Shown here: positions 1-64,000 of the stretch, one piece after another
Position numbering within the stretch: the first letter of the stretch is position 1
Layout of the letters: every line of letters starts with the position of its first letter
NCBI RefSeq assembly: GCF_000246855.1
Contig: NC_016609.1
Coordinates: forward strand, 1,426,001 to 1,490,000
Source of the DNA: Niastella koreensis GR20-10
GTDB lineage: Bacteria; Bacteroidota; Bacteroidia; Chitinophagales; Chitinophagaceae
DNA: 64,000 nt
Reading direction: 5' to 3'
Notes under the pieces: generated by a model
What the model saw: only the letters and a program-made list of their open reading frames with translations
What the model was told of the DNA's origin: nothing
The model's database searches: none
Made by a program: the position numbers and the translations under genes

Positions 1-7
1 TAATCAC

Positions 8-367
8 TTACATCCCGCCGCCGCCATCTTCAGTTTTCTTACAACACTTGGGCAGTTTTTTGTAGGCTTCTTCGTCGGCTTTTACATCGTCGGCATCGTA
101 TCCGGCGTTGGCAATTGCGGCCTTGATATTTTCAGGATTCGTGCGCTCGGCAACGTAGGTAACTTTGGTAACATGATGCTTGAAATCCACGTTGGCTTTC
201 TGAATTCCATCTTCGCGTTTCAGGTAATCCTCGATGCGTTTTTTGCAACTTTCGCATTGAACGGTTGGCGTTTGAATGGTCACGGTTTGGATTCCTTTCT
301 TGGCCTGTGCAGAGGCGAAGGTGGTAATTCCAATAACGGCAAATGCCAGTAAAAGTAATTTCTTCAT
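8..367 (-). CDS. Periplasmic heavy-metal-associated (HMA) domain protein
   Basis: The 119-residue protein starts with a classic signal peptide (MKK, a hydrophobic run, then an ASA-Q cleavage site near residue 20). One HMA-type ferredoxin-like domain follows (about residues 27-95), with the metal-binding pair C38-x-x-C41 and the family pattern of a TVQCESC loop followed by a helix. The tail adds a CC pair (PKCCKK) and a run of glycines. HMA domains of this type bind Cu(I), Zn or Hg and pass them to P-type ATPases, or act alone as periplasmic chaperones. No ATPase gene is next to it, so its partner is unknown. A -7 box lies just upstream. The HMA fold is clear; the metal is not. Confidence 0.85.
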   Translation of the reverse strand: MKKLLLLAFAVIGITTFASAQAKKGIQTVTIQTPTVQCESCKKRIEDYLKREDGIQKANVDFKHHVTKVTYVAERTNPENIKAAIANAGYDADDVKADEEAYKKLPKCCKKTEDGGGGM

Positions 368-381
368 ACCACTTGTTTTTT

Positions 382-389
382 CAAATTTA
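382..389 (-). promoter_or_regulatory. Bacteroidota -7 box for the HMA protein gene
   Basis: On the minus strand this reads TAAATTTG, which fits the Bacteroidota consensus TAnnTTTG. It ends 15 bases before the start codon of the HMA gene. No clear TTG -33 element was found at the usual distance. Confidence 0.5.
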
Positions 390-667
390 AATATTTCGGA
401 TCAGCATTTTCGTTAATTTTTTACCGCCGGTTGCATCCAAAATTGAGCACCGAAATCACCGAAAAATACGATCGCTGATGTGGGAAATTTGCTTCGGTTG
501 ATCCGGCGCTACAGGGTGGAAAATCGAAAACGGGGCCAAATTTTCGCAGGCGATTGAAAAGTAGCTGACGGACAATCTGACAGAAAAGTGTGAAATTTTA
601 AAAATTGCTTATTGAGTTACCTGACCCTTACGTGATAAAAAATGGGCATGCTATTTTGATGCAGTCA

Positions 668-758
668 CCGGTTTCCGGTTACCGGTCTCCAGGTTTTATG
701 GTAGTTGGCTGTTTGAATTTTGTATTCCCGGTAACCGGATACCGCGAACCGGAAACCA
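668..758. repeat. Inverted pair of GGTTTCCGGTTACC repeats
   Basis: The left block (668-690) reads CCGGTTTCCGGTTACCGG followed by TCTCC. The right block (727-758) carries the inverse words GGTAACCGG and ACCGGAAACC. Each arm is itself a string of about 7-8-bp imperfect direct repeats of the GGTTxCC type. The arms could pair into an imperfect stem with a loop of about 36 bases. No coding capacity is evident. Confidence 0.65.
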
Positions 759-818
759 GCAACTTTATCATTTTTCGATAATTTTCTATCACCTCAAATT
801 TCAAAATTTTCAACTCGG

Positions 819-854
819 CTACTCACCACGGACCATTCACCACTCACCACTCAG
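819..854. repeat. ACTCACCAC-type direct repeat block
   Basis: Four imperfect copies of a 7-10-bp word (ACTCACCAC, ATTCACC, ACTCACC, ACTCAGG). The same words recur at 20244-20327 and 49038-49060, where they belong to a longer shared element. Confidence 0.6.
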
Positions 855-1079
855 GATTGCACTTTTCCAAAAACCGGTCAACAAATGGGGTGGGAATGGG
901 GGCGGTTTTTTGAAACCACTTTACCGTTTTTTGAAATCTGGCCGATCGTCCGCCCAGGTCGTTTCAACAAAAATTTTGGCGTGGCCCCAAAAAAATCCAA
1001 CGACGTGAAATTTTTTTAAGGGTCGTTTTTGGGGTTAACCACATCTTCCAAAATGCGGAAATAAGAATTTCCAATTTTC

Positions 1080-1122
1080 GGTAAAAAGTGAATTTCCAGA
1101 AAATGGAAATTCGCTTTTTACC
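1080..1122 (-). terminator. Long hairpin after the LEA14-like lipoprotein gene
   Basis: A 19-bp stem (1080-1098 with 1104-1122, one wobble pair) closes a 5-nt loop, 25 bases past the stop codon of the minus-strand lipoprotein gene. The T-rich base of the stem (CTTTTTACC) makes it terminator-like, but there is no clean U tract after it. Confidence 0.55.
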
Positions 1123-1146
1123 ATTTTTCCTGCCTTTTATTACTGC

Positions 1147-1596
1147 TTAGAATTTGATTTTTTGCATGCCTTCGTACCGGATCGGGTAATTAATAAAGAT
1201 GCCGCTGCGGCCAATTTTTGCACTTCCATCCAATTTTATTTTCACGCTGTCCGATCCGGTTGCCAGGGTCTGGATCAACTGCATGGCCGACGCACTCATG
1301 TCAACTTTCAAAACCACCGGCAGCAAAAAGGTGTCTTTTTTCGGAACCTGGATGCTGGAGTCGATGGTCGTCTTTCCGAAAAAATTATTGTTCACGTACA
1401 CATCAACCGACCCGCTTTTCATAGTCACCGGGAACTTGTTCGGATTATAAAATTCTGCATCTGCTCCCACTGTCGATTCCTTCAACCCAAACTTCATGAC
1501 TTTAAAATTTCTAACCCCCAGGTAATTGAATCCGGTTGGCTTGGCACAGGATACTGCCAGGAGGGGTAGGAGCATCCACAAACTCAGTTTTCGCAT
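1147..1596 (-). CDS. LEA14/WHy-domain-like lipoprotein
   Basis: I chose the start MRKLSLWMLL because it places a good type II signal peptide at the N-terminus, with lipobox L-A-V-S-C at about residue 17. The open frame itself runs 16 codons further upstream, to 1644. The mature part (about 130 residues) resembles the LEA14/water-stress-and-hypersensitive-response beta-sandwich: a phrase like AEFYNPNKFPVTMKSG, then alternating strands ending in a basic tail. Such lipoproteins are common in Bacteroidota, and their role is unknown beyond a proposed envelope function. It stands alone between two long spacers. Domain assignment is by pattern only. Confidence 0.72.
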   Translation of the reverse strand: MRKLSLWMLLPLLAVSCAKPTGFNYLGVRNFKVMKFGLKESTVGADAEFYNPNKFPVTMKSGSVDVYVNNNFFGKTTIDSSIQVPKKDTFLLPVVLKVDMSASAMQLIQTLATGSDSVKIKLDGSAKIGRSGIFINYPIRYEGMQKIKF

Positions 1597-1682
1597 GTCG
1601 ATGATTTTTAAGCCACAATGTAACGGATAAATTTTTCCGGCCAAAAAAGGATCGTATTTTTAGAATTTTCTTTGCTAATTAG

Positions 1683-1704
1683 TTTAGATTTAGACACATC
1701 TAAA
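1683..1704. repeat. Small inverted repeat upstream of wbqC-like gene
   Basis: TTTAGAT and ATCTAAA (7-bp arms, 8-nt spacer) lie in the A/T-rich region between the divergent lipoprotein and WbqC genes. It could be an operator, but no regulator is adjacent. Confidence 0.3.
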
Positions 1705-1891
1705 TTGGAAAAAAATGGCAAAAAATGAGCACCAGTATTTTTAGCATGTGTTATTTAAAGTAAAATGTTAATTATAAACTGAATTATACGTTTTAAGTGT
1801 AATTAAAGTTTCAAGTTTTTGATACTCAAAACGAATATTTTGCGGCTAAAAAAGGCCAATCTTAAACAGAATTTTGATAAAGTAGGTATTT

Positions 1892-2515
1892 ATGAAGTTA
1901 TTAGTTGAAAGTCAATATTTTCCGCCAGTTACCTTATTCAGAATGTCAATTCGTTTTTCAAATGTAAATATTGATGTATATGATCCCTGGCGAAAAATGA
2001 GTTTCAGAAATCGCTGTGTGGTGGTTGGCGGGAACGGTCCTATCAACCTCAGCATTCCGGTGGTGGAAGGCCGGGAACAGAAAAAGCCGTTGAAGGAGGT
2101 AATGATCGATAACCGGAAGCGCTGGCAGGTGCAACATTGGCGAACCATCGTTTCCTGTTACAACCGGTCGCCTTGGTTCAGCTTTTTTGAACCGGAGCTG
2201 GAGGCATTGTACCGGCAACCGGTTGACTTGTTGGGCGACTGGAACCGGACCTGTTTTGAATGGGTAACTAAAAAATTAGGTGTTGGTGTTTATGCAGATT
2301 ATTCTGAATATGTTCCGGGGGGAAATGGAGATGGGGATGTGGTAGACTGGCGGAACAAACTGACCCCAAAATCCATCCAAACTGAGATGAACGACCTGGT
2401 TCGGTACCACCAGGTTTTTGAAGATCGCATAGGATTTATTCCTAATTTATCTATTTTAGACCTGTTGTTTTGTGAAGGGAAAAACGCCCGGCGGATTTTG
2501 GCGGCTGGGATCTGA
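1892..2515 (+). CDS. WbqC family protein
   Basis: The 207-residue protein matches the WbqC-like family. It opens with VESQYFPPVTLF, then has INLSIPVVEGR, the strongly conserved block RWQVQHWRTIVSCYNRSPWFSFFEPEL, and ends with the typical NLSILDLLFCEG phrase. WbqC proteins occur in many Bacteroidota and in O-antigen loci elsewhere; their biochemical activity is not established. In many Bacteroidota the gene sits beside signal peptidase I, but here it is alone, followed by a gene-poor kilobase. Length is normal. No signal peptide, so probably cytoplasmic. Confidence 0.9.
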   Translation: MKLLVESQYFPPVTLFRMSIRFSNVNIDVYDPWRKMSFRNRCVVVGGNGPINLSIPVVEGREQKKPLKEVMIDNRKRWQVQHWRTIVSCYNRSPWFSFFEPELEALYRQPVDLLGDWNRTCFEWVTKKLGVGVYADYSEYVPGGNGDGDVVDWRNKLTPKSIQTEMNDLVRYHQVFEDRIGFIPNLSILDLLFCEGKNARRILAAGI

Positions 2516-2680
2516 ATCCATGATTGATTGCCCGGTTTTCCCAATTGTGGAAATGGGAATAATCCTGCGTTTCAACTAATTTGATTTATAGTGATTTAAG
2601 GGGGTTAACTATTGGGAAACACTTTTTCACAATTTGTTTCATTCTTTTAGAATTTTGTTGCAGCAACTTCATATGTTTCG

Positions 2681-2842
2681 ATGTCTAGCAAATTATCACG
2701 TAGTCACACGATTGGGGATATGGACTGGTGGGGTAAGAAAAAAAGAAGAGTGGTTGTACTTCGAGTTCAAATTATACAGACAATCAACATGGACAACCGG
2801 GTGACTTTCTACCGTGATGAAATGAATGGATCAACTATATAA
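2681..2842 (+). CDS. Possible 53-residue ORF, doubtful
   Basis: An ATG-initiated frame encodes a basic 53-residue peptide (MSSKLSRSHTIGDMDWWGKK at the start, NGSTI at the end). I do not recognise it. There is no clear ribosome-binding site, but a strong plus-strand terminator about 110 bases downstream implies that something was transcribed rightward here. It may be a remnant rather than a gene. Confidence 0.2.
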   Translation: MSSKLSRSHTIGDMDWWGKKKRRVVVLRVQIIQTINMDNRVTFYRDEMNGSTI

Positions 2843-2950
2843 TCTTCCCAAAAATGACCAACGGGAAGCCTGAATAAAGATACCAGAGGTCAACACTACC
2901 TCGAACTTTTTTGGTAATGTCTGCGTAACCAATACCAACTGCGAACAACA

Positions 2951-2977
2951 AATCCCGCTTAAAGCGGGATTTTGTTT
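2951..2977 (+). terminator. Rho-independent terminator without an obvious gene
   Basis: The stem AATCCCGC/GCGGGATT (8 bp) with loop TTAAA is followed by TTGTTTT. It is a textbook plus-strand terminator. The nearest intact plus-strand gene ends over 430 bases upstream, so it probably served a small or lost transcript. Confidence 0.75.
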
Positions 2978-2983
2978 TATATA

Positions 2984-3120
2984 GGGGTCACCCCAATTCG
3001 TCCCTCCAGGGCTTTATAATCGCTTTTAAGCCCTTGTTTCATTTCTGCCAGATAGTCACAGAGTTTCGGCGCTCAGCTCGTTGATGGGGAAATTAAATCG
3101 CCTTGGTTATATGCAGAATA
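2984..3120 (-). pseudogene. Decayed coding fragment, minus strand
   Basis: Read on the minus strand, one frame gives YSAYNQGDLISPSTS, a TGA stop, then APKLCDYLAEMKQG and KSDYKALEGRIGVTPI before a TAA. The composition and the helix-like pattern look like real protein, but there is no start codon and there is an internal stop. The family is unknown. I read it as the tail of a degraded gene; chance cannot be excluded. Confidence 0.3.
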
Positions 3121-3318
3121 ATTGTAATGACCTCACATTAACTTTTAGAAAGTATGGATAAGTTTTCGCCTTTCCGGCTTGGATAGCAATTTTCCGTTCG
3201 TAGCTTTAGCCCGTGATTTTGTTGTCTTTAATCCGATCCGACTGGAGACTGGAAGGTAATTATCCAGCCAGTTACCTCCCGACCAACTTTATCCAATGCA
3301 CATGATTCATTCTCGTAT

Positions 3319-3363
3319 ATCCTGCCTTGTATAGGCCGATTTACCAGATCGGCCTTGCAGGAT
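3319..3363. repeat. Two-tier inverted repeat
   Basis: Inner arms GGCCGAT/ATCGGCC (7 bp, 7-nt loop) sit inside outer arms ATCCTGC/GCAGGAT (7 bp). The structure lacks a T tract in either direction, so it is either a weak terminator or a remnant palindromic element. Confidence 0.5.
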
Positions 3364-3500
3364 GTCCTCTTTAATTCTCCAATTATTTGCAAAATCTGAT
3401 TGAAATTATTGCAGTATTTGCAATTATGCCTGGGTGTTAGTAGTAGGTAAAATTTTAATATGATGTTCAGCGAGCAAGAAAAGAGGGTATGTTTGGGGCA

Positions 3501-3524
3501 AAAAAAACTCCCGAAAACCGGGAG
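3501..3524 (-). terminator. Terminator of the blaI-blaR1 operon
   Basis: On the minus strand the stem CTCCCG/CGGGAG with loop GTTTT is followed by seven T residues, about 32 bases after the blaR1-like stop codon. Confidence 0.85.
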
Positions 3525-3555
3525 GTAGTATCTTATCGCGAGGCTCGATTGCTAA

Positions 3556-5412
3556 TTAAATATGAACGATTCTCTTTCCTTTCGGGCGTTTACCAGATTC
3601 CTTTTTCCTGTCTTCCTCCATCTGTTTTAAATCTTCCCGTTGTTGTAACCGGTCCATCAAAATTTTCTGCTGAGCCAGTTTCAGTCTTTCCGCCCTGATG
3701 GTTTGCGTCCGTTGAAATTCGCTAACCCGCACCGCATAGGTCTGTTGCATTTTTTCAAGTTCCTGGTTGGCGTTGTCCAGAGCGTTTTGAGATTCGGCAT
3801 TCAGTTTCTTCCAGTCAACCTGCAACATAGCTTTTTGAATTTCCAGTTGGATCTGGTCTATGTTCACTTTCATGCCCTGGGCCTTTAAAGAGCTTTCCAG
3901 TTTTTTCCAGTCAACCTGCTGCAAGGCGACTATCGATTTTTTCAGGGCCACCTTAGCCTGAACATCGGCGTCGGTCATCACATATTTTTTGGGCAGGGAA
4001 GTATCTTCTACTGCCTGAAAATAAAAACTGGTTCCGGGCACGTAGGGGAATACCATCTGTGCCGGCGGCATGGGTGGTGGAGGGGGAACCGGGGTTCCAT
4101 CATTCATAGTATAGTCGGCAGCTTCCACCTCGTTTACAAAACCGGCCATCTGTTCGGGCAGCGGATCCAGTTGTTTGCTGAGGGCGGCCAGTTTGGCGTC
4201 GGTGGTCAGCTCAATGATCTGTTCCAGTTTTTTATACGGGTCCTTCTGTCCGGGACAGCCGGTTTCTTTTTTGGGTTGTTCCGCCGGTTCGTCATTTTCC
4301 ACTGCCACTGCTTCCTTCACCAGGTCATCGGCCGGCGGTGTGGCAAAAGTTTGAACGGCCTCTGTTGCCGGAACCGGTTCGCGAACCGCTACCAGTTTTT
4401 TTACGATCACGTTACCCGGGTTGTACCAGCCAATAAAAGCCATCAGCAAAGCAGACAGCACATAGGCGATCATTTTTTGGTTGAACGGGGTGCGTTCGGG
4501 TTCTGAACCCAAAATGCGTTTTACCCGGTTCAGCAAAAAATGTTTATCCTTTCCGGTAGCTGCCAGGGCCAGCTCATTGGTGGTGGCGCGGCTTTGTTCC
4601 AGTTTCAGCAAGGCGGTGGCATAGCTATGGGGTTCATAGCAAAACTGGAGTACCATGTCGTCGCAACAGTTTTCGCGTTCTTTGCGAATGATGCTGGTTA
4701 ACTGGCGGGCAAACGGGTTGAAGAACAGGATCACATCTACACAGGAAATCAGCAGGTTCACCAGGTAGTCGTTGCGGCGAATATGGTTCAGTTCGTGCAG
4801 GATGATGGCTTCGGCCTGTTTCAAAGTGAGGTGGTTGACCGCGGCTACCGGTAATAAAATTACAGGTTTGATTATGCCAAGGGTCACCGGCGTATCAACC
4901 AGCGACGACAACCAGATCTGCACTTTCTTTTTAATACCCAGGTGTTGCGCTGCGTCTTTCAGAAAAAGGCGCCATTCAACATCCGCTTTCTGCAAACCGG
5001 TGTTAAACAACCGCTGGGTATGCCGGTACTGAACATAAAATCGAACAAAGAGGAAGGCGGCCGCCGCCAGGTAGGCCAACGACAGGAAGGGCAGGGCCGG
5101 TTCAAACCAATGTGAAATTATACCCGGCAATGTATGGTTAGCAATGGCCGGATCAGATGCTGCGACATATAAAGTGATCACCTGCGGACCACTGGCGGCT
5201 TTGTACAGGTTAATGACCAAGGTGGCCAAAAACCACAGCGAGCCGCCGGCTAGTGATAACAAGGCAAGTGCATGTCTTTGACGGGAGAGCAATTTTTTTC
5301 CATTCATGGTAAGCCCCACATACACCAGCCACAACAAAGCCATTTGCCATAAGCTGTTTAACAGTGCCCATCCCAACGCTTTAAGGAAAGCCGATTGGTA
5401 CAACAGGTTCAT
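3556..5412 (-). CDS. BlaR1/MecR1-type M56 membrane metallopeptidase
   Basis: The 618-residue protein has an N-terminal membrane domain (helices at about 12-34, 47-70, 105-125 and around 215-235). The M56 zinc site H206-E-L-N-H210 lies in EAIILHELNHIRRNDY, with the downstream RKERENCCDD block that supplies the third ligand in this family. Proteins of this class sense a signal and cleave a BlaI-type repressor. The C-terminal half is not a penicillin-binding sensor domain. It has a proline run (about residue 430), then a long charged coiled coil rich in VDWKKL and LQQREDLKQ, and a basic tail. The blaI-like gene is 7 bases upstream, so the two are co-transcribed. The signal is unknown. Confidence 0.9.
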   Translation of the reverse strand: MNLLYQSAFLKALGWALLNSLWQMALLWLVYVGLTMNGKKLLSRQRHALALLSLAGGSLWFLATLVINLYKAASGPQVITLYVAASDPAIANHTLPGIISHWFEPALPFLSLAYLAAAAFLFVRFYVQYRHTQRLFNTGLQKADVEWRLFLKDAAQHLGIKKKVQIWLSSLVDTPVTLGIIKPVILLPVAAVNHLTLKQAEAIILHELNHIRRNDYLVNLLISCVDVILFFNPFARQLTSIIRKERENCCDDMVLQFCYEPHSYATALLKLEQSRATTNELALAATGKDKHFLLNRVKRILGSEPERTPFNQKMIAYVLSALLMAFIGWYNPGNVIVKKLVAVREPVPATEAVQTFATPPADDLVKEAVAVENDEPAEQPKKETGCPGQKDPYKKLEQIIELTTDAKLAALSKQLDPLPEQMAGFVNEVEAADYTMNDGTPVPPPPPMPPAQMVFPYVPGTSFYFQAVEDTSLPKKYVMTDADVQAKVALKKSIVALQQVDWKKLESSLKAQGMKVNIDQIQLEIQKAMLQVDWKKLNAESQNALDNANQELEKMQQTYAVRVSEFQRTQTIRAERLKLAQQKILMDRLQQREDLKQMEEDRKKESGKRPKGKRIVHI

Positions 5413-5419
5413 GAGTTAC

Positions 5420-5803
5420 TTATTGTTTTTTCAGATTGTCTAAGATTTTTTGGATCTCCTCCAGTTCTTCCGCCGATGCTTTGTGATTACCCAGGGCCTG
5501 CATCACCAGTTCACCGGATGACCCGCCAAACAGGCTATCGATCATCTTATTTAATAAATGCTTTTGGGTTTTTTCTTTGCTTACCGCTGCCTGGTAAATG
5601 TGGGTCTTTATAGAATCGTCACGTTTTACCAAACCTTTTTCATGCATGATCTGCATCAGTTTCAGGGTAGTGGTATAGCCGGCTTCCTTGGTTTGCAACA
5701 ATTCTTCGTGCACTTCACGTACGCTGGCATTCCCTTTTTTCCATAAGATCTGCAGGATCTCTAACTCACTCTCAGTGGGTTTTATAGTTTTTGTAGTAGC
5801 CAT
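5420..5803 (-). CDS. BlaI/MecI/CopY family transcriptional repressor
   Basis: The 127-residue protein has the family winged helix: PTESELEILQILWKKGNASV, then a recognition helix in AGYTTTLKLMQIMHEKGLV, and a C-terminal dimerisation helix pair (LLNKMIDSLFGG, ASAEELEEIQKILDNLKKQ). These repressors bind palindromic sites and are cleaved after the M56 partner senses its signal. The partner gene follows after 7 bases. A perfect-arm palindrome lies 26-41 bases upstream of the start codon and probably serves autorepression. No beta-lactamase is present nearby, so the regulated targets beyond the operon itself are unknown. Confidence 0.93.
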   Translation of the reverse strand: MATTKTIKPTESELEILQILWKKGNASVREVHEELLQTKEAGYTTTLKLMQIMHEKGLVKRDDSIKTHIYQAAVSKEKTQKHLLNKMIDSLFGGSSGELVMQALGNHKASAEELEEIQKILDNLKKQ

Positions 5804-5828
5804 ATTTGAATAACATTTGGCTTAAAAA

Positions 5829-5844
5829 TACGACAAATTTCGTA
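5829..5844 (-). promoter_or_regulatory. Candidate BlaI operator
   Basis: TACGACAAATTTCGTA has arms TACGA/TCGTA around a 6-bp A/T centre. BlaI/MecI-type repressors bind TACA/TGTA-type dyads of similar layout. It sits directly in front of the blaI-like gene, where autoregulation is usual. The assignment is inference from position and symmetry. Confidence 0.5.
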
Positions 5845-5948
5845 AGGATTTGTTAATGGAAGGTAAATTAAACGAAGGGTTTCGTGGAGCGTTTTGCGAT
5901 AAAAGGGAATATGGGGTGGTGAGTGGAATTTGTGATTGGATGGGGCGG

Positions 5949-5985
5949 GTTGATAAAGTTGAAGGAGTTGACAGGGTTGACAAGG
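5949..5985. repeat. GTTGATAAAG-type 9-bp repeat block
   Basis: Four imperfect 9-bp units (GTTGATAAA, GTTGAAGGA, GTTGACAGG, GTTGACAAG). Closely similar blocks occur at 34345-34378 (inverse orientation) and 61350-61413. Confidence 0.7.
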
Positions 5986-6065
5986 GAATTCAGGTTATTG
6001 GGTTGATTTTCAATTGCAGCCGGCTTTTTTATATATAATATATACAGCATCATAAATTGAAGCAT

Positions 6066-6275
6066 TGTTTCCAACTGAAAAGGAGGCAATTTCAGTTGGT
6101 AGCAGGCTGTTTCTAACTGAAAACGGTGCGATTTCAGTTGGTAGCGGGCTGTTTCTAACTGAAAACAGTGCGATTTCAGTTGGTAGCGTACCGTTTTCAA
6201 CTGAAAACGGAGTGATTTCAGTTGGTAGCGATCTGTTTCTAACTGAAAACGGGGCGTTTTCAGTTGATTGCATAC
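6066..6275. repeat. Five-unit 42-bp palindromic tandem array
   Basis: Units begin at 6066, 6108, 6150, 6192 and 6234, each exactly 42 bp and each built round the dyad AACTGAAA - 8-9 nt - TTTCAGTT. In effect the array is 21-bp half-units in alternating orientation. Units differ by a few substitutions, with no indels. Both strands stay open in at least one frame, giving 14-residue repeats (FQLETxRYQLKSxR on the minus strand), but the start codons are poor and I regard it as non-coding. Each unit could fold as a 9-bp stem-loop. Confidence 0.9.
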
Positions 6276-6289
6276 CATTTTAAATCGCT

Positions 6290-6380
6290 TTTACTTCAAC
6301 ATTCAATATTCAACATTCAATATTCAAAGGCTTTCCCCTTTCTCATTCCTCATTTCTAATTCTTCTTTTCTCATTTCCCT
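6290..6380 (-). repeat. Composite repeat overlapping desaturase 3' end
   Basis: Read on the minus strand: GAAATGAGAAAAGAAGAA-type purine repeats, then AGGAATGAGAAAGGG, then four imperfect 9-12-bp units of ATATTGAATGTTGA type ending GTTGAAGTAAAA. The same two-part order recurs at 15695-15780. The purine part encodes the last 17 or so residues of the desaturase-family protein. Confidence 0.85.
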
Positions 6381-7223
6381 TACGGTTTTTCCACTCCCAT
6401 CATGACTCCAGCCCGGCGGGCGGTACAGGTAATTCCACCAGTGGCGAATGGAGTGGGAGCGCCAGGCGCTGCTGAATAGTTCGCCCCATTCTTTAAAAGC
6501 AATGCGTGCCGGGTTATAGGTGTCAATATTTTTTGTGAGACCGTAGGTAGGTCGTTCTTCTTCGGGTTTAAAAGTGCCAAACAACCGGTCCCAGATGATG
6601 AGAACCCCGCCGTGATTTTTATCGAGGTACTTGAGGTTACTGCCATGATGCACGCGGTGATGTGAAGGTGTATTGAAAATAAATTCGATGGGGCGGGGCA
6701 GCAGATGCACCGCTTCGGTATGGATCCAGAACTGGTAGATCAAACTGATCTGTTGCATCAGCATCACCACTATGGGATGGAACCCCAGCAGGGGCATCCA
6801 CATCCAGAAAATAAAACCGCCGGTAAGGTTGCCCGTCCAGGTTTGGCGCAGGGCGGTTGACAGGTTGTACCGTTGGGAGGAATGATGCACTACGTGCGAG
6901 GCCCAGAACCAGCGAATATTATGGGAAAAATAATGGAACCAGTAATAGGAGAAGTCGTCGGCGAAAAAAGCGAGCACCCACATCCACCAGGTAAAGGGCA
7001 GGGTAAATAATCTGAATTTATATACGAGGGTGAAAGCACCGAATACGATTAGTTTTGATAAAAAGCCTGATATTACATTGCCGATTCCCATCGCCAGACT
7101 GCTGAATGTATCCCGGACCTCGTAGAGATCCTTATGTTCCTTCCAGGAATACCATGCTTCAAGCAGTAGCAATACCACAAAACATGGTATTGCAAAGTAT
7201 AGGATCTCAGGCGCCATATGCAA
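6324..7223 (-). CDS. Sterol desaturase / fatty acid hydroxylase family membrane protein
   Basis: The 299-residue integral membrane protein carries the histidine clusters of the di-iron hydroxylase superfamily: HYFSH, HVVHHSS, HTEAVH and SHHRVHHGS, spread between hydrophobic helices (about 7-25, 40-70, 85-105, 140-165). Members hydroxylate or desaturate lipids and sterols at the cytoplasmic membrane; the substrate here is unknown. The C-terminal tail REMRKEELEMRNEKGESL is encoded by the intergenic repeat and is probably not part of the ancestral protein. A -7 box and a GACC-N4-GGTC dyad lie upstream. It is divergent from the outer-membrane protein gene. Confidence 0.88.
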   Translation of the reverse strand: MHMAPEILYFAIPCFVVLLLLEAWYSWKEHKDLYEVRDTFSSLAMGIGNVISGFLSKLIVFGAFTLVYKFRLFTLPFTWWMWVLAFFADDFSYYWFHYFSHNIRWFWASHVVHHSSQRYNLSTALRQTWTGNLTGGFIFWMWMPLLGFHPIVVMLMQQISLIYQFWIHTEAVHLLPRPIEFIFNTPSHHRVHHGSNLKYLDKNHGGVLIIWDRLFGTFKPEEERPTYGLTKNIDTYNPARIAFKEWGELFSSAWRSHSIRHWWNYLYRPPGWSHDGSGKTVREMRKEELEMRNEKGESL

Positions 7224-7247
7224 GCTGTTTTACTGACCGATTTAACA

Positions 7248-7255
7248 CAAAAGTA
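7248..7255 (-). promoter_or_regulatory. -7 box of the desaturase-family gene
   Basis: The minus strand reads TACTTTTG, a match to TAnnTTTG, 24 bases before the start codon. Confidence 0.5.
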
Positions 7256-7277
7256 GATTTTTTTCTACATCGGTTTT

Positions 7278-7289
7278 GACCAACCGGTC
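7278..7289 (-). promoter_or_regulatory. Candidate TetR-type operator
   Basis: GACCGGTTGGTC on the minus strand is a GACC-N4-GGTC dyad flanked by TA and AAAA. Dyads of the form (A)GACCGnCnGGTC(T) are bound by several TetR-family repressors of lipid and efflux genes. Here it covers the -30 region of the desaturase promoter. No TetR gene is in the window, so the regulator would act in trans. Confidence 0.4.
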
Positions 7290-7390
7290 TATATTACAAT
7301 ACGTAGTATGGTATAATTGATGTATTTAAATAGCAAGAACTTATAAACAGCTAGTTGTCACGGCCATGCCCTGGCCAACCAATATGAATT

Positions 7391-9199
7391 ATGCGCACAG
7401 TGCTCCGCTACATATTATGTTCTTTTGGGGTTTTCATACTATGTATGGCCGTACATGGCCAGGATAGTACGAAGACGAAGAAGAAAACCAGGCTGGGCCA
7501 CCTGACGCGTGATGTATATAAAAGCTTTGTGCATGTAGAGCCGCCGCGGCAGGATTCCTCCTTTATGCAAAAGAGTGAAGCCAGCTTTAAACTTTATGCC
7601 GGCAAGGCCATCCGCCGTATCTATATCGTGAACTTATCATTTAGTGAAAACGTATATGATACGTCTAAAAGCATTCTTAGCACCTTAACCCGGGTGGCCG
7701 ACCGGCTGCAGGCGAATACAAAGGATTGGATGATCAGGGATATGTTGTTTGTAAAAAAGGGACAAATTCTCGACCCCTACCGGCTGGCGGATAATGAACG
7801 TTTTTTGCGTGACCAGAATTTTATAAAAGATGCCCGGATTGTGGTGCGCCCCACAGAGTATCCCGATTCTGTTGACCTGTATGTTCGTTTGCGCGATGTA
7901 TTTAGCTGGGGTGCTGAAGTAAGTGCCTCGGGTGTAAATAATGTGAAGGCTTCCATTTATGACGCCAACTTCATGGGGATGGCGCAACGGTTACAGTATT
8001 CTATTTTATATGATAAGAACCGCACCCCGATAACAGGGTCTGAGATCAGGTACCGGAAAACCAGTGTTGCTGGTTCTTTTATTAATCTGGAAGCGGGGTA
8101 CTCCACTATTAACCAGGGCGGGTTGGCCACTGAAAATGAAACGGCGTATTTCCTCAATCTCGACAGGCCCCTGTATACCCCTAATGCCCGTTTTGCAGGT
8201 GGGTTGCAGATCAGTCATAACCTGGCCACCAATGTATTTGGAAAACCGGCCGCGTTGTTCTACGATTATAAATACCAGTTAGGTGATGTATGGCTGGGTT
8301 ACAATATTGGTGTAAACAAACAAAAGCGAAAAGGCAGTGATGACCGCAGCCGCCGGTTTGTATCCATGCGCTACTTCGATCAGCACTTCGATCAGTTTCC
8401 AAAACTGGATACTTTTGATCCTCGCTATACCAATAAGAAATATGTACTGGGGCAGTTCACCTGGTATAAGATCGACTTCTATCGTACCAATTATATTTTT
8501 GGTTTCGGGCGAACAGAAGACTTACCGGTGGGTATGCAGCGCAAGGTTACACTTGGCGCGGTGCAGGTTGACAGCCTGAAGCGGGTGTATGCAGGGTTTG
8601 AGTTTGATCACTGGCTGGTAGACAGCCACGATAATTACTGGAATTATACCCTGTCGTTGGGCACTAATTTCTATAAAAGGGAATGGCAGGATAACAGCAC
8701 CCTGCTGAATATTTCGTGGTACAGCCGGTTAATGGATTTTACAAAATTCAAGATCAGGCAGTATGCCAACATCAGTTATGCCGGCATTTACAATCAACAT
8801 GTATACGAATCACTGCACATCAACAACGAATATGGGTTAGATGAATTCAGTACCGATAGCATCCGGGCCCGGCAGCGTCTTTCGCTAGGTACGGAAACTA
8901 CTTTATATACACGATGGAGTATCCTGGGTTTCAAGATCGGATTTCTGGCCTTTGCCCGGGGCACGTTAATGGAACCGCCGGTACTGGGTATCTGGCGGGG
9001 TGGCCTTTTTCCCTCGCTGGGTGGTGGAGTAAGAACCCGTAACGAAAACCTGATCTTCGGCACCATCGAGGCCCGCTTCACCTGGTTCCCGCATACCCTG
9101 TACGGCGTAAATAATTTTACTGTTACGGTGCGCAGTAACCTCCGTGTAAAAGCTACGGGTTCGTTTGTACAAGCTCCGTGGTTTGCGTTGGTAAAGTAA
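7391..9199 (+). CDS. Outer-membrane beta-barrel protein with POTRA-like N-terminus
   Basis: The 602-residue protein has a signal peptide ending near AVHGQ (residue 24). A soluble part (about 70-170) reads like a POTRA module: IRRIYIVNLSFSENVYDTSKS, IRDMLFVKKGQILDPYRLADNERFLRDQNFI and DSVDLYVRLRDVFSWG. The remainder is barrel-like, with alternating aromatic strands ending in a W-F-A-L-V-K strand. This layout resembles an Omp85/BamA-type protein with a single recognisable POTRA, a class common in Bacteroidota and mostly uncharacterised. It is a single gene divergent from the desaturase. The barrel call is solid; substrate and mechanism are unknown. Confidence 0.75.
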   Translation: MRTVLRYILCSFGVFILCMAVHGQDSTKTKKKTRLGHLTRDVYKSFVHVEPPRQDSSFMQKSEASFKLYAGKAIRRIYIVNLSFSENVYDTSKSILSTLTRVADRLQANTKDWMIRDMLFVKKGQILDPYRLADNERFLRDQNFIKDARIVVRPTEYPDSVDLYVRLRDVFSWGAEVSASGVNNVKASIYDANFMGMAQRLQYSILYDKNRTPITGSEIRYRKTSVAGSFINLEAGYSTINQGGLATENETAYFLNLDRPLYTPNARFAGGLQISHNLATNVFGKPAALFYDYKYQLGDVWLGYNIGVNKQKRKGSDDRSRRFVSMRYFDQHFDQFPKLDTFDPRYTNKKYVLGQFTWYKIDFYRTNYIFGFGRTEDLPVGMQRKVTLGAVQVDSLKRVYAGFEFDHWLVDSHDNYWNYTLSLGTNFYKREWQDNSTLLNISWYSRLMDFTKFKIRQYANISYAGIYNQHVYESLHINNEYGLDEFSTDSIRARQRLSLGTETTLYTRWSILGFKIGFLAFARGTLMEPPVLGIWRGGLFPSLGGGVRTRNENLIFGTIEARFTWFPHTLYGVNNFTVTVRSNLRVKATGSFVQAPWFALVK

Positions 9200-9356
9200 T
9201 GTGATAATTAGCCAATCCTATAATTCGATAATGAAATCCAGTGTAAGGGTTAGTATGTAGATTTTGCCTTTAGTGATTGACTAATGTGCTGTAAACCGGC
9301 TATGGAAGACTGTTTTATAAGGGTATTCTTGTAGCAATAACAAGGGAAGGGTATAT

Positions 9357-9391
9357 AAAAAAAAGGGACCCCGATGTAGAAACATGGGGTC
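9357..9391 (-). terminator. Terminator downstream of hppA
   Basis: On the minus strand GACCCCATGT/ACATCGGGGTC (one bulged base, 4-nt loop) is followed by eight T residues. It lies about 90 bases after the hppA stop and faces the plus-strand outer-membrane gene end. Confidence 0.8.
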
Positions 9392-9479
9392 GTTGGTATT
9401 TGGTATGATATAGTGCCTTAAGTTGTTACCGTAAAGATAATGTCGTTGTTTGAATATTTTAAGATTTTTTTTTAATTTC

Positions 9480-11732
9480 TTAATTGAACTTTTTTTCTAC
9501 TGTATAAGTATTTGTCAGATCACGGTTAGGTGCAGGTATTACAGTTTTCTTTTCTGTGTGAACAGTCTGCGTATTACCGTTACTATGTATTTGAGCCAGG
9601 GTAGGTGCAATTACCAGTGATACAATCGACATCAGTTTGATGAGGATATTCATAGATGGACCTGAAGTATCTTTAAACGGATCACCTACAGTATCACCGG
9701 TTACAGATGCTTTATGGGGCTCACTCTTTTTGTAATAAATCTGGCCATTGATCTCAACACCTTTTTCAAAAGACTTCTTGGCATTATCCCAGGCGCCACC
9801 GGCGTTGTTCTGGAACATACCCATCAATACGCCACTAACGGTAGCGCCAGCCAGAAAACCACCTAATGCTTCAGGGCCTAACAGGAAACCAATGATGAGG
9901 GGAGAAGCAATGGCAATAAGACCAGGCATGATCATTTTTTTGATAGATGCGTTGGTTGAAATCGCCACGCATTTATCATATTCGGGTTTGCCTTTTCCTT
10001 CCATGATACCAGGAATGGTGCGGAACTGACGGCGCACTTCTTCCACCATGGCCATTGCAGCTTCACCTACTGCACGGATAGCCAGTGAGGAGAAGATGAA
10101 GGGGATCATCCCACCTACAAACAGCGCAGCCAGTACATCGGCTTTATAAATATTGATACCGGGAATTTTTGCTACACCTACAAATGCTGCAAACAGGGCT
10201 AGTGCGGTCAACGCAGCGGATGCGATCGCAAAACCTTTACCGGTAGCAGCGGTTGTGTTTCCTACTGCATCCAGTACATCGGTTTTTTCACGCACCTCTT
10301 TGGGCAACTCGCTCATTTCAGCAATACCACCGGCGTTATCGGCAATTGGTCCAAAGGCGTCGATGGCTAACTGCATGGCAGTAGTGGCCATCATCCCGGC
10401 TGCGGCAATACCTACACCGTACAAACCTGCACATTGGTAAGAACCCCAGATACCACCGGCCAGCACCAGAATTGGCAACAAGGTACTTTCCATACCTACT
10501 GCCAAACCACCAATAACGTTGGTAGCGTGGCCGGTAGCCGATTGGCGGATGATGCTCATTACCGGACGTTTACCCATTGCGGTATAATACTCGGTGATGA
10601 TGCTCATTAATGTTCCCACTACAAGCCCTACGACAATAGCGCCGAGAATGCCTTCACGGGTAAAGGTTTTGCTGCCTGTTATCAACGTACCATTGGCCAT
10701 GTCACGGATCAGGTGAAATTCCCCGGTAGGCAGGATCCAGAATACCAGACCAACACAGGCAATTGCTGTAAGCACAATGGAACCCCAGTTACCCATATTC
10801 AGCGCTTTTTGTACCGTGCTGGTATTAACACCGGCCGATTCGCTGATGCGTACAAAGAAGGTTCCTATGATAGAAAATAAGATGCCTACGCCTGCAATCA
10901 TCATGGGCAGCAATATCAGTGACATACCACCGAACTGGTCGTTAACAACCGCTTCGCGGCCCAGTACCATGGTAGCCAGTACCGTAGCTACATAAGAGCC
11001 GAACAGGTCGGCGCCCATACCAGCCACGTCGCCTACGTTATCACCCACGTTATCGGCAATGGTGGCCGGGTTGCGCGGATCATCTTCGGGGATGCCGGCT
11101 TCCACTTTACCCACCAGGTCAGCGCCTACGTCGGCAGCTTTGGTATAAATACCACCCCCCACACGGGCAAACAGGGCAATTGATTCGGCGCCTAATGAAA
11201 AGCCGGTAAGCACTTCAATGGTCCGCATCATTTCCGGAGAGTCTACCCCTGCATTGGGTGCAAAAATCATTTTAAGGATGAGGAACAAACTGCTTAAGCC
11301 TAAAACAGCCAAACCCGCCACACCCATACCCATTACAGAACCGCCGGTAAATGATACCGCCAGGGCTTTGCTCAAGCTGGTACGGGCTGCATTGGCGGTA
11401 CGCACATTGGCCTTGGTGGCCACCCGCATACCTATATAACCGGCTGTTGCACTGAGGATGGCGCCAAAAATGAACGCAATGGCTATTGACCAGTGTGAGT
11501 CCGGATTGGCGCTGGCCATTACTCCCAGCAAAATCGCAACAATAACAACGAAATAGCCGAGAATTTTCCATTCGGCACGTAAAAAGGCCATCGCACCTTG
11601 TGCTATGTATGTGCTGATCTCTTTCATGCGGTCGGTACCCGCGTCTTGTTTAGAAACCCATTTGAATTTTAAGAGAGTGTACAGCAAGCCCAGAATGCCC
11701 ATGGCGGGCGCTAAGTAGAACAGTTTGTCCAT
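9480..11732 (-). CDS. hppA: K+-dependent membrane-bound pyrophosphatase
   Basis: The 750-residue polytopic protein is a membrane pyrophosphatase, which hydrolyses PPi and pumps H+ and/or Na+ across the inner membrane. The signature [11 protein letters not shown] lies at 201-211, DNVGDNVGD at 227-235 and a second acidic motif in [14 protein letters not shown] (457-469). The segment [10 protein letters not shown] (491-500) has Ala and Gly at the two positions that are Lys and Thr in K+-independent enzymes, which predicts potassium dependence. Pumped ion is not decided by what I can read. The C-terminus has an extra 45 residues or so after the last helix, ending VEKKFN. It is monocistronic, with its own -7 box and terminator. 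Confidence 0.97.
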
Positions 11733-11770
11733 AGTTTTGATTCTTAATCGCTAGATTTTTATAAGGTGAA

Positions 11771-11778
11771 CAAATATA
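11771..11778 (-). promoter_or_regulatory. -7 box of hppA
   Basis: TATATTTG on the minus strand, 38 bases before the hppA start codon, matches TAnnTTTG. Confidence 0.5.
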
Positions 11779-11790
11779 AGGAAATACAGT

Positions 11791-11824
11791 CAATAGGCTA
11801 ATGGGCTAATTTGCCAATGTACTA
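11791..11824. repeat. GGCTAATGGGCTAAT repeat, left copy
   Basis: Imperfect 8-9-bp words (AATAGGCTA, ATGGGCTA, ATTTGCCA). The inverse (TTAGCCCATTAGCCC) lies at 11881-11908, on the other side of an 18-bp hairpin. Confidence 0.6.
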
Positions 11825-11826
11825 AT

Positions 11827-11867
11827 AATACAGGAGGCGGCATCAAAATGATGCCGCCTCCTGTATT
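11827..11867. terminator. Perfect 18-bp hairpin after the AsmA gene
   Basis: AATACAGGAGGCGGCATC pairs perfectly with 11850-11867 around a 5-nt A-rich loop. It lies between the AsmA stop and the hppA promoter and probably ends AsmA transcription, though the T tract is poor. It is nested inside the inverted GCTAATGGG repeats. Confidence 0.6.
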
Positions 11868-11880
11868 ATATTCGTATTTC

Positions 11881-11908
11881 ATTAGCCCATTAGCCCATTA
11901 GCATATTA
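11881..11908. repeat. TTAGCCCATTAGCCC repeat, right copy
   Basis: Three to four imperfect 8-9-bp words (ATTAGCCC, ATTAGCCC, ATTAGCAT, ATTAGC) inverse to the 11791-11824 block. It abuts the stop codon of the AsmA gene. Confidence 0.65.
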
Positions 11909-11909
11909 G

Positions 11910-14900
11910 CTAATTCTTCTTAAACAGTCCTTTCAGCAGCCCTTTGCCCTTTTCTTCCAGCTGTTGTTTATTGCTTTTAACCGCACTGTCCTTGGTACCT
12001 GTGCTGTCTTTACGTCCGGACAGTACGCTGGTCAGGTAATCTTTACCGGCCTGTACCGCCTGGGTTTTTACCGATGCCAGGGTGTCTTTTGCAGCGGCTT
12101 TTTTAGCTTCTACCAGCTCTTTCGCCTGGTCCTTCATATCATCGGCCAGGGAGTTGCCCGAACCGGCGAGATCGGTTTTTATGGTTGGGTTGGTAATACT
12201 ACCACCAAGGTTCACCTTAAAGTTTACTACATCGCTCACCTTAACGGGAACGCCTTTACTGTTGGCCTGTGAAACCAGGTTGTTCACGAGGGCATTGGCC
12301 TGGCTGCCCAGCTTTTCGCGCGGCACTTTCATGTTTATCACATAATCGATCGATTGGTCAAGCCCGTGCTTACCGCCAATTTCCATATCCATGTCCTGCA
12401 CTTTTACATTGAAAGGTTTTACAAACACTTTGCCATCGGCCACATCAAAATAGCTTTTTACGTCTTTCAATGAAATTTCTTTCAGGGCCGAGATATTGAG
12501 TGCGCCGGCCAGTTTATCCAACGGCGCAAATTTGTTCAGCACACCCTGTAACAACAGCATGGAGCCGCTGCCGGTGAGTGTGCTCAGATCGGGCATCATG
12601 GTTTCGCCCAGCTTGCCGTTGAGGGTAAGCTTTGAGGTTAATTTACCGGCAATGAACTGGCCAATGGGCATCAGTTTCTGCACCGTATTATACGCCATGA
12701 ATGTTTTCTGAATATCCAGGTTCTGAATGTCATAGTTAAGCGAAATATCGGGTTTCTTCTTGCTTGCTTTGGTAGAGTAGGAGCCGCCCAGTGCAATGGT
12801 GCCGTCGAGGGCTTCCATTTTTACATCTTTCATGCTAACGGTCTCATCCTTCACCGCGAGTGTACCTACAATATTTTTATAATCCACCTTGTCGTATTTA
12901 ACATCGCCTGCCTTTGCATTGAGCGTAAGGTTCAGGTTTTTGGGAACCGCAAATGGTTCGCTTGCCGGGGCAGGTGCGCCGGCTTTGGTGGCCGTATCTT
13001 TTGCTGCAGGGGCAGGCGTTGCGGTGGCGCTGGTAGTGCCCATTAATTTGTTAAGGTCCACTTTGTCTGCAGATACGTTCAAGGTACCAGCCAGGGTTTC
13101 GTTTTTTAATGCATACCCTATCAGGTTATCGAAGTAACCATTGGCATTGAAGTTGGTGCCCTGGAAATTACCGGTTACATCGTTCACCGTAACGTTTTTA
13201 GGGTTGAAGGTGAGCTGGGTATTTTTCAGGTTAACGCCATCGGGATAATCTTTCGACTTATAGCTAACGTTAGTAACCTGTATGTTGCCGGCTGTTTGAA
13301 TGGCATCGTACTGACTTTTATCGATAGATGATTTCTTTCCTTTTACCGATATATTGGCATTGAGGTTACCGGCCAGTGAGGTGCCTGGTTCAAATTTATA
13401 AAACTGGGCTATGTTGGCCAGGTTGAATGTACCTTTGGCGGTTCCGTCAAAAAAAGGGTCTGAGGCCAGTGTTTTCAATAACAGGTTCAGGTCAACCACA
13501 TCTTTGCCTATTTCAATATGCGCAGCAGGGATGGTTATCACTGCATGGTCTGCCAGCGCATCGGGGCTTTCAAAGTTTATTCTTGCGCTGGTATTTTGTA
13601 TAGGGGCCGGGAAGTCTTTTGATGAATAATACAGTTTGCTGATGTCGATATAACCCTTGGCAGTAAAATCGCCGGGTTGTTGTTTTTGTACAACCGCCAG
13701 GCTGCCTTTTGCCTGCACATCTGCATCCAGGTTACCCGCCAGTTTGGTGCCGGGCAGCTTTACAAACTGGGTAATGGTGGCCAGGTCCAGCTTGCCTTTG
13801 GCGGCTGCATCGATGTACTGGGCGGTCATGGGCTTTTGAAACAGCACGTGAAAATCGAAAGGATCGGCGCCAAATTCAATATGCGCTTTTGGAATGTCAA
13901 CCACTGCATTATCGGTTACGCCATCCGGGTTGTTCACTTTTAACACCAGGTTGATGTGCTGAACCGGTTTGGGCAGATCGGGATACTGGAAGAACCCGTC
14001 CTGGATTTCGAGATTGACATTGTATGCGGGTATTTTGGCGCCGCCGTAGGTGCCTTTTATAAAACCACTGAACAGCGCTTTACCGCTTGTTTTTATTTTT
14101 TCAAAATCCTGGGCATATACAGCAGGGATCAGGGACAAAATGCTTTTAAAGTCGGTTGAGGGTGCTTTAAAATTGATGTCCATGTTGTAGGTGCTGTCAT
14201 TCACCAACTGGAAAAAACCGTCTGTTGCGAGTTTTAACCCGTTCAGGGCTATTTCTTCCGTCTTCCAGGAGTATTTGCTGTTTTTGGTATCTACCACAAT
14301 ATCCAGGTCAATGCCGGTTTTGGTATTGTTGAGGTAGGGAATGCCGCCGTAGATAAATGTTACGGCGTCGGCATTGGTGTTGGTTTTCAGCGTAAACAGG
14401 TCTGAAGTGAAATCACCGCTGCCTTCGTGGGTTAAATTCACCAGCTCGGTGCTCATGCCCGTGGTAGCGTCGTCGTATTTTACGTACGCATTGTTGATGG
14501 CATAATGCTGCAGGTTCATTTCAAAAGGCGAAGCGGCCGTATCAGCGGTTGCCGTAGGGGCAGTGGCCGTATCGGGTTTGGTGATGTCCCAGTTGGCCTT
14601 GCCTTCCTTGGTAACAAGGGCATGAATACGCGGTTCATCGATATTAACCGAATAAATTTTCATATTCTTGCCGCCAATTACGCTGAAAAGGTTCACAGCA
14701 ACATCGATTTCTTTGGCACTGATAAGGGTATCTTTGGCAAATATATCTGTGCCAACTACCTGTAGGTCTTCGAGCGCTACAGAAACCCGGGGAAAATGAC
14801 GAAAAAAGGAGAGGCTGAGGTCTTTAAAATCAACCTGGGCGTTGATGTTCTTGTTGATCTGTTCTTTAGCAATGGCAATGATCTTGCCTTTGAAAATAAA

Positions 14901-14972
14901 AGGGGCCACAAACAGGATCACCAATAAAACGCCAAGGGATATTCCGGTGATCTTCAGGATTTTTTTGAGCAT
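11910..14972 (-). CDS. Large AsmA-family envelope protein
   Basis: With the start MLKKILKITG (chosen over an upstream ATG because it puts the membrane anchor at residues 7-28), the protein has 1020 residues. One N-terminal helix anchors it; the rest is periplasmic. The first 120 residues (KEQINKNINAQVDFKDLSLS) are typical of AsmA. The body repeats beta-rich units with phrases such as LDLATITQFVKLPGTKLAGN and FNLANIAQFYKFEPGTSLAGN, about 120 residues apart. The C-terminal AsmA-like domain ends about residue 950, followed by a Lys/Ala-rich helical tail. AsmA proteins are thought to bridge the periplasm and move phospholipid. The family is clear; the exact role is inferred. Confidence 0.88.
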   Translation of the reverse strand: MLKKILKITGISLGVLLVILFVAPFIFKGKIIAIAKEQINKNINAQVDFKDLSLSFFRHFPRVSVALEDLQVVGTDIFAKDTLISAKEIDVAVNLFSVIGGKNMKIYSVNIDEPRIHALVTKEGKANWDITKPDTATAPTATADTAASPFEMNLQHYAINNAYVKYDDATTGMSTELVNLTHEGSGDFTSDLFTLKTNTNADAVTFIYGGIPYLNNTKTGIDLDIVVDTKNSKYSWKTEEIALNGLKLATDGFFQLVNDSTYNMDINFKAPSTDFKSILSLIPAVYAQDFEKIKTSGKALFSGFIKGTYGGAKIPAYNVNLEIQDGFFQYPDLPKPVQHINLVLKVNNPDGVTDNAVVDIPKAHIEFGADPFDFHVLFQKPMTAQYIDAAAKGKLDLATITQFVKLPGTKLAGNLDADVQAKGSLAVVQKQQPGDFTAKGYIDISKLYYSSKDFPAPIQNTSARINFESPDALADHAVITIPAAHIEIGKDVVDLNLLLKTLASDPFFDGTAKGTFNLANIAQFYKFEPGTSLAGNLNANISVKGKKSSIDKSQYDAIQTAGNIQVTNVSYKSKDYPDGVNLKNTQLTFNPKNVTVNDVTGNFQGTNFNANGYFDNLIGYALKNETLAGTLNVSADKVDLNKLMGTTSATATPAPAAKDTATKAGAPAPASEPFAVPKNLNLTLNAKAGDVKYDKVDYKNIVGTLAVKDETVSMKDVKMEALDGTIALGGSYSTKASKKKPDISLNYDIQNLDIQKTFMAYNTVQKLMPIGQFIAGKLTSKLTLNGKLGETMMPDLSTLTGSGSMLLLQGVLNKFAPLDKLAGALNISALKEISLKDVKSYFDVADGKVFVKPFNVKVQDMDMEIGGKHGLDQSIDYVINMKVPREKLGSQANALVNNLVSQANSKGVPVKVSDVVNFKVNLGGSITNPTIKTDLAGSGNSLADDMKDQAKELVEAKKAAAKDTLASVKTQAVQAGKDYLTSVLSGRKDSTGTKDSAVKSNKQQLEEKGKGLLKGLFKKN

Positions 14973-15115
14973 AGGTAATTGGTTTACTTTCAATCGGGTG
15001 TGTGAAGGTAAAGTAAAAAGAAGCAAGATACAAGAAACCAGGCACATGGCTTGGATAAATGCCAGGTACAGGCTGCCGGACCCATGAAACCTGAAACGTG
15101 TAACAAATTAAAAAT

Positions 15116-15754
15116 ATGACCCCTGAAAGACATGACCGCCTGATGGCGGTATTAAAAAAGCGGCAAAGTGATTTAACGGTAGTGCTGGAAAATGTGTCTG
15201 ATCCGCATAATATTTCTGCGGTAATGCGTACCTGTGATGCGGTAGGGATACAGGAAGTGTATGTGTTGAACAACAAAATTCCCCGGCATAAAAAATGGGG
15301 CGCCAGAAGCAGCAGCAGTGCCGCCAAATGGCTGAGTATTTACCAGTTTACCGATGCAGAAGCCTGTTTTGCCGCTTTGCGTCAGAAATATGACCGTATT
15401 TTAACCACCCATCTTAGCAGTGATGCGGTTAATTTGTACGATATTGATTTTACCGGCCGTATTGCCCTCGTATTTGGCAACGAGCACTCCGGTGTAAGCG
15501 ATGAGATCAGGGCCATGGCCGATGGTAATTTTATTATTCCGCAGGTAGGCATTATTAAATCGCTGAATATTTCTGTTGCCTGCGCGGTTACCCTGTATGA
15601 AGCGCAACGGCAAAAGTTACTGGCCGGGCATTATGATAAAAGCCGCATGCCGGAACAACAAATGAATGAATTACTGGAGAAGTGGGGGGTTGAAGAAGAA
15701 ATGGAAATTAAGAATGAAGAACAGAGGAATGAGAAAGGGAATATTGAATATTGA
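15116..15754 (+). CDS. trmH: tRNA (guanosine-18-2'-O)-methyltransferase TrmH
   Basis: The protein has 212 residues and belongs to the SpoU/TrmH SPOUT fold. The N-terminus MTPERHDRLMAVLKKRQSDL is TrmH-type. The three SPOUT motifs are present: NVSDPHNISAVMRTCDAVGI (motif 1), ALVFGNEHSGVSDE (motif 2) and SLNISVACAVTLYEA (motif 3). It methylates the ribose of G18 in the tRNA D-loop using SAM. The last 20 or so residues (EEEMEIKNEEQ-RNEKGNIEY) come from an intergenic repeat that reads through the ancestral end of the gene. It is divergent from the AsmA gene and followed closely by a thioredoxin-like gene on the same strand. Confidence 0.93.
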   Translation: MTPERHDRLMAVLKKRQSDLTVVLENVSDPHNISAVMRTCDAVGIQEVYVLNNKIPRHKKWGARSSSSAAKWLSIYQFTDAEACFAALRQKYDRILTTHLSSDAVNLYDIDFTGRIALVFGNEHSGVSDEIRAMADGNFIIPQVGIIKSLNISVACAVTLYEAQRQKLLAGHYDKSRMPEQQMNELLEKWGVEEEMEIKNEEQRNEKGNIEY

Positions 15755-15780
15755 ATGTCCAATGTTGAATGTTGAAGTGA
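15695..15780 (+). repeat. Composite repeat overlapping trmH 3' end
   Basis: GAAATGGAAATTAAGAATGAAG-type purine words, then AGGAATGAGAAAGGG, then five ATATTGAATGTTGA-type words ending GTTGAAGTGAAA. This is the same order of parts as at 6290-6380 in the desaturase gene, about 9 kb away and in the opposite orientation. Confidence 0.85.
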
Positions 15781-15791
15781 AATACAAGGCA

Positions 15792-16280
15792 ATGAAACAC
15801 TTAATCATTACGGCCAGTTTAATATTATCTGCATTAGTTGGGTTTACGCAAACCATTAAAAAGGTAAAGGTTACCGAAGTGGAAGAGTATGTCAAAAACA
15901 GCGATCACCCTATTGTGTTGAATTGCTGGGCTACCTGGTGTGCGCCCTGTAACGAGGAAATACCTTACTTTATGGAGAGCGTTAAAAAGTACAGTGAGCA
16001 AAAAGTAGAACTGGTGCTGGTAAGTCTCGACTTTGCGAAATCCTATCCAACCAAAATCGCCGGGCAGATAAATAAAAAGCATTTTGAGGCTACTTTTTTC
16101 TGGCTCAACGAAACCAATGCCGATTATTTTTGTCCGAAAATAGACCCCAAATGGGATGGCACGCTGCCATCGACTGTATATATAAATCCTGCAACCGGTT
16201 ATCGTAAATTCTTTGGCCGACCTATGACCGATAGACAGATCGATCTCGAAGTAGGTCGTTTGGTAGGACTGAAAAAATAA
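15792..16280 (+). CDS. TlpA-like periplasmic thioredoxin-fold protein
   Basis: The start MKHLIITASLILSA was chosen because the longer frame upstream passes through the trmH tail repeat. The 162-residue product has a signal peptide (cleavage near GFTQ, residue 20) and one thioredoxin domain. Its redox site is NCWATWCAPC with C50 and C53, followed by NEEIPYF and the cis-proline region GTLPSTVYINP. TlpA-like proteins reduce or isomerise disulfides in the periplasm, or help cytochrome maturation. It is probably co-transcribed with trmH (37-base gap), although the functions are unrelated. Confidence 0.88.
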   Translation: MKHLIITASLILSALVGFTQTIKKVKVTEVEEYVKNSDHPIVLNCWATWCAPCNEEIPYFMESVKKYSEQKVELVLVSLDFAKSYPTKIAGQINKKHFEATFFWLNETNADYFCPKIDPKWDGTLPSTVYINPATGYRKFFGRPMTDRQIDLEVGRLVGLKK

Positions 16281-16286
16281 GTAAAA

Positions 16287-16326
16287 AGTTGACCAGTTAA
16301 CTTGTTAACAGGTTAACTGGTCAACT
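16287..16326. terminator. Bidirectional hairpin between convergent genes
   Basis: AGTTGACCAGTTAAC (16287-16301) pairs perfectly with 16312-16326 around a 10-nt loop that is itself partly symmetric (TTGTTAACAG). It separates the convergent tlpA-like and DUF4142 genes. It is made of GTTAAC/GGTCAAC words seen again at 61673-61702, so it is both a likely terminator and a member of a repeat family. Confidence 0.7.
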
Positions 16327-16341
16327 AATCAACCGGAATTA

Positions 16342-16965
16342 TTATTTCAGGCTCTTGTTAATTGCTTTCGCAGAATCGAGGTGCATTCTAAGCGTTGGCA
16401 ATTTTTGTGAGCAAAATGTTTTTACATCAGGATCTGTTCCGTCCTTGGCGCATTTCTCAAACATATCTACCACGTCTTTATGGTCGCTTTCCATCATTTT
16501 CATATAGGCTTTATCAAAGTCATGACCCTGTTTTTTGGTAAGGTCATTTATATGATCCTGATTTTTACCACCCAGTTCAGCAGGTAAGTTTACATTCTTG
16601 CCACGGGCAATTGTTTTTAACTCTTCACCGGCGGCACTATGATCCTTTACCATCATTTCTGCAAACATTTTTACCCGGGGATTCACAGCCTTTTGTTCGG
16701 CCAGCTTGCTGGCTTCAACTTCCGTCATGCCGCCAACGGCAGCATCATTCATAAATGTGTGGGTTTTATCATCCACCGTAGTAGTTGCCATCTTTGATGA
16801 ATCGGGCATGTTGGTAACATCGCGATTGGCATCGGAGTTATTGGGTGGTGCTTCACTGATCCCGGTTGAATCGGCTGTTTTACCATTATTTGAGGCGGGG
16901 CCACCACAGGCAAATAAAGAAACCATAGCGCATACGGCAAATGAATAAAAGATTGTTTTTTTCAT
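16342..16965 (-). CDS. DUF4142 domain lipoprotein
   Basis: The start MKKTIFYSF gives a type II signal peptide with lipobox L-F-A-C at about residue 20. A low-complexity Ser/Asn/Asp linker follows (about 21-60), then a helical DUF4142 domain: FMNDAAVGGMTEVEASKLAEQ, FAEMMVKDHSAAGEEL, MKMMESDHKDVVDMFEKCAK and TLRMHLDSAKAINKSLK. DUF4142 proteins are ferritin-like four-helix bundles exported in many bacteria and often linked to envelope stress; their function is not established. The two HxxA/HKD histidines are retained. It is a single gene. Confidence 0.88.
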   Translation of the reverse strand: MKKTIFYSFAVCAMVSLFACGGPASNNGKTADSTGISEAPPNNSDANRDVTNMPDSSKMATTTVDDKTHTFMNDAAVGGMTEVEASKLAEQKAVNPRVKMFAEMMVKDHSAAGEELKTIARGKNVNLPAELGGKNQDHINDLTKKQGHDFDKAYMKMMESDHKDVVDMFEKCAKDGTDPDVKTFCSQKLPTLRMHLDSAKAINKSLK

Positions 16966-17183
16966 TCTGAACATTTTTTTAGTGTTTTATAAGTAGCGGC
17001 ATGGAATAGTAGAGTTGATATATGTTTAGCATTTTTTATGCCCTGCCTGTGGGTAGCTGGCATAATCGTAATATTATGAATGATATAGGTTGATTGGGGA
17101 TTTATGTCAACAAGAAGTAGGGCAGAAGGCAGAAGATTTCCGGCGGCGCAGGATAGTGATTAATCACAACCTTCGCGAACTGG

Positions 17184-17214
17184 CCTTCAGCGTTCAGCGT
17201 TTAACTTTCAGCTT
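17184..17214. repeat. CTTCAGCGTTCAGCG repeat block
   Basis: Three to four imperfect 7-9-bp words of (C/G)TTCAGC type. It is another single-copy example of the phrase-like intergenic repeats. Confidence 0.5.
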
Positions 17215-17249
17215 AAAATAAATCCCCCGCCTCAGCCGAGACAGGGGAT
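17214..17249 (-). terminator. Terminator of the redoxin gene
   Basis: On the minus strand ATCCCC ... GGGGAT (with an inner CTCGG/CTGAG stem) is followed by TTATTTT, about 32 bases after the stop codon of the redoxin gene. Confidence 0.7.
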
Positions 17250-17280
17250 GTACAGATTTTAAAAACGGGACTTATTGGTG

Positions 17281-17892
17281 TTAAGAGATTCGCTTAATAC
17301 TACAACCAACCGATCTTGATTGTTTTACCGATACTTCCTTCCCGGACAGCACCTCATTCATCGCTTCTTTTAAATGATGGCGGGTTACACTGGCAGCATC
17401 GGATGATGGACTGTCGTCAATGGCGCCATGATATACCAGCTTTCCATTTTTATCAAACAGAAAACATTCCGGTGTACGGGAGGCTCCAAATGCATCGGCC
17501 AATTCATTATTCTTATCCTCGGCATAATACCAATTGTAGGCCTGTTCTTTCGCATAAGCCTGCATGGCGGTCAATGATTCAGAACTTTTTCGGTTAGCTT
17601 CATTAGCATTCAATAAAACCACACCAATGCTTTTGTGTATTGCATATTGACAGATTTCCCTGGTACGGGCCTGATTGTTGATAACCACAGGGCAGGTATT
17701 ACAACTAAACATTACCAGCAAGCCGTTCTCTTTCATAGCGTTTTTTAATGTCACCTCTTTGCCGGAAATGTCTTTTAACTTATTGTCTGCTTTGGGTATG
17801 CCTGATCCTAATGGCAATGGGTCTTTCATAGCAAATGCAAACAAAACCATTACAGGCAATAGCAGCAATAAGCCGGATATTGCTTTTTTCAT
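17281..17892 (-). CDS. Secreted redoxin / thioredoxin-family protein
   Basis: The 203-residue protein has a signal peptide (residues 1-21, ending FAFA). The peroxiredoxin-like fold carries an active-site pair C64-N-T-C67 in VMFSCNTCPVVINNQ, a conserved TPECFLFDKNGKLVYHGAIDD block and a C-terminal SVGCSIKR motif with a third cysteine. This combination (CxxC early, GCSIK late) defines a secreted Bacteroidota/proteobacterial redoxin group of unknown substrate. It probably acts in the periplasm as a thiol reductase or peroxidase. It is a single gene with its own terminator. Confidence 0.85.
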   Translation of the reverse strand: MKKAISGLLLLLPVMVLFAFAMKDPLPLGSGIPKADNKLKDISGKEVTLKNAMKENGLLVMFSCNTCPVVINNQARTREICQYAIHKSIGVVLLNANEANRKSSESLTAMQAYAKEQAYNWYYAEDKNNELADAFGASRTPECFLFDKNGKLVYHGAIDDSPSSDAASVTRHHLKEAMNEVLSGKEVSVKQSRSVGCSIKRIS

Positions 17893-18127
17893 TAGACATT
17901 TATTTATGATGTTATTAACAGGGGGGAATTACCAATAAGATCTTCATGGTACGGAGGTTCTTCATGAAAATTTTATTACGGAGCTTTCATTGTAGCAGAT
18001 CTCTATGACAAACAGCTATGCAAAGTTTACTAAAAAATGCTGGTTTTACCTAGTAATTTCTGTGGTGCTGCTTTAAAATTTTATTAAAAAATGCAGATTA
18101 AATGTAATGTGAGCCGATTAACAAATG

Positions 18128-19105
18128 TTATACGCGGTCGCGAAAAATGAGGTCTTCATTTATATTATGCTGTTGTTTGTCGCGTTCATCGGCCATTGCC
18201 TTGATGGAGTGAATGCTTACATTCAATTCATACCCAATGAGCAATACGAGCGAATTAATATAAATTATAATCATCAGTACAATGATGGTGCCTATTGATC
18301 CATACAGGGCATTGTACTTGCCGAAGTTGTTTACAAAAATGGAAAAGCTTAAAGTGGTAAGGATGCTTAAGAACGTGGCCAGGATGGCGCCTGGTGAAAA
18401 CAGGCGGAACCGTTTTTTTATAGCCGGTGCATATTTATAAATAAATGCAATGGCATAGAAGATGAGGGTAACTATAAACAACCACCTTGCTATACCAATT
18501 AATTGCAGTACGGTGGTGTTTTGAATACCTAACCATTTCAACACCGCGTTTTGCGCAATCAGTAATATTAAGCAGGCTAATATTAAGCCCATAATGATTA
18601 CGGTGAGTTTGATGGCTACCATGCGGGTATTTAACCCGGTGCGTTTTTCAAAACCAATATAGTTTTTATTGAACGAACGCATTAAGCCCATCATGCCATT
18701 GGAAGCAAAAAAGATCAACAGCACAAAACCGAACGACAACAATGCGATGTGATCTTCTTTAAAAAAGCTGTCTACAAAGGTGATGATCCCTTTGTTATAC
18801 GTATCGGCCGGAATAATGTCGCGAATGATAGAGTGCAGCTGCCGTTTTATTTGCCCCTTGCGTATAAACGGCAATTGTGGTATTAAAGTAAATAAGAACA
18901 GGCAGGAGGGCGGAATAGACATGATAAAGTTATACGAAACGGCCGATGCCCTTTCCGTTAAACCCACCCGGCGGATCTGTTCTTTAAAAAACTTTATTAC
19001 ATCGAACAGGGGTACCCCGTCGAAACCAGGTAATATTATCTTTTTACTTTTTTCTGCAAAAAAGCGAATAGGGGGTGAGTTTAATATAACGCGTTCTACG
19101 TTCAT
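18128..19105 (-). CDS. YihY/virulence factor BrkB family membrane protein
   Basis: The 325-residue protein has six predicted membrane helices and the family hallmarks: RASAVSYNFIMSIPPSCLFLF near residue 60, FFASNGMMGLMRSFN, the RLFSPGAILATFLS segment, and YGSIGTIIVLMIIIYINSLVLLIGYELN. YihY (formerly called RNase BN by mistake) is a conserved inner-membrane protein of unknown function; transport has been suggested. It lies 7 bases downstream of mltG, so the two are co-transcribed. Confidence 0.93.
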   Translation of the reverse strand: MNVERVILNSPPIRFFAEKSKKIILPGFDGVPLFDVIKFFKEQIRRVGLTERASAVSYNFIMSIPPSCLFLFTLIPQLPFIRKGQIKRQLHSIIRDIIPADTYNKGIITFVDSFFKEDHIALLSFGFVLLIFFASNGMMGLMRSFNKNYIGFEKRTGLNTRMVAIKLTVIIMGLILACLILLIAQNAVLKWLGIQNTTVLQLIGIARWLFIVTLIFYAIAFIYKYAPAIKKRFRLFSPGAILATFLSILTTLSFSIFVNNFGKYNALYGSIGTIIVLMIIIYINSLVLLIGYELNVSIHSIKAMADERDKQQHNINEDLIFRDRV

Positions 19106-19112
19106 TTATGTC

Positions 19113-20168
19113 TTAATAAATTGCCTTTTTCAAACTGTCTTTGGCTGCTCTTTTCTGTTGTTCTACGTCCTGTGCCTTGCGGAAATCATTAGCCACTTTT
19201 ACGTGGTCACCAAATGTTGAGGTGAAGATATGATGTCCTGAAAAATCACTTGCAGCTACAAAATAAAGATAATTTGTTTGTGCCGGTTGTAAAACTGCGT
19301 CGAGCGTTTGTACCGAAGGAGTACAAATGGGGCCGGGCGGCAAACCCATATTCCTGTACGTATTATAAGGCGATTCTACCTGGGTATGTTTTTCGTAAAT
19401 ACGTCTTAAGGTAAAGTCTTTCAGGGCAAATTTAACCGTAGGATCGGCCTGTAAGCGCATTCCCTTGTTCAGCCGGTTAAGGTATACACTGGCAATGGTA
19501 TCTTTCTCCGACAATCTATTGGTTTCTTCTTCTACAATAGAGGCCAGCGTGTACGCCTGGATGGGAGTGAGGCCCAGTTTACGGGCTTCGTCGCGGCGGG
19601 CATCTGTCCAAACCTTTTTATACTCGCCATAGAATTTTTCAAATACGGTACTCAGGGAAGCATTCCAGAAGTAGGTATATGTATTAGGATAGATCATGGC
19701 CATTACCGTATTGCTATCGAACCCGTACTGTTGCAGGGTGTCGGGATTGGTAAGGTAATTGAGCACGTCCATAGAATCCAGTTCCATTTTGCGGCCCAGG
19801 AACCCTGCCAGGTTTTCTTTAGTGCGCAGCTTGGTAATAATCAGTTTTACCGGGGCCTGGGTGCCGTTGCGCAGAAGCCGGGTAATATCCATCAGGCTCA
19901 TGCCATTCTTTATTTCATAACGGCCGGCCTTTAATTTTTCAGGAACATCCAGTCTGGTAGCTAACAGGTCGAGCATGCCCGGGCTTTTTACCAGGTCGCT
20001 GTCTTTAACTGATTTCAGCACTTCCGGCCAGGTGGCATGACCGGTATATACGTAGAGGTATTTCGATTTTTGAGGAAATGCGGTATTGGCTGTGAAGAAC
20101 TGCCAGCCTGCAAAGGCGCCTGCCAGCACTACAATAATCAGAACGCTTGTTACCAGTTTTCTGAACAT
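19113..20168 (-). CDS. mltG: Endolytic murein transglycosylase MltG
   Basis: The 351-residue protein has one N-terminal membrane helix (residues 6-26), a LysM-like region, and the YceG/MltG catalytic domain. The block ASIVEEETN holds the catalytic glutamate (E213), followed by IASVYLNRLNKGMRLQADPTV and the NTYRNMGLPPGPICTP motif. MltG cuts nascent glycan strands in the periplasm and sets their length. The gene overlaps no neighbour and is followed immediately by the yihY-like gene. The product is somewhat divergent in the middle but all family motifs are present. Confidence 0.95.
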   Translation of the reverse strand: MFRKLVTSVLIIVVLAGAFAGWQFFTANTAFPQKSKYLYVYTGHATWPEVLKSVKDSDLVKSPGMLDLLATRLDVPEKLKAGRYEIKNGMSLMDITRLLRNGTQAPVKLIITKLRTKENLAGFLGRKMELDSMDVLNYLTNPDTLQQYGFDSNTVMAMIYPNTYTYFWNASLSTVFEKFYGEYKKVWTDARRDEARKLGLTPIQAYTLASIVEEETNRLSEKDTIASVYLNRLNKGMRLQADPTVKFALKDFTLRRIYEKHTQVESPYNTYRNMGLPPGPICTPSVQTLDAVLQPAQTNYLYFVAASDFSGHHIFTSTFGDHVKVANDFRKAQDVEQQKRAAKDSLKKAIY

Positions 20169-20243
20169 GGGATATAGATTATTTTTTTATCATCTGTTGC
20201 TGTTGATTCTTATCAATCCTGCGAGTGCAAGAACTATGCTAAT

Positions 20244-20327
20244 AGTGAGTAGTTGGTGGTGAGTAGTGAGTGGGTTCCCTGTTTTTCAGACATCTACAAA
20301 TGTCGCGAACCTACTCACCGCTCACCG
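20244..20327. repeat. GTGAGTAGTGAGTGG / CTCACCGCTCACC inverted repeat
   Basis: The left half holds GTGAGTAGT, GGTGGTGAGTAG and TGAGTGGG words; the right half holds their inverse (CTACTCACCGCTCACC). The right half (20285-20326, inverse strand) matches 49044-49084 at about 34 of 42 positions, including GGTGAGCGGTGA, TCGCGA and TCTGAA. It is therefore a dispersed element of at least 40 bp. Confidence 0.75.
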
Positions 20328-20340
20328 GGCTTCTACAAAA

Positions 20341-20372
20341 TAAAAAACCCTGCCCAAATTAAAGACAGGGTT
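20341..20372 (-). terminator. Terminator of the lptE-secG operon
   Basis: On the minus strand AACCCTG/CAGGGTT (13-nt loop) is followed by TTTTA, 21 bases after the secG stop codon. Confidence 0.75.
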
Positions 20373-20392
20373 CAGCTATTTTTTACAATATC

Positions 20393-20725
20393 TTATTTCC
20401 CTTGTACGGGGGCAGTATTTTGTAAAGGTGATCCGCTGGCAGGGGCAGTAGCTCCGGCAGCCGGACGGGCATTGATGGAGTCAGCTCTGGTTACTTTACC
20501 CTGGGGGATAAAGAAAGAAGAAGCCAAACATAACAGGGCAATTGCAATAGCCATAACCCAGGTACCTTTTTCCAGTACATCGGTTGTTTGTTTTACACCC
20601 ATGAATTGGGTATTAAAACCGGCAATGCTTCCGGCCAATCCACCGCCTTTTGGGTTCTGGATCAGGATAAACAACCCAATGGCCACGCTAGCTATAATTA
20701 TGAGTACCAGAAACAAAATGATCAT
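20393..20725 (-). CDS. secG: Preprotein translocase subunit SecG
   Basis: The 110-residue protein has the SecG topology: helix 1 (residues 2-22), the conserved loop LIQNPKGGGLAGSIAG, and helix 2 (about 56-73). A low-complexity Ala/Pro tail follows. SecG helps SecYEG move proteins across the inner membrane. The gene starts one base after the stop of the preceding gene, so it is the last gene of a minus-strand operon that ends in a strong terminator. Confidence 0.95.
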   Translation of the reverse strand: MIILFLVLIIIASVAIGLFILIQNPKGGGLAGSIAGFNTQFMGVKQTTDVLEKGTWVMAIAIALLCLASSFFIPQGKVTRADSINARPAAGATAPASGSPLQNTAPVQGK

Positions 20726-20726
20726 G

Positions 20727-22184
20727 TCACTGTGCTTTTAATTGTTCAATACGACGCGCAAAATAAGAACTTTTGCCGGGATTAAGCAAACTTAATTTCT
20801 CATATACACGTATTGCCTTGCCGGGATTTCCCTGTTTGGCCCAAACTTCGGCCATGGCTTCGGTCAATACCTCTTTTTCCTCAATGGAATGTTCAGCAAT
20901 GCGTTGAATGCTCTGGTTGGTAATGTCGTCTATGGAGGTAGATTCAACAGGACCAACCCGTTTCATGCTCCGCAACCAGTCGGTAAAGCTTTTCAGCTGT
21001 TTACCCAGCTTGTCCTTCAGTTCTTCCTGTAACAGCTTTATACCCTGGGACGCAAAATAGTCGATGGTGTGGTACGATTCAAAGACCGGTTCACCCAAAT
21101 CAACTGCCATTCTCCCTTCCTGTGTGGCGGCGGTAAAGCCGGCCGGCTGCTCGGATGCTGCCACAGGCTGAACAGGGGCTTCTGCAGCAACTGCTACAGG
21201 TTCTGCTGCAGGAATTATTTCATTAAGCTCTTCAACTGCTTGTTCTTCAATAGCTATTTCGGCCGGGGCCTGGGTAGTTTCCACAACCGCCGGCGGGGCA
21301 ATGGTGGCCAGTTCCTCGGGTGCTATTTCTATCGCGGGCACAATGTCATCTGCTACGGCGGTAACTTCCATCTCTACTTTTGTAACATCAACGGCCGGTA
21401 CAATATCATCTTCCTGGGGCATGGTTTCCAGTTCAGCGACGGTTACTTCTACTGCTGGTACAATGTCATCGGCTTCTTTATCAATTTCCTCCGAAATAAT
21501 AGGAGTGGGTGGAATCAATGCTTCTTCTGTAATGCTAACTGCATTGGTGGCAATTTCTGCAGGCGGATTTTCTTCAGCCAGCTGACTGGTTTCGGCAATG
21601 GCTACTGCCGAGGCTGTTTCTGCTTCGGGTGGGGTGGTGGCGTCCTTTTCAACCAGGGAGCCATCTTCATTCACCTGCAGGCTTATTTCCTGTTCCTGTT
21701 CTTCTGTAACTGGTTCTTCAGTGGCAGCAACTGCCGGTTGCTCTGCAACAGGTTCTATAGCTGGTGGTTCTGCAGGCGTTTCGGCCAATGCAGCTGGTAC
21801 AACAGGTTCCTCCGCGGGTAATTCCGGTTCAACCGCTGATGGTGGGTTACTAAATGCAGGGCCTGTTTTAGGCATCTGTACCACAATTCTAAACCCTGGT
21901 TGCTGGGCAGTTTCTTCGGCTTTTACCGGAATAATGGGCGCATCTTCCTTCTGGTCGAGTTGCCAGCGTAACCATAATGCATTATGAAAATAAAGAGAAG
22001 CCTGTTCTCCCTGTTCATAATGATTATAGGAGCCAATGTCCTTCAGCTTTTTGGCATACAGGAATTGTCCAACCGCAGCATATGGGTAATCGTCTGTGAA
22101 CTGTTTCAGTTCCTGTTCAGTCACCTGTTCAAAGGAGTCTTTGTCGAAAAGGTGTTTGACCAGTGTTTGAATGTGATATTGCAT
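20727..22184 (-). CDS. Repeat-rich acidic protein with a C-terminal TPR-like helix pair
   Basis: The 485-residue protein is not in a family I can name. Residues 1-75 are helical (HLFDKDSFEQVTEQELKQFT) and sit in the place often taken by a tetratricopeptide protein in this operon. Residues 90-360 are a Glu/Pro/Ala/Val-rich linker with three imperfect copies of DDIVPAVEVT, about 23 residues apart. The last 100 residues carry a TPR-like pair (AEVWAKQGNPGKAIRVYEKL, NPGKSSYFARRIEQLKAQ). No signal peptide or membrane helix. It lies between lptE and secG with short gaps; a role in envelope biogenesis is inference from position only. Confidence 0.8.
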   Translation of the reverse strand: MQYHIQTLVKHLFDKDSFEQVTEQELKQFTDDYPYAAVGQFLYAKKLKDIGSYNHYEQGEQASLYFHNALWLRWQLDQKEDAPIIPVKAEETAQQPGFRIVVQMPKTGPAFSNPPSAVEPELPAEEPVVPAALAETPAEPPAIEPVAEQPAVAATEEPVTEEQEQEISLQVNEDGSLVEKDATTPPEAETASAVAIAETSQLAEENPPAEIATNAVSITEEALIPPTPIISEEIDKEADDIVPAVEVTVAELETMPQEDDIVPAVDVTKVEMEVTAVADDIVPAIEIAPEELATIAPPAVVETTQAPAEIAIEEQAVEELNEIIPAAEPVAVAAEAPVQPVAASEQPAGFTAATQEGRMAVDLGEPVFESYHTIDYFASQGIKLLQEELKDKLGKQLKSFTDWLRSMKRVGPVESTSIDDITNQSIQRIAEHSIEEKEVLTEAMAEVWAKQGNPGKAIRVYEKLSLLNPGKSSYFARRIEQLKAQ

Positions 22185-22193
22185 GTAACCAGC

Positions 22194-22823
22194 TTACCAG
22201 TTTGAAAAAATTCGGTTGAAAATTTCATCCACCATGTTCTTGATGATGGTTTCATTTAATTGAGCCTCAGCCTGCGTTAGCGACTGAGTAGCGCCATAGT
22301 CGAAGTTACGGGAAACATCGGCTTCAAAATTCTTTGTAGGGTCCAGGTTGTTCCTGAAATTGAGATGTACAATAACAGTAAGCCGCTGAATAGAAGCTTG
22401 CTGCTGCGTAGTACCACTGCTATTCTGACCTGTTGAAACCCCTGAGGTAGTAACATTATACCCCGTTACCGTACCACTGATGTCGTAATGCGCATCATCG
22501 CCCTGTACGCCGGTTAACCGGGTTTGGCTGGTGATCTTCTGACGCAGTTTATCAGTTAACTGCGGGCTCAGTTGCGGATTTACGTACCGCGCCTTGTTTT
22601 CAATATAGTTTACCCTGAAGGTTTTTACTTCAGGAGGAATAGAGCCAATGTCTTTGAAGCTGTAGCAGCCTGTTGTCAATAATACAATAGGCAATAGGCA
22701 ATAAGCAAAAATCAATCGGCAATCGGCAATTGGCAATCGGCAAAAAGAAATTAATGCCGCGAAGCGGGATTGCTTATTGTCAATTGTCAATCGACTATTG
22801 GCTTTATCATTCTTTAATATCAT
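22194..22823 (-). CDS. lptE: LptE-family lipoprotein with repeat-derived signal region
   Basis: The mature part begins at the lipobox L-L-T-T-G-C-Y-S-F (cysteine near residue 52). It matches the Bacteroidota LptE family: FRVNYIENKARYVNPQLSPQLTDKLRQKI, then a beta-rich middle and VDEIFNRIFSNW at the end. LptE plugs the LptD barrel that delivers lipopolysaccharide. The N-terminus is odd. ATG at 22823 gives a long leader whose middle (FCRLPIADCRL) is encoded by the GGCAATCGGCAAT intergenic repeat. A TTG inside the repeat is an alternative start. The 5' end overlaps the regulator gene upstream by 17 bases. The family call is firm; the start is not. Confidence 0.82.
   Translation of the reverse strand: MILKNDKANSRLTIDNKQSRFAALISFCRLPIADCRLIFAYCLLPIVLLTTGCYSFKDIGSIPPEVKTFRVNYIENKARYVNPQLSPQLTDKLRQKITSQTRLTGVQGDDAHYDISGTVTGYNVTTSGVSTGQNSSGTTQQQASIQRLTVIVHLNFRNNLDPTKNFEADVSRNFDYGATQSLTQAEAQLNETIIKNMVDEIFNRIFSNW
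22688..22745. repeat. GGCAATCGGCAAT repeat inside the lptE 5' end
   Basis: Seven or so imperfect 7-9-bp units (AGGCAAT, AAGCAA, TCGGCAA, TTGGCAA). The same family occurs at 34285-34316, next to the tolC-like gene. Here it lies within the coding frame and makes up much of the hydrophobic part of the signal peptide. Confidence 0.75.
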
Positions 22824-24051
22824 ACTCTTTCAATTTACGGTAAAGCGTTCTTTCACTGATTCCCAGGTCGAGGGCCGCGTCTTTCCGTTTGCCTTTATGT
22901 TTTTTAAGTGCTTTCTCTATCAGTTCTTTTTCCTTGTCCATGATGTTCAGCGATTCATCCACTTCTTCATGATGATGAATATCGTCGTTATCATGATGGA
23001 TCATTACCGGCTGGGCCGGGCCCTGAACCACAGGCTGCACATAGGCCGCCGGCAACAGCTCTTTTGACTTCAGCTCATTTAATAACGACTGATTTTGCAC
23101 GCTGGTACCCGGGTTCTGCAGAATATCTACAAACATCTTCTTCAACTCGGTTACATCCTTCTTCATATCGAAAAAGAGCTTGTACAAAATTTCGCGTTCG
23201 TTGGCAAATTCATGCCCATTGCTAACCGGGTTGCTGCCCGCATTGGCCAGCACCGGAAGACGATTCATGTCCCGGTTGGGGAGGAACCGTTTTAACTCAT
23301 TGGCTGAAACCAGTTTATCGGAAGCCAGCACGGAAATTTGTTCTGCAATATTCTTCAATTCACGCACATTACCGGGCCAGGGATAGTTTATTAACACATC
23401 TTTGGCCTCATCATCCAGCTGCACCGGCGTGGTTTTATAGCGCTCTGCAAAATCAACACTGAACCGTCTGAACAGGAGCGGAATGTCCTCGGGCCTGTCG
23501 CGCAACGATGGCACCCTGATGGGTACCGTGCTTAACCGGTAATACAGATCTTCCCTGAACTTACCATTTTGCGTGAAGGTGAGCAAATCTTTATTGGAGG
23601 CGGCAATAACCCGCACATCGGTTTTCTGCACTTTGGAAGAACCTACCCGGATGAATTCGCCTGTTTCCAAAACCCGCAGCAGGCGGGCCTGCGTACCTAA
23701 TGGCATTTCCCCGATTTCGTCCAGGAAAATGGTACCACCGTTCACTGTTTCAAAATAACCTTTGCGGGCATCAACTGCGCCGGTGAAGGAACCTTTTTCG
23801 TGGCCAAACAATTCCGAATCGATGGTGCCTTCGGGAATGGCGCCACAGTTTACTGCAATGAACGGGTTGTGTTTGCGGGCTGATAAGGCATGAATGATCA
23901 CTGAAAAATTTTCTTTACCTACACCGCTTTCCCCGGCTATCAGCACGGTCAGGTCGGTATTGCTTACCTGTGCAGCTACCTGCAGGGCAAAGTTCAATGC
24001 CGGCGAGTTGCCGATAATGCCAAACCTGTTTTTGATACTTTGAATATCCAC
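22807..24051 (-). CDS. Sigma54-type AAA+ transcriptional activator without receiver domain
   Basis: The 414-residue protein starts directly with the AAA+ domain. Walker A is GESGVGKE (40-47), the sigma54-contact loop is GSFTGA (87-92, where most members have GAFTGA), and Walker B is GGTIFLDE (105-112). The arginine-finger region and the NYPWPGNVRELKN block follow. A His/Asp-rich linker (IHHDNDDIHHHEE) precedes a Fis-type helix-turn-helix (KHKGKRKDAALDLGISERTL). With no receiver or sensor domain, it may be controlled by expression or a partner. It heads the lptE - secG operon, an arrangement seen in other Bacteroidota. Confidence 0.93.
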   Translation of the reverse strand: MDIQSIKNRFGIIGNSPALNFALQVAAQVSNTDLTVLIAGESGVGKENFSVIIHALSARKHNPFIAVNCGAIPEGTIDSELFGHEKGSFTGAVDARKGYFETVNGGTIFLDEIGEMPLGTQARLLRVLETGEFIRVGSSKVQKTDVRVIAASNKDLLTFTQNGKFREDLYYRLSTVPIRVPSLRDRPEDIPLLFRRFSVDFAERYKTTPVQLDDEAKDVLINYPWPGNVRELKNIAEQISVLASDKLVSANELKRFLPNRDMNRLPVLANAGSNPVSNGHEFANEREILYKLFFDMKKDVTELKKMFVDILQNPGTSVQNQSLLNELKSKELLPAAYVQPVVQGPAQPVMIHHDNDDIHHHEEVDESLNIMDKEKELIEKALKKHKGKRKDAALDLGISERTLYRKLKEYDIKE

Positions 24052-24388
24052 TTTCTACTAATTTATTTCAGATACCCTCAGCGGTTATCAGTGATAATTA
24101 TGCATGAAGGCGATCCGGATTATTTTAATCAGGGCCAGGCCCTGTAAGTATTTTGTTTTTATAAACGCCCTTGTGTAGTATAGGGCTTGCCTGGCACTTT
24201 TGCCAGGCTGATAGTTTCAATTCGTTACAATCAGGCGATGGTTGAAACTAATACCTTTCAACTGGTATGAAAGATGCTGCGCTCCTGTAAAAAGCGGCAC
24301 GCTAATATTTTTTTAATCTTTCTTTTCTTTCCGTTCCTGTTCTCCTTTTTTCTTTTGGTGAATGCCTGTCTGTTAATAGGTCCTGTCT
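24052..24388. other. Spacer with two inverted repeats and a purine-rich tract
   Basis: This 337-base spacer has no gene. It holds GCCTGGCA/TGCCAGGC (24189-24208, 4-nt loop), GTTTCAA/TTGAAAC (24214-24248), and a pyrimidine tract (about 24311-24355; purine-rich on the minus strand). The first hairpin may end miaB transcripts, although no T run follows. Confidence 0.5.
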
Positions 24389-25873
24389 TTAGGGTTCAAT
24401 TTTTCCAATCAATGTAGCAACGGTACAGTCAGTTACTTTAACCATTACGTATTGGCCTTTGTTCAGTTGGTATTGTTCTTTGGGGAACACTATTACTTTG
24501 TTCTGGCTGCTACGTCCCATCCAGTCCTGGTCGCTGCGTTTACTGTTTCCTTCAATGAGCACTTTAAACGTTTTGCCCAGGTCTCTCAGGTTACTTTCGT
24601 GACTCATTGCATTTTGTAGTTTTACTACTTCATCTAACCGCCGTTTCTTTACGTCTTCAGGCACATCGTCCTTGTAGCGGCGGGCTGCCAGGGTTCCCGG
24701 GCGCTCGCTGTAAAAGAACATATAGCTCATATCGTACTTACTATGCCGCATAATGCTCAGCGTATCCTGGTGGTCTTCTTCTGTTTCAGTACAAAAGCCG
24801 GTAATAATATCGGAGCTGATGCCACAGTCGGGCATTATTTCCATAATACGATCAACCTTGGCCATATACCATTCGCGGGTATAAGTACGGTTCATCAATT
24901 GCAGTACACGGGTTGAACCGCTTTGTACCGGCAGGTGGATGTATTTACAGATGTTCTCGTACTTCGCCATGGTGAACAGAACATCGTCGGTAATATCTTT
25001 CGGGTGCGAAGTAGAAAAACGAATACGTAATAAAGGATCTATCAGCGCCACCATTTCGAGCAGGTTGGCGAAGGTTACGGCAGCCTCCCCCCGGCCCTCC
25101 CGATTTGTCGGGAGGGAGTTGGCGGACACTCCGTTTATTTGCGCACCGTTCGAATTTTCGGGTACCCAATAATAGCTATCCACGTTTTGACCTAATAAGG
25201 TCACTTCTCTATAACCTTGATTAAACAGGTCGGTACATTCCCTGATAATGGAATGCGGATCGCGGCTGCGTTCGCGGCCCCGGGTAAAAGGCACCACGCA
25301 GAACGCGCACATATTGTTACAACCCCGCATGATGCTTACAAAACCCGACACACCATTGCTGTCGAGCCGCACGGGGGCGATGTCGGCATAGGTTTCATCC
25401 CGGCTCAGCAGCACGTTCACGGCTTTTTGGCCCGTTCCGGCCTCCATGATAAGTCCGGGCAGACTACGATAAGCATCGGGGCCCACCACCATATCAACCA
25501 GCTTTTCTTCCTGCAGTAATTTCTCTTTCAGGCGTTCGGCCATACAACCCAGTACACCAATGAGGGCGCCGGAATTGTGCCTTTTCGCTTTGCGAAGTTC
25601 GGTCAGGCGTTTGCGAACAGTTTGTTCAGCCTTCTCACGGATAGAGCAGGTATTTATCAGAATAAGGTCGGCTTCCTCGAAATTGCGGGTAGCGCCAAAT
25701 CCGTTTTCGTTCAGAATAGAAGCTACGATCTCACTATCGGCAAAGTTCATTGCACAGCCATAGCTTTCGATATAGAATTTTTTAACATATGCAACTGGGT
25801 CATTTACAAAGGGAGAATAGGCTTCTCCCTGCCTGGTTTCTTCGTGCATAGTATGGTTCATCCGCTCTAACAT
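24389..25873 (-). CDS. miaB: tRNA-2-methylthio-N6-dimethylallyladenosine synthase MiaB
   Basis: I set the start at MLERMNH (494 residues). The open frame begins 27 bases earlier with TTG, but a -7 promoter box covers that codon. The three MiaB domains are present: UPF0004 ([15 protein letters not shown], with cluster cysteines), radical-SAM ([14 protein letters not shown], the CxxxCxxC that binds the SAM cluster) and a C-terminal TRAM domain ([13 protein letters not shown] ... ATLIGKIEP). MiaB adds the methylthio group to A37 of tRNAs. In the loop before the radical-SAM core helices (about residues 245-270) the protein has an insertion containing [13 protein letters not shown], encoded by a palindromic repeat. 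Confidence 0.95.
25095..25116. repeat. Palindromic element inside miaB
   Basis: CCCTCCCGA/TCGGGAGGG (9-bp perfect arms, 4-nt loop TTTG) flanked by a GGCAGCCTCCCCCCGG-type sequence that resembles 34318-34332. It lies in frame in a variable loop of MiaB. It looks like an inserted extragenic palindrome tolerated by the reading frame. Confidence 0.7.
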
Positions 25874-25898
25874 CAACAATTCAGTTTTTTGGGATGGC

Positions 25899-25906
25899 AA
25901 AGATAG
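25899..25906 (-). promoter_or_regulatory. -7 box of miaB
   Basis: TATCTTTG on the minus strand matches TAnnTTTG. It lies 26 bases before the ATG chosen for miaB and overlaps the alternative TTG, which argues against that TTG as the start. Confidence 0.6.
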
Positions 25907-26032
25907 CCAAAAAAGGGTTTCAATGACAGGTTGACAGGGGAGAAGATGTTTAAAACTAAGAAGTTGAGTTTCTTAAGGTTATCTGTACCGGGATTTATGG
26001 GATGTTTGGGAGAGGGAAATCCCGGTTCAGAC

Positions 26033-26896
26033 CTATTTCCCATATAGAATGTACCCATAGGTTTTGTTACCTATTTCACGGGCCTTTTTTGGGAAGAGGG
26101 TGAAAAGCATGTTGATGGGAAATTTAAAGGTGGGCATTTTGCGGCCGATGCGGTCGGCTTCGTCAAGGATGTGAATGTTGTCGTGTACTTTCCACCCATG
26201 GCTGGTGAATAAAGCGATGGGGTCATCTACATTAAATTGGAGAGGCGCCTTGGTGAGCATTTTTTTCAACGCGCCGGTGCCCCGGTGCCGGCGGCGACGG
26301 CGTGAGCCACTATTGTAGTCCATAATCCAGTACTGGAAGGTTGGGGTGGCAAAAAGGTCTTTCGATAATTGCGTGCCCTGTTCGTTGGTTAAATAGCCTA
26401 CAACGCCCTCGGTAATAACAAGGGCCCGTTTGGTTTCGGCGCCCAGCCGGGCAAACAGGGCTTTGCGTTCGGCATCGTTGCTAAGGTCCAGTGCTATGCG
26501 TTGCAGGTGACAGGCGGGAATGTCGTTGGCGAGCTGCTGATTTTTATAATCGATCATGTGGGGAAAATCAACTTCTATCCAGTGCAGGTTTACCGGCAAT
26601 GGCATGCGGTAAGGCCGCGTGTCGAGGCCGGCGCCTAAATTTATAACCGTGTCTACACCCCGTTCAATGGCTTCATTGATGAGCTTATCTATACCGGTGG
26701 TGCGGGTGGTCATAGCAAAAGCCATGTATTTTTTGATGGCTGTGGCTTCTACTATCTGAAAACCTTTTTCCCCGGCCAGCTTGCGTGCCAGTGTATCTTT
26801 AAAGGCAGCATCAGGGCGCTCAGATTCCAATGCCCTGAAGGCAGCGATCCAAAGCGCTGTGTCTGACACGTTATTAATGAGCGGATCTTGTTCCAT
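26033..26896 (-). CDS. SAM-dependent methyltransferase, leucine carboxyl methyltransferase (LCMT/PPM1) family
   Basis: The 287-residue protein has the LCMT-type Rossmann fold. The SAM motif is VDTVINLGAGLDTRPYRM (about residues 89-106), followed by LHWIEVDFPHMIDYK, then ALVITEGVVGYLT (motif 3/4). Members O-methylate carboxyl groups of diverse substrates; many bacterial ones lie in natural product loci. An Arg-rich insertion (SGSRRRRRHRGTG) sits at about residue 200, which is unusual and may bind a polyanion. It is a single gene with no partner. Substrate unknown. Confidence 0.85.
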   Translation of the reverse strand: MEQDPLINNVSDTALWIAAFRALESERPDAAFKDTLARKLAGEKGFQIVEATAIKKYMAFAMTTRTTGIDKLINEAIERGVDTVINLGAGLDTRPYRMPLPVNLHWIEVDFPHMIDYKNQQLANDIPACHLQRIALDLSNDAERKALFARLGAETKRALVITEGVVGYLTNEQGTQLSKDLFATPTFQYWIMDYNSGSRRRRRHRGTGALKKMLTKAPLQFNVDDPIALFTSHGWKVHDNIHILDEADRIGRKMPTFKFPINMLFTLFPKKAREIGNKTYGYILYGK

Positions 26897-27316
26897 ACAA
26901 ACAACAGGTTTACTTTATAAAACGGTTGTACTTTGCTGTAACTATTGCCTGTATAAATTTAATCAATTTCCGGGAGAGTGGGGGCGGGGGGAACCAAATG
27001 GATTGCTATTTGAGATAATACCTTTAGCTTGTGCGTGTTTTACAGAACAGGAAGAAATTGTGATGGAATATCCTTATGGCATAGAAGGAAAAAGTTATGT
27101 CTTTAGAACTGCTGTTACATATTGGAAAGATCAAAAGGCTATATTATAATCATATTGATGACTCACAGTAAGGCACTACCAGTTTGTGGTATTTTGCGAA
27201 TCACCGTTCAACAATAAACCAATCTTTGTACCTTCATAAACCTCCTACCTTATTTAATCTGCCTGTATGCTACCACTTTGAAGACCAACTCATTCTTAAC
27301 TTCAAAAACGAAACTC
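26897..27316. other. Spacer between divergent methyltransferase genes
   Basis: This 420-base spacer has no convincing gene. An open frame on the plus strand ends at 27149 (last residues TAVTYWKDQKAIL), but most of it lies antisense to the LCMT gene and it lacks a good start. A box AATCTTTG (about 27219) resembles a -7 element for the downstream gene. Confidence 0.45.
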
Positions 27317-28159
27317 ATGAGTGAATCAACAACCATGCAGCCAACAACGAATCCTAACAAGGCTTTATGGGAGAAAGGCGATTTTACCCAAATTGCCGAT
27401 ACTATGCGCGAAAGTGGCACCGCTCTTATCGCCAAACTGGACGTAAAGCCCGGGATGGATGTACTGGACCTTGGCTGTGGGGATGGAACTACTGCGCTTC
27501 CTGCTGCCCGGCTGGGCGCCAAAGTATTAGGCGTGGATATTGCCCGCAACCTGGTGGCCGCTGCCAACAAACGCATTGAGGAAGCAGGGCTTACCAACAT
27601 TACTGTTCAGGAAGGCGATGCCTCCAACCTGGAAGGAATACCTGATGAAAGTTTTGATCAGGTACAAACCTTTTTCGGTGCCATGTTTGCGCCCAAACCT
27701 AATGATGTGGCAAAAGAAATGGTTAGAGTAGTGCGTAATGGCGGAAGGGTTGTAATGGGCAACTGGATCCCTAACGATCCTACATTGGTTGCACAAATAT
27801 TGAAGATCTGTTCTGCTTATACGCCACCACCACCGGAGGGTTTTGTAAGCCCGATGTTATGGGGCCTGGAAGACCAGGTGAAAGAGCGTTTTGTTCAGGC
27901 TGGCATTGCACCTGAAAATATTTCTTTTGAAAGGGATACGTTTATTTTCTACGCTTTGTATTCTCCCACCACGTTTCTCGAAAAATTCAGAATGTATTAT
28001 GGACCTACCATGAATGCTTTTGATGCTGCTGAAAAGAATGGCAAGGCCAATGAGCTGCAACGCGAGCTGTCAGCATTATTCAATAGCCAGAACAGAAGCG
28101 GCAATGCAAACACTACTTCTATACCAGCTACGTTTTTGCTGGTGAAGGCAGTGAAATAA
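27317..28159 (+). CDS. Class I SAM-dependent methyltransferase
   Basis: The start at ATG 27317 (MSESTTMQPTT, 280 residues) is preferred to an upstream TTG. The SAM-binding motif is VLDLGCGDGTTALPAARLGAKVLGVDIA, followed by GDASNLEGIPDESFDQV and the post-motif VRVVRNGGRVVMGNW. This is the Methyltransf_11/UbiE-like type. The C-terminal third (TFLEKFRMYYGPTMNAFDAAE) is typical of a widespread bacterial group of unknown substrate. It is a single gene ending in a strong terminator. Confidence 0.88.
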   Translation: MSESTTMQPTTNPNKALWEKGDFTQIADTMRESGTALIAKLDVKPGMDVLDLGCGDGTTALPAARLGAKVLGVDIARNLVAAANKRIEEAGLTNITVQEGDASNLEGIPDESFDQVQTFFGAMFAPKPNDVAKEMVRVVRNGGRVVMGNWIPNDPTLVAQILKICSAYTPPPPEGFVSPMLWGLEDQVKERFVQAGIAPENISFERDTFIFYALYSPTTFLEKFRMYYGPTMNAFDAAEKNGKANELQRELSALFNSQNRSGNANTTSIPATFLLVKAVK

Positions 28160-28176
28160 TGTTTTCTATATAAATA

Positions 28177-28211
28177 AAAGAAGCCCGCTCTTTTTTTAGC
28201 GGGCTTCTTTT
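28177..28211. terminator. Bidirectional terminator between methyltransferase and ppk1
   Basis: AAAAGAAGCCCGCT and AGCGGGCTTCTTTT form an almost perfect 13-14-bp stem with an 8-nt loop, with T/A tracts on both sides, between convergent genes. Confidence 0.9.
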
Positions 28212-28213
28212 AT

Positions 28214-30256
28214 TTATTGACTCTGTTGGTTCTTCAAATAATCATAAAACGACTGCTGCGGGCAATACTGTTTTACTTCCTCTTCCCATGGCATTGGCTC
28301 CAGGTTGGGAGAAAGCCATTGCGTTTTTGTGGCGGGCGTAAATTGAATAGCAATAAAATCCAGCACCTGCTTTTTTATAGCTTCATCATATACCGGGAAC
28401 ACCACTTCAACGCGGCTTCTCAGGTTACGTTTCATCCAGTCGGCAGAACCCAGGTAAATATCCTGCTGCCCCTTGTTATGAAAAATAAACACCCGGCTGT
28501 GCTCCAGGTATCTGCCTACAACCCTTATCAATTCAATATTTTCACTTAGGCCGGGCACGCCTGGTTTAATACGGCAAATACTGCGCACGCACAATTTAAT
28601 GGGAACCCCTGCACGCGATGCCTCGTACAACTTATTAATTACTTCTTCCTCTTCGAGGTTATTTACTTTAATGATAATGCCGGAAGGCTGTCCCTGTTTG
28701 GCGGCTGCAATTTCATTGTCGATCAGCTGCACAAATTTCTCCAGGCTTCCAAACTGGCTTACCAGCAAATGTTTGAATGGCGCCGGCTGCTGCCGCTTGT
28801 ATAAATATTGAAACATCGATTCCAGCTCGTTACACAGGTTGGGGTTGGAAGTGAACAAACCCATATCGGAATAAATAGCGGCCGTTTTTTCATTGAAGTT
28901 ACCGGTGCCAAAGAAGGCGTACTTTTTTTCTTTTCCGTTTTCCCGGCGTTTTATTAAAGCGGCTTTTGCATGCACTTTAATTCCCGGAATACTATAGGTA
29001 ATTTCAACACCGGCCTTTGCCATCTCGTTGGCCCAATGCAGGTTATTGGCTTCATCGAACCGGGCCTTTAATTCAACAAACGCCTTTACCTTTTTGCCGT
29101 TTTTGGCGGCGCTTATGAGGGCGTTTACAATATGCGAATCCTGCGCTACCCGGTAAAAGGTGGCCATAATTTCCGTTACATCCTGGTCCAGCACTGCAAG
29201 ATTGAAGAACACCAGTACATAATCGTAAGATTGATATGGAAAATGGATCAGGTAATCCTGGCTGGCAATAGCATTGAAATAATTGCCGTATAGTGATAAC
29301 GATGGGTGTTTTAATGGCGTCCAGTTTGCTTGTTGTAAACTGCCTCCATTAGGGTTAGGGAACCGGAAGAAATCACTGCTGCTTAAATAATGGCCCACCG
29401 GCAACATTTCACCTTCTTCCAGCTGAAACTGCTGGTGGCAGAATTTAATTAAAGTTTCCGGCATGGAAGCATCGTATTGAAAGCGGGAAGGCGCGCCGGT
29501 TTTACGCAGATCAAGGCCTCGTTGTAACACTTCTACAAAATCGGCTTCATCTTCGGTATCATCGTCAACATGCAGATCGGCATTCCGGTTTATTTTAATG
29601 GAATAGATGCCTTTGAACTCAAAGTTCTTGAACAGCGATTGTACACCTATCCTGATAATATCATCGAGGTACACGATATAGTGCTTATCATCCACTTTAC
29701 TTAAGGTGAAAAACCTGGGCAGGCTGTTCGCCGGAATGTTCAGCACAATTTTCAAATCGTTCAGCCTTCTGCCTGCATTTACATGTACCAGGAAGTAAAG
29801 CATTCTGTCTTCCAGGAATACATTGGTATGTGACGTGATAGTTACCGGTTGCAGGTACGATAATACTTTCGACATAAAGATATGTATCATCTCTTCGTAG
29901 TGCTCCTGCAGGTAAGTGGAGTCGCCGTAATAGAGATTAATATTATGACTACGTAACTGGGGCAACACTACCTGTTCCAGTATCTTCCTGGAGGCGAGGC
30001 TTTGGTTGTATACTTCCTGGCGTGCATCGTACAACGCCTTTAAATGCATTTCCCGTTCTTCGGGCGATGATTGCTCTGCCTCATTTTCCAAAGCTGCCAG
30101 CCGGACGCGGGCAAATTCATCGAGGTTGCTGCTATGGATGGCCAGGAATTTTATTTTATCGTATATTTTGAGATCATCCAGTAAGGTTTCATCCAGCACC
30201 CGTTTGTTAAAAGAGAGCCAGCTGAGGTCACGGTCATTAAATATATTCATCTCCAT
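28214..30256 (-). CDS. ppk1: Polyphosphate kinase 1
   Basis: The 680-residue protein covers all four PPK1 domains: N domain (FNDRDLSWLSFNKRVLDE), head, and two phospholipase-D-like catalytic domains. The catalytic histidine region is SIPGIKVHAKAALIKRRENG, followed by FFGTGNFNEKTAAIYSDMGLF. The last domain carries EHSRVFIFHNKGQQDIYLGSADWMKRNL. The enzyme transfers the gamma-phosphate of ATP reversibly to polyphosphate. Start is either MEMNIF or MNIF two codons later. It lies 16 bases downstream of the ligand-gated-channel homologue, so the two are very likely co-transcribed, an uncommon pairing. Confidence 0.96.
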   Translation of the reverse strand: MEMNIFNDRDLSWLSFNKRVLDETLLDDLKIYDKIKFLAIHSSNLDEFARVRLAALENEAEQSSPEEREMHLKALYDARQEVYNQSLASRKILEQVVLPQLRSHNINLYYGDSTYLQEHYEEMIHIFMSKVLSYLQPVTITSHTNVFLEDRMLYFLVHVNAGRRLNDLKIVLNIPANSLPRFFTLSKVDDKHYIVYLDDIIRIGVQSLFKNFEFKGIYSIKINRNADLHVDDDTEDEADFVEVLQRGLDLRKTGAPSRFQYDASMPETLIKFCHQQFQLEEGEMLPVGHYLSSSDFFRFPNPNGGSLQQANWTPLKHPSLSLYGNYFNAIASQDYLIHFPYQSYDYVLVFFNLAVLDQDVTEIMATFYRVAQDSHIVNALISAAKNGKKVKAFVELKARFDEANNLHWANEMAKAGVEITYSIPGIKVHAKAALIKRRENGKEKKYAFFGTGNFNEKTAAIYSDMGLFTSNPNLCNELESMFQYLYKRQQPAPFKHLLVSQFGSLEKFVQLIDNEIAAAKQGQPSGIIIKVNNLEEEEVINKLYEASRAGVPIKLCVRSICRIKPGVPGLSENIELIRVVGRYLEHSRVFIFHNKGQQDIYLGSADWMKRNLRSRVEVVFPVYDEAIKKQVLDFIAIQFTPATKTQWLSPNLEPMPWEEEVKQYCPQQSFYDYLKNQQSQ

Positions 30257-30272
30257 AAAAGATTATTAAGGT

Positions 30273-31397
30273 CTACGATACTGCTGCCATTAACAATGAC
30301 ACATTGAAAATGATATAGCCCAGCAGTAAAACATAAAACGAAAGCCGGTCGAACCGGTGAGAAAGCATTTTTTTGTCCTTCCGGTCGAATAAATGCAATG
30401 AAATGGTTGATTCAATCAACGTTAAAAGGATAGTTATAGTGCCAATGATGCTGATAATATCTGCTAATGACATTACGCCGGTATTGGGCAGCATAGACGA
30501 GTTGATATAGGAATTGGCCACTGCCGCAAACAAGGCGCCCACCCCCAGGCCAAACCGCGGATCTGTATCTGTTGGTTTTATAAAGAAGGCCAGAATGGCT
30601 ACTGCCACCGCAACATATAAAGGCAGGAACATTTTCAGGAAAAAGCCCCAGCCATCCCGCCTGATCCAGATACCCAGTCGGTATTGGGAGAAGGTGGCCT
30701 TGGTTCCCTCCAGCCGTGGATCGCCCCGGGAGGTTTTATAAGAGTGGGGTTTTTCTACGGTGCCCTGCCGGTAAATACTATATCCCGGGATCTTAACTCT
30801 TGAACTGACGGAGGAATTGGCGCTATCTGCGGTAAAAATCAGTTTTTGTCGCACATAGGAGGGTTCTTCTATACAAATCGTCAGCAGGTGGTCGTCGCAG
30901 GGGAAACGCATTTCGTCAAATACCGAGGTAATCTTTGCTACGGTTCTATATAATACGTAGTGCGTAGTTCCCCTGATATATTCGTCTTTTTTTTCTTTTG
31001 AGATGATGGAGCCATCGATCACCTGGAAATTATCGGGCAATTGTAAGGCGGTATCGCTCCAGTTGAACCAGATGTAAAAATCAACCGTCCAGCTTAATTC
31101 CCGCATGGAAAGCTCTTCAATTCTATCTACATAAATCCCGGTGGTTACATGAATGGGCCGAACCCCTTGCAGGGAGCTGGTGTCTGCAGGCGTTAAACCC
31201 GGCTCTGTTTGCAACGGGTCCATCCGCTCGCGGTAATGAAGCTGGCTGTCCTGCTGGTTTTTATACATCATGGCAACGAGGGTAGTACCTACAATCATTA
31301 AAATAACTGTAAAGATGACAAGCAGGAGTACCACCGTCCACCATTGTATGCGTTTGGGAGCCTTATTTTGAGGTATGCTTTGAGCCAGTTGCGTCAT
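30273..31397 (-). CDS. Pentameric ligand-gated ion channel (Cys-loop-like) homologue
   Basis: The 374-residue protein has an extra N-terminal helix (about 19-44), then a beta-rich extracytoplasmic domain (about 80-245), then four helices (M1 250-273, M2 280-303, M3 309-337, M4 351-372). The domain shows the channel-family pattern: VTTGIYVDRIEELSMRE, TVDFYIWFNWSD, and the loop RFPCDDHLLTICIEE, which corresponds to the FPxDxQ loop. In known bacterial homologues ligand binding opens a five-fold pore. M2 is unusually polar at its ends (DPRFGLGVG...SYINSS). The extra first helix is atypical. The assignment is from pattern recognition; function as a channel is not shown. Confidence 0.75.
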   Translation of the reverse strand: MTQLAQSIPQNKAPKRIQWWTVVLLLVIFTVILMIVGTTLVAMMYKNQQDSQLHYRERMDPLQTEPGLTPADTSSLQGVRPIHVTTGIYVDRIEELSMRELSWTVDFYIWFNWSDTALQLPDNFQVIDGSIISKEKKDEYIRGTTHYVLYRTVAKITSVFDEMRFPCDDHLLTICIEEPSYVRQKLIFTADSANSSVSSRVKIPGYSIYRQGTVEKPHSYKTSRGDPRLEGTKATFSQYRLGIWIRRDGWGFFLKMFLPLYVAVAVAILAFFIKPTDTDPRFGLGVGALFAAVANSYINSSMLPNTGVMSLADIISIIGTITILLTLIESTISLHLFDRKDKKMLSHRFDRLSFYVLLLGYIIFNVSLLMAAVS

Positions 31398-31553
31398 TAT
31401 ACAGGTTTGAGGATAAACTCGGCCGCACTAATTTATAGGAAGGAGGGCTTTTTGAAACGCCTGCAAAATGATATTTCAGTTAATATTTACTGCCTGCTAT
31501 GGCCTTCACATGAAAGACTTATTAAATAACTATAGCATTCCAAATCTCTGCCT

Positions 31554-31561
31554 TAGGTTTG
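31554..31561 (+). promoter_or_regulatory. -7 box of the MFS transporter gene
   Basis: TAGGTTTG matches TAnnTTTG and ends 14 bases before the ATG, giving a very short leader. Confidence 0.45.
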
Positions 31562-31575
31562 CGGAAAAATAGCAG

Positions 31576-32745
31576 ATGAGTTTACGTATGAGGAAGGAAA
31601 AGTTTGTTATTCCCATTATGGCGGTGTCGGCGGGTTCTATAGTGGCCAATTTGTATTACAGTCAGCCTATTTTGAATAAAATTGCACAAACCTTTGGAAG
31701 ACCTGAAAGCCAGGTGGGTAAAATAAGTATGTTGTCACAATTGGGATATGGCGTGGGCATGTTCTTCCTGTTGCCGTTGGGCGATAAGGTAAACCGTAAA
31801 AACCTGATTCTTGGGATTTGTGTGTTGCTGATGCTGGCCCTGCTGGTAATGGCGCGGGTTGACAACCTCTCCCTGTTATTATTTACCAGTTTTTTATTGG
31901 GGCTTTTTGCTACGCCCACCCAGATCCTGCTGCCCATGGCGGCTATCCTTGGTAAGGAGAACCGGGGCAAAACGGTAGGAAAAGTATTCAGCGGCATTTT
32001 GACTGGCATTCTTGGATCAAGAATTATCAGCGGCTGGCTGGCAGACCTTTGGGGATGGCAAAGTGTGTTTGTTTTTTCGGCGGTGCTGGTGTTGATAAGC
32101 TGTTTGCTGCTGTATTATTTTTTGCCCGAGATCCCTAAAAAGTTTACCGGGAATTATGTCAATCTGTTAAAGTCAACCCTGCAGTTGGTAAAACAATACA
32201 AAACGCTTAGGCAGGCTGCGTTGTTGGGGGCTTTTACCTTTGGCATATTTTGTTCCTTCTGGACCACGCTCACATTCCATTTAAGCGGTGCGCCGTTTCA
32301 TTATACTGCTGCAGAGATCGGCATGTTTGGGATCATTGCCATTGGTGGCGCACTGGTGGCGCCCACGTTCGGAAAAATGGCCGACAAGGGCAATGTATTC
32401 AACAACCTGTTCCTTACTATAGGGATGATCATTGTAAGCCTGATCGGCTTACAATTGTTTCCGGTGTCGGTGGTAGTGTTGTGTTTGGTTATATTTTTCC
32501 TTGACATAGGCGTGCAGGCTACGCAGATCACCAACTTTACGCGCATTTACAGTTTAAACGAAGAAGCCCACAGCCGGCTGAATACTGTTTACATGACCAC
32601 TTATTTTATTGGCGGGGCCATGGGTACTTTTTTCGGGTTGCTTAGCTGGAAGATCGGCGGCTGGAATATGGCGTTGTGGCAAATGTTGCTGTGGAGTATG
32701 ATAGCGCTGGTGATTATTGTGTTGTCGAGGAAGGGGAAATTGTAA
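31576..32745 (+). CDS. Major facilitator superfamily transporter
   Basis: The 389-residue protein has 12 predicted helices. The MFS motif A region between helices 2 and 3 is LPLGDKVNRKNLILGICVL. ANLYYSQPILNKIA in helix 1 and GLFATPTQILLPMAAIL in helix 4 match the DHA1/YnfM-like drug or sugar efflux group. Substrate cannot be read. It stands alone, upstream of a tRNA gene, with a -7 box close to the start. There is no linked regulator. Confidence 0.9.
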   Translation: MSLRMRKEKFVIPIMAVSAGSIVANLYYSQPILNKIAQTFGRPESQVGKISMLSQLGYGVGMFFLLPLGDKVNRKNLILGICVLLMLALLVMARVDNLSLLLFTSFLLGLFATPTQILLPMAAILGKENRGKTVGKVFSGILTGILGSRIISGWLADLWGWQSVFVFSAVLVLISCLLLYYFLPEIPKKFTGNYVNLLKSTLQLVKQYKTLRQAALLGAFTFGIFCSFWTTLTFHLSGAPFHYTAAEIGMFGIIAIGGALVAPTFGKMADKGNVFNNLFLTIGMIIVSLIGLQLFPVSVVVLCLVIFFLDIGVQATQITNFTRIYSLNEEAHSRLNTVYMTTYFIGGAMGTFFGLLSWKIGGWNMALWQMLLWSMIALVIIVLSRKGKL

Positions 32746-32790
32746 TACAATTTATTAGTTGAATCTGATTTTTAATTAACTTAGCTATAT

Positions 32791-32863
32791 GCGGAAGTAG
32801 CTCAGTTGGTAGAGTGGATGCTTCCCAAGCCTCAGGTCGCGAGTTCGAATCTCGTCTTCCGCT
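32791..32863 (+). tRNA. tRNA-Gly(CCC)
   Basis: The 73-base sequence folds as a cloverleaf: acceptor GCGGAAG/CTTCCGC, D-arm GCTC...GAGT, anticodon loop TTCCCAA (anticodon CCC), variable loop AGGTC, and T-arm GCGAG TTCGAAT CTCGT. The 3' CCA is not encoded. The anticodon stem (GATGC/GCCTC) has a central T-C mismatch, and the D-stem and T-stem each close with a G-U pair, so it is weaker than usual. A terminator follows. Confidence 0.9.
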
Positions 32864-32870
32864 CAACAAA

Positions 32871-32903
32871 AAAGACAGTCTTTACGGATTGTCTTTCTTG
32901 TTT
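32871..32903. terminator. Terminator between tRNA-Gly and tolC-like gene
   Basis: AAAGACAGTC (32871-32880) pairs with GATTGTCTTT (32887-32896, one G-U) around a 6-nt loop and is followed by CTTGTTT. It can serve the tRNA and, in reverse, the tolC-like gene. Confidence 0.75.
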
Positions 32904-32909
32904 ATTACA

Positions 32910-34256
32910 TTACCACAAAGCTTTTCCCTGATAATAATCAAGGATCTTTGTACGCAACACATAATCGTATTTGGCGATAATGAGGTTTATATTGGCGCGG
33001 TCGAGGTTGTTTTTGGCAATAAGATAGTCAACCGAGGTGGCTGCCCCATTATTGAACCGCACTTCAGCCGCCCGGAACGATTCGGCATAGGCCGCCACTT
33101 GCTCCTGCAGAGCCTGGTATTTGTTCTTCGCCGCCGTCATATTAAAATAATCCTGTTCTATATTTTGCTTTAACTGTATTTGCCTTGTTTTTGAAGTAAA
33201 CTCCGCATTCTTAAGATCAATTTTGGCCAGCGCTATCTGGTTCCGGTAACGGAAATTATTAAAGATAGGGATGGAGATACCAATGCCTACATACGTACGA
33301 TAGTTGTTGCTCAACTGGTCGTAGTACTCGATCTTACGCGAGGAGGAATCACGGGCCGCGCTGGAGTAGGGGGTATAGAATCCGCCACCCAGTCCAACAC
33401 TCGGAAACAGGTTGCCTCTTGCTGCCTGTACCGCTTTCTCGGCGCTTTTGGTGCGCAGGTCGGCGGCTTTTATAATAGCCAGCTGTTGTAAGGCAAGAGT
33501 GAAAATGCTGTCGGTTGTAGTCGTATAATTCATTTCAACCTGGTCGGCGCGCAGCCGCTCCACCTGCAGGTTGCTGTTATAATCTGTATTCATCAATTGC
33601 GCCAGGGATAACCGGGCCCCATCGAGCGCATTCTGATTGGTGATGATGCTTACCTTATTATCGGCCAGCAATCCTTTCAGATCGGTAAGATCCGATGGCT
33701 TTATGGCTCCCTGTTCGTTCATCAGTTCCAGGCGTTCTACCTGCTTCTGGGCTACTTCGGCCGTTTTTTGCGACTGTTGTAACAGATCGCCGCTGGTAAG
33801 TATTTGTAAGTAAGCCAGGATCACGTTCAGCATCAGCTGATCTTTGCTGGTTTGCAGTTCCATTTTGCTGGCTTCATAAGCATATTGACTGCTTTTAAGC
33901 GTATTCATCAACCGCAGGCCATTGAACAGCGTTACATTGGCCGATACCTGGTAACTACCTGAGGTCACTTGCTGGTTCACATAGCTGTTGGTGCTAAGGT
34001 CAATACTACGGCCCTGGTTAAGCGTATGGTCTATTTCTCCACCCACATTGGGTAACAGGTTGGCTTTTGACTGGCGCCAGGTCACCGCGGCCCGCTCCAT
34101 GCTGAAGTTGCCTTGCTTTACATCCAGGTTATTATCCCAGGCAGCCTGTACGCACTCCTGCAGTGATAATGGACGGCCGGTGATCGACTGAGACCGGCCA
34201 TCCATATTCATGCTCATGGCTATACTCAACACTAAAAAAGTCTTTCTTAGTAACAT
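32910..34256 (-). CDS. TolC-family outer membrane efflux protein
   Basis: The start MLLRKTFLVLSIAM (448 residues) gives a proper signal peptide. The longer frame upstream begins inside a GGCAATC repeat (MRIADSRLPIK) and is unlikely. Two OEP repeats are visible: LSLQECVQAAWDNNLDVKQG and the long helices to residue 220, then LALQQLAIIKAADLRTKSAEKAV to the end. Between them are strand segments such as GGGFYTPYSS. TolC trimers form the outer-membrane duct for tripartite exporters. It is the last gene of the minus-strand export cluster, about 120 bases after the ATPase gene, with repeats in the gap. Confidence 0.92.
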   Translation of the reverse strand: MLLRKTFLVLSIAMSMNMDGRSQSITGRPLSLQECVQAAWDNNLDVKQGNFSMERAAVTWRQSKANLLPNVGGEIDHTLNQGRSIDLSTNSYVNQQVTSGSYQVSANVTLFNGLRLMNTLKSSQYAYEASKMELQTSKDQLMLNVILAYLQILTSGDLLQQSQKTAEVAQKQVERLELMNEQGAIKPSDLTDLKGLLADNKVSIITNQNALDGARLSLAQLMNTDYNSNLQVERLRADQVEMNYTTTTDSIFTLALQQLAIIKAADLRTKSAEKAVQAARGNLFPSVGLGGGFYTPYSSAARDSSSRKIEYYDQLSNNYRTYVGIGISIPIFNNFRYRNQIALAKIDLKNAEFTSKTRQIQLKQNIEQDYFNMTAAKNKYQALQEQVAAYAESFRAAEVRFNNGAATSVDYLIAKNNLDRANINLIIAKYDYVLRTKILDYYQGKALW

Positions 34257-34284
34257 TTGTTTTTTGTTCGGTTGTGGTTTTTTT

Positions 34285-34316
34285 ATCGGCAATCGTGAAT
34301 CGGCAATCCGCAATCG
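34285..34316. repeat. TCGGCAATCGTGAATCGGCAAT repeat
   Basis: Four imperfect 7-9-bp units of TCGGCAA type, the same family as in the lptE 5' end at 22688-22745. Confidence 0.65.
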
Positions 34317-34344
34317 GGCCTCCCCCCGGCTGCTGTCTTCCCCC

Positions 34345-34378
34345 TGTTAACTTGTCAACTCCGTCAACTTTATCAATT
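34345..34378 (-). repeat. GTTGATAAAG-type repeat overlapping ATPase stop codon
   Basis: On the minus strand it reads AATTGATAAAGTTGACGGAG then TTGACAAGTTAACAGG. The TGA of AATTGATAAAG is the stop codon of the ABC ATPase gene, so the repeat begins inside the gene. Related blocks are at 5949-5985 and 61350-61413. Confidence 0.7.
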
Positions 34379-35038
34379 CTGTTCTATCCTTCCATCCAGT
34401 AAATTAATTATGTGCGAACCATACCCGGCATTCTTCTCAGAGTGAGTAACCTGTATAATGGTTACGCCTTCTTTATTCAATTGTTTGAACAGGTCCATAA
34501 TTTCTTCACCCTGTTTTGAATTGAGGTTACCGGTTGGTTCATCGGCCAGCAATAATGTTGGTTTGGCAATGAGGGCGCGGGCAATACCCACCAGCTGTTG
34601 CTGACCACCCGAAAGCTGGGTAGGGAACAGGTCTTTTTTGCCAACGATATTAAAACGATCTATCATGTCGGCAACCATGGCCTTGCGCTCGTTTGTTTTT
34701 ACGTTTTGATAAATAAGCGGCGTTTCAATATTTTCGTACACCGTTAGTTCATCAATGAGGTGATAAGCCTGAAACACAAACCCTACATGTTGCTTATATA
34801 TTTGCGAACGTTGCTTTTCTTTCAGCGAATGCACCGGCTGGTCCATAAAAATGTATTCGCCTTCGTTGGCATCATCGAGCATGCCCAGAATATGCAGCAG
34901 GGTGGATTTGCCTGAACCGGAAGGGCCCATGATGGAAACAAATTCCCCTTCTTTGATCGTCAGATTAATATCTTTTAAGATAAAAGTTGGTTTACCGCCT
35001 ACCTGGTACCATTTTGAAATGTGCTTCAGTTCGATCAT
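34373..35038 (-). CDS. ABC transporter ATPase, MacB/LolD type (downstream copy)
   Basis: The start MIELKHISKWYQ (221 residues) fits the family; an in-frame upstream codon is ignored. Motifs: Walker A GPSGSGKST, Q-loop VFQAYHLIDELTVYENIE, signature LSGGQQQ, Walker B LLLADEPTGNL and switch histidine VTHSE. The residues after the signature are LVGIARAL, where most members have RVAIARAL; loss of that Arg is unusual. It energises FtsX-type permeases. It lies after the last permease and before the tolC-like gene, so the cluster has two ATPases. Confidence 0.92.
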   Translation of the reverse strand: MIELKHISKWYQVGGKPTFILKDINLTIKEGEFVSIMGPSGSGKSTLLHILGMLDDANEGEYIFMDQPVHSLKEKQRSQIYKQHVGFVFQAYHLIDELTVYENIETPLIYQNVKTNERKAMVADMIDRFNIVGKKDLFPTQLSGGQQQLVGIARALIAKPTLLLADEPTGNLNSKQGEEIMDLFKQLNKEGVTIIQVTHSEKNAGYGSHIINLLDGRIEQN

Positions 35039-35178
35039 AATTTTTAGTTCTTGGTTTTTAATTAGTCCCAATACATGCCAGAATGTAATGGGGTGATTTG
35101 CAAGATACTATAATCAAATCAGGGTTGTGCTTGTTTGTTTTCGATACAGAAACTGTCCGGTTTTGATACAATACAGCC

Positions 35179-37605
35179 TTACTCATTTTTTAAACTCTTC
35201 ACCGGGTTCGACATTGCCGCTTTAATGGTCTGGAAGCTTACTGTTACAACAGCTATCAATGCGGCCGTTACACCGGCCATAATAAACACCCACCAGCTTA
35301 TATCGGTACGATAGGCGAAGTCCTGCAACCAGCTGTGCATAAACCACCAGGCCAGTGGAAAGGCTATAACAGCTGCAACGATCACCAGCTTCAAAAAATC
35401 TTTCGACAGCATGGCGGTTATATTACTCACGGTGGCGCCCAGTACTTTTCTGATCCCGATCTCTTTGGTGCGTTGTTCAGCCGCATACGCTGCCAGTCCA
35501 AACAAACCTAAACAGGCAATTAAGATAGCCAGCGTGGAGAAGGAAATAGCAATAACGCCCATCCGTTGTTCACTTTTGTAAAGATTGTTGAAGTCTTCAT
35601 CCATGAACGTATAATTGAATGGCTGACCCGGTGCCAGGTCCTTATACAATTGTTCAATTTGATTTACCAGGTGGGGAATATTGGTACTGCTGATGCGGAT
35701 GGCGGTGTTGCCGGGGTCTTCACCCCACATCAGTGCAAGCGGGGTAACCTGCTGCCTGAAGCTGCTGAAATTAAAATCCTTTACAATGCCAATGATATGA
35801 AGGGTAGAAACATTTTTTGGGTTGTTTATATCACTGATGTAATACAGGTTTTTACCAATGGGGTCTTTAAACCCATACATTTTTGCAGCCGATTCATTAA
35901 TGATGATGCCCGTGGAGTCTGTTGGAAATTCCAGGGAATAATTCCGCCCGGTTGCCAGTTGCATACCAAGTGTTGGAATATATTGTTCGTCTACATACCA
36001 GGTTTGCATGCTTACAGCCTTTTTCTGATCCAGCGTTGGGTCGGCAAAAACCGGGTTGTCATTGCGCCAACCATTAGTGGGCAGGTAACCTGTCATAGTA
36101 GCGTCTTCAACGCCGGAAATTTTTACCACTTCTTTCCTGAATGTTTTTGCTTTATTGCCCAACGGCGAAGTGTTATGTAACACCAATACCTGCTCCCGGT
36201 TAAAGCCGGTTTTATGTGATTGAATAAAATTGAGTTGTTTATAGATCACCAGGGTGGCAATGATCAGGATAATAGAAATGGCAAACTGAAACACCACCAG
36301 CCCGCTGCGTAACCAGCTTGTTTTAAAACCTGCTGCGAGTTTGCCTTTAATAACCTGGATGGGTTTAAAGGATGACAGATAAAAAGCCGGATAGCTGCCG
36401 GCCAGCAAACCGGTTATTAAAACCATTAGTAACAGCATAGGTATTAGCCATGGGCTCGAGAACAGGTTGAGTTTAATTTCTTTTGCCGCCAGGTGATTGA
36501 ATGTTGGCAGCATTACGAAGGTAAGCGCCAGGGCCAGTACCAGAGCAAGACAACTGATCAGGATGCTTTCGGTCAAAAACTGTTTTACCAGGTTACCCTT
36601 TAATGAACCCAACACTTTGCGTACACCTACTTCGCGGGCACGGTTAGCCGAGCGTGCGGTAGACAGGTTCATGAAGTTCACACACGCGATCAGTAATATG
36701 AAAAAGGCAATAGCCGAAAAAATATACACATATTGGATACTACTGTTGGGACCTAACTCGGCTTCTTTATCTGAGTGCAGGTGAATACTGGTAAGGGGGG
36801 TGAGGGAATGTTTCTCGAAGTTCCCGCTTTTCTTAAAATCGGTGAGGTTGATAGACATAAACTGCATTACCTGCGGACCAACATATTTTTCAACCAGCAG
36901 ATCAAATTGTGCTTCCAGCTTTTTGGGATCAGCGCCTTCCTTTAATACGATGTAGGTGTTAAAGTTGTTGCTTAACCAGTTGTTACGCCGGCTTTCTTCG
37001 AGCGTATTCATGGATACAAAGAAGTCGTAATTGAAATGTGACTGCGCCGGAACGTCTTTGATAACGCCGGTGATCTTATAATTATCCCGGTTGTTGACGA
37101 TGAAACTTTTGCCAACTGCCTGGGTGGTGTTAAAATATTTATACGCCGTGGTTTCTGTGATCACCATGCTGTTGGGTTCCTGCAAAGCTGTTTGCGGATC
37201 GCCATCGATCATGGGCAGGGTGAATACATCAAAAAGACTGGCATCGGCATATATTACATGGTCTTCCTGTACGTTCTCATTTCCTTTTCTTAACAATAAT
37301 CCGCCTCTTTCCCTGAAACGTACATACTGTTCTACCTGCGGGTAATCTTTTTTCAGGGTTGCACCCATTGGGTCCGGCGCCACTGCCAATATAAAATGGT
37401 TACCCCCGAATTTGATCTCGCCATCCACCCGGTAAATGCGATCGGCTTTTTTGTTATAACGATCGTAGCTCAACTCATCCAGCACAAACAGCATAATGAG
37501 CAAACAGGTAGCCAGGCCAATGGCCAACCCGATAATGTTGATAGCCGAAAAGCCCTTGCTTTTCCAAAGATTTCGTAAAGCTATCTTTATATAGTTCTTA
37601 AACAT
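35179..37605 (-). CDS. FtsX/MacB-type ABC permease 4 of the cluster
   Basis: The 808-residue permease begins MFKNYIKIALRNLWKSKGFS, followed by TM1 (about 20-42). A MacB-type periplasmic core domain (45-275), a first FtsX helix block (285-410), a second periplasmic domain (430-650) and a second FtsX block (680-800) follow. RAREVGVRKVLGSLKGN and RTKEIGIRKVLGATVSN mark the two FtsX repeats; it ends SNPVKSLKNE. These permeases use ATP to drive periplasmic movements that push substrates (peptides, lipoproteins, antibiotics) outward. It is the most distal of four tandem paralogues. A 123-base gap with an inverted repeat separates it from the preceding permease gene. Confidence 0.93.
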   Translation of the reverse strand: MFKNYIKIALRNLWKSKGFSAINIIGLAIGLATCLLIMLFVLDELSYDRYNKKADRIYRVDGEIKFGGNHFILAVAPDPMGATLKKDYPQVEQYVRFRERGGLLLRKGNENVQEDHVIYADASLFDVFTLPMIDGDPQTALQEPNSMVITETTAYKYFNTTQAVGKSFIVNNRDNYKITGVIKDVPAQSHFNYDFFVSMNTLEESRRNNWLSNNFNTYIVLKEGADPKKLEAQFDLLVEKYVGPQVMQFMSINLTDFKKSGNFEKHSLTPLTSIHLHSDKEAELGPNSSIQYVYIFSAIAFFILLIACVNFMNLSTARSANRAREVGVRKVLGSLKGNLVKQFLTESILISCLALVLALALTFVMLPTFNHLAAKEIKLNLFSSPWLIPMLLLMVLITGLLAGSYPAFYLSSFKPIQVIKGKLAAGFKTSWLRSGLVVFQFAISIILIIATLVIYKQLNFIQSHKTGFNREQVLVLHNTSPLGNKAKTFRKEVVKISGVEDATMTGYLPTNGWRNDNPVFADPTLDQKKAVSMQTWYVDEQYIPTLGMQLATGRNYSLEFPTDSTGIIINESAAKMYGFKDPIGKNLYYISDINNPKNVSTLHIIGIVKDFNFSSFRQQVTPLALMWGEDPGNTAIRISSTNIPHLVNQIEQLYKDLAPGQPFNYTFMDEDFNNLYKSEQRMGVIAISFSTLAILIACLGLFGLAAYAAEQRTKEIGIRKVLGATVSNITAMLSKDFLKLVIVAAVIAFPLAWWFMHSWLQDFAYRTDISWWVFIMAGVTAALIAVVTVSFQTIKAAMSNPVKSLKNE

Positions 37606-37655
37606 AACTCAGTGTTATTTATTCTATAAATGAGGCACCTGTTTTCATAAGGGCC

Positions 37656-37724
37656 GTTGCAGGTTTCAGGTTTCAAGGTTTTATTTGTTCTTATTCCCTG
37701 TAACCTGGAACTTGAAACCTGTAA
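37656..37724. repeat. GGTTTCAGGTTTCAAGG / CCTGGAACTTGAAACC inverted repeat, spacer 3
   Basis: The left arm (37656-37679) and right arm (37698-37724) are inverse strings of 7-8-bp words (AGGTTTC, CTGGAAC, GAAACCTG). It lies between permeases 3 and 4 of the export cluster. The same pair design occurs at 40195-40261 and 46067-46124. Confidence 0.75.
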
Positions 37725-37728
37725 CGCT

Positions 37729-40140
37729 CTACTCGCTTCTCAATGCTTTCACGGGGTTGGCCAATGCGGCTTTAATGGCTTTATAGCCCACCGTTATCCA
37801 GGCTATGGCTACGGAGCCCACTATAGCGCTGACAAAGAACCAGATGCTTAATGGAACCCGGTATACAAAATTATTCAGCCAGTTATGCATCATGTACCAG
37901 GCCACCGGTACTGATATAAAGAATGAGATAATGATAAGAACCGTAAACTCTTTTGAGAACAATTGGAGCAAACTGGTAACAGAAGCGCCCAGTACTTTTC
38001 TGATGCCCACTTCTTTTGTTTTTTGCACCGCCATAAATGAAACCAGTCCGTATAAACCCAGGCAGGAGATGAAAATAGCCAGGCCCGCAAAGATCTTATA
38101 CAACAGTGATAGCTGTTCTTCCTGCTGGTAAAAGCGGGCAATGTTTTCATCAAAGAATTGTGACGAAAAGGCATACTCAGGGTAAAAACGATCCCAGGTT
38201 TTTTCAATGGCCTCCTTTGTACCGGCCAGTTGCCCGGTGCGGATCCTGATGCCTGTACAGGCATAGAATGCTTTACGGGTAGTAATAACAATCGGCTTGA
38301 TGTCTTCCCGCAGGGAACTGGTTTTGAAATCTTTTATAACGCCTACTATCGGGTACCACTGGTTGCGGCCAATACGAATGGTTTTACCGATCACATCATT
38401 GAGGTTTCTTATCCCCAGCTTATTTACCAGTGTTTCGTTTATCACAACTTCGCGCATGGTATCGCTTTCTGCCTGAATGCGTCCGGCCAGCAGTTGCAGG
38501 CCAAAAGTTTTGAAATAATCGGGATCGGTAAACTTCAGCGAGATCTGAAATTTTTCATCCGGCTGGTGGTTATAGGCAAAGTTGGTTGACCATAAGTTAT
38601 CGGAAGATGGGGCGTCGTTGTTTAAACTTACCGACTGTACACCCGGTATCTGCAACAGCTGCTGTTTAAATGCAGTTTGTTTGGAAAGCGATACACTGTC
38701 AGATTTTCCGTTCAGGATCAATACGCCTTCTTTATCAAAGCCAAGATCGGCTTTGCTTATAAAGTTCATCTGACTGATGGCAACAGCGGTAGCAATGATC
38801 AGGATCTGTGAAATGGTGAACTGCATTATTACCAGCCCCCGGCGCAAAGATACCCCGCGTACACCTGCCGTTACCATTTTGTTCTTCAGTGCGGTGATGG
38901 GGTTGTATTTGGAAAGCACCAAAGAAGGATACAAGCCAGCCAGCAGCGTAACTAAGATGCCCATGCCAATTACCATACTTATGGTTTGGGAGGTAAACAA
39001 ACTCAATGATTCCTGTATGGAGGCGATGTGTTTGATATAAGGCAGCGCCAACCAGGCAAAGCCCAGGGATACAATAATAGAGATACTTACGATTACCGAA
39101 GTTTCGCTCATGATCTGGCCAAATAACTGCTTGCGGTTACCACCCAGTACTTTTCTGATGCCTACTTCCTTTGAGCGGTTAACCGATAAGGCGGTTGACA
39201 GGTTTACGAAATTCACACAGGCCATCAGGATGATGAAAATGCCTATAAGCAACAACGTAAGCAGGGTTGATTTACTGGTTATATGATCGCCGAAGGTTGC
39301 AAACCGGCGGTCGAAATGCATGTCGCGTAATGGCTGTAGTGAATTTGTTTTTATGGAAGTGTTGCTTAAAACACTGTAATGATTTTTACTGAATTGTAAC
39401 AGGCCCTTGTTAACGTCTTCCATTTCTACCCCGGGTGGCAGCAGGGCAAAAATGTTGAAGTTGCTGGATGTGGTATTCCAGATATCAAAATGGTTATACG
39501 ATTTACCATAGCGCTCAAGCGTTACATAGGAGATCAATACCGATAAAGGCAGGTCGGAGTTGACGGGCGTATTTTTCACGATCCCACTAATTCTTAAGGG
39601 AACCAGGTTATCGAGCAGCACCGTTTTTCCCATTGCTTCCTGCCAGGAGTTGAAATATTTAAGGGCGGTTTTTTCATCCAGAGCTACATTGTTGGGATCT
39701 TTTAGTATTGCCGGACTGCCGGCGAGCCATTCGTATTTCAATACATTGAACACCTGCGGTTCTGAAAAAAAGATGCCAGTTTCCTGGATAAACTTATTAC
39801 CAATTTCATTTTTACCGGAAGGAACCGTGACCTGGCTTCCATAGGAAGATTCCAGGGCGCCAAATTGGATATGTGGAAATTCATTCCGCAAGGCTGCCAG
39901 TGCCGGCACCGGAATGCCGGAGTTATAGGTTATGTCCTTGTCGAATTTATCCTGTGTTACTACCCGGTAGATGCGGTTGTAATTGGGTTGAAAGGTATCG
40001 TAACTCAATTCGTACTTCACTACAATGAATACGAGCAGGCTGGCGGCCATGCCAATGGACAGGCCGGTTATATTTATAAGGGAGAATGCTTTATTGCGTA
40101 CAATGCTTCTCCATGCGGTTTTGAGATAGTTTTTTAGCAT
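37729..40140 (-). CDS. FtsX/MacB-type ABC permease 3 of the cluster
   Basis: The 803-residue permease starts MLKNYLKTAWRSIVRNKAFS. TM1 is at about 20-42, the first MacB-type periplasmic domain at 45-270, the first FtsX block near 285-405 (RSKEVGIRKVLGGNRKQ), the second periplasmic domain at about 430-640, and the last helices at 680-795 (KTKEVGIRKVLGASVTS), ending ANPVKALRSE. It is a paralogue of its neighbours, with the same double-FtsX layout. Its stop codon adjoins the D-type repeat. Confidence 0.93.
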   Translation of the reverse strand: MLKNYLKTAWRSIVRNKAFSLINITGLSIGMAASLLVFIVVKYELSYDTFQPNYNRIYRVVTQDKFDKDITYNSGIPVPALAALRNEFPHIQFGALESSYGSQVTVPSGKNEIGNKFIQETGIFFSEPQVFNVLKYEWLAGSPAILKDPNNVALDEKTALKYFNSWQEAMGKTVLLDNLVPLRISGIVKNTPVNSDLPLSVLISYVTLERYGKSYNHFDIWNTTSSNFNIFALLPPGVEMEDVNKGLLQFSKNHYSVLSNTSIKTNSLQPLRDMHFDRRFATFGDHITSKSTLLTLLLIGIFIILMACVNFVNLSTALSVNRSKEVGIRKVLGGNRKQLFGQIMSETSVIVSISIIVSLGFAWLALPYIKHIASIQESLSLFTSQTISMVIGMGILVTLLAGLYPSLVLSKYNPITALKNKMVTAGVRGVSLRRGLVIMQFTISQILIIATAVAISQMNFISKADLGFDKEGVLILNGKSDSVSLSKQTAFKQQLLQIPGVQSVSLNNDAPSSDNLWSTNFAYNHQPDEKFQISLKFTDPDYFKTFGLQLLAGRIQAESDTMREVVINETLVNKLGIRNLNDVIGKTIRIGRNQWYPIVGVIKDFKTSSLREDIKPIVITTRKAFYACTGIRIRTGQLAGTKEAIEKTWDRFYPEYAFSSQFFDENIARFYQQEEQLSLLYKIFAGLAIFISCLGLYGLVSFMAVQKTKEVGIRKVLGASVTSLLQLFSKEFTVLIIISFFISVPVAWYMMHNWLNNFVYRVPLSIWFFVSAIVGSVAIAWITVGYKAIKAALANPVKALRSE

Positions 40141-40194
40141 AACTCGAGGTTATTAATTCTGTAATTCTGTACTACGTTTTCAAAAGAGACTGTG

Positions 40195-40261
40195 GCAGGT
40201 TGCATGTTACAGGTTTTAGGTTTTTATCCGTTTGCATTCCCTGCAACCTGGAACCTGTAAC
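40195..40261. repeat. CAGGTTGCATGTTACAGG / CCTGCAACCTGGAACC inverted repeat, spacer 2
   Basis: The left arm (40195-40222) and right arm (40240-40261) are inverse strings of GGTTxCA-type words. The right arm ends one base before the stop codon of permease 2. Second of three such pairs in the operon. Confidence 0.75.
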
Positions 40262-42640
40262 TTACTCTGTGCGTAAACTCTTCACCGGATTTGCCATTGC
40301 CGCTTTGAGCGCCTGAATACTGATGGTAATGAGAGCGATCAGCACGGCCAGGATGCCGGCGCCTGCAAATACCCACCAGCTAATAACAGTACGGTAAGCA
40401 AAATCGAGCAGCCATTTGTTCATCAGGTACCAGGCAATTGGTGCGGCAATAAAGAAAGAGATTATCACCAGTTTCAAAAACTCCTTCGATAACAGGTTGA
40501 TGATATTTGACACCGAAGCGCCCATCACTTTTCGGATGCCGATCTCCCGCGTGCGTTGCATGGTACTGTAAGATGCAAGCCCCAACAAGCCTAAGCAGGA
40601 GATGAAGATGGCCAGTACCGCAAAATCCAGGAACAGCCGGCCAAAGCGTTCTTCACTGCGGTATTGCCGGTCAAAGAATTCATCCATGAAATAATAGCTG
40701 AAGGGCCGGTTGGGGATCACTGTTTTAAATTCTTTTTCTATCGCTGCAATGGTAGCCTGGGTATTGGTGGGATTTACCTTTACTGATAATAACCCAAACC
40801 GGTTAAATTCTATGCGCATGGTCAATGGCTTGATGGGTGACTGCAGCGAATGGTAATGGAAATCTTTTATTACCCCAATGATCTGGCCTTCACGTCCCCA
40901 TTGCTTGAACCGTTTGCCAATGGCATCCTGCGGCGAATGGTATCCCAGGATCTTTACAGCTGCTTCGTTCAGGACCATTGCCTTGCTGGAGTCGGTTTTG
41001 TACGCCCGGTCAAATGGGCGGCCTGCCGCCATTTTTATATCATATAATGGAATGTAATCGAAGTCTACAAAATACAGATCGAGATTAGCGATCTGCAGAT
41101 CGCCCTTTACATTTTCTACTTCTGAGTAAGCACCCTGGTGACCGCTACCCGGTACGCTGCCTGATAAGGTAGTGGCTTTTACATTTGGTAAGTTGGCTAC
41201 CAGCTTTTGAAAGGTTTGCGTATTGTTGTCGCCGTTGGTATCCACCACCAGCACCTGGTCTTTTTTGAAGCCAAGATCGCGGCTGCGCATAAATTGCATT
41301 TGCCGGTACACGATAATGGTGCCAATGATCAATGCGGTAGAAATGGCAAATTGCGTAATAACAAGACTCTTGCGTAAAATGCTTCCTTTGGCGCCGGTAG
41401 CAAACCGGCCTTTTAAAACCATAATGGGTTTAAAAGAAGACAAGATAAATGCCGGATAAATACCCGCCAGTAAACCAATGAGGAGGGCTATACCCAATAA
41501 CAGGAACAATAAGCCAATATTTGAGAAGATGCCGGTGCTGATGATCTTTCCTGCCAGTTCGTTGAATGATGAAAGCAGCAGGGAAGAAAGCCCCAGCGTT
41601 AACAGGAAGGAGATCAGGCAGATGATCACCGACTCGCCTATAAACTGACGCGCCAGTTGACCGCGTACGGCGCCGGCTACTTTTCTTATGCCCACTTCTT
41701 TTGCGCGTTCCGAGGCTCTTGCTGTAGTAAGATTAATGAAATTGATACAGGCAATAACAAGAATGAATATGGCAATGATGGAAAATACATACACATTCAT
41801 CATGTTGCCTTTTGATCCGTCGCGTGTCGACTTCAGGTAAACATCTTTCAACGGTTCCAGCAACAGGGTAGGGAACATCTGCATTTTCTTCATCTCTGTC
41901 CCATTCCATTTATCGAGGAAGGCCGGAAATTTCTTTTGTAATGCCTGGGCGTTGCTGCCGTGTTTAAGCAGCACATAGGTTAGCGCTCCATAGTTACCCC
42001 ATTCATCGTCTATCCCTTTTTCAAACACCCGGGTAATGGTGTTCATTGACAGCACAAGGTCGCTTTTTATCAGCGTGTTTTCTGGCATGTCTTTCATTAC
42101 CCCGGTAACGATTGCCGGCTTTCCTTCACCGGTAATCAATAAAGTTTTACCCATGGGGTCTTCTTTCCCAAAGTATTTTTTAGCGGCAGTTTCTGATAAC
42201 ACAATACTAAAGGGTTGCGACAATGCCGTGTGCGGGTCGCCTTTCAATAAGGGGAAACCAAAGATGTTGAAGAAAGCGGAGTCTGCCCAGATGGCGTCAT
42301 CTTCATTGAACTTGATGTCGCCTTTTCGTACCAGCAAATTATCATAGTTCACCCGGGTGAATGCTTCTACCTCGGGTAAATCATATTGCAGGTGCGGTCC
42401 TACCGCCCATGCGGGTCCGCTGGGATAAACGGTTTCCGACGGTGTTCTCAGGTCGGCTACCATCCGGTAAATGCGGTCGGCCCTGGGATGAAATTTATCG
42501 TAACTCAATTCAAACCGTACATACAGGAATATGAGCAAACAGGCGGTCATGCCAACGGTTAACCCCATTATATTGATAAAGGAGAAAACCCGGTGACGCC
42601 AAAGGTTCCTGAATGCAATTTTGAAATAATTTTTTAGCAT
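40262..42640 (-). CDS. FtsX/MacB-type ABC permease 2 of the cluster
   Basis: The 792-residue permease starts MLKNYFKIAFRNLWRHRVFS and has the same double MacB-domain/FtsX layout: TM1 about 20-42, first FtsX block with RAKEVGIRKVAGAVRGQ, second with RTREIGIRKVMGASVSN, ending ANPVKSLRTE. The gap to permease 1 is only 10 bases, so these two are tightly coupled in translation. The duplicated permeases differ most in their periplasmic domains, which would fit different cargo. Confidence 0.93.
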   Translation of the reverse strand: MLKNYFKIAFRNLWRHRVFSFINIMGLTVGMTACLLIFLYVRFELSYDKFHPRADRIYRMVADLRTPSETVYPSGPAWAVGPHLQYDLPEVEAFTRVNYDNLLVRKGDIKFNEDDAIWADSAFFNIFGFPLLKGDPHTALSQPFSIVLSETAAKKYFGKEDPMGKTLLITGEGKPAIVTGVMKDMPENTLIKSDLVLSMNTITRVFEKGIDDEWGNYGALTYVLLKHGSNAQALQKKFPAFLDKWNGTEMKKMQMFPTLLLEPLKDVYLKSTRDGSKGNMMNVYVFSIIAIFILVIACINFINLTTARASERAKEVGIRKVAGAVRGQLARQFIGESVIICLISFLLTLGLSSLLLSSFNELAGKIISTGIFSNIGLLFLLLGIALLIGLLAGIYPAFILSSFKPIMVLKGRFATGAKGSILRKSLVITQFAISTALIIGTIIVYRQMQFMRSRDLGFKKDQVLVVDTNGDNNTQTFQKLVANLPNVKATTLSGSVPGSGHQGAYSEVENVKGDLQIANLDLYFVDFDYIPLYDIKMAAGRPFDRAYKTDSSKAMVLNEAAVKILGYHSPQDAIGKRFKQWGREGQIIGVIKDFHYHSLQSPIKPLTMRIEFNRFGLLSVKVNPTNTQATIAAIEKEFKTVIPNRPFSYYFMDEFFDRQYRSEERFGRLFLDFAVLAIFISCLGLLGLASYSTMQRTREIGIRKVMGASVSNIINLLSKEFLKLVIISFFIAAPIAWYLMNKWLLDFAYRTVISWWVFAGAGILAVLIALITISIQALKAAMANPVKSLRTE

Positions 42641-42650
42641 ATGTTAGGTC

Positions 42651-45065
42651 TTATTCATTTCTTAACGCTTTCACCGGGTTCGCCATCGCTGCTTTTATGG
42701 CCTGTACACTTACGGTGGTAACGGCTACCAGTATGGCAAATGCGCCGGTTAGCACAAATACCCACGCCGTAATGTTTATTCGCCAGGCATAGGCCTGCAA
42801 CCAGTTGTGCATAATATACCAGGCGAGTGGAGCGGCTATCACCAACGCCACCGTTATCAGCTTTACAAATTCTTTCGACAACAAGCCCACTACCTGGGTT
42901 ACGGTTGCACCCAATACCTTGCGGATGCCGATCTCTTTGGTGCGGTTCACCGCAGCGAGGGCTGCCAGTCCGAACAAACCCAAACAGGCAAGGAAAATAG
43001 AGATGCCGCCAGCCCAGCCTGCGATGGAACTCCAGCGGGTTTCGTTTTTATAAAAGTTGTCGAATTTCTCGTCTACAAAACTGTATTCAAACGGCGCATC
43101 AGGCACCAGTTTCTTCCAGGTTTCGTTTAATACGGCCAGCTTACTGCGAAGGTCACCTGCCTGCAGGCGTACAAAAATGCGTGATGGCTCAAATGCAGCC
43201 GGCCGGTAAATTAGTTGCGGCCGCACTTTCTGGGTCAGGTCTTCAAAGTTGAAATTCCGCGTAACGCCAATGATGGTTTTGGTTCCCTGGTCGCCCTTTG
43301 CATTCAGGATTTGTGTGCCTATTGCTTTTTCGGGAGTGGTGCCTAAGATGGTTTGTACCAGGGCTTCGTTCACGATCACCGCATTGGTGCTGTCTGACGA
43401 AATAGCCGGGTTAAAGTTGCGCCCTGCTATCAGCGTCATGCCCATGGTGTTTAAATAATTATAATCGCCGGGATATTGAATAACGCCCTGGAGTTCGCCT
43501 TTGTAATCGCGAAAACCCGACCCCATTTGTCCCTCTCCTGCACCCAGCCCCATTTCTGAAGCTGTTATACCAGCAATACCTGTGCTGTTCTGAAGGGCTT
43601 GTTTATATAAAGGATATATTTTTTTATCAAGGTGCTCAGTATTGATCATCACCAGGTTCTCTTTATTGAGCCCGATATTTTTTGTGCGCATGTAGGCAAG
43701 CTGTTGCAGGATGATGATGGTTGAAATGATCAACCCGATGGATAGTACAAACTGCAGGGTTACCAGTGAGCGGGTGAACAGGTTGGAACCGCCTATGCGG
43801 ATCTTCTTTTTTAATACTTCTATGGGTTTGAAGGAAGACAATACCAGCGCGGGGTAACTGCCGGCCAGTAAGGCCACCAGGATAGTAAGCCCAATTAACA
43901 GCCAGGCTAATTCGGGAAAACGGTTGAGCGAAAAAGTTAATTCCCGGTCTGCCAGTTGATTGAACAATGGCAATAACAGGGAGGCCAGCAACAGTCCGGT
44001 AACGGCGGAGAGTATACTTAACAGAAAAGACTCTGCCAGGAATTGACTGATGAGTTGTTTACGCTGGCTGCCCATTACTTTGCGTACGCCTATTTCTTTG
44101 GCGCGGCCTGCAGAACGGCCAATGGCCAGTGTGGTAAAGTTGATGCAGGCAATCAGTAGCACGGCAGCTGCAATCGTAATCAATATCCACACATGCTTTG
44201 GTTCATTGCCGCCTTCAATGGTGGGGTTCATATGAATATCCCGGATCGGTTGCAGCCGGAAGCTTGCCTGTACATCTTCTCTTTCCTGCTTCTTTTTTGG
44301 TTTATAATCATCCGGGTAATACTTTCTTCTGAACAGATCGAGGCGATTGGGTTCACTGGCCAGCCGGCTGCCAGGTTTCAATTGCACAAAGGCCTGCATA
44401 CCGATGGTCATATACCAGTTGCTGTTGCTTTGTTGCACCATAGGATCATTGGCGATGTGCTCAAAGCTGCCCAGCAGGTTGAACTTTACCGAAGAGTTGG
44501 CCGGGAGATCTTCCGCCACGCCGCTGATAGTAAATAGTTCAAAGGCATTATTGGTTTTTAATTCCAGGGTTTTGCCCACTACATTGACGGTACCAAAATA
44601 TTGCAGGGCTTTTTCTCTGATTATTACAACCTGGTTAGGGTGTTGCAGTGCCGTTTGGGCATTGCCATATACAAGGGGAAACGTAAATACATTAAAGAAA
44701 GCCGTATCGGCATAGGTGATAGAGGTATGAAATACTTTGTTATCTGCTTTTACAAAACAATCGCTGCCTTTTAACCGCACTGCATATTCCACATCGGGAA
44801 AATCGCGTTTCATGGCCGGGGCAACCGGGGTATAAGCCCAGGCATAACCACCAGGTTCGCGTTTGCCGCCCTGCCACCATTCAACAATTCTGTAGATGCG
44901 GCCGGCATTTGTATGAAACCGGTCGTAGCTGAATTCATGCACTGTGTACAACAGGAACAAACTGAAGCAGGCGATGCCAACCGATAACCCAAAGATATTG
45001 ATGCCTGACAACACCTTCTGCTGCGCCAGGTTACGAAACGAGATCCTGATATAATGTTTTATCAT
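42651..45065 (-). CDS. FtsX/MacB-type ABC permease 1 of the cluster
   Basis: The start MIKHYIRISFRNLAQQKVLS (804 residues) aligns with its paralogues; an ATG 24 bases upstream would add eight residues with no counterpart in them. It has TM1, the first periplasmic domain (about 45-280), the first FtsX block (RAKEIGVRKVMGSQRKQ), the second periplasmic domain, and the last block (RTKEIGIRKVLGATVTQ), ending ANPVKALRNE. It follows the first ABC ATPase after 80 bases and is probably its main partner. Confidence 0.93.
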   Translation of the reverse strand: MIKHYIRISFRNLAQQKVLSGINIFGLSVGIACFSLFLLYTVHEFSYDRFHTNAGRIYRIVEWWQGGKREPGGYAWAYTPVAPAMKRDFPDVEYAVRLKGSDCFVKADNKVFHTSITYADTAFFNVFTFPLVYGNAQTALQHPNQVVIIREKALQYFGTVNVVGKTLELKTNNAFELFTISGVAEDLPANSSVKFNLLGSFEHIANDPMVQQSNSNWYMTIGMQAFVQLKPGSRLASEPNRLDLFRRKYYPDDYKPKKKQEREDVQASFRLQPIRDIHMNPTIEGGNEPKHVWILITIAAAVLLIACINFTTLAIGRSAGRAKEIGVRKVMGSQRKQLISQFLAESFLLSILSAVTGLLLASLLLPLFNQLADRELTFSLNRFPELAWLLIGLTILVALLAGSYPALVLSSFKPIEVLKKKIRIGGSNLFTRSLVTLQFVLSIGLIISTIIILQQLAYMRTKNIGLNKENLVMINTEHLDKKIYPLYKQALQNSTGIAGITASEMGLGAGEGQMGSGFRDYKGELQGVIQYPGDYNYLNTMGMTLIAGRNFNPAISSDSTNAVIVNEALVQTILGTTPEKAIGTQILNAKGDQGTKTIIGVTRNFNFEDLTQKVRPQLIYRPAAFEPSRIFVRLQAGDLRSKLAVLNETWKKLVPDAPFEYSFVDEKFDNFYKNETRWSSIAGWAGGISIFLACLGLFGLAALAAVNRTKEIGIRKVLGATVTQVVGLLSKEFVKLITVALVIAAPLAWYIMHNWLQAYAWRINITAWVFVLTGAFAILVAVTTVSVQAIKAAMANPVKALRNE

Positions 45066-45145
45066 GACAATGAGGAGGTTTGGCATCACCTTGCAGCAAG
45101 GTGATGGTGAACAGATAAATGAAGCAGTAAACTATACGGGACCTG

Positions 45146-45823
45146 CTACACCATTATGTTCTCTAACACGGTTTGTCCGTCGAGCATGCGAATGATACGA
45201 TGGCTGTACCGGGCATCGTGTTCACTGTGGGTAACCATGATGATGGTAGTGCCCTGTTCGTTCAGATCGGTTAACAGGGTCATCACTTCATTACCATTGC
45301 TGCTGTCGAGGTTACCTGTAGGCTCATCCGCCAATATCAGTTTGGGGTTGTTTACTACGGCACGGGCCACCGCTACACGTTGTTGCTGACCACCACTTAA
45401 TTGCTGGGGATAGTGGTTGCGGCGGTGCATGATCTGCATTTTATCGAGCACCTCTTCCACACGTTTTTTGCGATCGCCCGATTTAACACCGGTATAGATC
45501 AATGGCAATTCCACGTTTTCAAATACGGTGAGTTCATCAATCAGGTTAAAACTTTGGAAAACGAACCCGATATTATGTTTGCGCAAATCGGCGCGTTTGC
45601 GCTCATTAAAATTCGCCACTTCAATATTGTTGAACAAAAAGCTGCCGTTATCGGGATCGTCCAGCAAACCCAGGATATTCAGCAGGGTTGATTTGCCGCA
45701 ACCCGATGGACCCATAATGGCTACAAATTCACCTTCCTTAACATCTATGGAAATTTTGTTCAATGCTACGGTTTCAACCTCTTCGGTACGATAGATTTTT
45801 TCGAGATCCCGGATCTTTATCAT
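45146..45823 (-). CDS. ABC transporter ATPase, MacB/LolD type (first copy)
   Basis: The 225-residue protein carries all motifs intact: Walker A GPSGCGKST, Q-loop VFQSFNLIDELTVFENVE, signature LSGGQQQRVAVARA, Walker B LILADEPTGNL, switch VTHSE. This is the LolD/MacB type that pairs with FtsX-fold permeases. It lies between the small secreted peptide gene and permease 1. Compared with the second ATPase of the cluster it has the canonical Arg after the signature. Confidence 0.95.
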   Translation of the reverse strand: MIKIRDLEKIYRTEEVETVALNKISIDVKEGEFVAIMGPSGCGKSTLLNILGLLDDPDNGSFLFNNIEVANFNERKRADLRKHNIGFVFQSFNLIDELTVFENVELPLIYTGVKSGDRKKRVEEVLDKMQIMHRRNHYPQQLSGGQQQRVAVARAVVNNPKLILADEPTGNLDSSNGNEVMTLLTDLNEQGTTIIMVTHSEHDARYSHRIIRMLDGQTVLENIMV

Positions 45824-45851
45824 GTGTTGTATGGTTTGAAGTTATGAGTTG

Positions 45852-46052
45852 TTAAAAGATATTCAGAAAATGATGGCTGGGCAACAGCTCCAGGTCATCA
45901 ATCATCAGCACCACCTTTTTTACCGGTGATGTGGTTGTTCCCTGTTTTTCCGGTTTAACGGGGCAACGTACTCCGCCGCAATAGTTTTTGGGCGATGCTG
46001 CAAGGCAACTTCCGATTAAAATGATGATTAAACAGATAAGTTTAGGTTTCAT
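45852..46052 (-). CDS. Small secreted or lipid-anchored peptide in the export operon
   Basis: The start MKPKLICLIIILIGSC gives 66 residues. The N-terminus is a strong signal peptide with a possible lipobox (I-G-S-C). The mature part is short: AASPKNYCGGVRCPVKPEKQ, with C-x4-C, then a Lys/Thr linker and a hydrophobic end (VVLMIDDLELLPSHHFLNIF). I do not recognise a family. It lies between the adaptor and ATPase genes on the same strand, so it may be an accessory factor, a small cargo, or a spurious ORF. The signal peptide makes a real product more likely. Confidence 0.55.
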   Translation of the reverse strand: MKPKLICLIIILIGSCLAASPKNYCGGVRCPVKPEKQGTTTSPVKKVVLMIDDLELLPSHHFLNIF

Positions 46053-46066
46053 GATATAAAATTTGT

Positions 46067-46124
46067 TGTAACAGGTTCCAGGTTGCATGTTTTAAGTTCC
46101 CTGAAACCTGGAACTTGTAACCTG
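46067..46124. repeat. TAACAGGTTCCAGGTTGC / CTGAAACCTGGAACTTGTAA inverted repeat, spacer 1
   Basis: The left arm (46067-46086) and right arm (46101-46124) are inverse strings of GGTTCCA-type words. It lies between the adaptor gene and the small peptide gene. First of three pairs within the export operon. Confidence 0.75.
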
Positions 46125-46133
46125 AATCAATTG

Positions 46134-47390
46134 TTATTCTTTCTTCAGCACTAATTCCTGCATTTTGTCATAATTTTCATAGCTGGAGGTAACCACCTTA
46201 TCCCCGGGTTGCAGGCCTTCCAGTACTTCATAATAATCGGGATTCTGGCGGCCCAGCTGAATATTGATCCGGGATGCTATCTTGCCATCATCACTTACTT
46301 TAAAGATCCAGTTACCACCGGTGCTTTGGAAGAAACCGCCTTTGGGCACCAGGATGGCCTGTGTTTCATCGCTCAGCGCCAGTAAGATCTGTAGTGTCTG
46401 ACCACGGCGAATGATCTTCGGCACATCACCTACAAATTCCATATCAACCTGGAAATGGCCACTGACTATCTGGGAATATACCTTTTTGATCTTGAGTTTG
46501 TATTCTTTGTCAGACAGGGTAAATTTAGCCGTTAAACCGGTAAATACATTGGTGAGATAATGCTCATCGATATCGGCCCTGATCTTGAAACCGGAGGTAG
46601 CGTCAATTTGACCAAGCCGTACGCCGGAGGCGATGTTCTGGCCAATTTCCGCATCAAACGAAGTCAATTGCCCGGCAATAGGGGATTTTACTACCAGGTC
46701 GCCCACTTTTTTCTTCATCAGGTCGAGCGCTTTTTTCATGTTCAGGTACGATTGCTCGTTTTGTTGCAACTGTATTTTATTGGTAGCGGAATCCTGCCGC
46801 ATAATGTCTTCCGTTAATTTTTTGCGGCGTACCTGGTACTGATAAGTGTTTTCGGCCGACTGGTATTCCTGCGACCCGATCACTTTTTGCGCAAACAGTT
46901 TTTTGTTCAGGTTATATATCCGCTCTGCTTCTTTCAGGGCATTGTCAACATCCGCCATCTGGTTAAGGCGGGCAACGGTATTTTGCTGGGCATTGTTGCG
47001 GGCAATCTGCATTTGCGTCAATACATTGAACACGCTGGTTTCCTGGTTGGCCAGGCTCAGTTCCAGGTCGGGGTTACTTAACCGGATAATTGGCTGGCCT
47101 TCCTGCATCATGGCGCCGTCTTCCACAAATTTCTGTTCAACCCTGCCGCCTTCCTGCGCATCGAGATAGATAGAAGTCTGAGGTAATACAATACCATTGA
47201 TAGCAATGGTTACCTGGAAGGGGCCTTTTTTTACTTCACTGATGGTAAGGCGTTCCGTATCTACATTCAGACGGCTTTTACCGGAAGTGAAATAATAGCT
47301 GGCCAGTATCAGCAGGGCAATTGCAGCAATACCTGCAATGGTTACAATCCGTTTAGAGGTCCATTTCTTTTTTACAATAACTCTATCCAC
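46134..47390 (-). CDS. HlyD/RND-type periplasmic adaptor protein
   Basis: I choose a GTG start (first residues VDRVIVKKKWTSKRIV, 418 residues) because the preceding 23 codons lie in likely promoter sequence. One membrane anchor (about 14-33) is followed by the lipoyl half-motif (AQEGGRVEQKFVEDGAMMQEGQPIIRL), a long alpha-hairpin (100-220) with LNQMADVDNALKEAERIYNLNKKLFAQK, the second lipoyl half (VVKSPIAGQLTSFDAEIGQNI) and beta-barrel/MP domains to the end. Such adaptors join inner-membrane exporters to TolC. It is the first gene of the minus-strand cluster, divergent from the response regulator. Confidence 0.92.
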   Translation of the reverse strand: MDRVIVKKKWTSKRIVTIAGIAAIALLILASYYFTSGKSRLNVDTERLTISEVKKGPFQVTIAINGIVLPQTSIYLDAQEGGRVEQKFVEDGAMMQEGQPIIRLSNPDLELSLANQETSVFNVLTQMQIARNNAQQNTVARLNQMADVDNALKEAERIYNLNKKLFAQKVIGSQEYQSAENTYQYQVRRKKLTEDIMRQDSATNKIQLQQNEQSYLNMKKALDLMKKKVGDLVVKSPIAGQLTSFDAEIGQNIASGVRLGQIDATSGFKIRADIDEHYLTNVFTGLTAKFTLSDKEYKLKIKKVYSQIVSGHFQVDMEFVGDVPKIIRRGQTLQILLALSDETQAILVPKGGFFQSTGGNWIFKVSDDGKIASRINIQLGRQNPDYYEVLEGLQPGDKVVTSSYENYDKMQELVLKKE

Positions 47391-47650
47391 TGTATTTATT
47401 TTTAATGTAATCCGAAGCGATACAGCATACCTCGCAACAATATGCCAGAATATAAGCAACGTGATTTACAGGCCATTATACCGCAAAATGGTGTTCGGCT
47501 GTTCGCAACCAGTACAATAACTGTTCGCTTTTGATACAGTGGGGTAAAACAGTCATTCCTTCATAAAAAATTGTTTGCCATAGCTTTGTAATTATGGTAT
47601 AATTGTAGTGAAGAATGTTGCATAGAACCCGAAATTTTTTAAATTAAGTT
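47391..47650. promoter_or_regulatory. Divergent promoter region: exporter operon and response regulator
   Basis: This 260-base A/T-rich spacer must hold promoters for both transcription units. A sigma54-type sequence TGGCATATTGTTGC (minus strand, 47434-47447) has the right words but the GG-GC distance is one base short. The direct repeat CTGTTCG is present at 47500 and 47520. No perfect operator was identified. Confidence 0.35.
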
Positions 47651-49009
47651 ATGTTACTGAAGAATGCTACCATACTGGTGATTGACGACGACGTGGATGT
47701 GCTGACTGCTGTGCGCTTGCTGCTGAAAACAGAGGCAAAAGAAGTAGTAACAGAAAAGAACCCCGAAAATTTACGCTGGTTATTATCGAAGCAACAGTTT
47801 GACGTGATCCTGCTCGATATGAATTTCAATAGTTCCATCAATACCGGAAACGAGGGGTTGTTCTGGTTGAAGAAAGTAAAGGAATTTAAATCGGAAGCGG
47901 CTGTAATTATGATCACAGCCTACGGCGATATTGACCTGGCCGTACGCTCGCTGAAAGAAGGGGCCGCGGATTTTGTGGTAAAACCTTGGCACAACGAAAA
48001 GCTGATCATAACTATTAAGGATGCGTTAAAAAAGAAGGAAGGCAAATCGGCAACGCCTGCCCTGCGCAGCAACGATTCTATTATTGGCACCGAACTGCTG
48101 GGCGAGTCGGAGATCATGGCCGATATCTTTTATAAAATAGAAAAGATAGCACCTACCGATGCCAACATTTTAATATTGGGTGAGAACGGTACGGGTAAGG
48201 ACCTGATCGCAAAAGCCATTCACCAGCAATCGCTGCGGGCAAAGAAGGCCTATGTAAAAGTAGATGTGGGGGCGCTTACCGAAACCCTGTTTGAGAGTGA
48301 GCTGTTCGGTCATAAAAAGGGGGCATTCACCGATGCGCGGGAAGACAGGGTGGGCCGGTTTGAAGCGGCTAATGGCGGTACCCTTTTCCTGGATGAGATC
48401 GGTAATATCTCCCTGCATCAGCAGGCCAAATTATTAAGCGTGTTACAGAACAGGCAGGTAATAAAACTGGGTACCAACGATCCGGTGGCGGTCGACATCC
48501 GGCTTATTTGTGCTACCAACGTTCCCTTAACCGAGCTGGCCAATGAAAACCGTTTCCGGAAAGATCTTATCTATCGTATCAATACGGTAGAGATTATGGT
48601 GCCGCCATTACGTAAACGGGGCAACGATATTATTTTGCTGGCAAGGTATTTCAGTCAGCTGTACAGCAATAAATACCTGAAACCGGTAATGGAGTTGGAT
48701 GATAAAGCGATAGAAAAACTGCTGACTTATCATTTTCCCGGTAACATCAGGGAATTACAATATACCATCGAGCGGGCAGTGATCATGAGCGACGGGCATG
48801 TGCTGCAGGCAACGGATCTTATATTCTCACCTATTGAATCCAATATGTCGCAGGAAAAAGAACCCGATGAACTAAACCTGAGCGCTGTAGAAAAGAATAC
48901 CATTCTGCACGTGATTGAAAAACACAACGGGAATATTACCCGTGCCGCAAAGGAACTGGGGTTAACCAGGACGGCGTTGTATAGAAGGTTAAGTAAATAC
49001 GACATTTAA
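47651..49009 (+). CDS. NtrC-family sigma54-dependent response regulator
   Basis: The 452-residue protein has a receiver domain (residues 5-122) with acidic D12/D13, phospho-acceptor D56 in ILLDMNFN and K111. The AAA+ domain follows: Walker A GENGTGKD (177-184), Walker B GGTLFLDE (242-249). The sigma54-contact loop reads GAFTDA (224-229) rather than GAFTGA. A Fis-type helix-turn-helix ends the protein (KHNGNITRAAKELGLTRTAL). Its kinase gene follows 132 bases downstream. The divergent exporter operon is its probable target; this is inference from position. Confidence 0.95.
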   Translation: MLLKNATILVIDDDVDVLTAVRLLLKTEAKEVVTEKNPENLRWLLSKQQFDVILLDMNFNSSINTGNEGLFWLKKVKEFKSEAAVIMITAYGDIDLAVRSLKEGAADFVVKPWHNEKLIITIKDALKKKEGKSATPALRSNDSIIGTELLGESEIMADIFYKIEKIAPTDANILILGENGTGKDLIAKAIHQQSLRAKKAYVKVDVGALTETLFESELFGHKKGAFTDAREDRVGRFEAANGGTLFLDEIGNISLHQQAKLLSVLQNRQVIKLGTNDPVAVDIRLICATNVPLTELANENRFRKDLIYRINTVEIMVPPLRKRGNDIILLARYFSQLYSNKYLKPVMELDDKAIEKLLTYHFPGNIRELQYTIERAVIMSDGHVLQATDLIFSPIESNMSQEKEPDELNLSAVEKNTILHVIEKHNGNITRAAKELGLTRTALYRRLSKYDI

Positions 49010-49037
49010 GTAAATTGATAACGTTTCCAATTGACAA

Positions 49038-49084
49038 GTGAGTGGTGAGCGGTGAATAGGCTCGCGAACTTTTAGGAGTCTGAA
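49038..49084. repeat. GTGAGTGGTGAGCGGTGA dispersed element
   Basis: Words GTGAGTG, GTGAGCG, GTGAATAGG, then CTCGCGAAC and GTCTGAA. Positions 49044-49084 match 20285-20326 (inverse strand) at about 34 of 42 positions. It lies between the regulator and kinase genes. Confidence 0.75.
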
Positions 49085-49141
49085 TTGTCGGCACTAACCA
49101 TTGCAGCTTAAAAAACAAAACGATCACTTTAAATAACTAGC

Positions 49142-50485
49142 TTGTTCTATAAAAGATTTGAATGGCGGATCCTCTTTCAGGTGATATACTTATTTATCAC
49201 CCTGGCCGTAGCTTCATTTTTACTGGTGAAAGGCCGGTATGAATTACTGGTGATTATGGTGCCGCTGATTATTTATGGCATAATTGCCATCTATCGCTTT
49301 CTGCGAAAGGCGCATACCGAATTGAACCAGTTTGTTGAATCGGTCCATTACCGCGATTTTTCCCGTTATTTCGATGTGAAGCATGCGCCGGTAGAGCTGC
49401 AGCCATTGCGTAAAGGGTTCAACGAGATCAATTCTACGTTTAAAGTAATCAGTAAAGAAAAAGAAACGCAGTTCCAGTACCTGCAAAAAATACTGGAGCT
49501 GGTAGATACAGGTATTTTATCGTACCGCGAGCACAATGGCGAAGTGGTGTGGATGAATGAATCGTTGAAACGTATGCTGCAACTGCCGTATTTGAAAACC
49601 ATTCATTCGCTGGCCCGCCGCGATGGGGAACTGTACCGGCAGGTGACTTTATTAAAACCAGGAGAAAACAAGATCGCTACAGCGCATACCGAGAAAACCT
49701 CGTTTAAATTATTGATGTCTGCCACGGCTTTTCAAACCGATGGCAACAAGTTTAAGCTGATCGCTTTTCAAAACGTGAGTGAGGCGTTGGATGAAACCGA
49801 ATCAAAAGCCTGGCAAAAGCTGTTGAGTGTAATGACGCATGAGATCATGAATTCCATTGCGCCTATTTCATCATTAGCCGAAACATTGAAATACCGGCTG
49901 CAACAATTTGCCGTGCGGCCTGAGCTGGAATCGGGCTCCATGGACGACCTGGAGTTGGGTATTGATACTATTAAAAGAAGGAGTGAAGGGTTGTTGAAAT
50001 TTGCAGAAACATATCGCAACCTGAACAAGATCACCACGCTGAACCTGAAGAAAATTTATGTGCGCGATCTGTTCGAGAACCTGCATCACCTCATGCAACC
50101 CACCCTTGACCAGAAGAATATTGAAATGGAGATTATTTTAAAAGATCCCGATCTGCAGCTGGATGCCGATACCAACCTGCTGGAGCAGGTGCTGATTAAC
50201 CTGGTGGTGAATGCTATGGAGGCCGTAAAAGAGCGGGAAGAGCCGCGGATTATTCTCTCCGCCTATTTTGCCAATAACCACAGAACGGTTATTAAAGTAG
50301 CGGACAATGGTACCGGAATGCCCGAAGAGGTGGTGGATAAAATATTCATTCCATTCTTCAGCACCAAGAAAAACGGCAGTGGGATCGGTTTAAGTTTATG
50401 TAAGCAGATTATGATGCTGCACAAGGGCAACATTCAGGTACAATCCATAGAAGGGCAGGGGACTGCGTTTATGATGCAGTTCTGA
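49142..50485 (+). CDS. Sensor histidine kinase partner of the NtrC-type regulator
   Basis: The 447-residue protein uses a TTG start; a stop codon four codons upstream leaves no ATG option near the N-terminus. Two membrane helices (about 10-28 and 34-53) come first with almost no periplasmic loop. A PAS-like region follows (110-215), then a HisKA domain with H233 in [18 protein letters not shown]. The ATPase domain has [22 protein letters not shown] and the G2 box [15 protein letters not shown]. With so little outside the membrane it may sense a signal within the membrane or cytoplasm. It phosphorylates the upstream regulator by inference. Confidence 0.95.
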
Positions 50486-50488
50486 TAA

Positions 50489-50995
50489 CTACAAACTCAT
50501 TGTTACCCGTTTAGCCAGCCAGCTGTCTTTTACCGGGATCAGCCATTTATTTTCCAGCTCCTCTTTTGTTTGAACCAGGTTGTTGAAGTAAAGTGTATCC
50601 GGGGAAATGAAATTGTTATTGACGGCATATTGCAATTGCGAAAGCGGCAGCATTTGCACTTTGTCTTTTACCAGGAAAGAAAGCATTTGCCGGTCGAACA
50701 TATTTACCTTGAACAACTGCTCGATTTGTTTAATCAATCGAACCGAACTATCGGTACTGCAGCCGCTTACGCCGGTAGCGCGCTCATCGGCCATTAGGAT
50801 AATAAACTGACCATAGAACAGGTTGCCATACCCTTTTACCGGGGCGCCATGCGATTGCCAGTTGGCGGCGAAATTATTCAGCAGGTCTTCCACATGCAAC
50901 GCTTCACTCATCATAAATAACCGGCTGCTTTGGTACACCCATACTCTTGAATCCGGAGCAAAATCGGCAGGTATCAGTTCTTTGTAGTCTATCAT
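50489..50995 (-). CDS. Conserved Bacteroidota protein of unknown function
   Basis: The 168-residue protein has a conserved pattern I recall from Bacteroidota genomes: RVWVYQSSRLFM, NNFAANWQSHGAPVKGYGNLFYGQFIIL, and ADERATGVSGCSTDSSVRLIKQIEQ. These are sometimes annotated as ABC transporter ATPase, but no Walker A or signature motif is present, so that name is unsupported. The SGCSTDSSV segment is the best-conserved part and may be a functional site. It is cytoplasmic by sequence. It converges with the kinase gene (3 bases apart) and is otherwise alone. Confidence 0.8.
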   Translation of the reverse strand: MIDYKELIPADFAPDSRVWVYQSSRLFMMSEALHVEDLLNNFAANWQSHGAPVKGYGNLFYGQFIILMADERATGVSGCSTDSSVRLIKQIEQLFKVNMFDRQMLSFLVKDKVQMLPLSQLQYAVNNNFISPDTLYFNNLVQTKEELENKWLIPVKDSWLAKRVTMSL

Positions 50996-51121
50996 AGTGC
51001 AAAATTAATACAAATCAATCAGATCGCCTTCATGGCAAATTGATTGTTTAACGTTATAAATCACTGTAATTACAACGTATTTTACCAGTAAAAGTTTATT
51101 GTAGTAAAAAAAGAGGGGCGG

Positions 51122-51256
51122 CTAGCGTTTAAACCAATAAATAGGATATAAACCCAATAACAATATTATGGTGAGAATGAAAAGTCTTACAATCCATCTT
51201 TTCTGCCTGGCAATGATTTTATCTTTCTCTTCTCATGTTTTATTATTCATGGCCAT
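51122..51256 (-). pseudogene. Small membrane-protein gene with an in-frame TGA
   Basis: From ATG at 51256 the frame reads MAMNNKT, then TGA (51233-51235), then EEKDKIIARQKRWIVRLF and a hydrophobic helix ending GLYPIYWFKR before TAG. Both sides of the stop look like coding sequence. The part after the stop resembles the C-terminus of the next gene upstream (QQKWML...MGLYAINLFKH), and NNKT occurs in both. I read it as a truncated, nonsense-mutated tandem paralogue. Read-through cannot be excluded. Confidence 0.5.
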
Positions 51257-51273
51257 TAAATTTTTAAGCAAGA

Positions 51274-51678
51274 TTAGTGTTTGAATAAATTGATGGCGTA
51301 TAAGCCCATTATCATTGTAACCATGGATATAAAAATGGCCAGCATCCATTTTTGTTGGGAGAGAGAATGCTCCTTTATTTCATTGCGAAGGCCATGAATT
51401 TCTCCTGTTATTTCATTGCGAAGGCCGTGAATTTCTCCTGTTAATTCTTTGCGAAGGCCATGAATTTCTCCTGTTAATTCATTGCGCAATGCATGAATAT
51501 CTTCTTTTAATGCGAGGCATTCATCTTTAACGAATACCCTGGTTGCTAATATTTCAGTTTTATTATTCAATTCGTCTCTTACTTTTATTTCAACAAATTG
51601 GGTAAGGCATTCTGCTTAATTTCTACCCACCTTTTGCGCCAACACCTCATACAGCTTCGTTAGGGTTATATTTTCCAT
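51274..51678 (-). pseudogene. Coiled-coil/TM small protein gene interrupted by in-frame TAA
   Basis: From ATG at 51678 the frame gives MENITLTKLYEVLAQKVGRN, then TAA (51616-51618), then AECLTQFVEIKVRDELNNKT and onward to a C-terminal membrane helix (FISMVTMIMGLYAINLF) and stop at 51274. Both parts read as one protein of about 134 residues. The interior (about 51385-51483) consists of three 33-bp direct repeats encoding an 11-residue coiled-coil unit (ELTGEIHGLRN). One base change (GAA, CAA or AAA to TAA) explains the break. A TTG downstream of the stop (51570) could still give a 98-residue product. Overall a recent pseudogene is the simplest reading. Confidence 0.65.
51385..51483. repeat. Three 33-bp direct repeats inside the coiled-coil gene
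   Basis: Three near-identical units beginning GCGAAGGCC(A/G)TGAATTT. Each encodes 11 residues (hendecad), which fits a right-handed or straight coiled coil. A partial fourth unit lies at the 5' side. Confidence 0.85.
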
Positions 51679-51781
51679 TATAGAGTAGTTCTGATTAGTA
51701 TACCAAATATAATAAAAAAATATAAAACGAATCGCTGAAATGGTAAATATTTTAGCAAAGTTGCTAAAGTATAAAGTACAA

Positions 51782-51815
51782 CAAAAAGGGCCATCACTTA
51801 AAAGCGATGGCCCTT
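51782..51815 (-). terminator. Terminator of ychF
   Basis: On the minus strand AAGGGCCATC/GATGGCCCTT (10-bp stem, 10-nt loop) is followed by TTTTTG, 23 bases after the ychF stop codon. Confidence 0.85.
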
Positions 51816-51837
51816 GCTATAATGTATTCGTTTAAGT

Positions 51838-52935
51838 TTACACGTTAAACCTGAAGTGCATTACATCTCCATCCTTCACTATATATTCCTTACCCTCAAT
51901 GCGCAGTTTACCGGCTTCGCGGCAGGCTGCTTCCGAACCATAGGTAATATAGTCGTTATAGGCAATTACTTCCGCTTTGATAAAGCCTTTTTCAAAATCG
52001 GTGTGAATAACGCTGGCGGCCTGTGGGGCTTTCCAGCCTTCGTGGATCGTCCAGGCGCGAACTTCCTGTACACCGGCAGTGAAATAGGTTTGCAGGTTCA
52101 GCAATTTATACGCCGAGTGGATCAGGCGGTCCAGGGCGGGCTCGGTCATTTTGTATTCTTCCATGAACATCTGCTTGTCTTCGGGGGCTTCCATTTCACT
52201 GATCTGGGCCTCGATACTGTTGTTCATGATGATCACCTGTGCGTTTTCGCCTTTAACAGCTTCCTGCAGGGCAGCAGAGAATTTGTTACCGGTATGCATA
52301 CTTGCTTCATCCACATTGGCAACATACAACACCGGTTTTTCGGTAAGCAGGAACAGGTCGGCAATGGCCGGACGCTCTTCTTTGGTAAGTCCCAGCCCGC
52401 GGATGCTTTGACCTTTTTCCAGGTGTTCTTTACAACGTACCAGTACGTCGTATTCAGCCTTCAGCTTGGGGTCAATGCGCGCCTGTTTTTCAACCCGGCT
52501 TATTTTCTTGTCAACACTTTCCAGGTCTTTCAGCTGTAATTCTATATCAATGATCTCTTTATCGCTTACGGGGTTAATGGCGCCTTCGTCACGTAAAATG
52601 TTCTCGTCCTCAAAACAGCGGATCACGTGAATAATAGCATCCACTTCGCGGATGTTACCCAGGAATTTATTACCCAGTCCTTCCCCTTTGCTGGCGCCAC
52701 GCACCAAACCGGCAATGTCTACAATTTCAATCTGGGTAGGAACAATTTTATCGGGGTGCACCAGTTCTGCCAGTTTATTCAGGCGGGCATCGGGCACATC
52801 AACCAGTCCAACATTCGGATCGATAGTACAGAAACGATAGTTGCTGGCCTGTGCTTTAGCACTGTTACTCACTGCGTTAAATAAGGTTGATTTCCCAACG
52901 TTCGGTAATCCGACAATTCCTGCTTGTAAAGCCAT
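51838..52935 (-). CDS. ychF: Redox-regulated ATPase/GTPase YchF
   Basis: The 365-residue protein is a full-length YchF (OLA1) of the Obg class: G1 GLPNVGKS (9-16), switch region VPTQIEIVDIAGLVRGASKGEGLGN, the altered G4 NNSIE that explains ATP preference in this group, a coiled-coil middle and a C-terminal TGS domain ending KDGDVMHFRFNV. YchF binds ribosomes and modulates stress responses. It is a single gene. Its promoter box lies about 125 bases upstream, leaving a leader that contains a large inverted repeat. Confidence 0.97.
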   Translation of the reverse strand: MALQAGIVGLPNVGKSTLFNAVSNSAKAQASNYRFCTIDPNVGLVDVPDARLNKLAELVHPDKIVPTQIEIVDIAGLVRGASKGEGLGNKFLGNIREVDAIIHVIRCFEDENILRDEGAINPVSDKEIIDIELQLKDLESVDKKISRVEKQARIDPKLKAEYDVLVRCKEHLEKGQSIRGLGLTKEERPAIADLFLLTEKPVLYVANVDEASMHTGNKFSAALQEAVKGENAQVIIMNNSIEAQISEMEAPEDKQMFMEEYKMTEPALDRLIHSAYKLLNLQTYFTAGVQEVRAWTIHEGWKAPQAASVIHTDFEKGFIKAEVIAYNDYITYGSEAACREAGKLRIEGKEYIVKDGDVMHFRFNV

Positions 52936-52961
52936 TTTCTTAGTTTTTTGTTCTTTGTGCT

Positions 52962-53045
52962 GGGTTCTAAGTTTTTGGTTTTGAGCCTTTAATTCTGAGT
53001 CCTTGATTTTAAGGAACTTAGAACTTAAAACTTTGAACTTAGAAC
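52962..53045. repeat. GTTCTAAGTTTTTGG / CTTAGAACTTAAAAC inverted repeat in ychF leader
   Basis: The left arm (52962-53005) and right arm (53011-53045) are inverse strings of 9-10-bp words (TTCTAAGT, AACTTAGAAC, AACTTTGAAC). It lies inside the predicted ychF leader. A small copy (GAACTTAGAACTAAGAAC) is at 61644-61663. Confidence 0.75.
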
Positions 53046-53059
53046 GGTTTTAGGCGGCG

Positions 53060-53067
53060 CAAAGATA
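53060..53067 (-). promoter_or_regulatory. -7 box of ychF
   Basis: TATCTTTG on the minus strand matches TAnnTTTG and is followed by CGCCGCC, a common start context in this genome type. Confidence 0.55.
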
Positions 53068-53133
53068 GGGTATTACCGGGTGATAAAATATGGCCGGATT
53101 CCTTTATCTTCAGCGCTTAATCTTATTTCCCTT

Positions 53134-54537
53134 ATGGCATTGAGTCGCATCTGGAGCGCCTTTATTCTGATATCCATTTTTGTTGCTGTTATCAAGTTTA
53201 CCGCTACCGGTGAAAAGCAGATCTTCAGTTCCATGGTGGTAGGTAAAAAAGGCGATTCGGTGCAAGTGAAAGAAATGCCGCTTTCTGCGGCTGAACCCTC
53301 GCTGAAAGCCGCCCTTGACACCAGCGGCCGGGTGGCGGCGGGTGACCTGGTTTACCATAGGGAGGGGGATAAGGCGGTGGCTGTACGGGCACAGGCTGCC
53401 AATGGAATTATCGATACCTGCTGGGATGCAGTTGACCTGTGTCTTAAATTAATAGGGGTGCTGGCGCTGTTCATGGGTTTAATGAGCATTGCCGAAAGGG
53501 CAGGGGGCATTAACCTGCTGTCGCGGATCATTGGTCCTTTCTTCTCCAAATTGTTTCCCGAGGTGCCCAAGGGGCATCCGGCCATGGGCCATATGATCAT
53601 GAATTTCTCCGCCAATTTACTGGGACTCGATAATGCGGCTACGCCCTTCGGGCTGAAAGCCATGCAAAGCCTGCAGGAGCTGAACCCTAAAAAAGAGGTG
53701 GCTTCCAATGCCCAGATCATGTTCCTGTGTTTACATGCGGCGGGTTTTAATATCATTCCGGTAAGTGTAATTGCCATCAGGGCGGCCCAACACGCCAGCG
53801 ATCCTACGGATGTGTTCCTGCCCTGTATGATTGTTACGTTTGTGGGTACTATGACGGCCATGATCCTGGTGAGTATTCGGCAAAAGATCAGGTTGCTGCA
53901 ACCGGTGATAATTGGTTGGGTGCTGGGTATTTCTTTGGTAGTGGCCCTGCTGGTTTTGTATATCACTACCCTGGATACCGCCGGCGTTCAGTTTTTTTCC
54001 AGTGTATTAAGCAATGGGTTGCTGCTGCTGGTGATCCTGCTGATCGTATTGGGCGGACTCTATAAAAAGATCGACATTTTTGACGCCTTCATTGATGGGG
54101 CCAAAAATGGTTTTGATACAGCCATCCGCATCGTTCCATACCTGGTGGGTATTCTGGTGGCGGTAAGTATGCTGCGTACCAGCGGTACTTTCGACGTGGT
54201 GATCGATGGTATTAAAAACTTTTTTGCTTACCTGGGGGCCGATACCCGGTTTGTAGATGGGCTGCCTACGGCGTTAATTCGCCCATTAAGCGGCGGAGCT
54301 GCCCGGGGTATGATGGTGAGCGCCATGATGGCAAAGGGGCCTGATTCGTTCGCCAGCCACATTTCCGGCATATTCCAGGGCGCTGCTGATACTACTTTCT
54401 ATGTAGTGGCCGTGTATTTCGGCGCAGTTTCTATAAAGGATACGCGGTATGCCATCGGCACCATGTTACTGGCCGACCTGGCAGGGATAATTACCGCCAT
54501 TGCCCTGGCCTATATTTTCTTTGGACATCTTAATTAG
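53134..54537 (+). CDS. Fused SpmA-SpmB (nucleoside recognition domain) membrane protein
   Basis: The start MALSRIWSAFILIS (467 residues) is chosen over a GTG 54 bases upstream; a -7-like TATCTTCA at 53105 lies between them. The first half is SpmA-like with a Gate domain: GHPAMGHMIMNFSANLLGLDNAATPFGLKAMQ. The second half is SpmB-like: VPYLVGILVAVSMLRTSG, LPTALIRPLSGGAARGMM, GAADTTFYVVAVYFG. Spore maturation proteins A and B are named for Bacillus, but this fused form is widespread in non-sporulating Bacteroidota, where its transport role is unknown. It is convergent with the coiled-coil gene and overlaps its end by 8 bases. Confidence 0.93.
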   Translation: MALSRIWSAFILISIFVAVIKFTATGEKQIFSSMVVGKKGDSVQVKEMPLSAAEPSLKAALDTSGRVAAGDLVYHREGDKAVAVRAQAANGIIDTCWDAVDLCLKLIGVLALFMGLMSIAERAGGINLLSRIIGPFFSKLFPEVPKGHPAMGHMIMNFSANLLGLDNAATPFGLKAMQSLQELNPKKEVASNAQIMFLCLHAAGFNIIPVSVIAIRAAQHASDPTDVFLPCMIVTFVGTMTAMILVSIRQKIRLLQPVIIGWVLGISLVVALLVLYITTLDTAGVQFFSSVLSNGLLLLVILLIVLGGLYKKIDIFDAFIDGAKNGFDTAIRIVPYLVGILVAVSMLRTSGTFDVVIDGIKNFFAYLGADTRFVDGLPTALIRPLSGGAARGMMVSAMMAKGPDSFASHISGIFQGAADTTFYVVAVYFGAVSIKDTRYAIGTMLLADLAGIITAIALAYIFFGHLN

Positions 54538-55249
54538 AACTGGCCGGTTCATCGCCATTGATGGCGGCAAACAGGGCTACGATGTCTTTATCGAGCTCCA
54601 CGATCTTATTGTGTAATTGAACGTGTTGATCGAGAAAGGCGGCGCGCGCTTCATACATTTTGTCAACGAAATCGATCAGCTCACAAAATGCCCCTCTGAA
54701 GTCATCAAAATTCTCATCCAGCGTGCAGATATCGATCTCCATGTTTTTGTAATCTTTGATGATAGGGGAGAAGTAGTTATCGTCGAACACATCGAACAAC
54801 TGTTCCAGTTGTTCCTGTTGTTTTGCAACGGTGGCATACTCCTGTTCTGCAGCCCGCAATCCATCAATGTAGGCATCGTAAGTGTGATTAAAGTTATGCA
54901 GCTGCGTTAGCAATGGCTGGGTATCGTAACAAACGCGTTCGCTTTCATCAATCGATTCTATCTCCGTATCTGTAAGCGGACCGCCTTCCTGCAGGTAATG
55001 CAACATGGGCGTTAGTAAAAGGTATTCGTTTTGCAGGTTATTAACGAGGCCCTGGCATTGTTGCAGTATTTTATCAGTGCCTGTATAATAAGTGTGTAAC
55101 CGGGTCAGTACGTCTTTATATGCCTGTGACCCATTGTGCAGCTCCACATATTTTTCTATCGCCTCCTGTTCCAGCGCGCTTAAAGGCGCTTCACTTACAT
55201 AATCCAGCTTAATAACATGGAAAGGGTGGTCAATGATCGTTGGTTTCAT
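54530..55249 (-). CDS. Coiled-coil protein of unknown function
   Basis: With the start MKPTIIDHPFHVIK (239 residues; an alternative ATG is three codons upstream), the protein is acidic and almost wholly helical, with long stretches such as AEQEYATVAKQQEQLEQLF and KMYEARAAFLDQHVQLHNKIVELDKDI. There is no signal peptide, membrane helix or recognisable domain. The 3' end overlaps the convergent spmAB gene by 8 bases. It may be a cytoplasmic structural or regulatory factor. I do not recognise a family. Confidence 0.75.
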   Translation of the reverse strand: MKPTIIDHPFHVIKLDYVSEAPLSALEQEAIEKYVELHNGSQAYKDVLTRLHTYYTGTDKILQQCQGLVNNLQNEYLLLTPMLHYLQEGGPLTDTEIESIDESERVCYDTQPLLTQLHNFNHTYDAYIDGLRAAEQEYATVAKQQEQLEQLFDVFDDNYFSPIIKDYKNMEIDICTLDENFDDFRGAFCELIDFVDKMYEARAAFLDQHVQLHNKIVELDKDIVALFAAINGDEPASSN

Positions 55250-55350
55250 ACGCACCATTTTACGGTCTTATAAAGCTACCGAATATTTGATGTAACCGGC
55301 ATAAAAAGTTCCCGCCTTCATTTTCAAGGTGTTTGGTGTACACGAAATGC

Positions 55351-55380
55351 AAAAGTCCCCCGGTACATCGGGGGACTTTT
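55351..55380. terminator. Bidirectional terminator after susD
   Basis: AAAAGTCCCCCG/CGGGGGACTTTT (12-bp perfect stem, 6-nt loop) lies 36 bases past the susD stop. A and T runs on both sides allow action in both directions. Confidence 0.9.
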
Positions 55381-55415
55381 TATACGTTATAATACCGTTG
55401 ACCGTAATACGAAAA

Positions 55416-57056
55416 TTACCAGTTCGGATTTTGCATGCTGCTTTGCATATCGAGTGGGTATAACAGGATCTGGGCCGTTGGAACCGGTGACAGATAATGT
55501 TTGTTATCCAGGAACACCCTTGAACTGGCTGCATCATATACCATCAGATACCCTGCGGCATTCAATTTTATTGAACTGTTGGCCGGAACTTTGGCGCCCA
55601 GGGTGATGTCGGGGTTCGTAGTGGTAGTCATCTTCTGGCCTTTTTTCCAGCGCATAAGGTCCTGGTAACGGAAGCCATCCATCATCAGTTCAACCCTTCT
55701 TTCACGACGGATTTCCCAAATGAGGGAGGATACATCTGCATCTTTATTAGGATCGGTAAAACCAGGATCTACGGTCAATGGCGCTACGCCGGCCCTTGCT
55801 CTCAGTTTGTTAATAGTATTATCCAGATCGGCCTGAGTTATTGTGCCCAGTTCGGCAGCCGCTTCTGCATAATTGAGATATACCTCTCCTAAATAGAACA
55901 GGGGTGCATCGGTAAGATTCTGGTTGGCTCCGGTTTGAATGATCTTCATCGTATTCGTATCTGGCAGGAACTTGGTAACCCTGTAACCTGTTGTTGAACT
56001 AAGGGTGTTTTTCACATGCCCCTTGTAATACAGATCGGTTGTATCGATGGAGAGTTTTAACCGTTTATCGCGGTTGGCCAGGGTGTTATTAAGACTGGCA
56101 TCGCCCTGGTATAAAGCAGACAATGCGATCGGTTTTCCATCAGCACATAAATAAGCATCTACTGCCGATTTATTGATGCCACTGATGATGGTGCTGCTGT
56201 ATAAATAGTTGATGGTAGAATGCGCGAGGTAAGTCGCTTCGTATCTTTTATACAGCAATACTTCTTTGTTGTTGTCCAGCTTATCGGCATTATAAATGCT
56301 CTGGTAGTTTGCGTTAAGCGCATAAGCGGGCTTTAACAGGGCGCCGGCGGCATCTTTGGCTGCCTGCAGAAATTTATTGGCATCAGCTGTAAGACCCAGT
56401 TCTGTATGATATTTGCGATAGGTGCCTTCATATAAACAAACCCTTGCTTTAAGCGCCAGCGCCACATCTTTGTTAACGGTATTCACCTGGTCGGTAACAC
56501 GTAAATTGTTAACCGCGAAATTCAGATCTTCCAGAACGCTATCCATAACCATTTTCCGGGGATCGCGGGGTTTATACAGTTGAGCGCTGTCGCCTGCATC
56601 TACTGAACGACCATACCAGGGTACATCACCAAAGTTTTGCACCAGTCTGAAATATTGCAGCGCACGAAAAAAACGGGCAATACCCTTCCAGTGATTCTTT
56701 GCTTCATCGTTCATGGGTACAGCGTCTATGCGTTCCAGCATAATATTTGCCTTTCGCACCATGGTAAACGTCCAGTCGCCATTGGTTGCCGGTGCTGTTG
56801 CCGCATAGGGAGTGAGCGTACTCGCACACTGGTCGTCGTTGAAGGTGGTGAAGTAAAAATCGCCATTGGTACTGCTGCCATTACCAAAACCGGGAAACAT
56901 ATTATAGAACTCCCAGTTATAGGTGCGTACATTGTTTTCGTTCTTCCAGAAATCAGGATCCGACAATGAATCCAGGTTGGAAACATCGATATACTTTTTA
57001 CACGATGTACCTGCCAGTAGCAGCAACAGGTACAAAAAAGCCTTATTTAATTTCAT
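55416..57056 (-). CDS. SusD/RagB-family nutrient-binding outer-membrane lipoprotein
   Basis: The 546-residue protein has lipobox L-A-G-T-S-C at residue 19 and the SusD alpha-helical TPR scaffold. N-terminal hallmarks are DVSNLDSLSDPDFWKNENNVRTYNWEFYN and AKNHWKGIARFFRALQYFRLVQNFGDVPWY. The C-terminal RagB/SusD block has RRERRVELMMDGFRYQDLMRWKKG. It forms the lid of the SusC channel at the cell surface and binds the oligosaccharide or peptide. No glycoside hydrolase is in the window, so the substrate is not readable. Confidence 0.96.
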   Translation of the reverse strand: MKLNKAFLYLLLLLAGTSCKKYIDVSNLDSLSDPDFWKNENNVRTYNWEFYNMFPGFGNGSSTNGDFYFTTFNDDQCASTLTPYAATAPATNGDWTFTMVRKANIMLERIDAVPMNDEAKNHWKGIARFFRALQYFRLVQNFGDVPWYGRSVDAGDSAQLYKPRDPRKMVMDSVLEDLNFAVNNLRVTDQVNTVNKDVALALKARVCLYEGTYRKYHTELGLTADANKFLQAAKDAAGALLKPAYALNANYQSIYNADKLDNNKEVLLYKRYEATYLAHSTINYLYSSTIISGINKSAVDAYLCADGKPIALSALYQGDASLNNTLANRDKRLKLSIDTTDLYYKGHVKNTLSSTTGYRVTKFLPDTNTMKIIQTGANQNLTDAPLFYLGEVYLNYAEAAAELGTITQADLDNTINKLRARAGVAPLTVDPGFTDPNKDADVSSLIWEIRRERRVELMMDGFRYQDLMRWKKGQKMTTTTNPDITLGAKVPANSSIKLNAAGYLMVYDAASSRVFLDNKHYLSPVPTAQILLYPLDMQSSMQNPNW

Positions 57057-57086
57057 ATACAGAAATTATAATGATTAGTTAGATGG

Positions 57087-60000
57087 TTAGTAGGTGATCT
57101 GAATGCCAAATGAATACGTACGGTTGAAAGGATATACCCTGCCTGCATAAGAAGCAGCAATGGCATTATCCGTCATTTCCGGATCGATAGGTGCACCTAC
57201 ATTTGAAATCTCAGCCAGGTTCTGTCCGCTCAAATAAAACCTTACTTTCGTTACCTTATATTTTGAAAGTATACTGGCTGGCATGGTATAACCGATTGAT
57301 ACGTTCTTCAACCGGCAATAGGCCAGGTTCATCAGGTATTTTGTTTGGGGGAAAAAGTTATTGCTGCCTGCTGATAAACCGGCAATACCGCCTGCATTAC
57401 CAGGGAAAAGGGCCGGGTAGCGGGCGTTTGGATTGTCGGGTGTCCAGTAATCCAGTTGATTCTTGTATAAGATATCGAGGCTCTGGTACATGGGCAGCAC
57501 GGTATTTCCAATGCCCCACCAGCTGCGTTGGCCAACACCCTGAATAAAGATGTCTACATCGAAGTTTTTCCAGCTGCCGCCAATACGGGCGTTATAAATA
57601 TAACGGGGTTGGGTATTGCCTATCACTTTCAGATCGCCATGATTGGCCAACGTCATGCCGCCGGCGCTAACAGTGTCGTTCCCATCCAGGTCTTTATATT
57701 TGATGTCTCCTGCGCCCAGCACAAATTTGCTGTTTGTTATCAGCTTCTGTTGTGAAGGCGATTTGGCTACATCGTCTGCTGAGGTAAAGTACCTGTCGGT
57801 TTCAAAACCCCAGATCTCACCATAGGTTTTTCCTTTATAGTTAACGGAGTTTATGATCGACATACTTGGGTTATCCCATTTGGTAAACACCGTTTTGTAG
57901 TCGCTGAAACCAAGGGTACCATAGATTGCAAATTCTTTTGCAATAGTATAATTGGCATCGATGTTTATTTCATAACCACGGGTACGGAAGTTACCGGCAT
58001 TTATCTTTGGGCCGGAGGCGCCGAAAGTAGCAGGCACCGAGGTGTTCTGGATCATTCCTTTGGTATTGCGCTCGAACCAGTCAACCGTAATGCCAATGTG
58101 ATTATCGAGAATGCGGGCATCCAGACCAAAATCGAGGGTGCTTACCCGTTCCCATTTTAAATTGTTGGGAACAGCTATTGGTTGTTGAACGCTTTGAGCA
58201 GAAGTTCCTGAACTGGTTACCCAGTTTGCCGTAGTACCCGCCATTACCCGTTGATAAACGCTTTGGCCGGTTGTGCTTACATCCTGGTTGCCCAGTTCTC
58301 CGTAAGAAGCACGGAACTTCAGATCGCTTACATACGGTTTTGAAAAGTCCATAAAATCTTCCTCGCTGATGCGATAGCCAACAGACGCGGATGGGAAAAA
58401 TGCCCAACGGTCTTGCGGCGGGAACAGGGAGGAGCCGTCGTAACGGCCATTCAGTTCCAACAGGTATTTTTCTTTATAATCGTAGTTGATGCGGCCAAAA
58501 TATCCGGCAAATGCTTTTTTACCGTGTCCCAGGTTGCTCCAGCCAATAGGAACGCCTGCACCGGAACTTCCTGCGGCCTGGTTGCCATAAGCTGTATTGA
58601 ACTCAGCCTGTCCGGGATCCAATAAGCCGTTTTTGCTGGCAACAAAGGCTATGTTCTCATCGTCTTCGGCATTGAAACCGCCAATCAGTTTCAGGTTATG
58701 ATCGCCAAATTTATCAGTGTAAGTGGCAAAACTGTTCAGGGTGTTAACCTTTACGCGGCCACTGGTATAGTTTAGTACATTCTGTGAGGCTGAGGAAATA
58801 TCTGTCAGGTTAAGCGCACCGGCTGTCCAGTAATCCCAGGCAATAACAGGGCCGCCTGCATCATTACGTAACTGGTTGTCGCGGCCTATAGTATAATCGG
58901 TACGGATGTTTAATTTTTTGGTGATCTTGATGGTAGCGCCCAGGTCTAAACGCTGATAGTTACTGGTAGCTTTGCCTTTGCTGGCAGCAGCCAGGTACGC
59001 AGAGTTGGTACGAAAATATTTACCCTGGTAGGTGCCATAAGGAAAATAAGCGCCCCAGCGCCAGAAATAATACCAGTAGTCCTGATAGCTGTACGGATAA
59101 TCATATTCGTAATTGCGGTACAGGGTTTTAACACTTACATCGAGCCAGTCGGTAACGCTGGCATTAACACTGGCGGTTACGTTGTATTTTTTTACGGCTT
59201 CCGGGTTCATTTTCATGATACCGTTATCCTTACTGTATCCGGCTGAGAGGTAATAAGAAATTTTTTCGCTGCCACCGGTAATACTCAGGGTATGCAACTG
59301 GGTCTGGGTGAATTTTTCCAGCATTTCTTTTTTGGGGTCCCATACTTTATAGAAGTAGGTTTTGCCATCTGGCCGGATGTCCCAATCCTCACCTTTTACC
59401 ATCTCCAGTCCGTTCTTACCGGCATAATTATTCTTCCAGTTAATAATGCCTTCTCTCAATGTATCCAGGTTCATCCCAAATGTTTCCGGTGTCATTCCCG
59501 CTCTTTTCGCCGCTATGGAAAGCCCCGCTAACTCATCAACGGGGTCGGCAAAGTCGGGAAGAATGGTTGGTTTGTTCCAGCCAAAGTTATTGGTGTAGGT
59601 AATGGCGGCCTTTTGATTTTTGCGGCCCGATTTTGTTTTAATTATTATTACCCCAAAAGCAGCGCGGGCGCCATAAATAGAGGCAGATGCCGCGTCTTTC
59701 AGCACAGAAATGCTTTCAATGTCCTGGGGGTTGATGATGGAAAGATCGTCTGTTTGCACGTTGTCAACCAGGAGCAGCGGGCGGCCGCTGCCGTTAATAG
59801 AACCAACACCGCGGAGTGCTACGCTGGCGCCGGCAGTTAAACCACCACTGCCGTATTGAATAGTTAAACCGGGAACAATACCCTGTAACGCCCTTGTCGG
59901 GTCGTTCAGCGGCTTGCCGCCAAAGGTTTTGTTTACATCAACAGCTGTTACGGCGCCGGTAAGGTTGGCTTTCTTTTGGGTGCCATAAGCTACTACCACC

Positions 60001-60311
60001 ACCTGGTCCATGGCTGCATTAGCTTCCAGTTCAATCTTGTAAGAAGTTGTTCCGGATGTAACCGTAACTCTTTGGGTCTTAAACCCGATATGAGATACTT
60101 CAAAGAATTCGTCGCCATCCAGGGTTAGGGTGAATTTCCCGTTTACATCAGATACCGCTCCTTTTTTGCTTTTGCCGGAGAGTATGTTTGCACCAGGAAG
60201 AGGGAGTTGTGATGATTTGTCGTACACCTCCCCGCTTATTGATTGTCCGAATGCAGTACCCATAAAAGAGCTGCATAGCACAATCAGTGCAAGGAAATAG
60301 GCTTTTCTCAT
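57087..60311 (-). CDS. SusC/RagA-family TonB-linked outer-membrane transporter
   Basis: The 1074-residue protein has a signal peptide (1-22), a carboxypeptidase-regulatory-like domain (23-105: SGEVYDKSSQLPLPGANI), a plug domain (115-235) with the SusC signature VVVAYGTQKKANLTGAV and LKDAASASIYGARAAFGVIII, and a 22-strand barrel to the end. The C-terminus YSFGIQITY has the aromatic terminal residue needed for outer-membrane insertion. With SusD it imports oligosaccharides or peptides, driven by TonB. The susD gene follows after 30 bases. A DeoR-type regulator lies upstream in the same direction. Confidence 0.96.
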   Translation of the reverse strand: MRKAYFLALIVLCSSFMGTAFGQSISGEVYDKSSQLPLPGANILSGKSKKGAVSDVNGKFTLTLDGDEFFEVSHIGFKTQRVTVTSGTTSYKIELEANAAMDQVVVVAYGTQKKANLTGAVTAVDVNKTFGGKPLNDPTRALQGIVPGLTIQYGSGGLTAGASVALRGVGSINGSGRPLLLVDNVQTDDLSIINPQDIESISVLKDAASASIYGARAAFGVIIIKTKSGRKNQKAAITYTNNFGWNKPTILPDFADPVDELAGLSIAAKRAGMTPETFGMNLDTLREGIINWKNNYAGKNGLEMVKGEDWDIRPDGKTYFYKVWDPKKEMLEKFTQTQLHTLSITGGSEKISYYLSAGYSKDNGIMKMNPEAVKKYNVTASVNASVTDWLDVSVKTLYRNYEYDYPYSYQDYWYYFWRWGAYFPYGTYQGKYFRTNSAYLAAASKGKATSNYQRLDLGATIKITKKLNIRTDYTIGRDNQLRNDAGGPVIAWDYWTAGALNLTDISSASQNVLNYTSGRVKVNTLNSFATYTDKFGDHNLKLIGGFNAEDDENIAFVASKNGLLDPGQAEFNTAYGNQAAGSSGAGVPIGWSNLGHGKKAFAGYFGRINYDYKEKYLLELNGRYDGSSLFPPQDRWAFFPSASVGYRISEEDFMDFSKPYVSDLKFRASYGELGNQDVSTTGQSVYQRVMAGTTANWVTSSGTSAQSVQQPIAVPNNLKWERVSTLDFGLDARILDNHIGITVDWFERNTKGMIQNTSVPATFGASGPKINAGNFRTRGYEINIDANYTIAKEFAIYGTLGFSDYKTVFTKWDNPSMSIINSVNYKGKTYGEIWGFETDRYFTSADDVAKSPSQQKLITNSKFVLGAGDIKYKDLDGNDTVSAGGMTLANHGDLKVIGNTQPRYIYNARIGGSWKNFDVDIFIQGVGQRSWWGIGNTVLPMYQSLDILYKNQLDYWTPDNPNARYPALFPGNAGGIAGLSAGSNNFFPQTKYLMNLAYCRLKNVSIGYTMPASILSKYKVTKVRFYLSGQNLAEISNVGAPIDPEMTDNAIAASYAGRVYPFNRTYSFGIQITY

Positions 60312-60347
60312 AAAGTGTTAATTTATTAGTTAGTAGGAAAGTGCATA

Positions 60348-60361
60348 TACGCAAAGGCGTA
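60348..60361. promoter_or_regulatory. Candidate operator upstream of susC
   Basis: TACGCAAAGGCGTA is a perfect TACGC-N4-GCGTA dyad, 37 bases before the susC start. CGCAAA-type motifs occur also in front of deoR. Confidence 0.45.
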
Positions 60362-60417
60362 ACAGTTCTGGTTTTTTCTGTTGACTGGAGATTGAGCTTT
60401 GAGGGAGTAGCAGTTTA

Positions 60418-61167
60418 TTACAGCACCTGAATGCCGGCGTCGATGTACGGTTTTAACACCGGTGAATCGGGTGGCAGTTCAGTGATCAATATGTCTATGT
60501 CTGAAATGTTGCAGATGTGAATGGGCTGCAGGGTGTTGATCTTTTCTGAAATGGTGCAGCACACTACTTTTTGTGAAGAGTCGATCATGATCTTCTTCAA
60601 CTGCGCGATTTCCCAATCGTTTTCGGTGGTGCCGCGTTTTATATCAATAGCATTGATGCCCAGGAAGCACAGGTCGGCATTTATATTCCTGATTTTGGCG
60701 ATGGCTTCTGCGCCAATGGTGATTTTGGCATTCTTCGACACGCGGTCGCCGATCATTACCACTTCAATATTGGGATGTTGCATGTATTCGAGAATGGCGG
60801 GAATACTGCCTGAAATAAAGGTGGCGCGTAATGCCGGAGGAAGGGCCCGGGCCATTTCAATAATGGTAGTGCCTCCGCTGGTAAGCACAAACATGCCATC
60901 CTGGATAAGGGCTGCGGCTTTTTGCCCAATAATCTTTTTCTGGTCCTGCGAATACACGCTTAAACCGGAATAAGTCACGTCGTTAAAAGAATGCGAAAGG
61001 GCGCCACCATGAACTTTAATGAGTTTGCCTTCTTCATTCAATTCCATTAAATCGCGGCGGATGGTGTCTTCCGACACCCGGATCTCATGACTCAGCAGGG
61101 AAGAAAGTACTTTATTGTGCAGGTTTACCTGATGCAGGATATATGCCTGACGTTCTTTTTTCAGCAT
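60418..61167 (-). CDS. DeoR/GlpR-family transcriptional regulator
   Basis: The 249-residue protein has an N-terminal DeoR helix-turn-helix (RQAYILHQVNL, then HEIRVSEDTIRRDLMELNEEGKLIKVHGGAL) and a C-terminal sugar-phosphate-sensing DeoRC domain (DGMFVLTSGGTTIIEMARALP, LCFLGINAID, ELPPDSPVLKPYIDAGIQVL). Members repress sugar-use genes and are released by a phosphorylated sugar. It lies 106 bases upstream of susC in the same direction, so it very likely controls that locus. It has its own -7 box and possible operators. Confidence 0.93.
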   Translation of the reverse strand: MLKKERQAYILHQVNLHNKVLSSLLSHEIRVSEDTIRRDLMELNEEGKLIKVHGGALSHSFNDVTYSGLSVYSQDQKKIIGQKAAALIQDGMFVLTSGGTTIIEMARALPPALRATFISGSIPAILEYMQHPNIEVVMIGDRVSKNAKITIGAEAIAKIRNINADLCFLGINAIDIKRGTTENDWEIAQLKKIMIDSSQKVVCCTISEKINTLQPIHICNISDIDILITELPPDSPVLKPYIDAGIQVL

Positions 61168-61189
61168 AATCTGTTAGTTGGTTTCAACC

Positions 61190-61197
61190 CAAATATA
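61190..61197 (-). promoter_or_regulatory. -7 box of deoR-type gene
   Basis: TATATTTG on the minus strand matches TAnnTTTG, 22 bases before the start codon. Confidence 0.55.
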
Positions 61198-61208
61198 ACA
61201 GGAATACG

Positions 61209-61262
61209 GCATAAATGCGCAAAAACAGGATTATTTATGCGTGATTAGCGCAAAATAAAGCG
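61209..61262. promoter_or_regulatory. Candidate DeoR operator cluster
   Basis: GCATAAAT (61209-61216) and ATTTATGC (61233-61240) form an inverted pair over the -33 region. TGCGCAAAA and TAGCGCAAAATA are two direct copies of a CGCAAA motif (61216 and 61246), followed by GCGC. The susC dyad shares CGCAAA. Autoregulation by the DeoR protein is inferred. Confidence 0.45.
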
Positions 61263-61349
61263 CTGAAATGGCTATTTTCTTATTATTAATGCGGGTATTT
61301 GCGTTAATGATATATGTAGGACGTATGTTTTTAAGATTGGGCCGCAGGA

Positions 61350-61413
61350 GTTGACAAGGCAAGTTAGCCGGGTTAGGCGTGTTGATAGGGTTGATAAAGT
61401 TGACAAAGTTGAT
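61350..61413. repeat. GTTGATAAAG-type block
   Basis: At least six imperfect 9-bp units (GTTGACAAG, GTTGATAGG, GTTGATAAA, GTTGACAAA, GTTGATAGC). Third copy of the family also found at 5949 and 34345. Confidence 0.7.
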
Positions 61414-61524
61414 AGCGGGGCGTGTCATTACCGGGGTTGGTTCTGGTAAGCTCCTCCATTGTGTCGCATTTGATAAATATGTGTTACGACGGTATTCCCT
61501 ACATGTTTCGATCCTATATAGGAA

Positions 61525-61579
61525 CGAGACATATACGAGACATATACGAGACATGTACGAAATATGTACGGGACATTGG
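61525..61579. repeat. Five-unit 11-bp tandem array
   Basis: CGAGACATATA twice, then CGAGACATGTA, CGAAATATGTA and CGGGACATTGG: five units of exactly 11 bp with decreasing identity. Confidence 0.75.
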
Positions 61580-61643
61580 TAATACCGGTACGAACCCCAC
61601 CCGGAGATGGGCAGAAACTACCGGCCAATGAACCGGCAAACAG

Positions 61644-61663
61644 AGAACTTAGAACTAAGAACC
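61644..61663. repeat. GAACTTAGAACTAAGAAC block
   Basis: Short member of the TTCTAAG/CTTAGAA family seen at length in the ychF leader. Confidence 0.5.
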
Positions 61664-61672
61664 TGCTATTCT

Positions 61673-61702
61673 GGTTAACTGATCAACTCGTTAACTGACC
61701 AA
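61673..61702. repeat. GGTTAACTGATCAACTCGTTAACTGACCAAC block
   Basis: Imperfect 7-8-bp words GTTAACT and GATCAACT in direct and inverse order, related to the hairpin at 16287-16326. It abuts the end of the small barrel gene and may act as its terminator. Confidence 0.6.
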
Positions 61703-61705
61703 CAG

Positions 61706-62164
61706 TTACTTCAGTGTATACCGGATGGTAAGTGCAAAAGCGTCGGGAACAAAATTGATATCGGGGAGAATGTCGAGCTCGGGTTTCCAGTCGAGTGAAA
61801 GATTGACCGGTACATTGGGGAATTTATAATCGAGGCCAACAATACCGGTAGGGCCCAGGTAGGTATCGCCATCCTGAAAACCTACATAGGCGCCGCCTCC
61901 GAAAAACCAGCTTAAACCAGGTGTGCTGAATTTGTTGTGTACCTCCAGCAAACCGCCAAAACCAAAACGGTTGCCCCAGGAGATAAGCGCTTCCAGCGCT
62001 GTTTTATCGGTAGCGAAGTATTTAACGGAAACGCCGCTGCTTAAAGTGGGCGAGGAGTTGCCCAGCCGCACACCGGCCGCCAGGCGGTAGTCCTGGGCGG
62101 AGGCCCGTTGGCATACCAGTAAAATGAATAATATAACGGGCAGGGTTATGGAGATTCTTGTCAT
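61706..62164 (-). CDS. Small outer-membrane beta-barrel protein
   Basis: The start MTRISITLPVILFILL gives 152 residues with a signal peptide ending ASAQ (about residue 24). The mature part is about 130 residues of alternating strands: YRLAAGVRLGNSSPTLSSG, KYFATDKTALEALISWG, WFFGGGAYVGFQDGD, VGLDYKFPNVPVNLSLDWKPEL and a terminal ALTIRYTLK. This suggests an 8-stranded OmpX/OmpW-like barrel. Short barrels like this are common and mostly uncharacterised. It stands alone. Confidence 0.8.
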   Translation of the reverse strand: MTRISITLPVILFILLVCQRASAQDYRLAAGVRLGNSSPTLSSGVSVKYFATDKTALEALISWGNRFGFGGLLEVHNKFSTPGLSWFFGGGAYVGFQDGDTYLGPTGIVGLDYKFPNVPVNLSLDWKPELDILPDINFVPDAFALTIRYTLK

Positions 62165-62368
62165 TAAAAACAATTTTTAATTTTCAATGATTAAATACAA
62201 TCTCTACAAACAGCTGCGGGGCGTATACGGCTGGCCGTTCTGCACGCACCAAACCGTCATCAGCTGGTGTATTGATCAATGGTTGAGTTGATAAAAACGA
62301 AAATAATGCCAAATGTATTGATTAACTGATCGTTAATGTAATACAAGGGCTTTTTAACTTATAATTAG

Positions 62369-64000
62369 TTAGTCTTCGTTCTTCTCCCTGCTTTCAAGAA
62401 AGGCTTTAAAGAAGCTGTTCACTTTGCTTTCCTTATAAGCTTCTTCCCAATAAATACCGGAAAGATCTTCTGCCGCCTCCAATGACAGGCTGCCGCTTGT
62501 ATAACCGCCGGCTATTCCCAGGTAGCCAGAGCTGTCATCGTCTTCCAACATTACCCGGTACAAATAGAAGGTATAGCTTTTGCCTTTGTATTTGGCAATC
62601 TTCTTTGCCAGGAAGGTGATCTTTTTTATTTCATTATCGTCTGCTGCTGCCTCATAAACGGTTGCCTCGCCAAAGGCCTGCTGCGTGGCATATTGCCGGG
62701 GGAACAGGGCCGTTTTCTTCAGATTTTTCAACTCTTCGTAAAAGTTTATCCTGAGGTTGGCATCGGCTGCCAGTTTCAGGATTTCTGCCGCTGGTACCAG
62801 TTGTTTGTTTTTGATCAATTGCATCACGGCCCATTTTTTAACGTAATTGTCCTTTACCGTGAGGTAGCTTTTTATAAGATTATTTCCGGCGGTGCTGTTA
62901 AAGCTGCCGATTACCTCAAGCAGTTCGGAAACTGAGATGTAGTAATCCTTTTTTTTGAAGGCAGGAATGTATTTTCTGGCAGTTTGAATATAGTCGTTGG
63001 CTGCCCCGGCAATCTGCTCCTGTTTTATATACCCGCTGTCTCTTAACACCAATGCCAGCTCTGCTACCAAGGTGCAGCTGGCGCTGTCTTTTGCCAGTTT
63101 TTGAATGGTTGAAAAAATCGGCGCTACCAGGCTCAGGCTGTCTTTGAATGCACGTATAGTGCTGTAGTCGAGACCTGCTACCGGCGCATTGTATTTTTCC
63201 AGCAACTGCGCCAGGCAGGTATAGCTTTCCTGCGTGTGAAAAAAAGCCAGGGTGGTAAGTGCGGTATTTTTAAGATATTCTTTTTCGTTGGTAAGTGAAA
63301 GGTATTGTTGTTTTATAAATGCAATGGTTGTGGAATCTTTTAACCCGCCAAGTGATTCTGCCAGCCGCAAATTGATCTCATCTGACAGGGTATCTGTATA
63401 AGGTGAAAGGTACGGTTTCAACAACGCCTCCTGTAAGGCCGGTACATCCTTCTTTTCAAGTTGCCTGTAATCCATAGCCTGGAATGCTTCCGCGCTTACC
63501 AGCGAATCTTTACTGGCCAGGTCATGCAACAGCAGCGCCACTTTGGATTGCGTTATAAAGTGGCTGTTTTGTACCGGGATATGAATGGTGAAACTATTCA
63601 GAAATGCGGTAGCATCGGCATTGTTTACAAAGTCCTTATCACCCTGGATAAACAATTCATACACCAGGTTGCCGTGCAACAGGATGCGCCTTCTTTTATA
63701 ACTGTAGTCTTTAACCGTTAACAGTTCTTTGGCAGGCTGGCCGTTGAATACGATGTCTGTTTCGCTTATAAGGCTGTCTTTAGAAGCGTATTGCTTCACG
63801 GTAGTTTTCCAGAACAGGCTGTCATGTTTATACCAGGTGTATTTTGAAAGAGTATCGGTGCTTACGTAATATGAACTGGCGGTTGCTGAATCGAATGAAA
63901 ATCTGAGACTGCCAGGTTTATTGGGATTCATCCGGAATGGACCGGGTGCGAGAGCCGAATAGGAAGAATCTGCCGACATACAGGTATTCCAGGGCTTAAC
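62369..64000 (-). CDS. Large helical protein of unknown function, 5' end beyond window
   Basis: The frame is open to the window edge, so the protein continues upstream (VKPWNTCMSADSSY... just before the edge). The visible 543 or so residues begin with a beta-rich part (FSFDSATASSYYVSTDTLSK, FNGQPAKELLTVKDYSYKRRRILLHGNLVYELFIQG), followed by a long alpha-helical array (from residue 150), for example LNLRLAESLGGLKDSTTIAF-type and WAVMQLIKNKQLVPAAEIL-type helix pairs that resemble HEAT repeats. It ends with an acidic segment (ESREKNED). I do not recognise the family; an envelope protein with a HEAT-like scaffold is plausible. Confidence 0.7.
   Translation of the reverse strand, partial: VKPWNTCMSADSSYSALAPGPFRMNPNKPGSLRFSFDSATASSYYVSTDTLSKYTWYKHDSLFWKTTVKQYASKDSLISETDIVFNGQPAKELLTVKDYSYKRRRILLHGNLVYELFIQGDKDFVNNADATAFLNSFTIHIPVQNSHFITQSKVALLLHDLASKDSLVSAEAFQAMDYRQLEKKDVPALQEALLKPYLSPYTDTLSDEINLRLAESLGGLKDSTTIAFIKQQYLSLTNEKEYLKNTALTTLAFFHTQESYTCLAQLLEKYNAPVAGLDYSTIRAFKDSLSLVAPIFSTIQKLAKDSASCTLVAELALVLRDSGYIKQEQIAGAANDYIQTARKYIPAFKKKDYYISVSELLEVIGSFNSTAGNNLIKSYLTVKDNYVKKWAVMQLIKNKQLVPAAEILKLAADANLRINFYEELKNLKKTALFPRQYATQQAFGEATVYEAAADDNEIKKITFLAKKIAKYKGKSYTFYLYRVMLEDDDSSGYLGIAGGYTSGSLSLEAAEDLSGIYWEEAYKESKVNSFFKAFLESREKNED

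Follow-up and report, generated by a model that had tools for sequence, protein, structure and literature searches.

The strings of short imperfect words scattered through the intergenic DNA of the soil bacterium Niastella koreensis may well be, for the most part, the arms of short, dispersed, non-autonomous palindromic elements that occur genus-wide, resemble REP(IN)s and STRRs, and have a Y1 transposase as candidate copier. The words form a recurrent vocabulary with set unit lengths, a defined polarity and distinct fixed and free letters; they lie at gene ends, turn over at orthologous places and differ in copy number from species to species. An element of this kind would have the layout [word>]n - loop - [<word]n, with either a terminator-like stem or a family-specific core as the loop.

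Word arrays in the window and in the genome

All 21 word sites quoted by the first-pass annotation of the window (the whole stretch of 64,000 nucleotides analysed) were recovered within about 50 bases on either strand, 14 exactly, six with one mismatch and one with two. Genes and arrays were called with custom scripts, and many of the window arrays were also detected by TRF (marked below). The features are:

668-757, unstranded: GGTTNCC/GGTTTCC hairpin, arms at about 668-686 and 733-757; quoted word exact at 670
821-853, minus: GTGAGTGG-type array (ACTCACC on the plus strand), period 7; TRF; score 12 at 832-853
5949-5982, plus: GTTGAYARR array, period 9; score 8
6295-6327, minus: TTGAATR array, period 7/14, over the stop codon of a fatty acid hydroxylase gene (6324-7223, minus); TRF; score 19
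6331-6375, minus: GAATGAG-type array, period 7/14, within the 3' end of the fatty acid hydroxylase gene; TRF
11792-11910, unstranded: TAATNTGM (GCTAATGGG) hairpin, period 8, around a GC-rich terminator-like stem, 3' arm abutting the stop codon of an AsmA-like gene; score 17; spacer with 39 matches in the genome, itself included
15739-15776, plus: TTGAATR array, period 7, over the stop codon of a SpoU methylase gene (15116-15754, plus); TRF
16288-16333, unstranded: GTTRACNN hairpin, period 8, between converging genes; score 12
17121-17201, unstranded: GGCAGAAG and TTCAGCG words, period 7; scores 8 and 9, weak in isolation
20244-20327, unstranded: GTGAGTN hairpin with a loop core of about 40 nt (reverse orientation), beside secG; GTGA-type words in this spacer in four of five sister genomes too
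22685-22791, unstranded: GCAATNG hairpin, period 7, between an LptE-like gene and the preceding gene; score 25
34285-34308, plus: GCAATCG/GTGAATCG words, period 7/14; score 10
34345-34377, minus: GTTRAC/GTTGAY words over the stop codon of an ABC transporter ATPase gene (34373-35071, minus)
37656-37725, unstranded: GGTTNCA hairpin between MacB/FtsX-type permease genes; score 10
40195-40261, unstranded: GGTTNCA hairpin in the next permease spacer; scores 8 and 9
46069-46124, unstranded: GGTTNCA hairpin; family present at this place in G008 alone among five sister genomes
49038-49099, plus: GTGAGTN words, then loop core GGCTCGCGAA...TCTGAA..., past the stop codon of a sigma-54 activator gene; core match E 1e-4
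52937-53045, unstranded: AGTTC/GTTCTTA hairpin in the spacer immediately upstream of ychF (51838-52935, minus); score 13; family kept in sister species
61345-61412, plus: GTTGAYARR array, period 9; score 14
61524-61570, unstranded: 11-bp array ACGAGACATAT; TRF; score 27
61644-61662, minus: AGTTC (GTTCTAA) words, period 7; score 9
61673-61705, unstranded: GTTRACNN words adjoining a gene end at 61706

The 35 spacers of the window (9.7 kb) hold eight arrays at a score of at least 12, against a mean of 0.0 and a maximum of 1 in 50 shuffles, and 19 at a score of at least 9 (shuffled mean 1.4, maximum 4). The stronger families therefore exceed chance within the window alone, and the weakest (for example GTTCAGCG at 17186-17201 and GTGAGTGG at 49038) count mainly because identical words recur elsewhere. 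Across the first 464 kb of the genomic DNA covered, 61 arrays were found in 271 spacers (92 kb), compared with 0.4 per shuffle (20 shuffles), and gene interiors, used as a control, gave two arrays in 264 kb of coding DNA; the spacers of 1.234 Mb of the genome contain 140 arrays in all. Chance or an assembly artefact can be practically dismissed as the source of the word strings: shuffled spacer DNA, the check that the first-pass annotation had proposed, does not reproduce them, the genome is a single contig, and the pattern recurs in seven named Niastella/Longitalea records (in a survey of loci of at least 11 kb, 10 of the 53 being shorter and excluded). Nor are the families confined to the window, as they have matches genome-wide and in relatives.

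Words, pitch and arms

About ten word families recur across the genome and in sister species, and 27 of the 140 arrays are without a family assignment. The words are imperfect, as initially described, but their length does not range freely from 7 to 14 bp: it is fixed by family at 7, 8, 9 or 11, with hardly any units of 5, 6 or 10, and period 7 accounts for 82 of the 140 arrays. Inside the words some letters are fixed and others are free and nearly random (this analysis and those of orientation, arm agreement and mispairs covered spacers of up to 2.5 kb). The impression of many inverted pairs holds for about half of the arrays, 60 of 140 having an inverted partner that scores at least 12, where 0.2 are expected. 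Polarity of the arms is fixed per family, in a count to which both arms of one hairpin can contribute. Covariation between the arms was almost absent at the inner-end register and in slight excess at the best register. We found no loop or tag common to all of the ten or more families; a nucleotide profile of the loop core gave, in its last round, seven matches at E <=0.05, all of them GTGA-armed. TCGCGA was considered as a common core and rejected, with 25 occurrences in spacers against 17.8 in shuffled sequence.

Position and orientation at gene boundaries

Word orientation is outward from the neighbouring gene, by 72 to 12 at stop codons and 23 to 3 at start codons, in a count that takes in five sister genomes besides N. 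koreensis and for which families and polarity were defined after inspection of the data, partly on arrays then used in the counting. Of the 110 arrays that lie at most 40 bp from a gene end, 84 are on the stop-codon side, and 36 of 50 hairpins lie no more than 15 bp from a stop codon, compared with 17.2 (maximum 24) under random placement. In spacers between tandem genes the words are sense in 63 cases and antisense in 70. The idea that words of a period that is not a multiple of three serve as backup stops in all three frames was dropped, because period 9 exists and periods 5 and 10 do not, and because words at start codons also point outward. An Rfam scan of the window returned tRNA and no other RNA family.

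Comparison with sister species

Among the arrays of five sister genomes, 61 of 72 match an array of N. koreensis, against 22-30 after permutation of unit columns; in the pooled set 196 of 208 arrays find a match, with a column-permuted control that is also high (139-162). A comparison of orthologous spacers of up to 1.5 kb showed the family in one genome only in 122 of 219 non-empty pairs, and the same spot in a sister species often holds another family. The hairpin at ychF is kept across the genus, and window spacers 14 and 36 keep their family in sister species. Family copy number varies more than 200-fold between species, in pattern counts that register overlapping match positions rather than loci; reversed-pattern controls were near zero in most genomes.

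Alternative explanations

The first-pass annotation had offered two explanations, slippage plus template switching or an unknown class of element, and the latter is closer to the evidence. In the former, slippage would create tandem words in place, template switching at a stalled fork would add the mirrored arm, and spacers would tolerate the result. Near-confinement of the arrays to spacers is consistent with such local birth, as are the variation of unit number among copies, the drift of some arrays at constant period (e.g. L112:10994) and the slightly higher agreement of free letters between true hairpin arms at their best register than between swapped arms (0.679 versus 0.634, reached in 5 of 300 swaps). 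However, local birth predicts locus-specific words, copied arms and no fixed polarity, and what was found is a finite vocabulary common to the genome and its sister species (with the reservation that the pooled control is high), a fixed polarity, quantised periods, and true arms whose free letters agree little more than those of swapped ones. As the whole explanation it is not supported, and as the principal one we regard it as rather unlikely.

The proximity of hairpins to stop codons would also suit functional RNA, that is, hairpins at mRNA 3' ends which terminate, stabilise or regulate transcripts and are kept by selection. The terminator-like stems in some loops, the genus-wide retention of the ychF hairpin, and the report that in E. 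coli a REP situated shortly after a stop codon reduces translation (PMC12306157) point the same way. Yet orientation tracks the gene boundary and not transcription, as the tandem spacers indicate, and many orthologous spacers are without the hairpin; sense-strand G.U mispairs in the arms show no excess over A.C (22 versus 36), by a test that is insensitive, other inverted repeats giving 44:44. We regard a role in RNA as quite unlikely to be the main cause. The arrays might instead be fixed-pitch binding sites for sequence-specific DNA-binding proteins that organise the chromosome or mark gene boundaries. That every word mixes fixed with free letters, that polarity is outward and symmetric at both gene ends and that the arms covary little would be natural for such sites, but ten or more different words would demand equally many factors, and families turn over fast at orthologous places; we consider this very unlikely.

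With dispersed palindromic elements, the reading that we prefer, new spacers would gain elements by copying rather than by birth in place. Elements would persist where they are least harmful, just past stop codons, and their arrays would grow and shrink by slippage, the sequence drifting while the period stays.

A candidate Y1 transposase

As originally noted, no transposase or integrase accompanies the words in the window: none was found among 30 proteins scanned with Pfam (44 genes called). The view that several families share one design, and are not one conventional mobile element, likewise stands, with the addition that a transposase candidate exists about 4.1 Mb away. This single-copy, vertically inherited HUH Y1 gene (C1:5622944-5623369) encodes 142 aa with the motifs DHMH, M being at the third HUH position, and YLDKQEEHH; the HUH motif, the Y---Q--HH signature and the single copy place it, on sequence grounds, in subclass 1.2. 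A GTGA/GCAAT word element lies directly upstream of the gene in nine of ten genus genomes (eight picked up by the array detector and the ninth recognised by eye, arrays of at least 86% A+T being dropped), and N. yeongjuensis has a short spacer there without one. No other family was found at the Y1 gene in the genus genomes. The core model matches the upstream element of N. koreensis weakly (E 0.035), and retention of a word element here is not unique, because window spacers 14 and 36 also keep theirs. It may be this enzyme that copies at least the GTGA/GCAAT families; by analogy with RAYTs, which supposedly do so on REPINs, it would act on single-stranded DNA, the core of the word being the recognised part.

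Related Y1 genes elsewhere are flanked by palindromes in 20 of 24 cases, with 42 hairpins against 7.2 in shuffled flanks, these being fixed windows that may include coding ends, and two of the 24 genes coming from one genome. Outside the genus, co-occurrence of arrays with the Y1 gene or its intact signature is weak. Once arrays of at least 85% A+T were dropped, the spacers surveyed held 12 arrays in 64.9 kb for genomes with Y1 and 5 in 55.1 kb for those without; one genome (G130) with no Y1 match at E 1e-25 has three arrays, and the ortholog carriers Paraflavitalea, two Pseudoflavitalea and G150 have none in 4.8-7.1 kb of spacer each. Orthologs with intact Y---Q--HH go with 9 arrays in 16.4 kb (two of three genomes) and the others with 6 in 38.1 kb (three of 13 genomes), a difference of p 0.015. 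The added stretches, taken alone, do not confirm it, with no array in 0.6 kb for intact orthologs and 4 arrays in 7.9 kb for the rest, three of these in G843.

In many lineages the gene has stayed at one locus with its catalytic tyrosine replaced, as in 9 of 21 non-genus orthologs. Several genus genomes carry a further Y1 gene, of about 204 aa, which was set aside as a candidate, with no arrays detected around three examples (L136, L132, L133).

Relationship to known systems

Dispersed heptamer repeats of Cyanobacteria and Bacteroidota have been described so far without a mechanism. Those of Niastella are dense, quantised in pitch, polarised at gene ends and species-specific, and with genomes to compare and one single-copy candidate enzyme the origin of STRR-like repeats becomes testable. 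It could be speculated, though we hold it doubtful, that subclass 1.2 Y1 transposases drive heptamer-word arrays in Bacteroidota and perhaps STRRs in Cyanobacteria, recognising a short degenerate word that, repeated in tandem, makes up the arms of a tandem-word REPIN, with new families emerging as the word drifts and the pitch stays constant. The palindrome-flanked subclass 1.2 genes and the orthologs with a replaced tyrosine are leads in themselves.

As in REP/REPIN-RAYT systems, extragenic palindromes occur in tens to hundreds of copies, in inverted pairs and by stop codons, and a HUH Y1 gene that is single-copy and passed on vertically has an element in its flank, here of the GTGA/GCAAT type; published accounts describe RAYTs too as single-copy and vertically inherited, and say that REP ends often provide stop codons (PMC8049555, PMC3733652). 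Unlike REPs, the Niastella elements have no single conserved palindrome carrying a tag of the GTAG or CGTC kind; many families coexist, their arms are tandem degenerate words at fixed pitch, and the Y1 is of subclass 1.2 rather than of a known RAYT class. That subclass of IS200/IS605 Y1 proteins is characterised by DH[IV]H and Y---Q--HH, about 148 aa, low copy number and occurrence mainly in Bacteroidetes and Cyanobacteria, in an account that lists no REPs for it (PMC6006769). The Niastella Y1 shares the HUH motif, the Y---Q--HH signature and the low copy number; by contrast with that account, the flanks of the Y1 genes examined here carry palindromes and, in Niastella, word elements. Cyanobacterial STRRs are described as intergenic, usually 7-bp repeats that reportedly form hairpins, with no function assigned in that description (PMC2670836); by this account they resemble the intergenic 7-bp tandems found here at many places, whereas Niastella also has 8-, 9- and 11-bp units, and its arrays have a defined polarity as well as loop cores. 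TAACTGA direct repeats, reported from Beggiatoaceae, Cyanobacteria and a few Bacteroidetes as genome-scattered intergenic heptamer tandems of no known mechanism, are found in BOGUAY chiefly at positions immediately upstream of start codons, with one indirect repeat (PMC4679880). The Niastella arrays are likewise intergenic tandem words scattered over the genome, but they comprise many words, lie mostly past stop codons and in about half of the cases have an inverted partner.

Word arrays in the spacers

The genome of Niastella koreensis GR20-10, a single contig of 9,033,684 bases, has Niastella species and Longitalea luteola as relatives in the same genus. The window carries ordinary chromosomal genes, among them those for H+-pyrophosphatase, an AsmA-like protein, polyphosphate kinase, a MacB/FtsX permease, SusD and TonB-type proteins, YchF, SecG and LptE. 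The first-pass annotation had described strings of short imperfect words between the genes, and the word is present at all 21 quoted sites (14 exactly, six with one mismatch, one with two). When such strings were scored as arrays with our own script, the window's 35 spacers (9.7 kb) yielded eight at a score of at least 12, against a mean of 0.0 after shuffling (maximum 1, 50 shuffles), and 19 at a score of at least 9, against 1.4. In 464 kb, the 271 spacers (92 kb) contained 61 arrays where each shuffle gave 0.4 on average, and 264 kb of gene interiors contained two. The proposal that the class extends through the genome was borne out by 140 arrays in 719 spacers over 1.234 Mb, at densities per kb of 0.93 in convergent, 0.76 in tandem and 0.39 in divergent spacers.

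Two other repeats lie in the window:
6066-6266, a tandem array with a palindromic 42-bp unit (TGTTTCTAACTGAAAACGGGGCGATTTCAGTTGGTAGCGGGC); sister species have different ~20-bp palindromic periodic arrays, in this spacer or another
51370-51511, a 66-bp tandem repeat, its copy number different in N. yeongjuensis, within a long spacer resembling a reading frame that has decayed or was not called

Word families and unit length

Ten families, defined by hand, take in 113 of the 140 arrays. Periods of 7 (82 arrays) and 8 (37) predominate, followed by 11 (11), 9 (9) and 12 (1). Counts of 5-mers recurring at a set distance reach 2009, 794, 641, 589 and 1795 at periods 7, 8, 9, 11 and 14 (shuffled 311-341), as against 358, 366, 386 and 368 at 5, 10, 12 and 13 (shuffled 322-342); period 6 has a small excess (416 versus 320). 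In one long array (locus L112, position 10994) the words shift little by little from GTTCCAA to GGCTTTA at a constant 7-bp period.

Within a word some letters are near-invariant and others almost random. In TAATG8, positions 1, 3, 4 and 7 are constant in 53/53 and position 5 changes in 62% of adjacent units, while position 5 of GGTTNC is C22 A19 G18 T14; these counts are biased in the core letters by the choice of arrays through anchor words. An anchor-free test on the 121 of 208 arrays with at least three differences likewise found that differences between adjacent units cluster by word position (2369 versus 1404, sd 29; maximum 1503 in 1000 permutations). Duplication of multi-unit blocks could produce such clustering within an array, but free positions that are identical across many arrays are harder to explain in this way. 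At locus L113 (5050-5260) an entire element has been duplicated, an AAAGC-family hairpin standing three times, near-identical, in tandem at 97-bp spacing.

Inverted partners and placement at gene ends

The mirroring of words noted at first pass is widespread: of the 140 arrays, 69 are matched by an inverted partner scoring at least 10 (expected 2.1) and 60 by one scoring at least 12 (expected 0.2). Word orientation in the 5' arm is almost always constant per family.

Word families: same-orientation 5' arms; free-letter agreement at the inner-end register, own arms/different hairpins (scored without TAATG, which has two pairs)
GCAATNG (7 letters): 12/12; 0.48/0.51
TAATNTGM (8): 11/11
GTGAGTN (7): 7/7; 0.64/0.65
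GTTNTTAR (8): 5/5
GTTRACNN (8): 4/4; 0.37/0.37
GGTTNCA (7): 2/2; 0.58/0.60
GTTGAYARR (9): 2/2; 0.33/0.33
TTGAATR (7): 1/1
AAAGCNN (7): 10/12; 0.61/0.54
AGTTCNN (7): 3/4; 0.72/0.58

Among 189 family-assigned arrays from six genomes, the word is sense where a stop codon is no more than 40 bp away (72:12) and antisense where a start codon is that close (23:3), and is thus directed from gene to spacer at both kinds of gene end. Tandem spacers as a whole are balanced (63 sense, 70 antisense); where the closest gene end is over 40 bp away, their arrays are mostly antisense (21:9 with a stop nearest, 23:5 with a start). Of 50 hairpins, 36 have a stop codon at a distance of 15 bp or less, against 17.2 at random (maximum 24, 200 placements), and 5 of 42 have a start codon that close, against 10.8. 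The loop contains a terminator-like stem or, where the arms are GTGA words, a core of ~40 nt.

On the sense strand of tandem spacers, mispairs between word arms comprise 22 G.U and 36 A.C, against 44:44 in other inverted repeats. Free letters agree between a hairpin's own arms about as well as between different hairpins, with higher own-arm values in AAAGC and AGTTC; at the best register agreement is 0.679, versus 0.634 when arms are swapped (equalled in 5 of 300 swaps). The conserved part is mainly the word core of each arm, and the word hairpins are probably not chiefly RNA helices.

Turnover among relatives

We compared 34 window spacers with their orthologs in five sister genomes, whose proteins are on average 79-88% identical. 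In this comparison, suggested at first pass as a test for gain or loss, word families occur in one genome only in 122 of 388 genome pairs, in both in 97 and in neither in 169. Both-bearing pairs share a family in 48 of 97 cases (49%), against 20% of non-orthologous pairs. The spacer at 16281-16341 has GTTRAC words in the window's genome (G000), G009 and G007, AGGTAAGA words in G005 and GTTGAT words in G001, and word families were not found there in G008. By contrast, the hairpin 5' of ychF is detected in five of six species and discernible in the sixth.

Three-unit matches (forward/reverse) for GTTRAC number 194/183 in G000, 237/265 in G007 and 1/1 in G008; for TAATG 22/17, 61/56 and 2/1, with 0/0 in G009; and for GGTTNC 24/23 in G000, 52/50 in G001 and 3/1 in G005. 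Reversed-pattern controls were 0 except for GTTRAC (G004 31/23, G006 8/6, G005 2/3, G003 1/1, G009 0/1). Words in common with a G000 array occur in 61 of 72 sister-genome arrays (22-30 with unit columns permuted), and 196 of the pooled 208 arrays share words with another (139-162 permuted).

Nor are arrays confined to this genome. In a survey of 43 of 53 named loci, those of at least 11 kb, the array density per 10 kb of spacer is 9.7-21.3 in seven Niastella/Longitalea loci (identity at least 79%) and 19 in a Pseudobacter MAG. Ten further Bacteroidota loci have one or two arrays each; Paraflavitalea, both Pseudoflavitalea loci, a MAG named Niastella sp. BIN41 (70% identity) and the remaining loci have none.

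A candidate motor

Each of the ten genus genomes encodes one Y1 transposase (PF01797; 142 codons, DHMH and YLDKQEEHH), with constant neighbours across the loci read. It fits subclass 1.2 of PMC6006769, where this subclass is described as low-copy, found in Cyanobacteria and Bacteroidetes and without REPs. In nine of the ten genomes a word element lies immediately 5' of the Y1 start:
GTGAATGG-type: G001, G002, G003, G004, G006 and G008 (the last by eye)
GGCAATCG/GTGAATCG: G000, G005 and G007
absent, with a short spacer: N. yeongjuensis

In other Bacteroidota, 20 of 24 Y1 genes with the same signature (Y---Q--HH; L119, L256-L279) are flanked by a perfect hairpin, eight on both sides. Their flanks hold 42 hairpins, against 7.2 when shuffled, or 1.75 per 380 bp, against 0.45-0.59 in ordinary spacers; short perfect palindromes such as GTCCCGTAGGGAC and CCCGGACTAAAGTCCGGG are examples. 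These palindrome-flanked genes contrast with the description of the subclass as REP-less.

A conserved locus holds the Y1 gene in 21 non-genus genomes (L289-L307, L209, L255). Among these aligned orthologs the signature tyrosine is phenylalanine in nine, Y---Q--HH is intact in four, and the rest have the tyrosine with an altered HH; the phenylalanine-bearing protein may have a role without cleavage. Arrays number nine in 16.4 kb of spacer in intact-signature genomes (n=3), three in 15.4 kb where HH is changed (n=6) and three in 22.7 kb in phenylalanine genomes (n=7); stretches added after it had been predicted that arrays follow the intact signature do not, taken alone, confirm this. Weighing also the other counter-evidence, a weak co-occurrence of the gene with arrays outside the genus, we regard a link between the Y1 gene and the word elements as tentative and rather doubtful.

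Relation to known repeat systems

We found no earlier description of such arrays in Niastella in the open-access papers searched. That they are dispersed non-autonomous palindromic elements is, in our estimate, an even proposition. In place and dynamics they resemble REP/REPIN populations, but REPs have a fixed tagged palindrome, which the word arrays lack. In the length of their units they are also like cyanobacterial STRRs.
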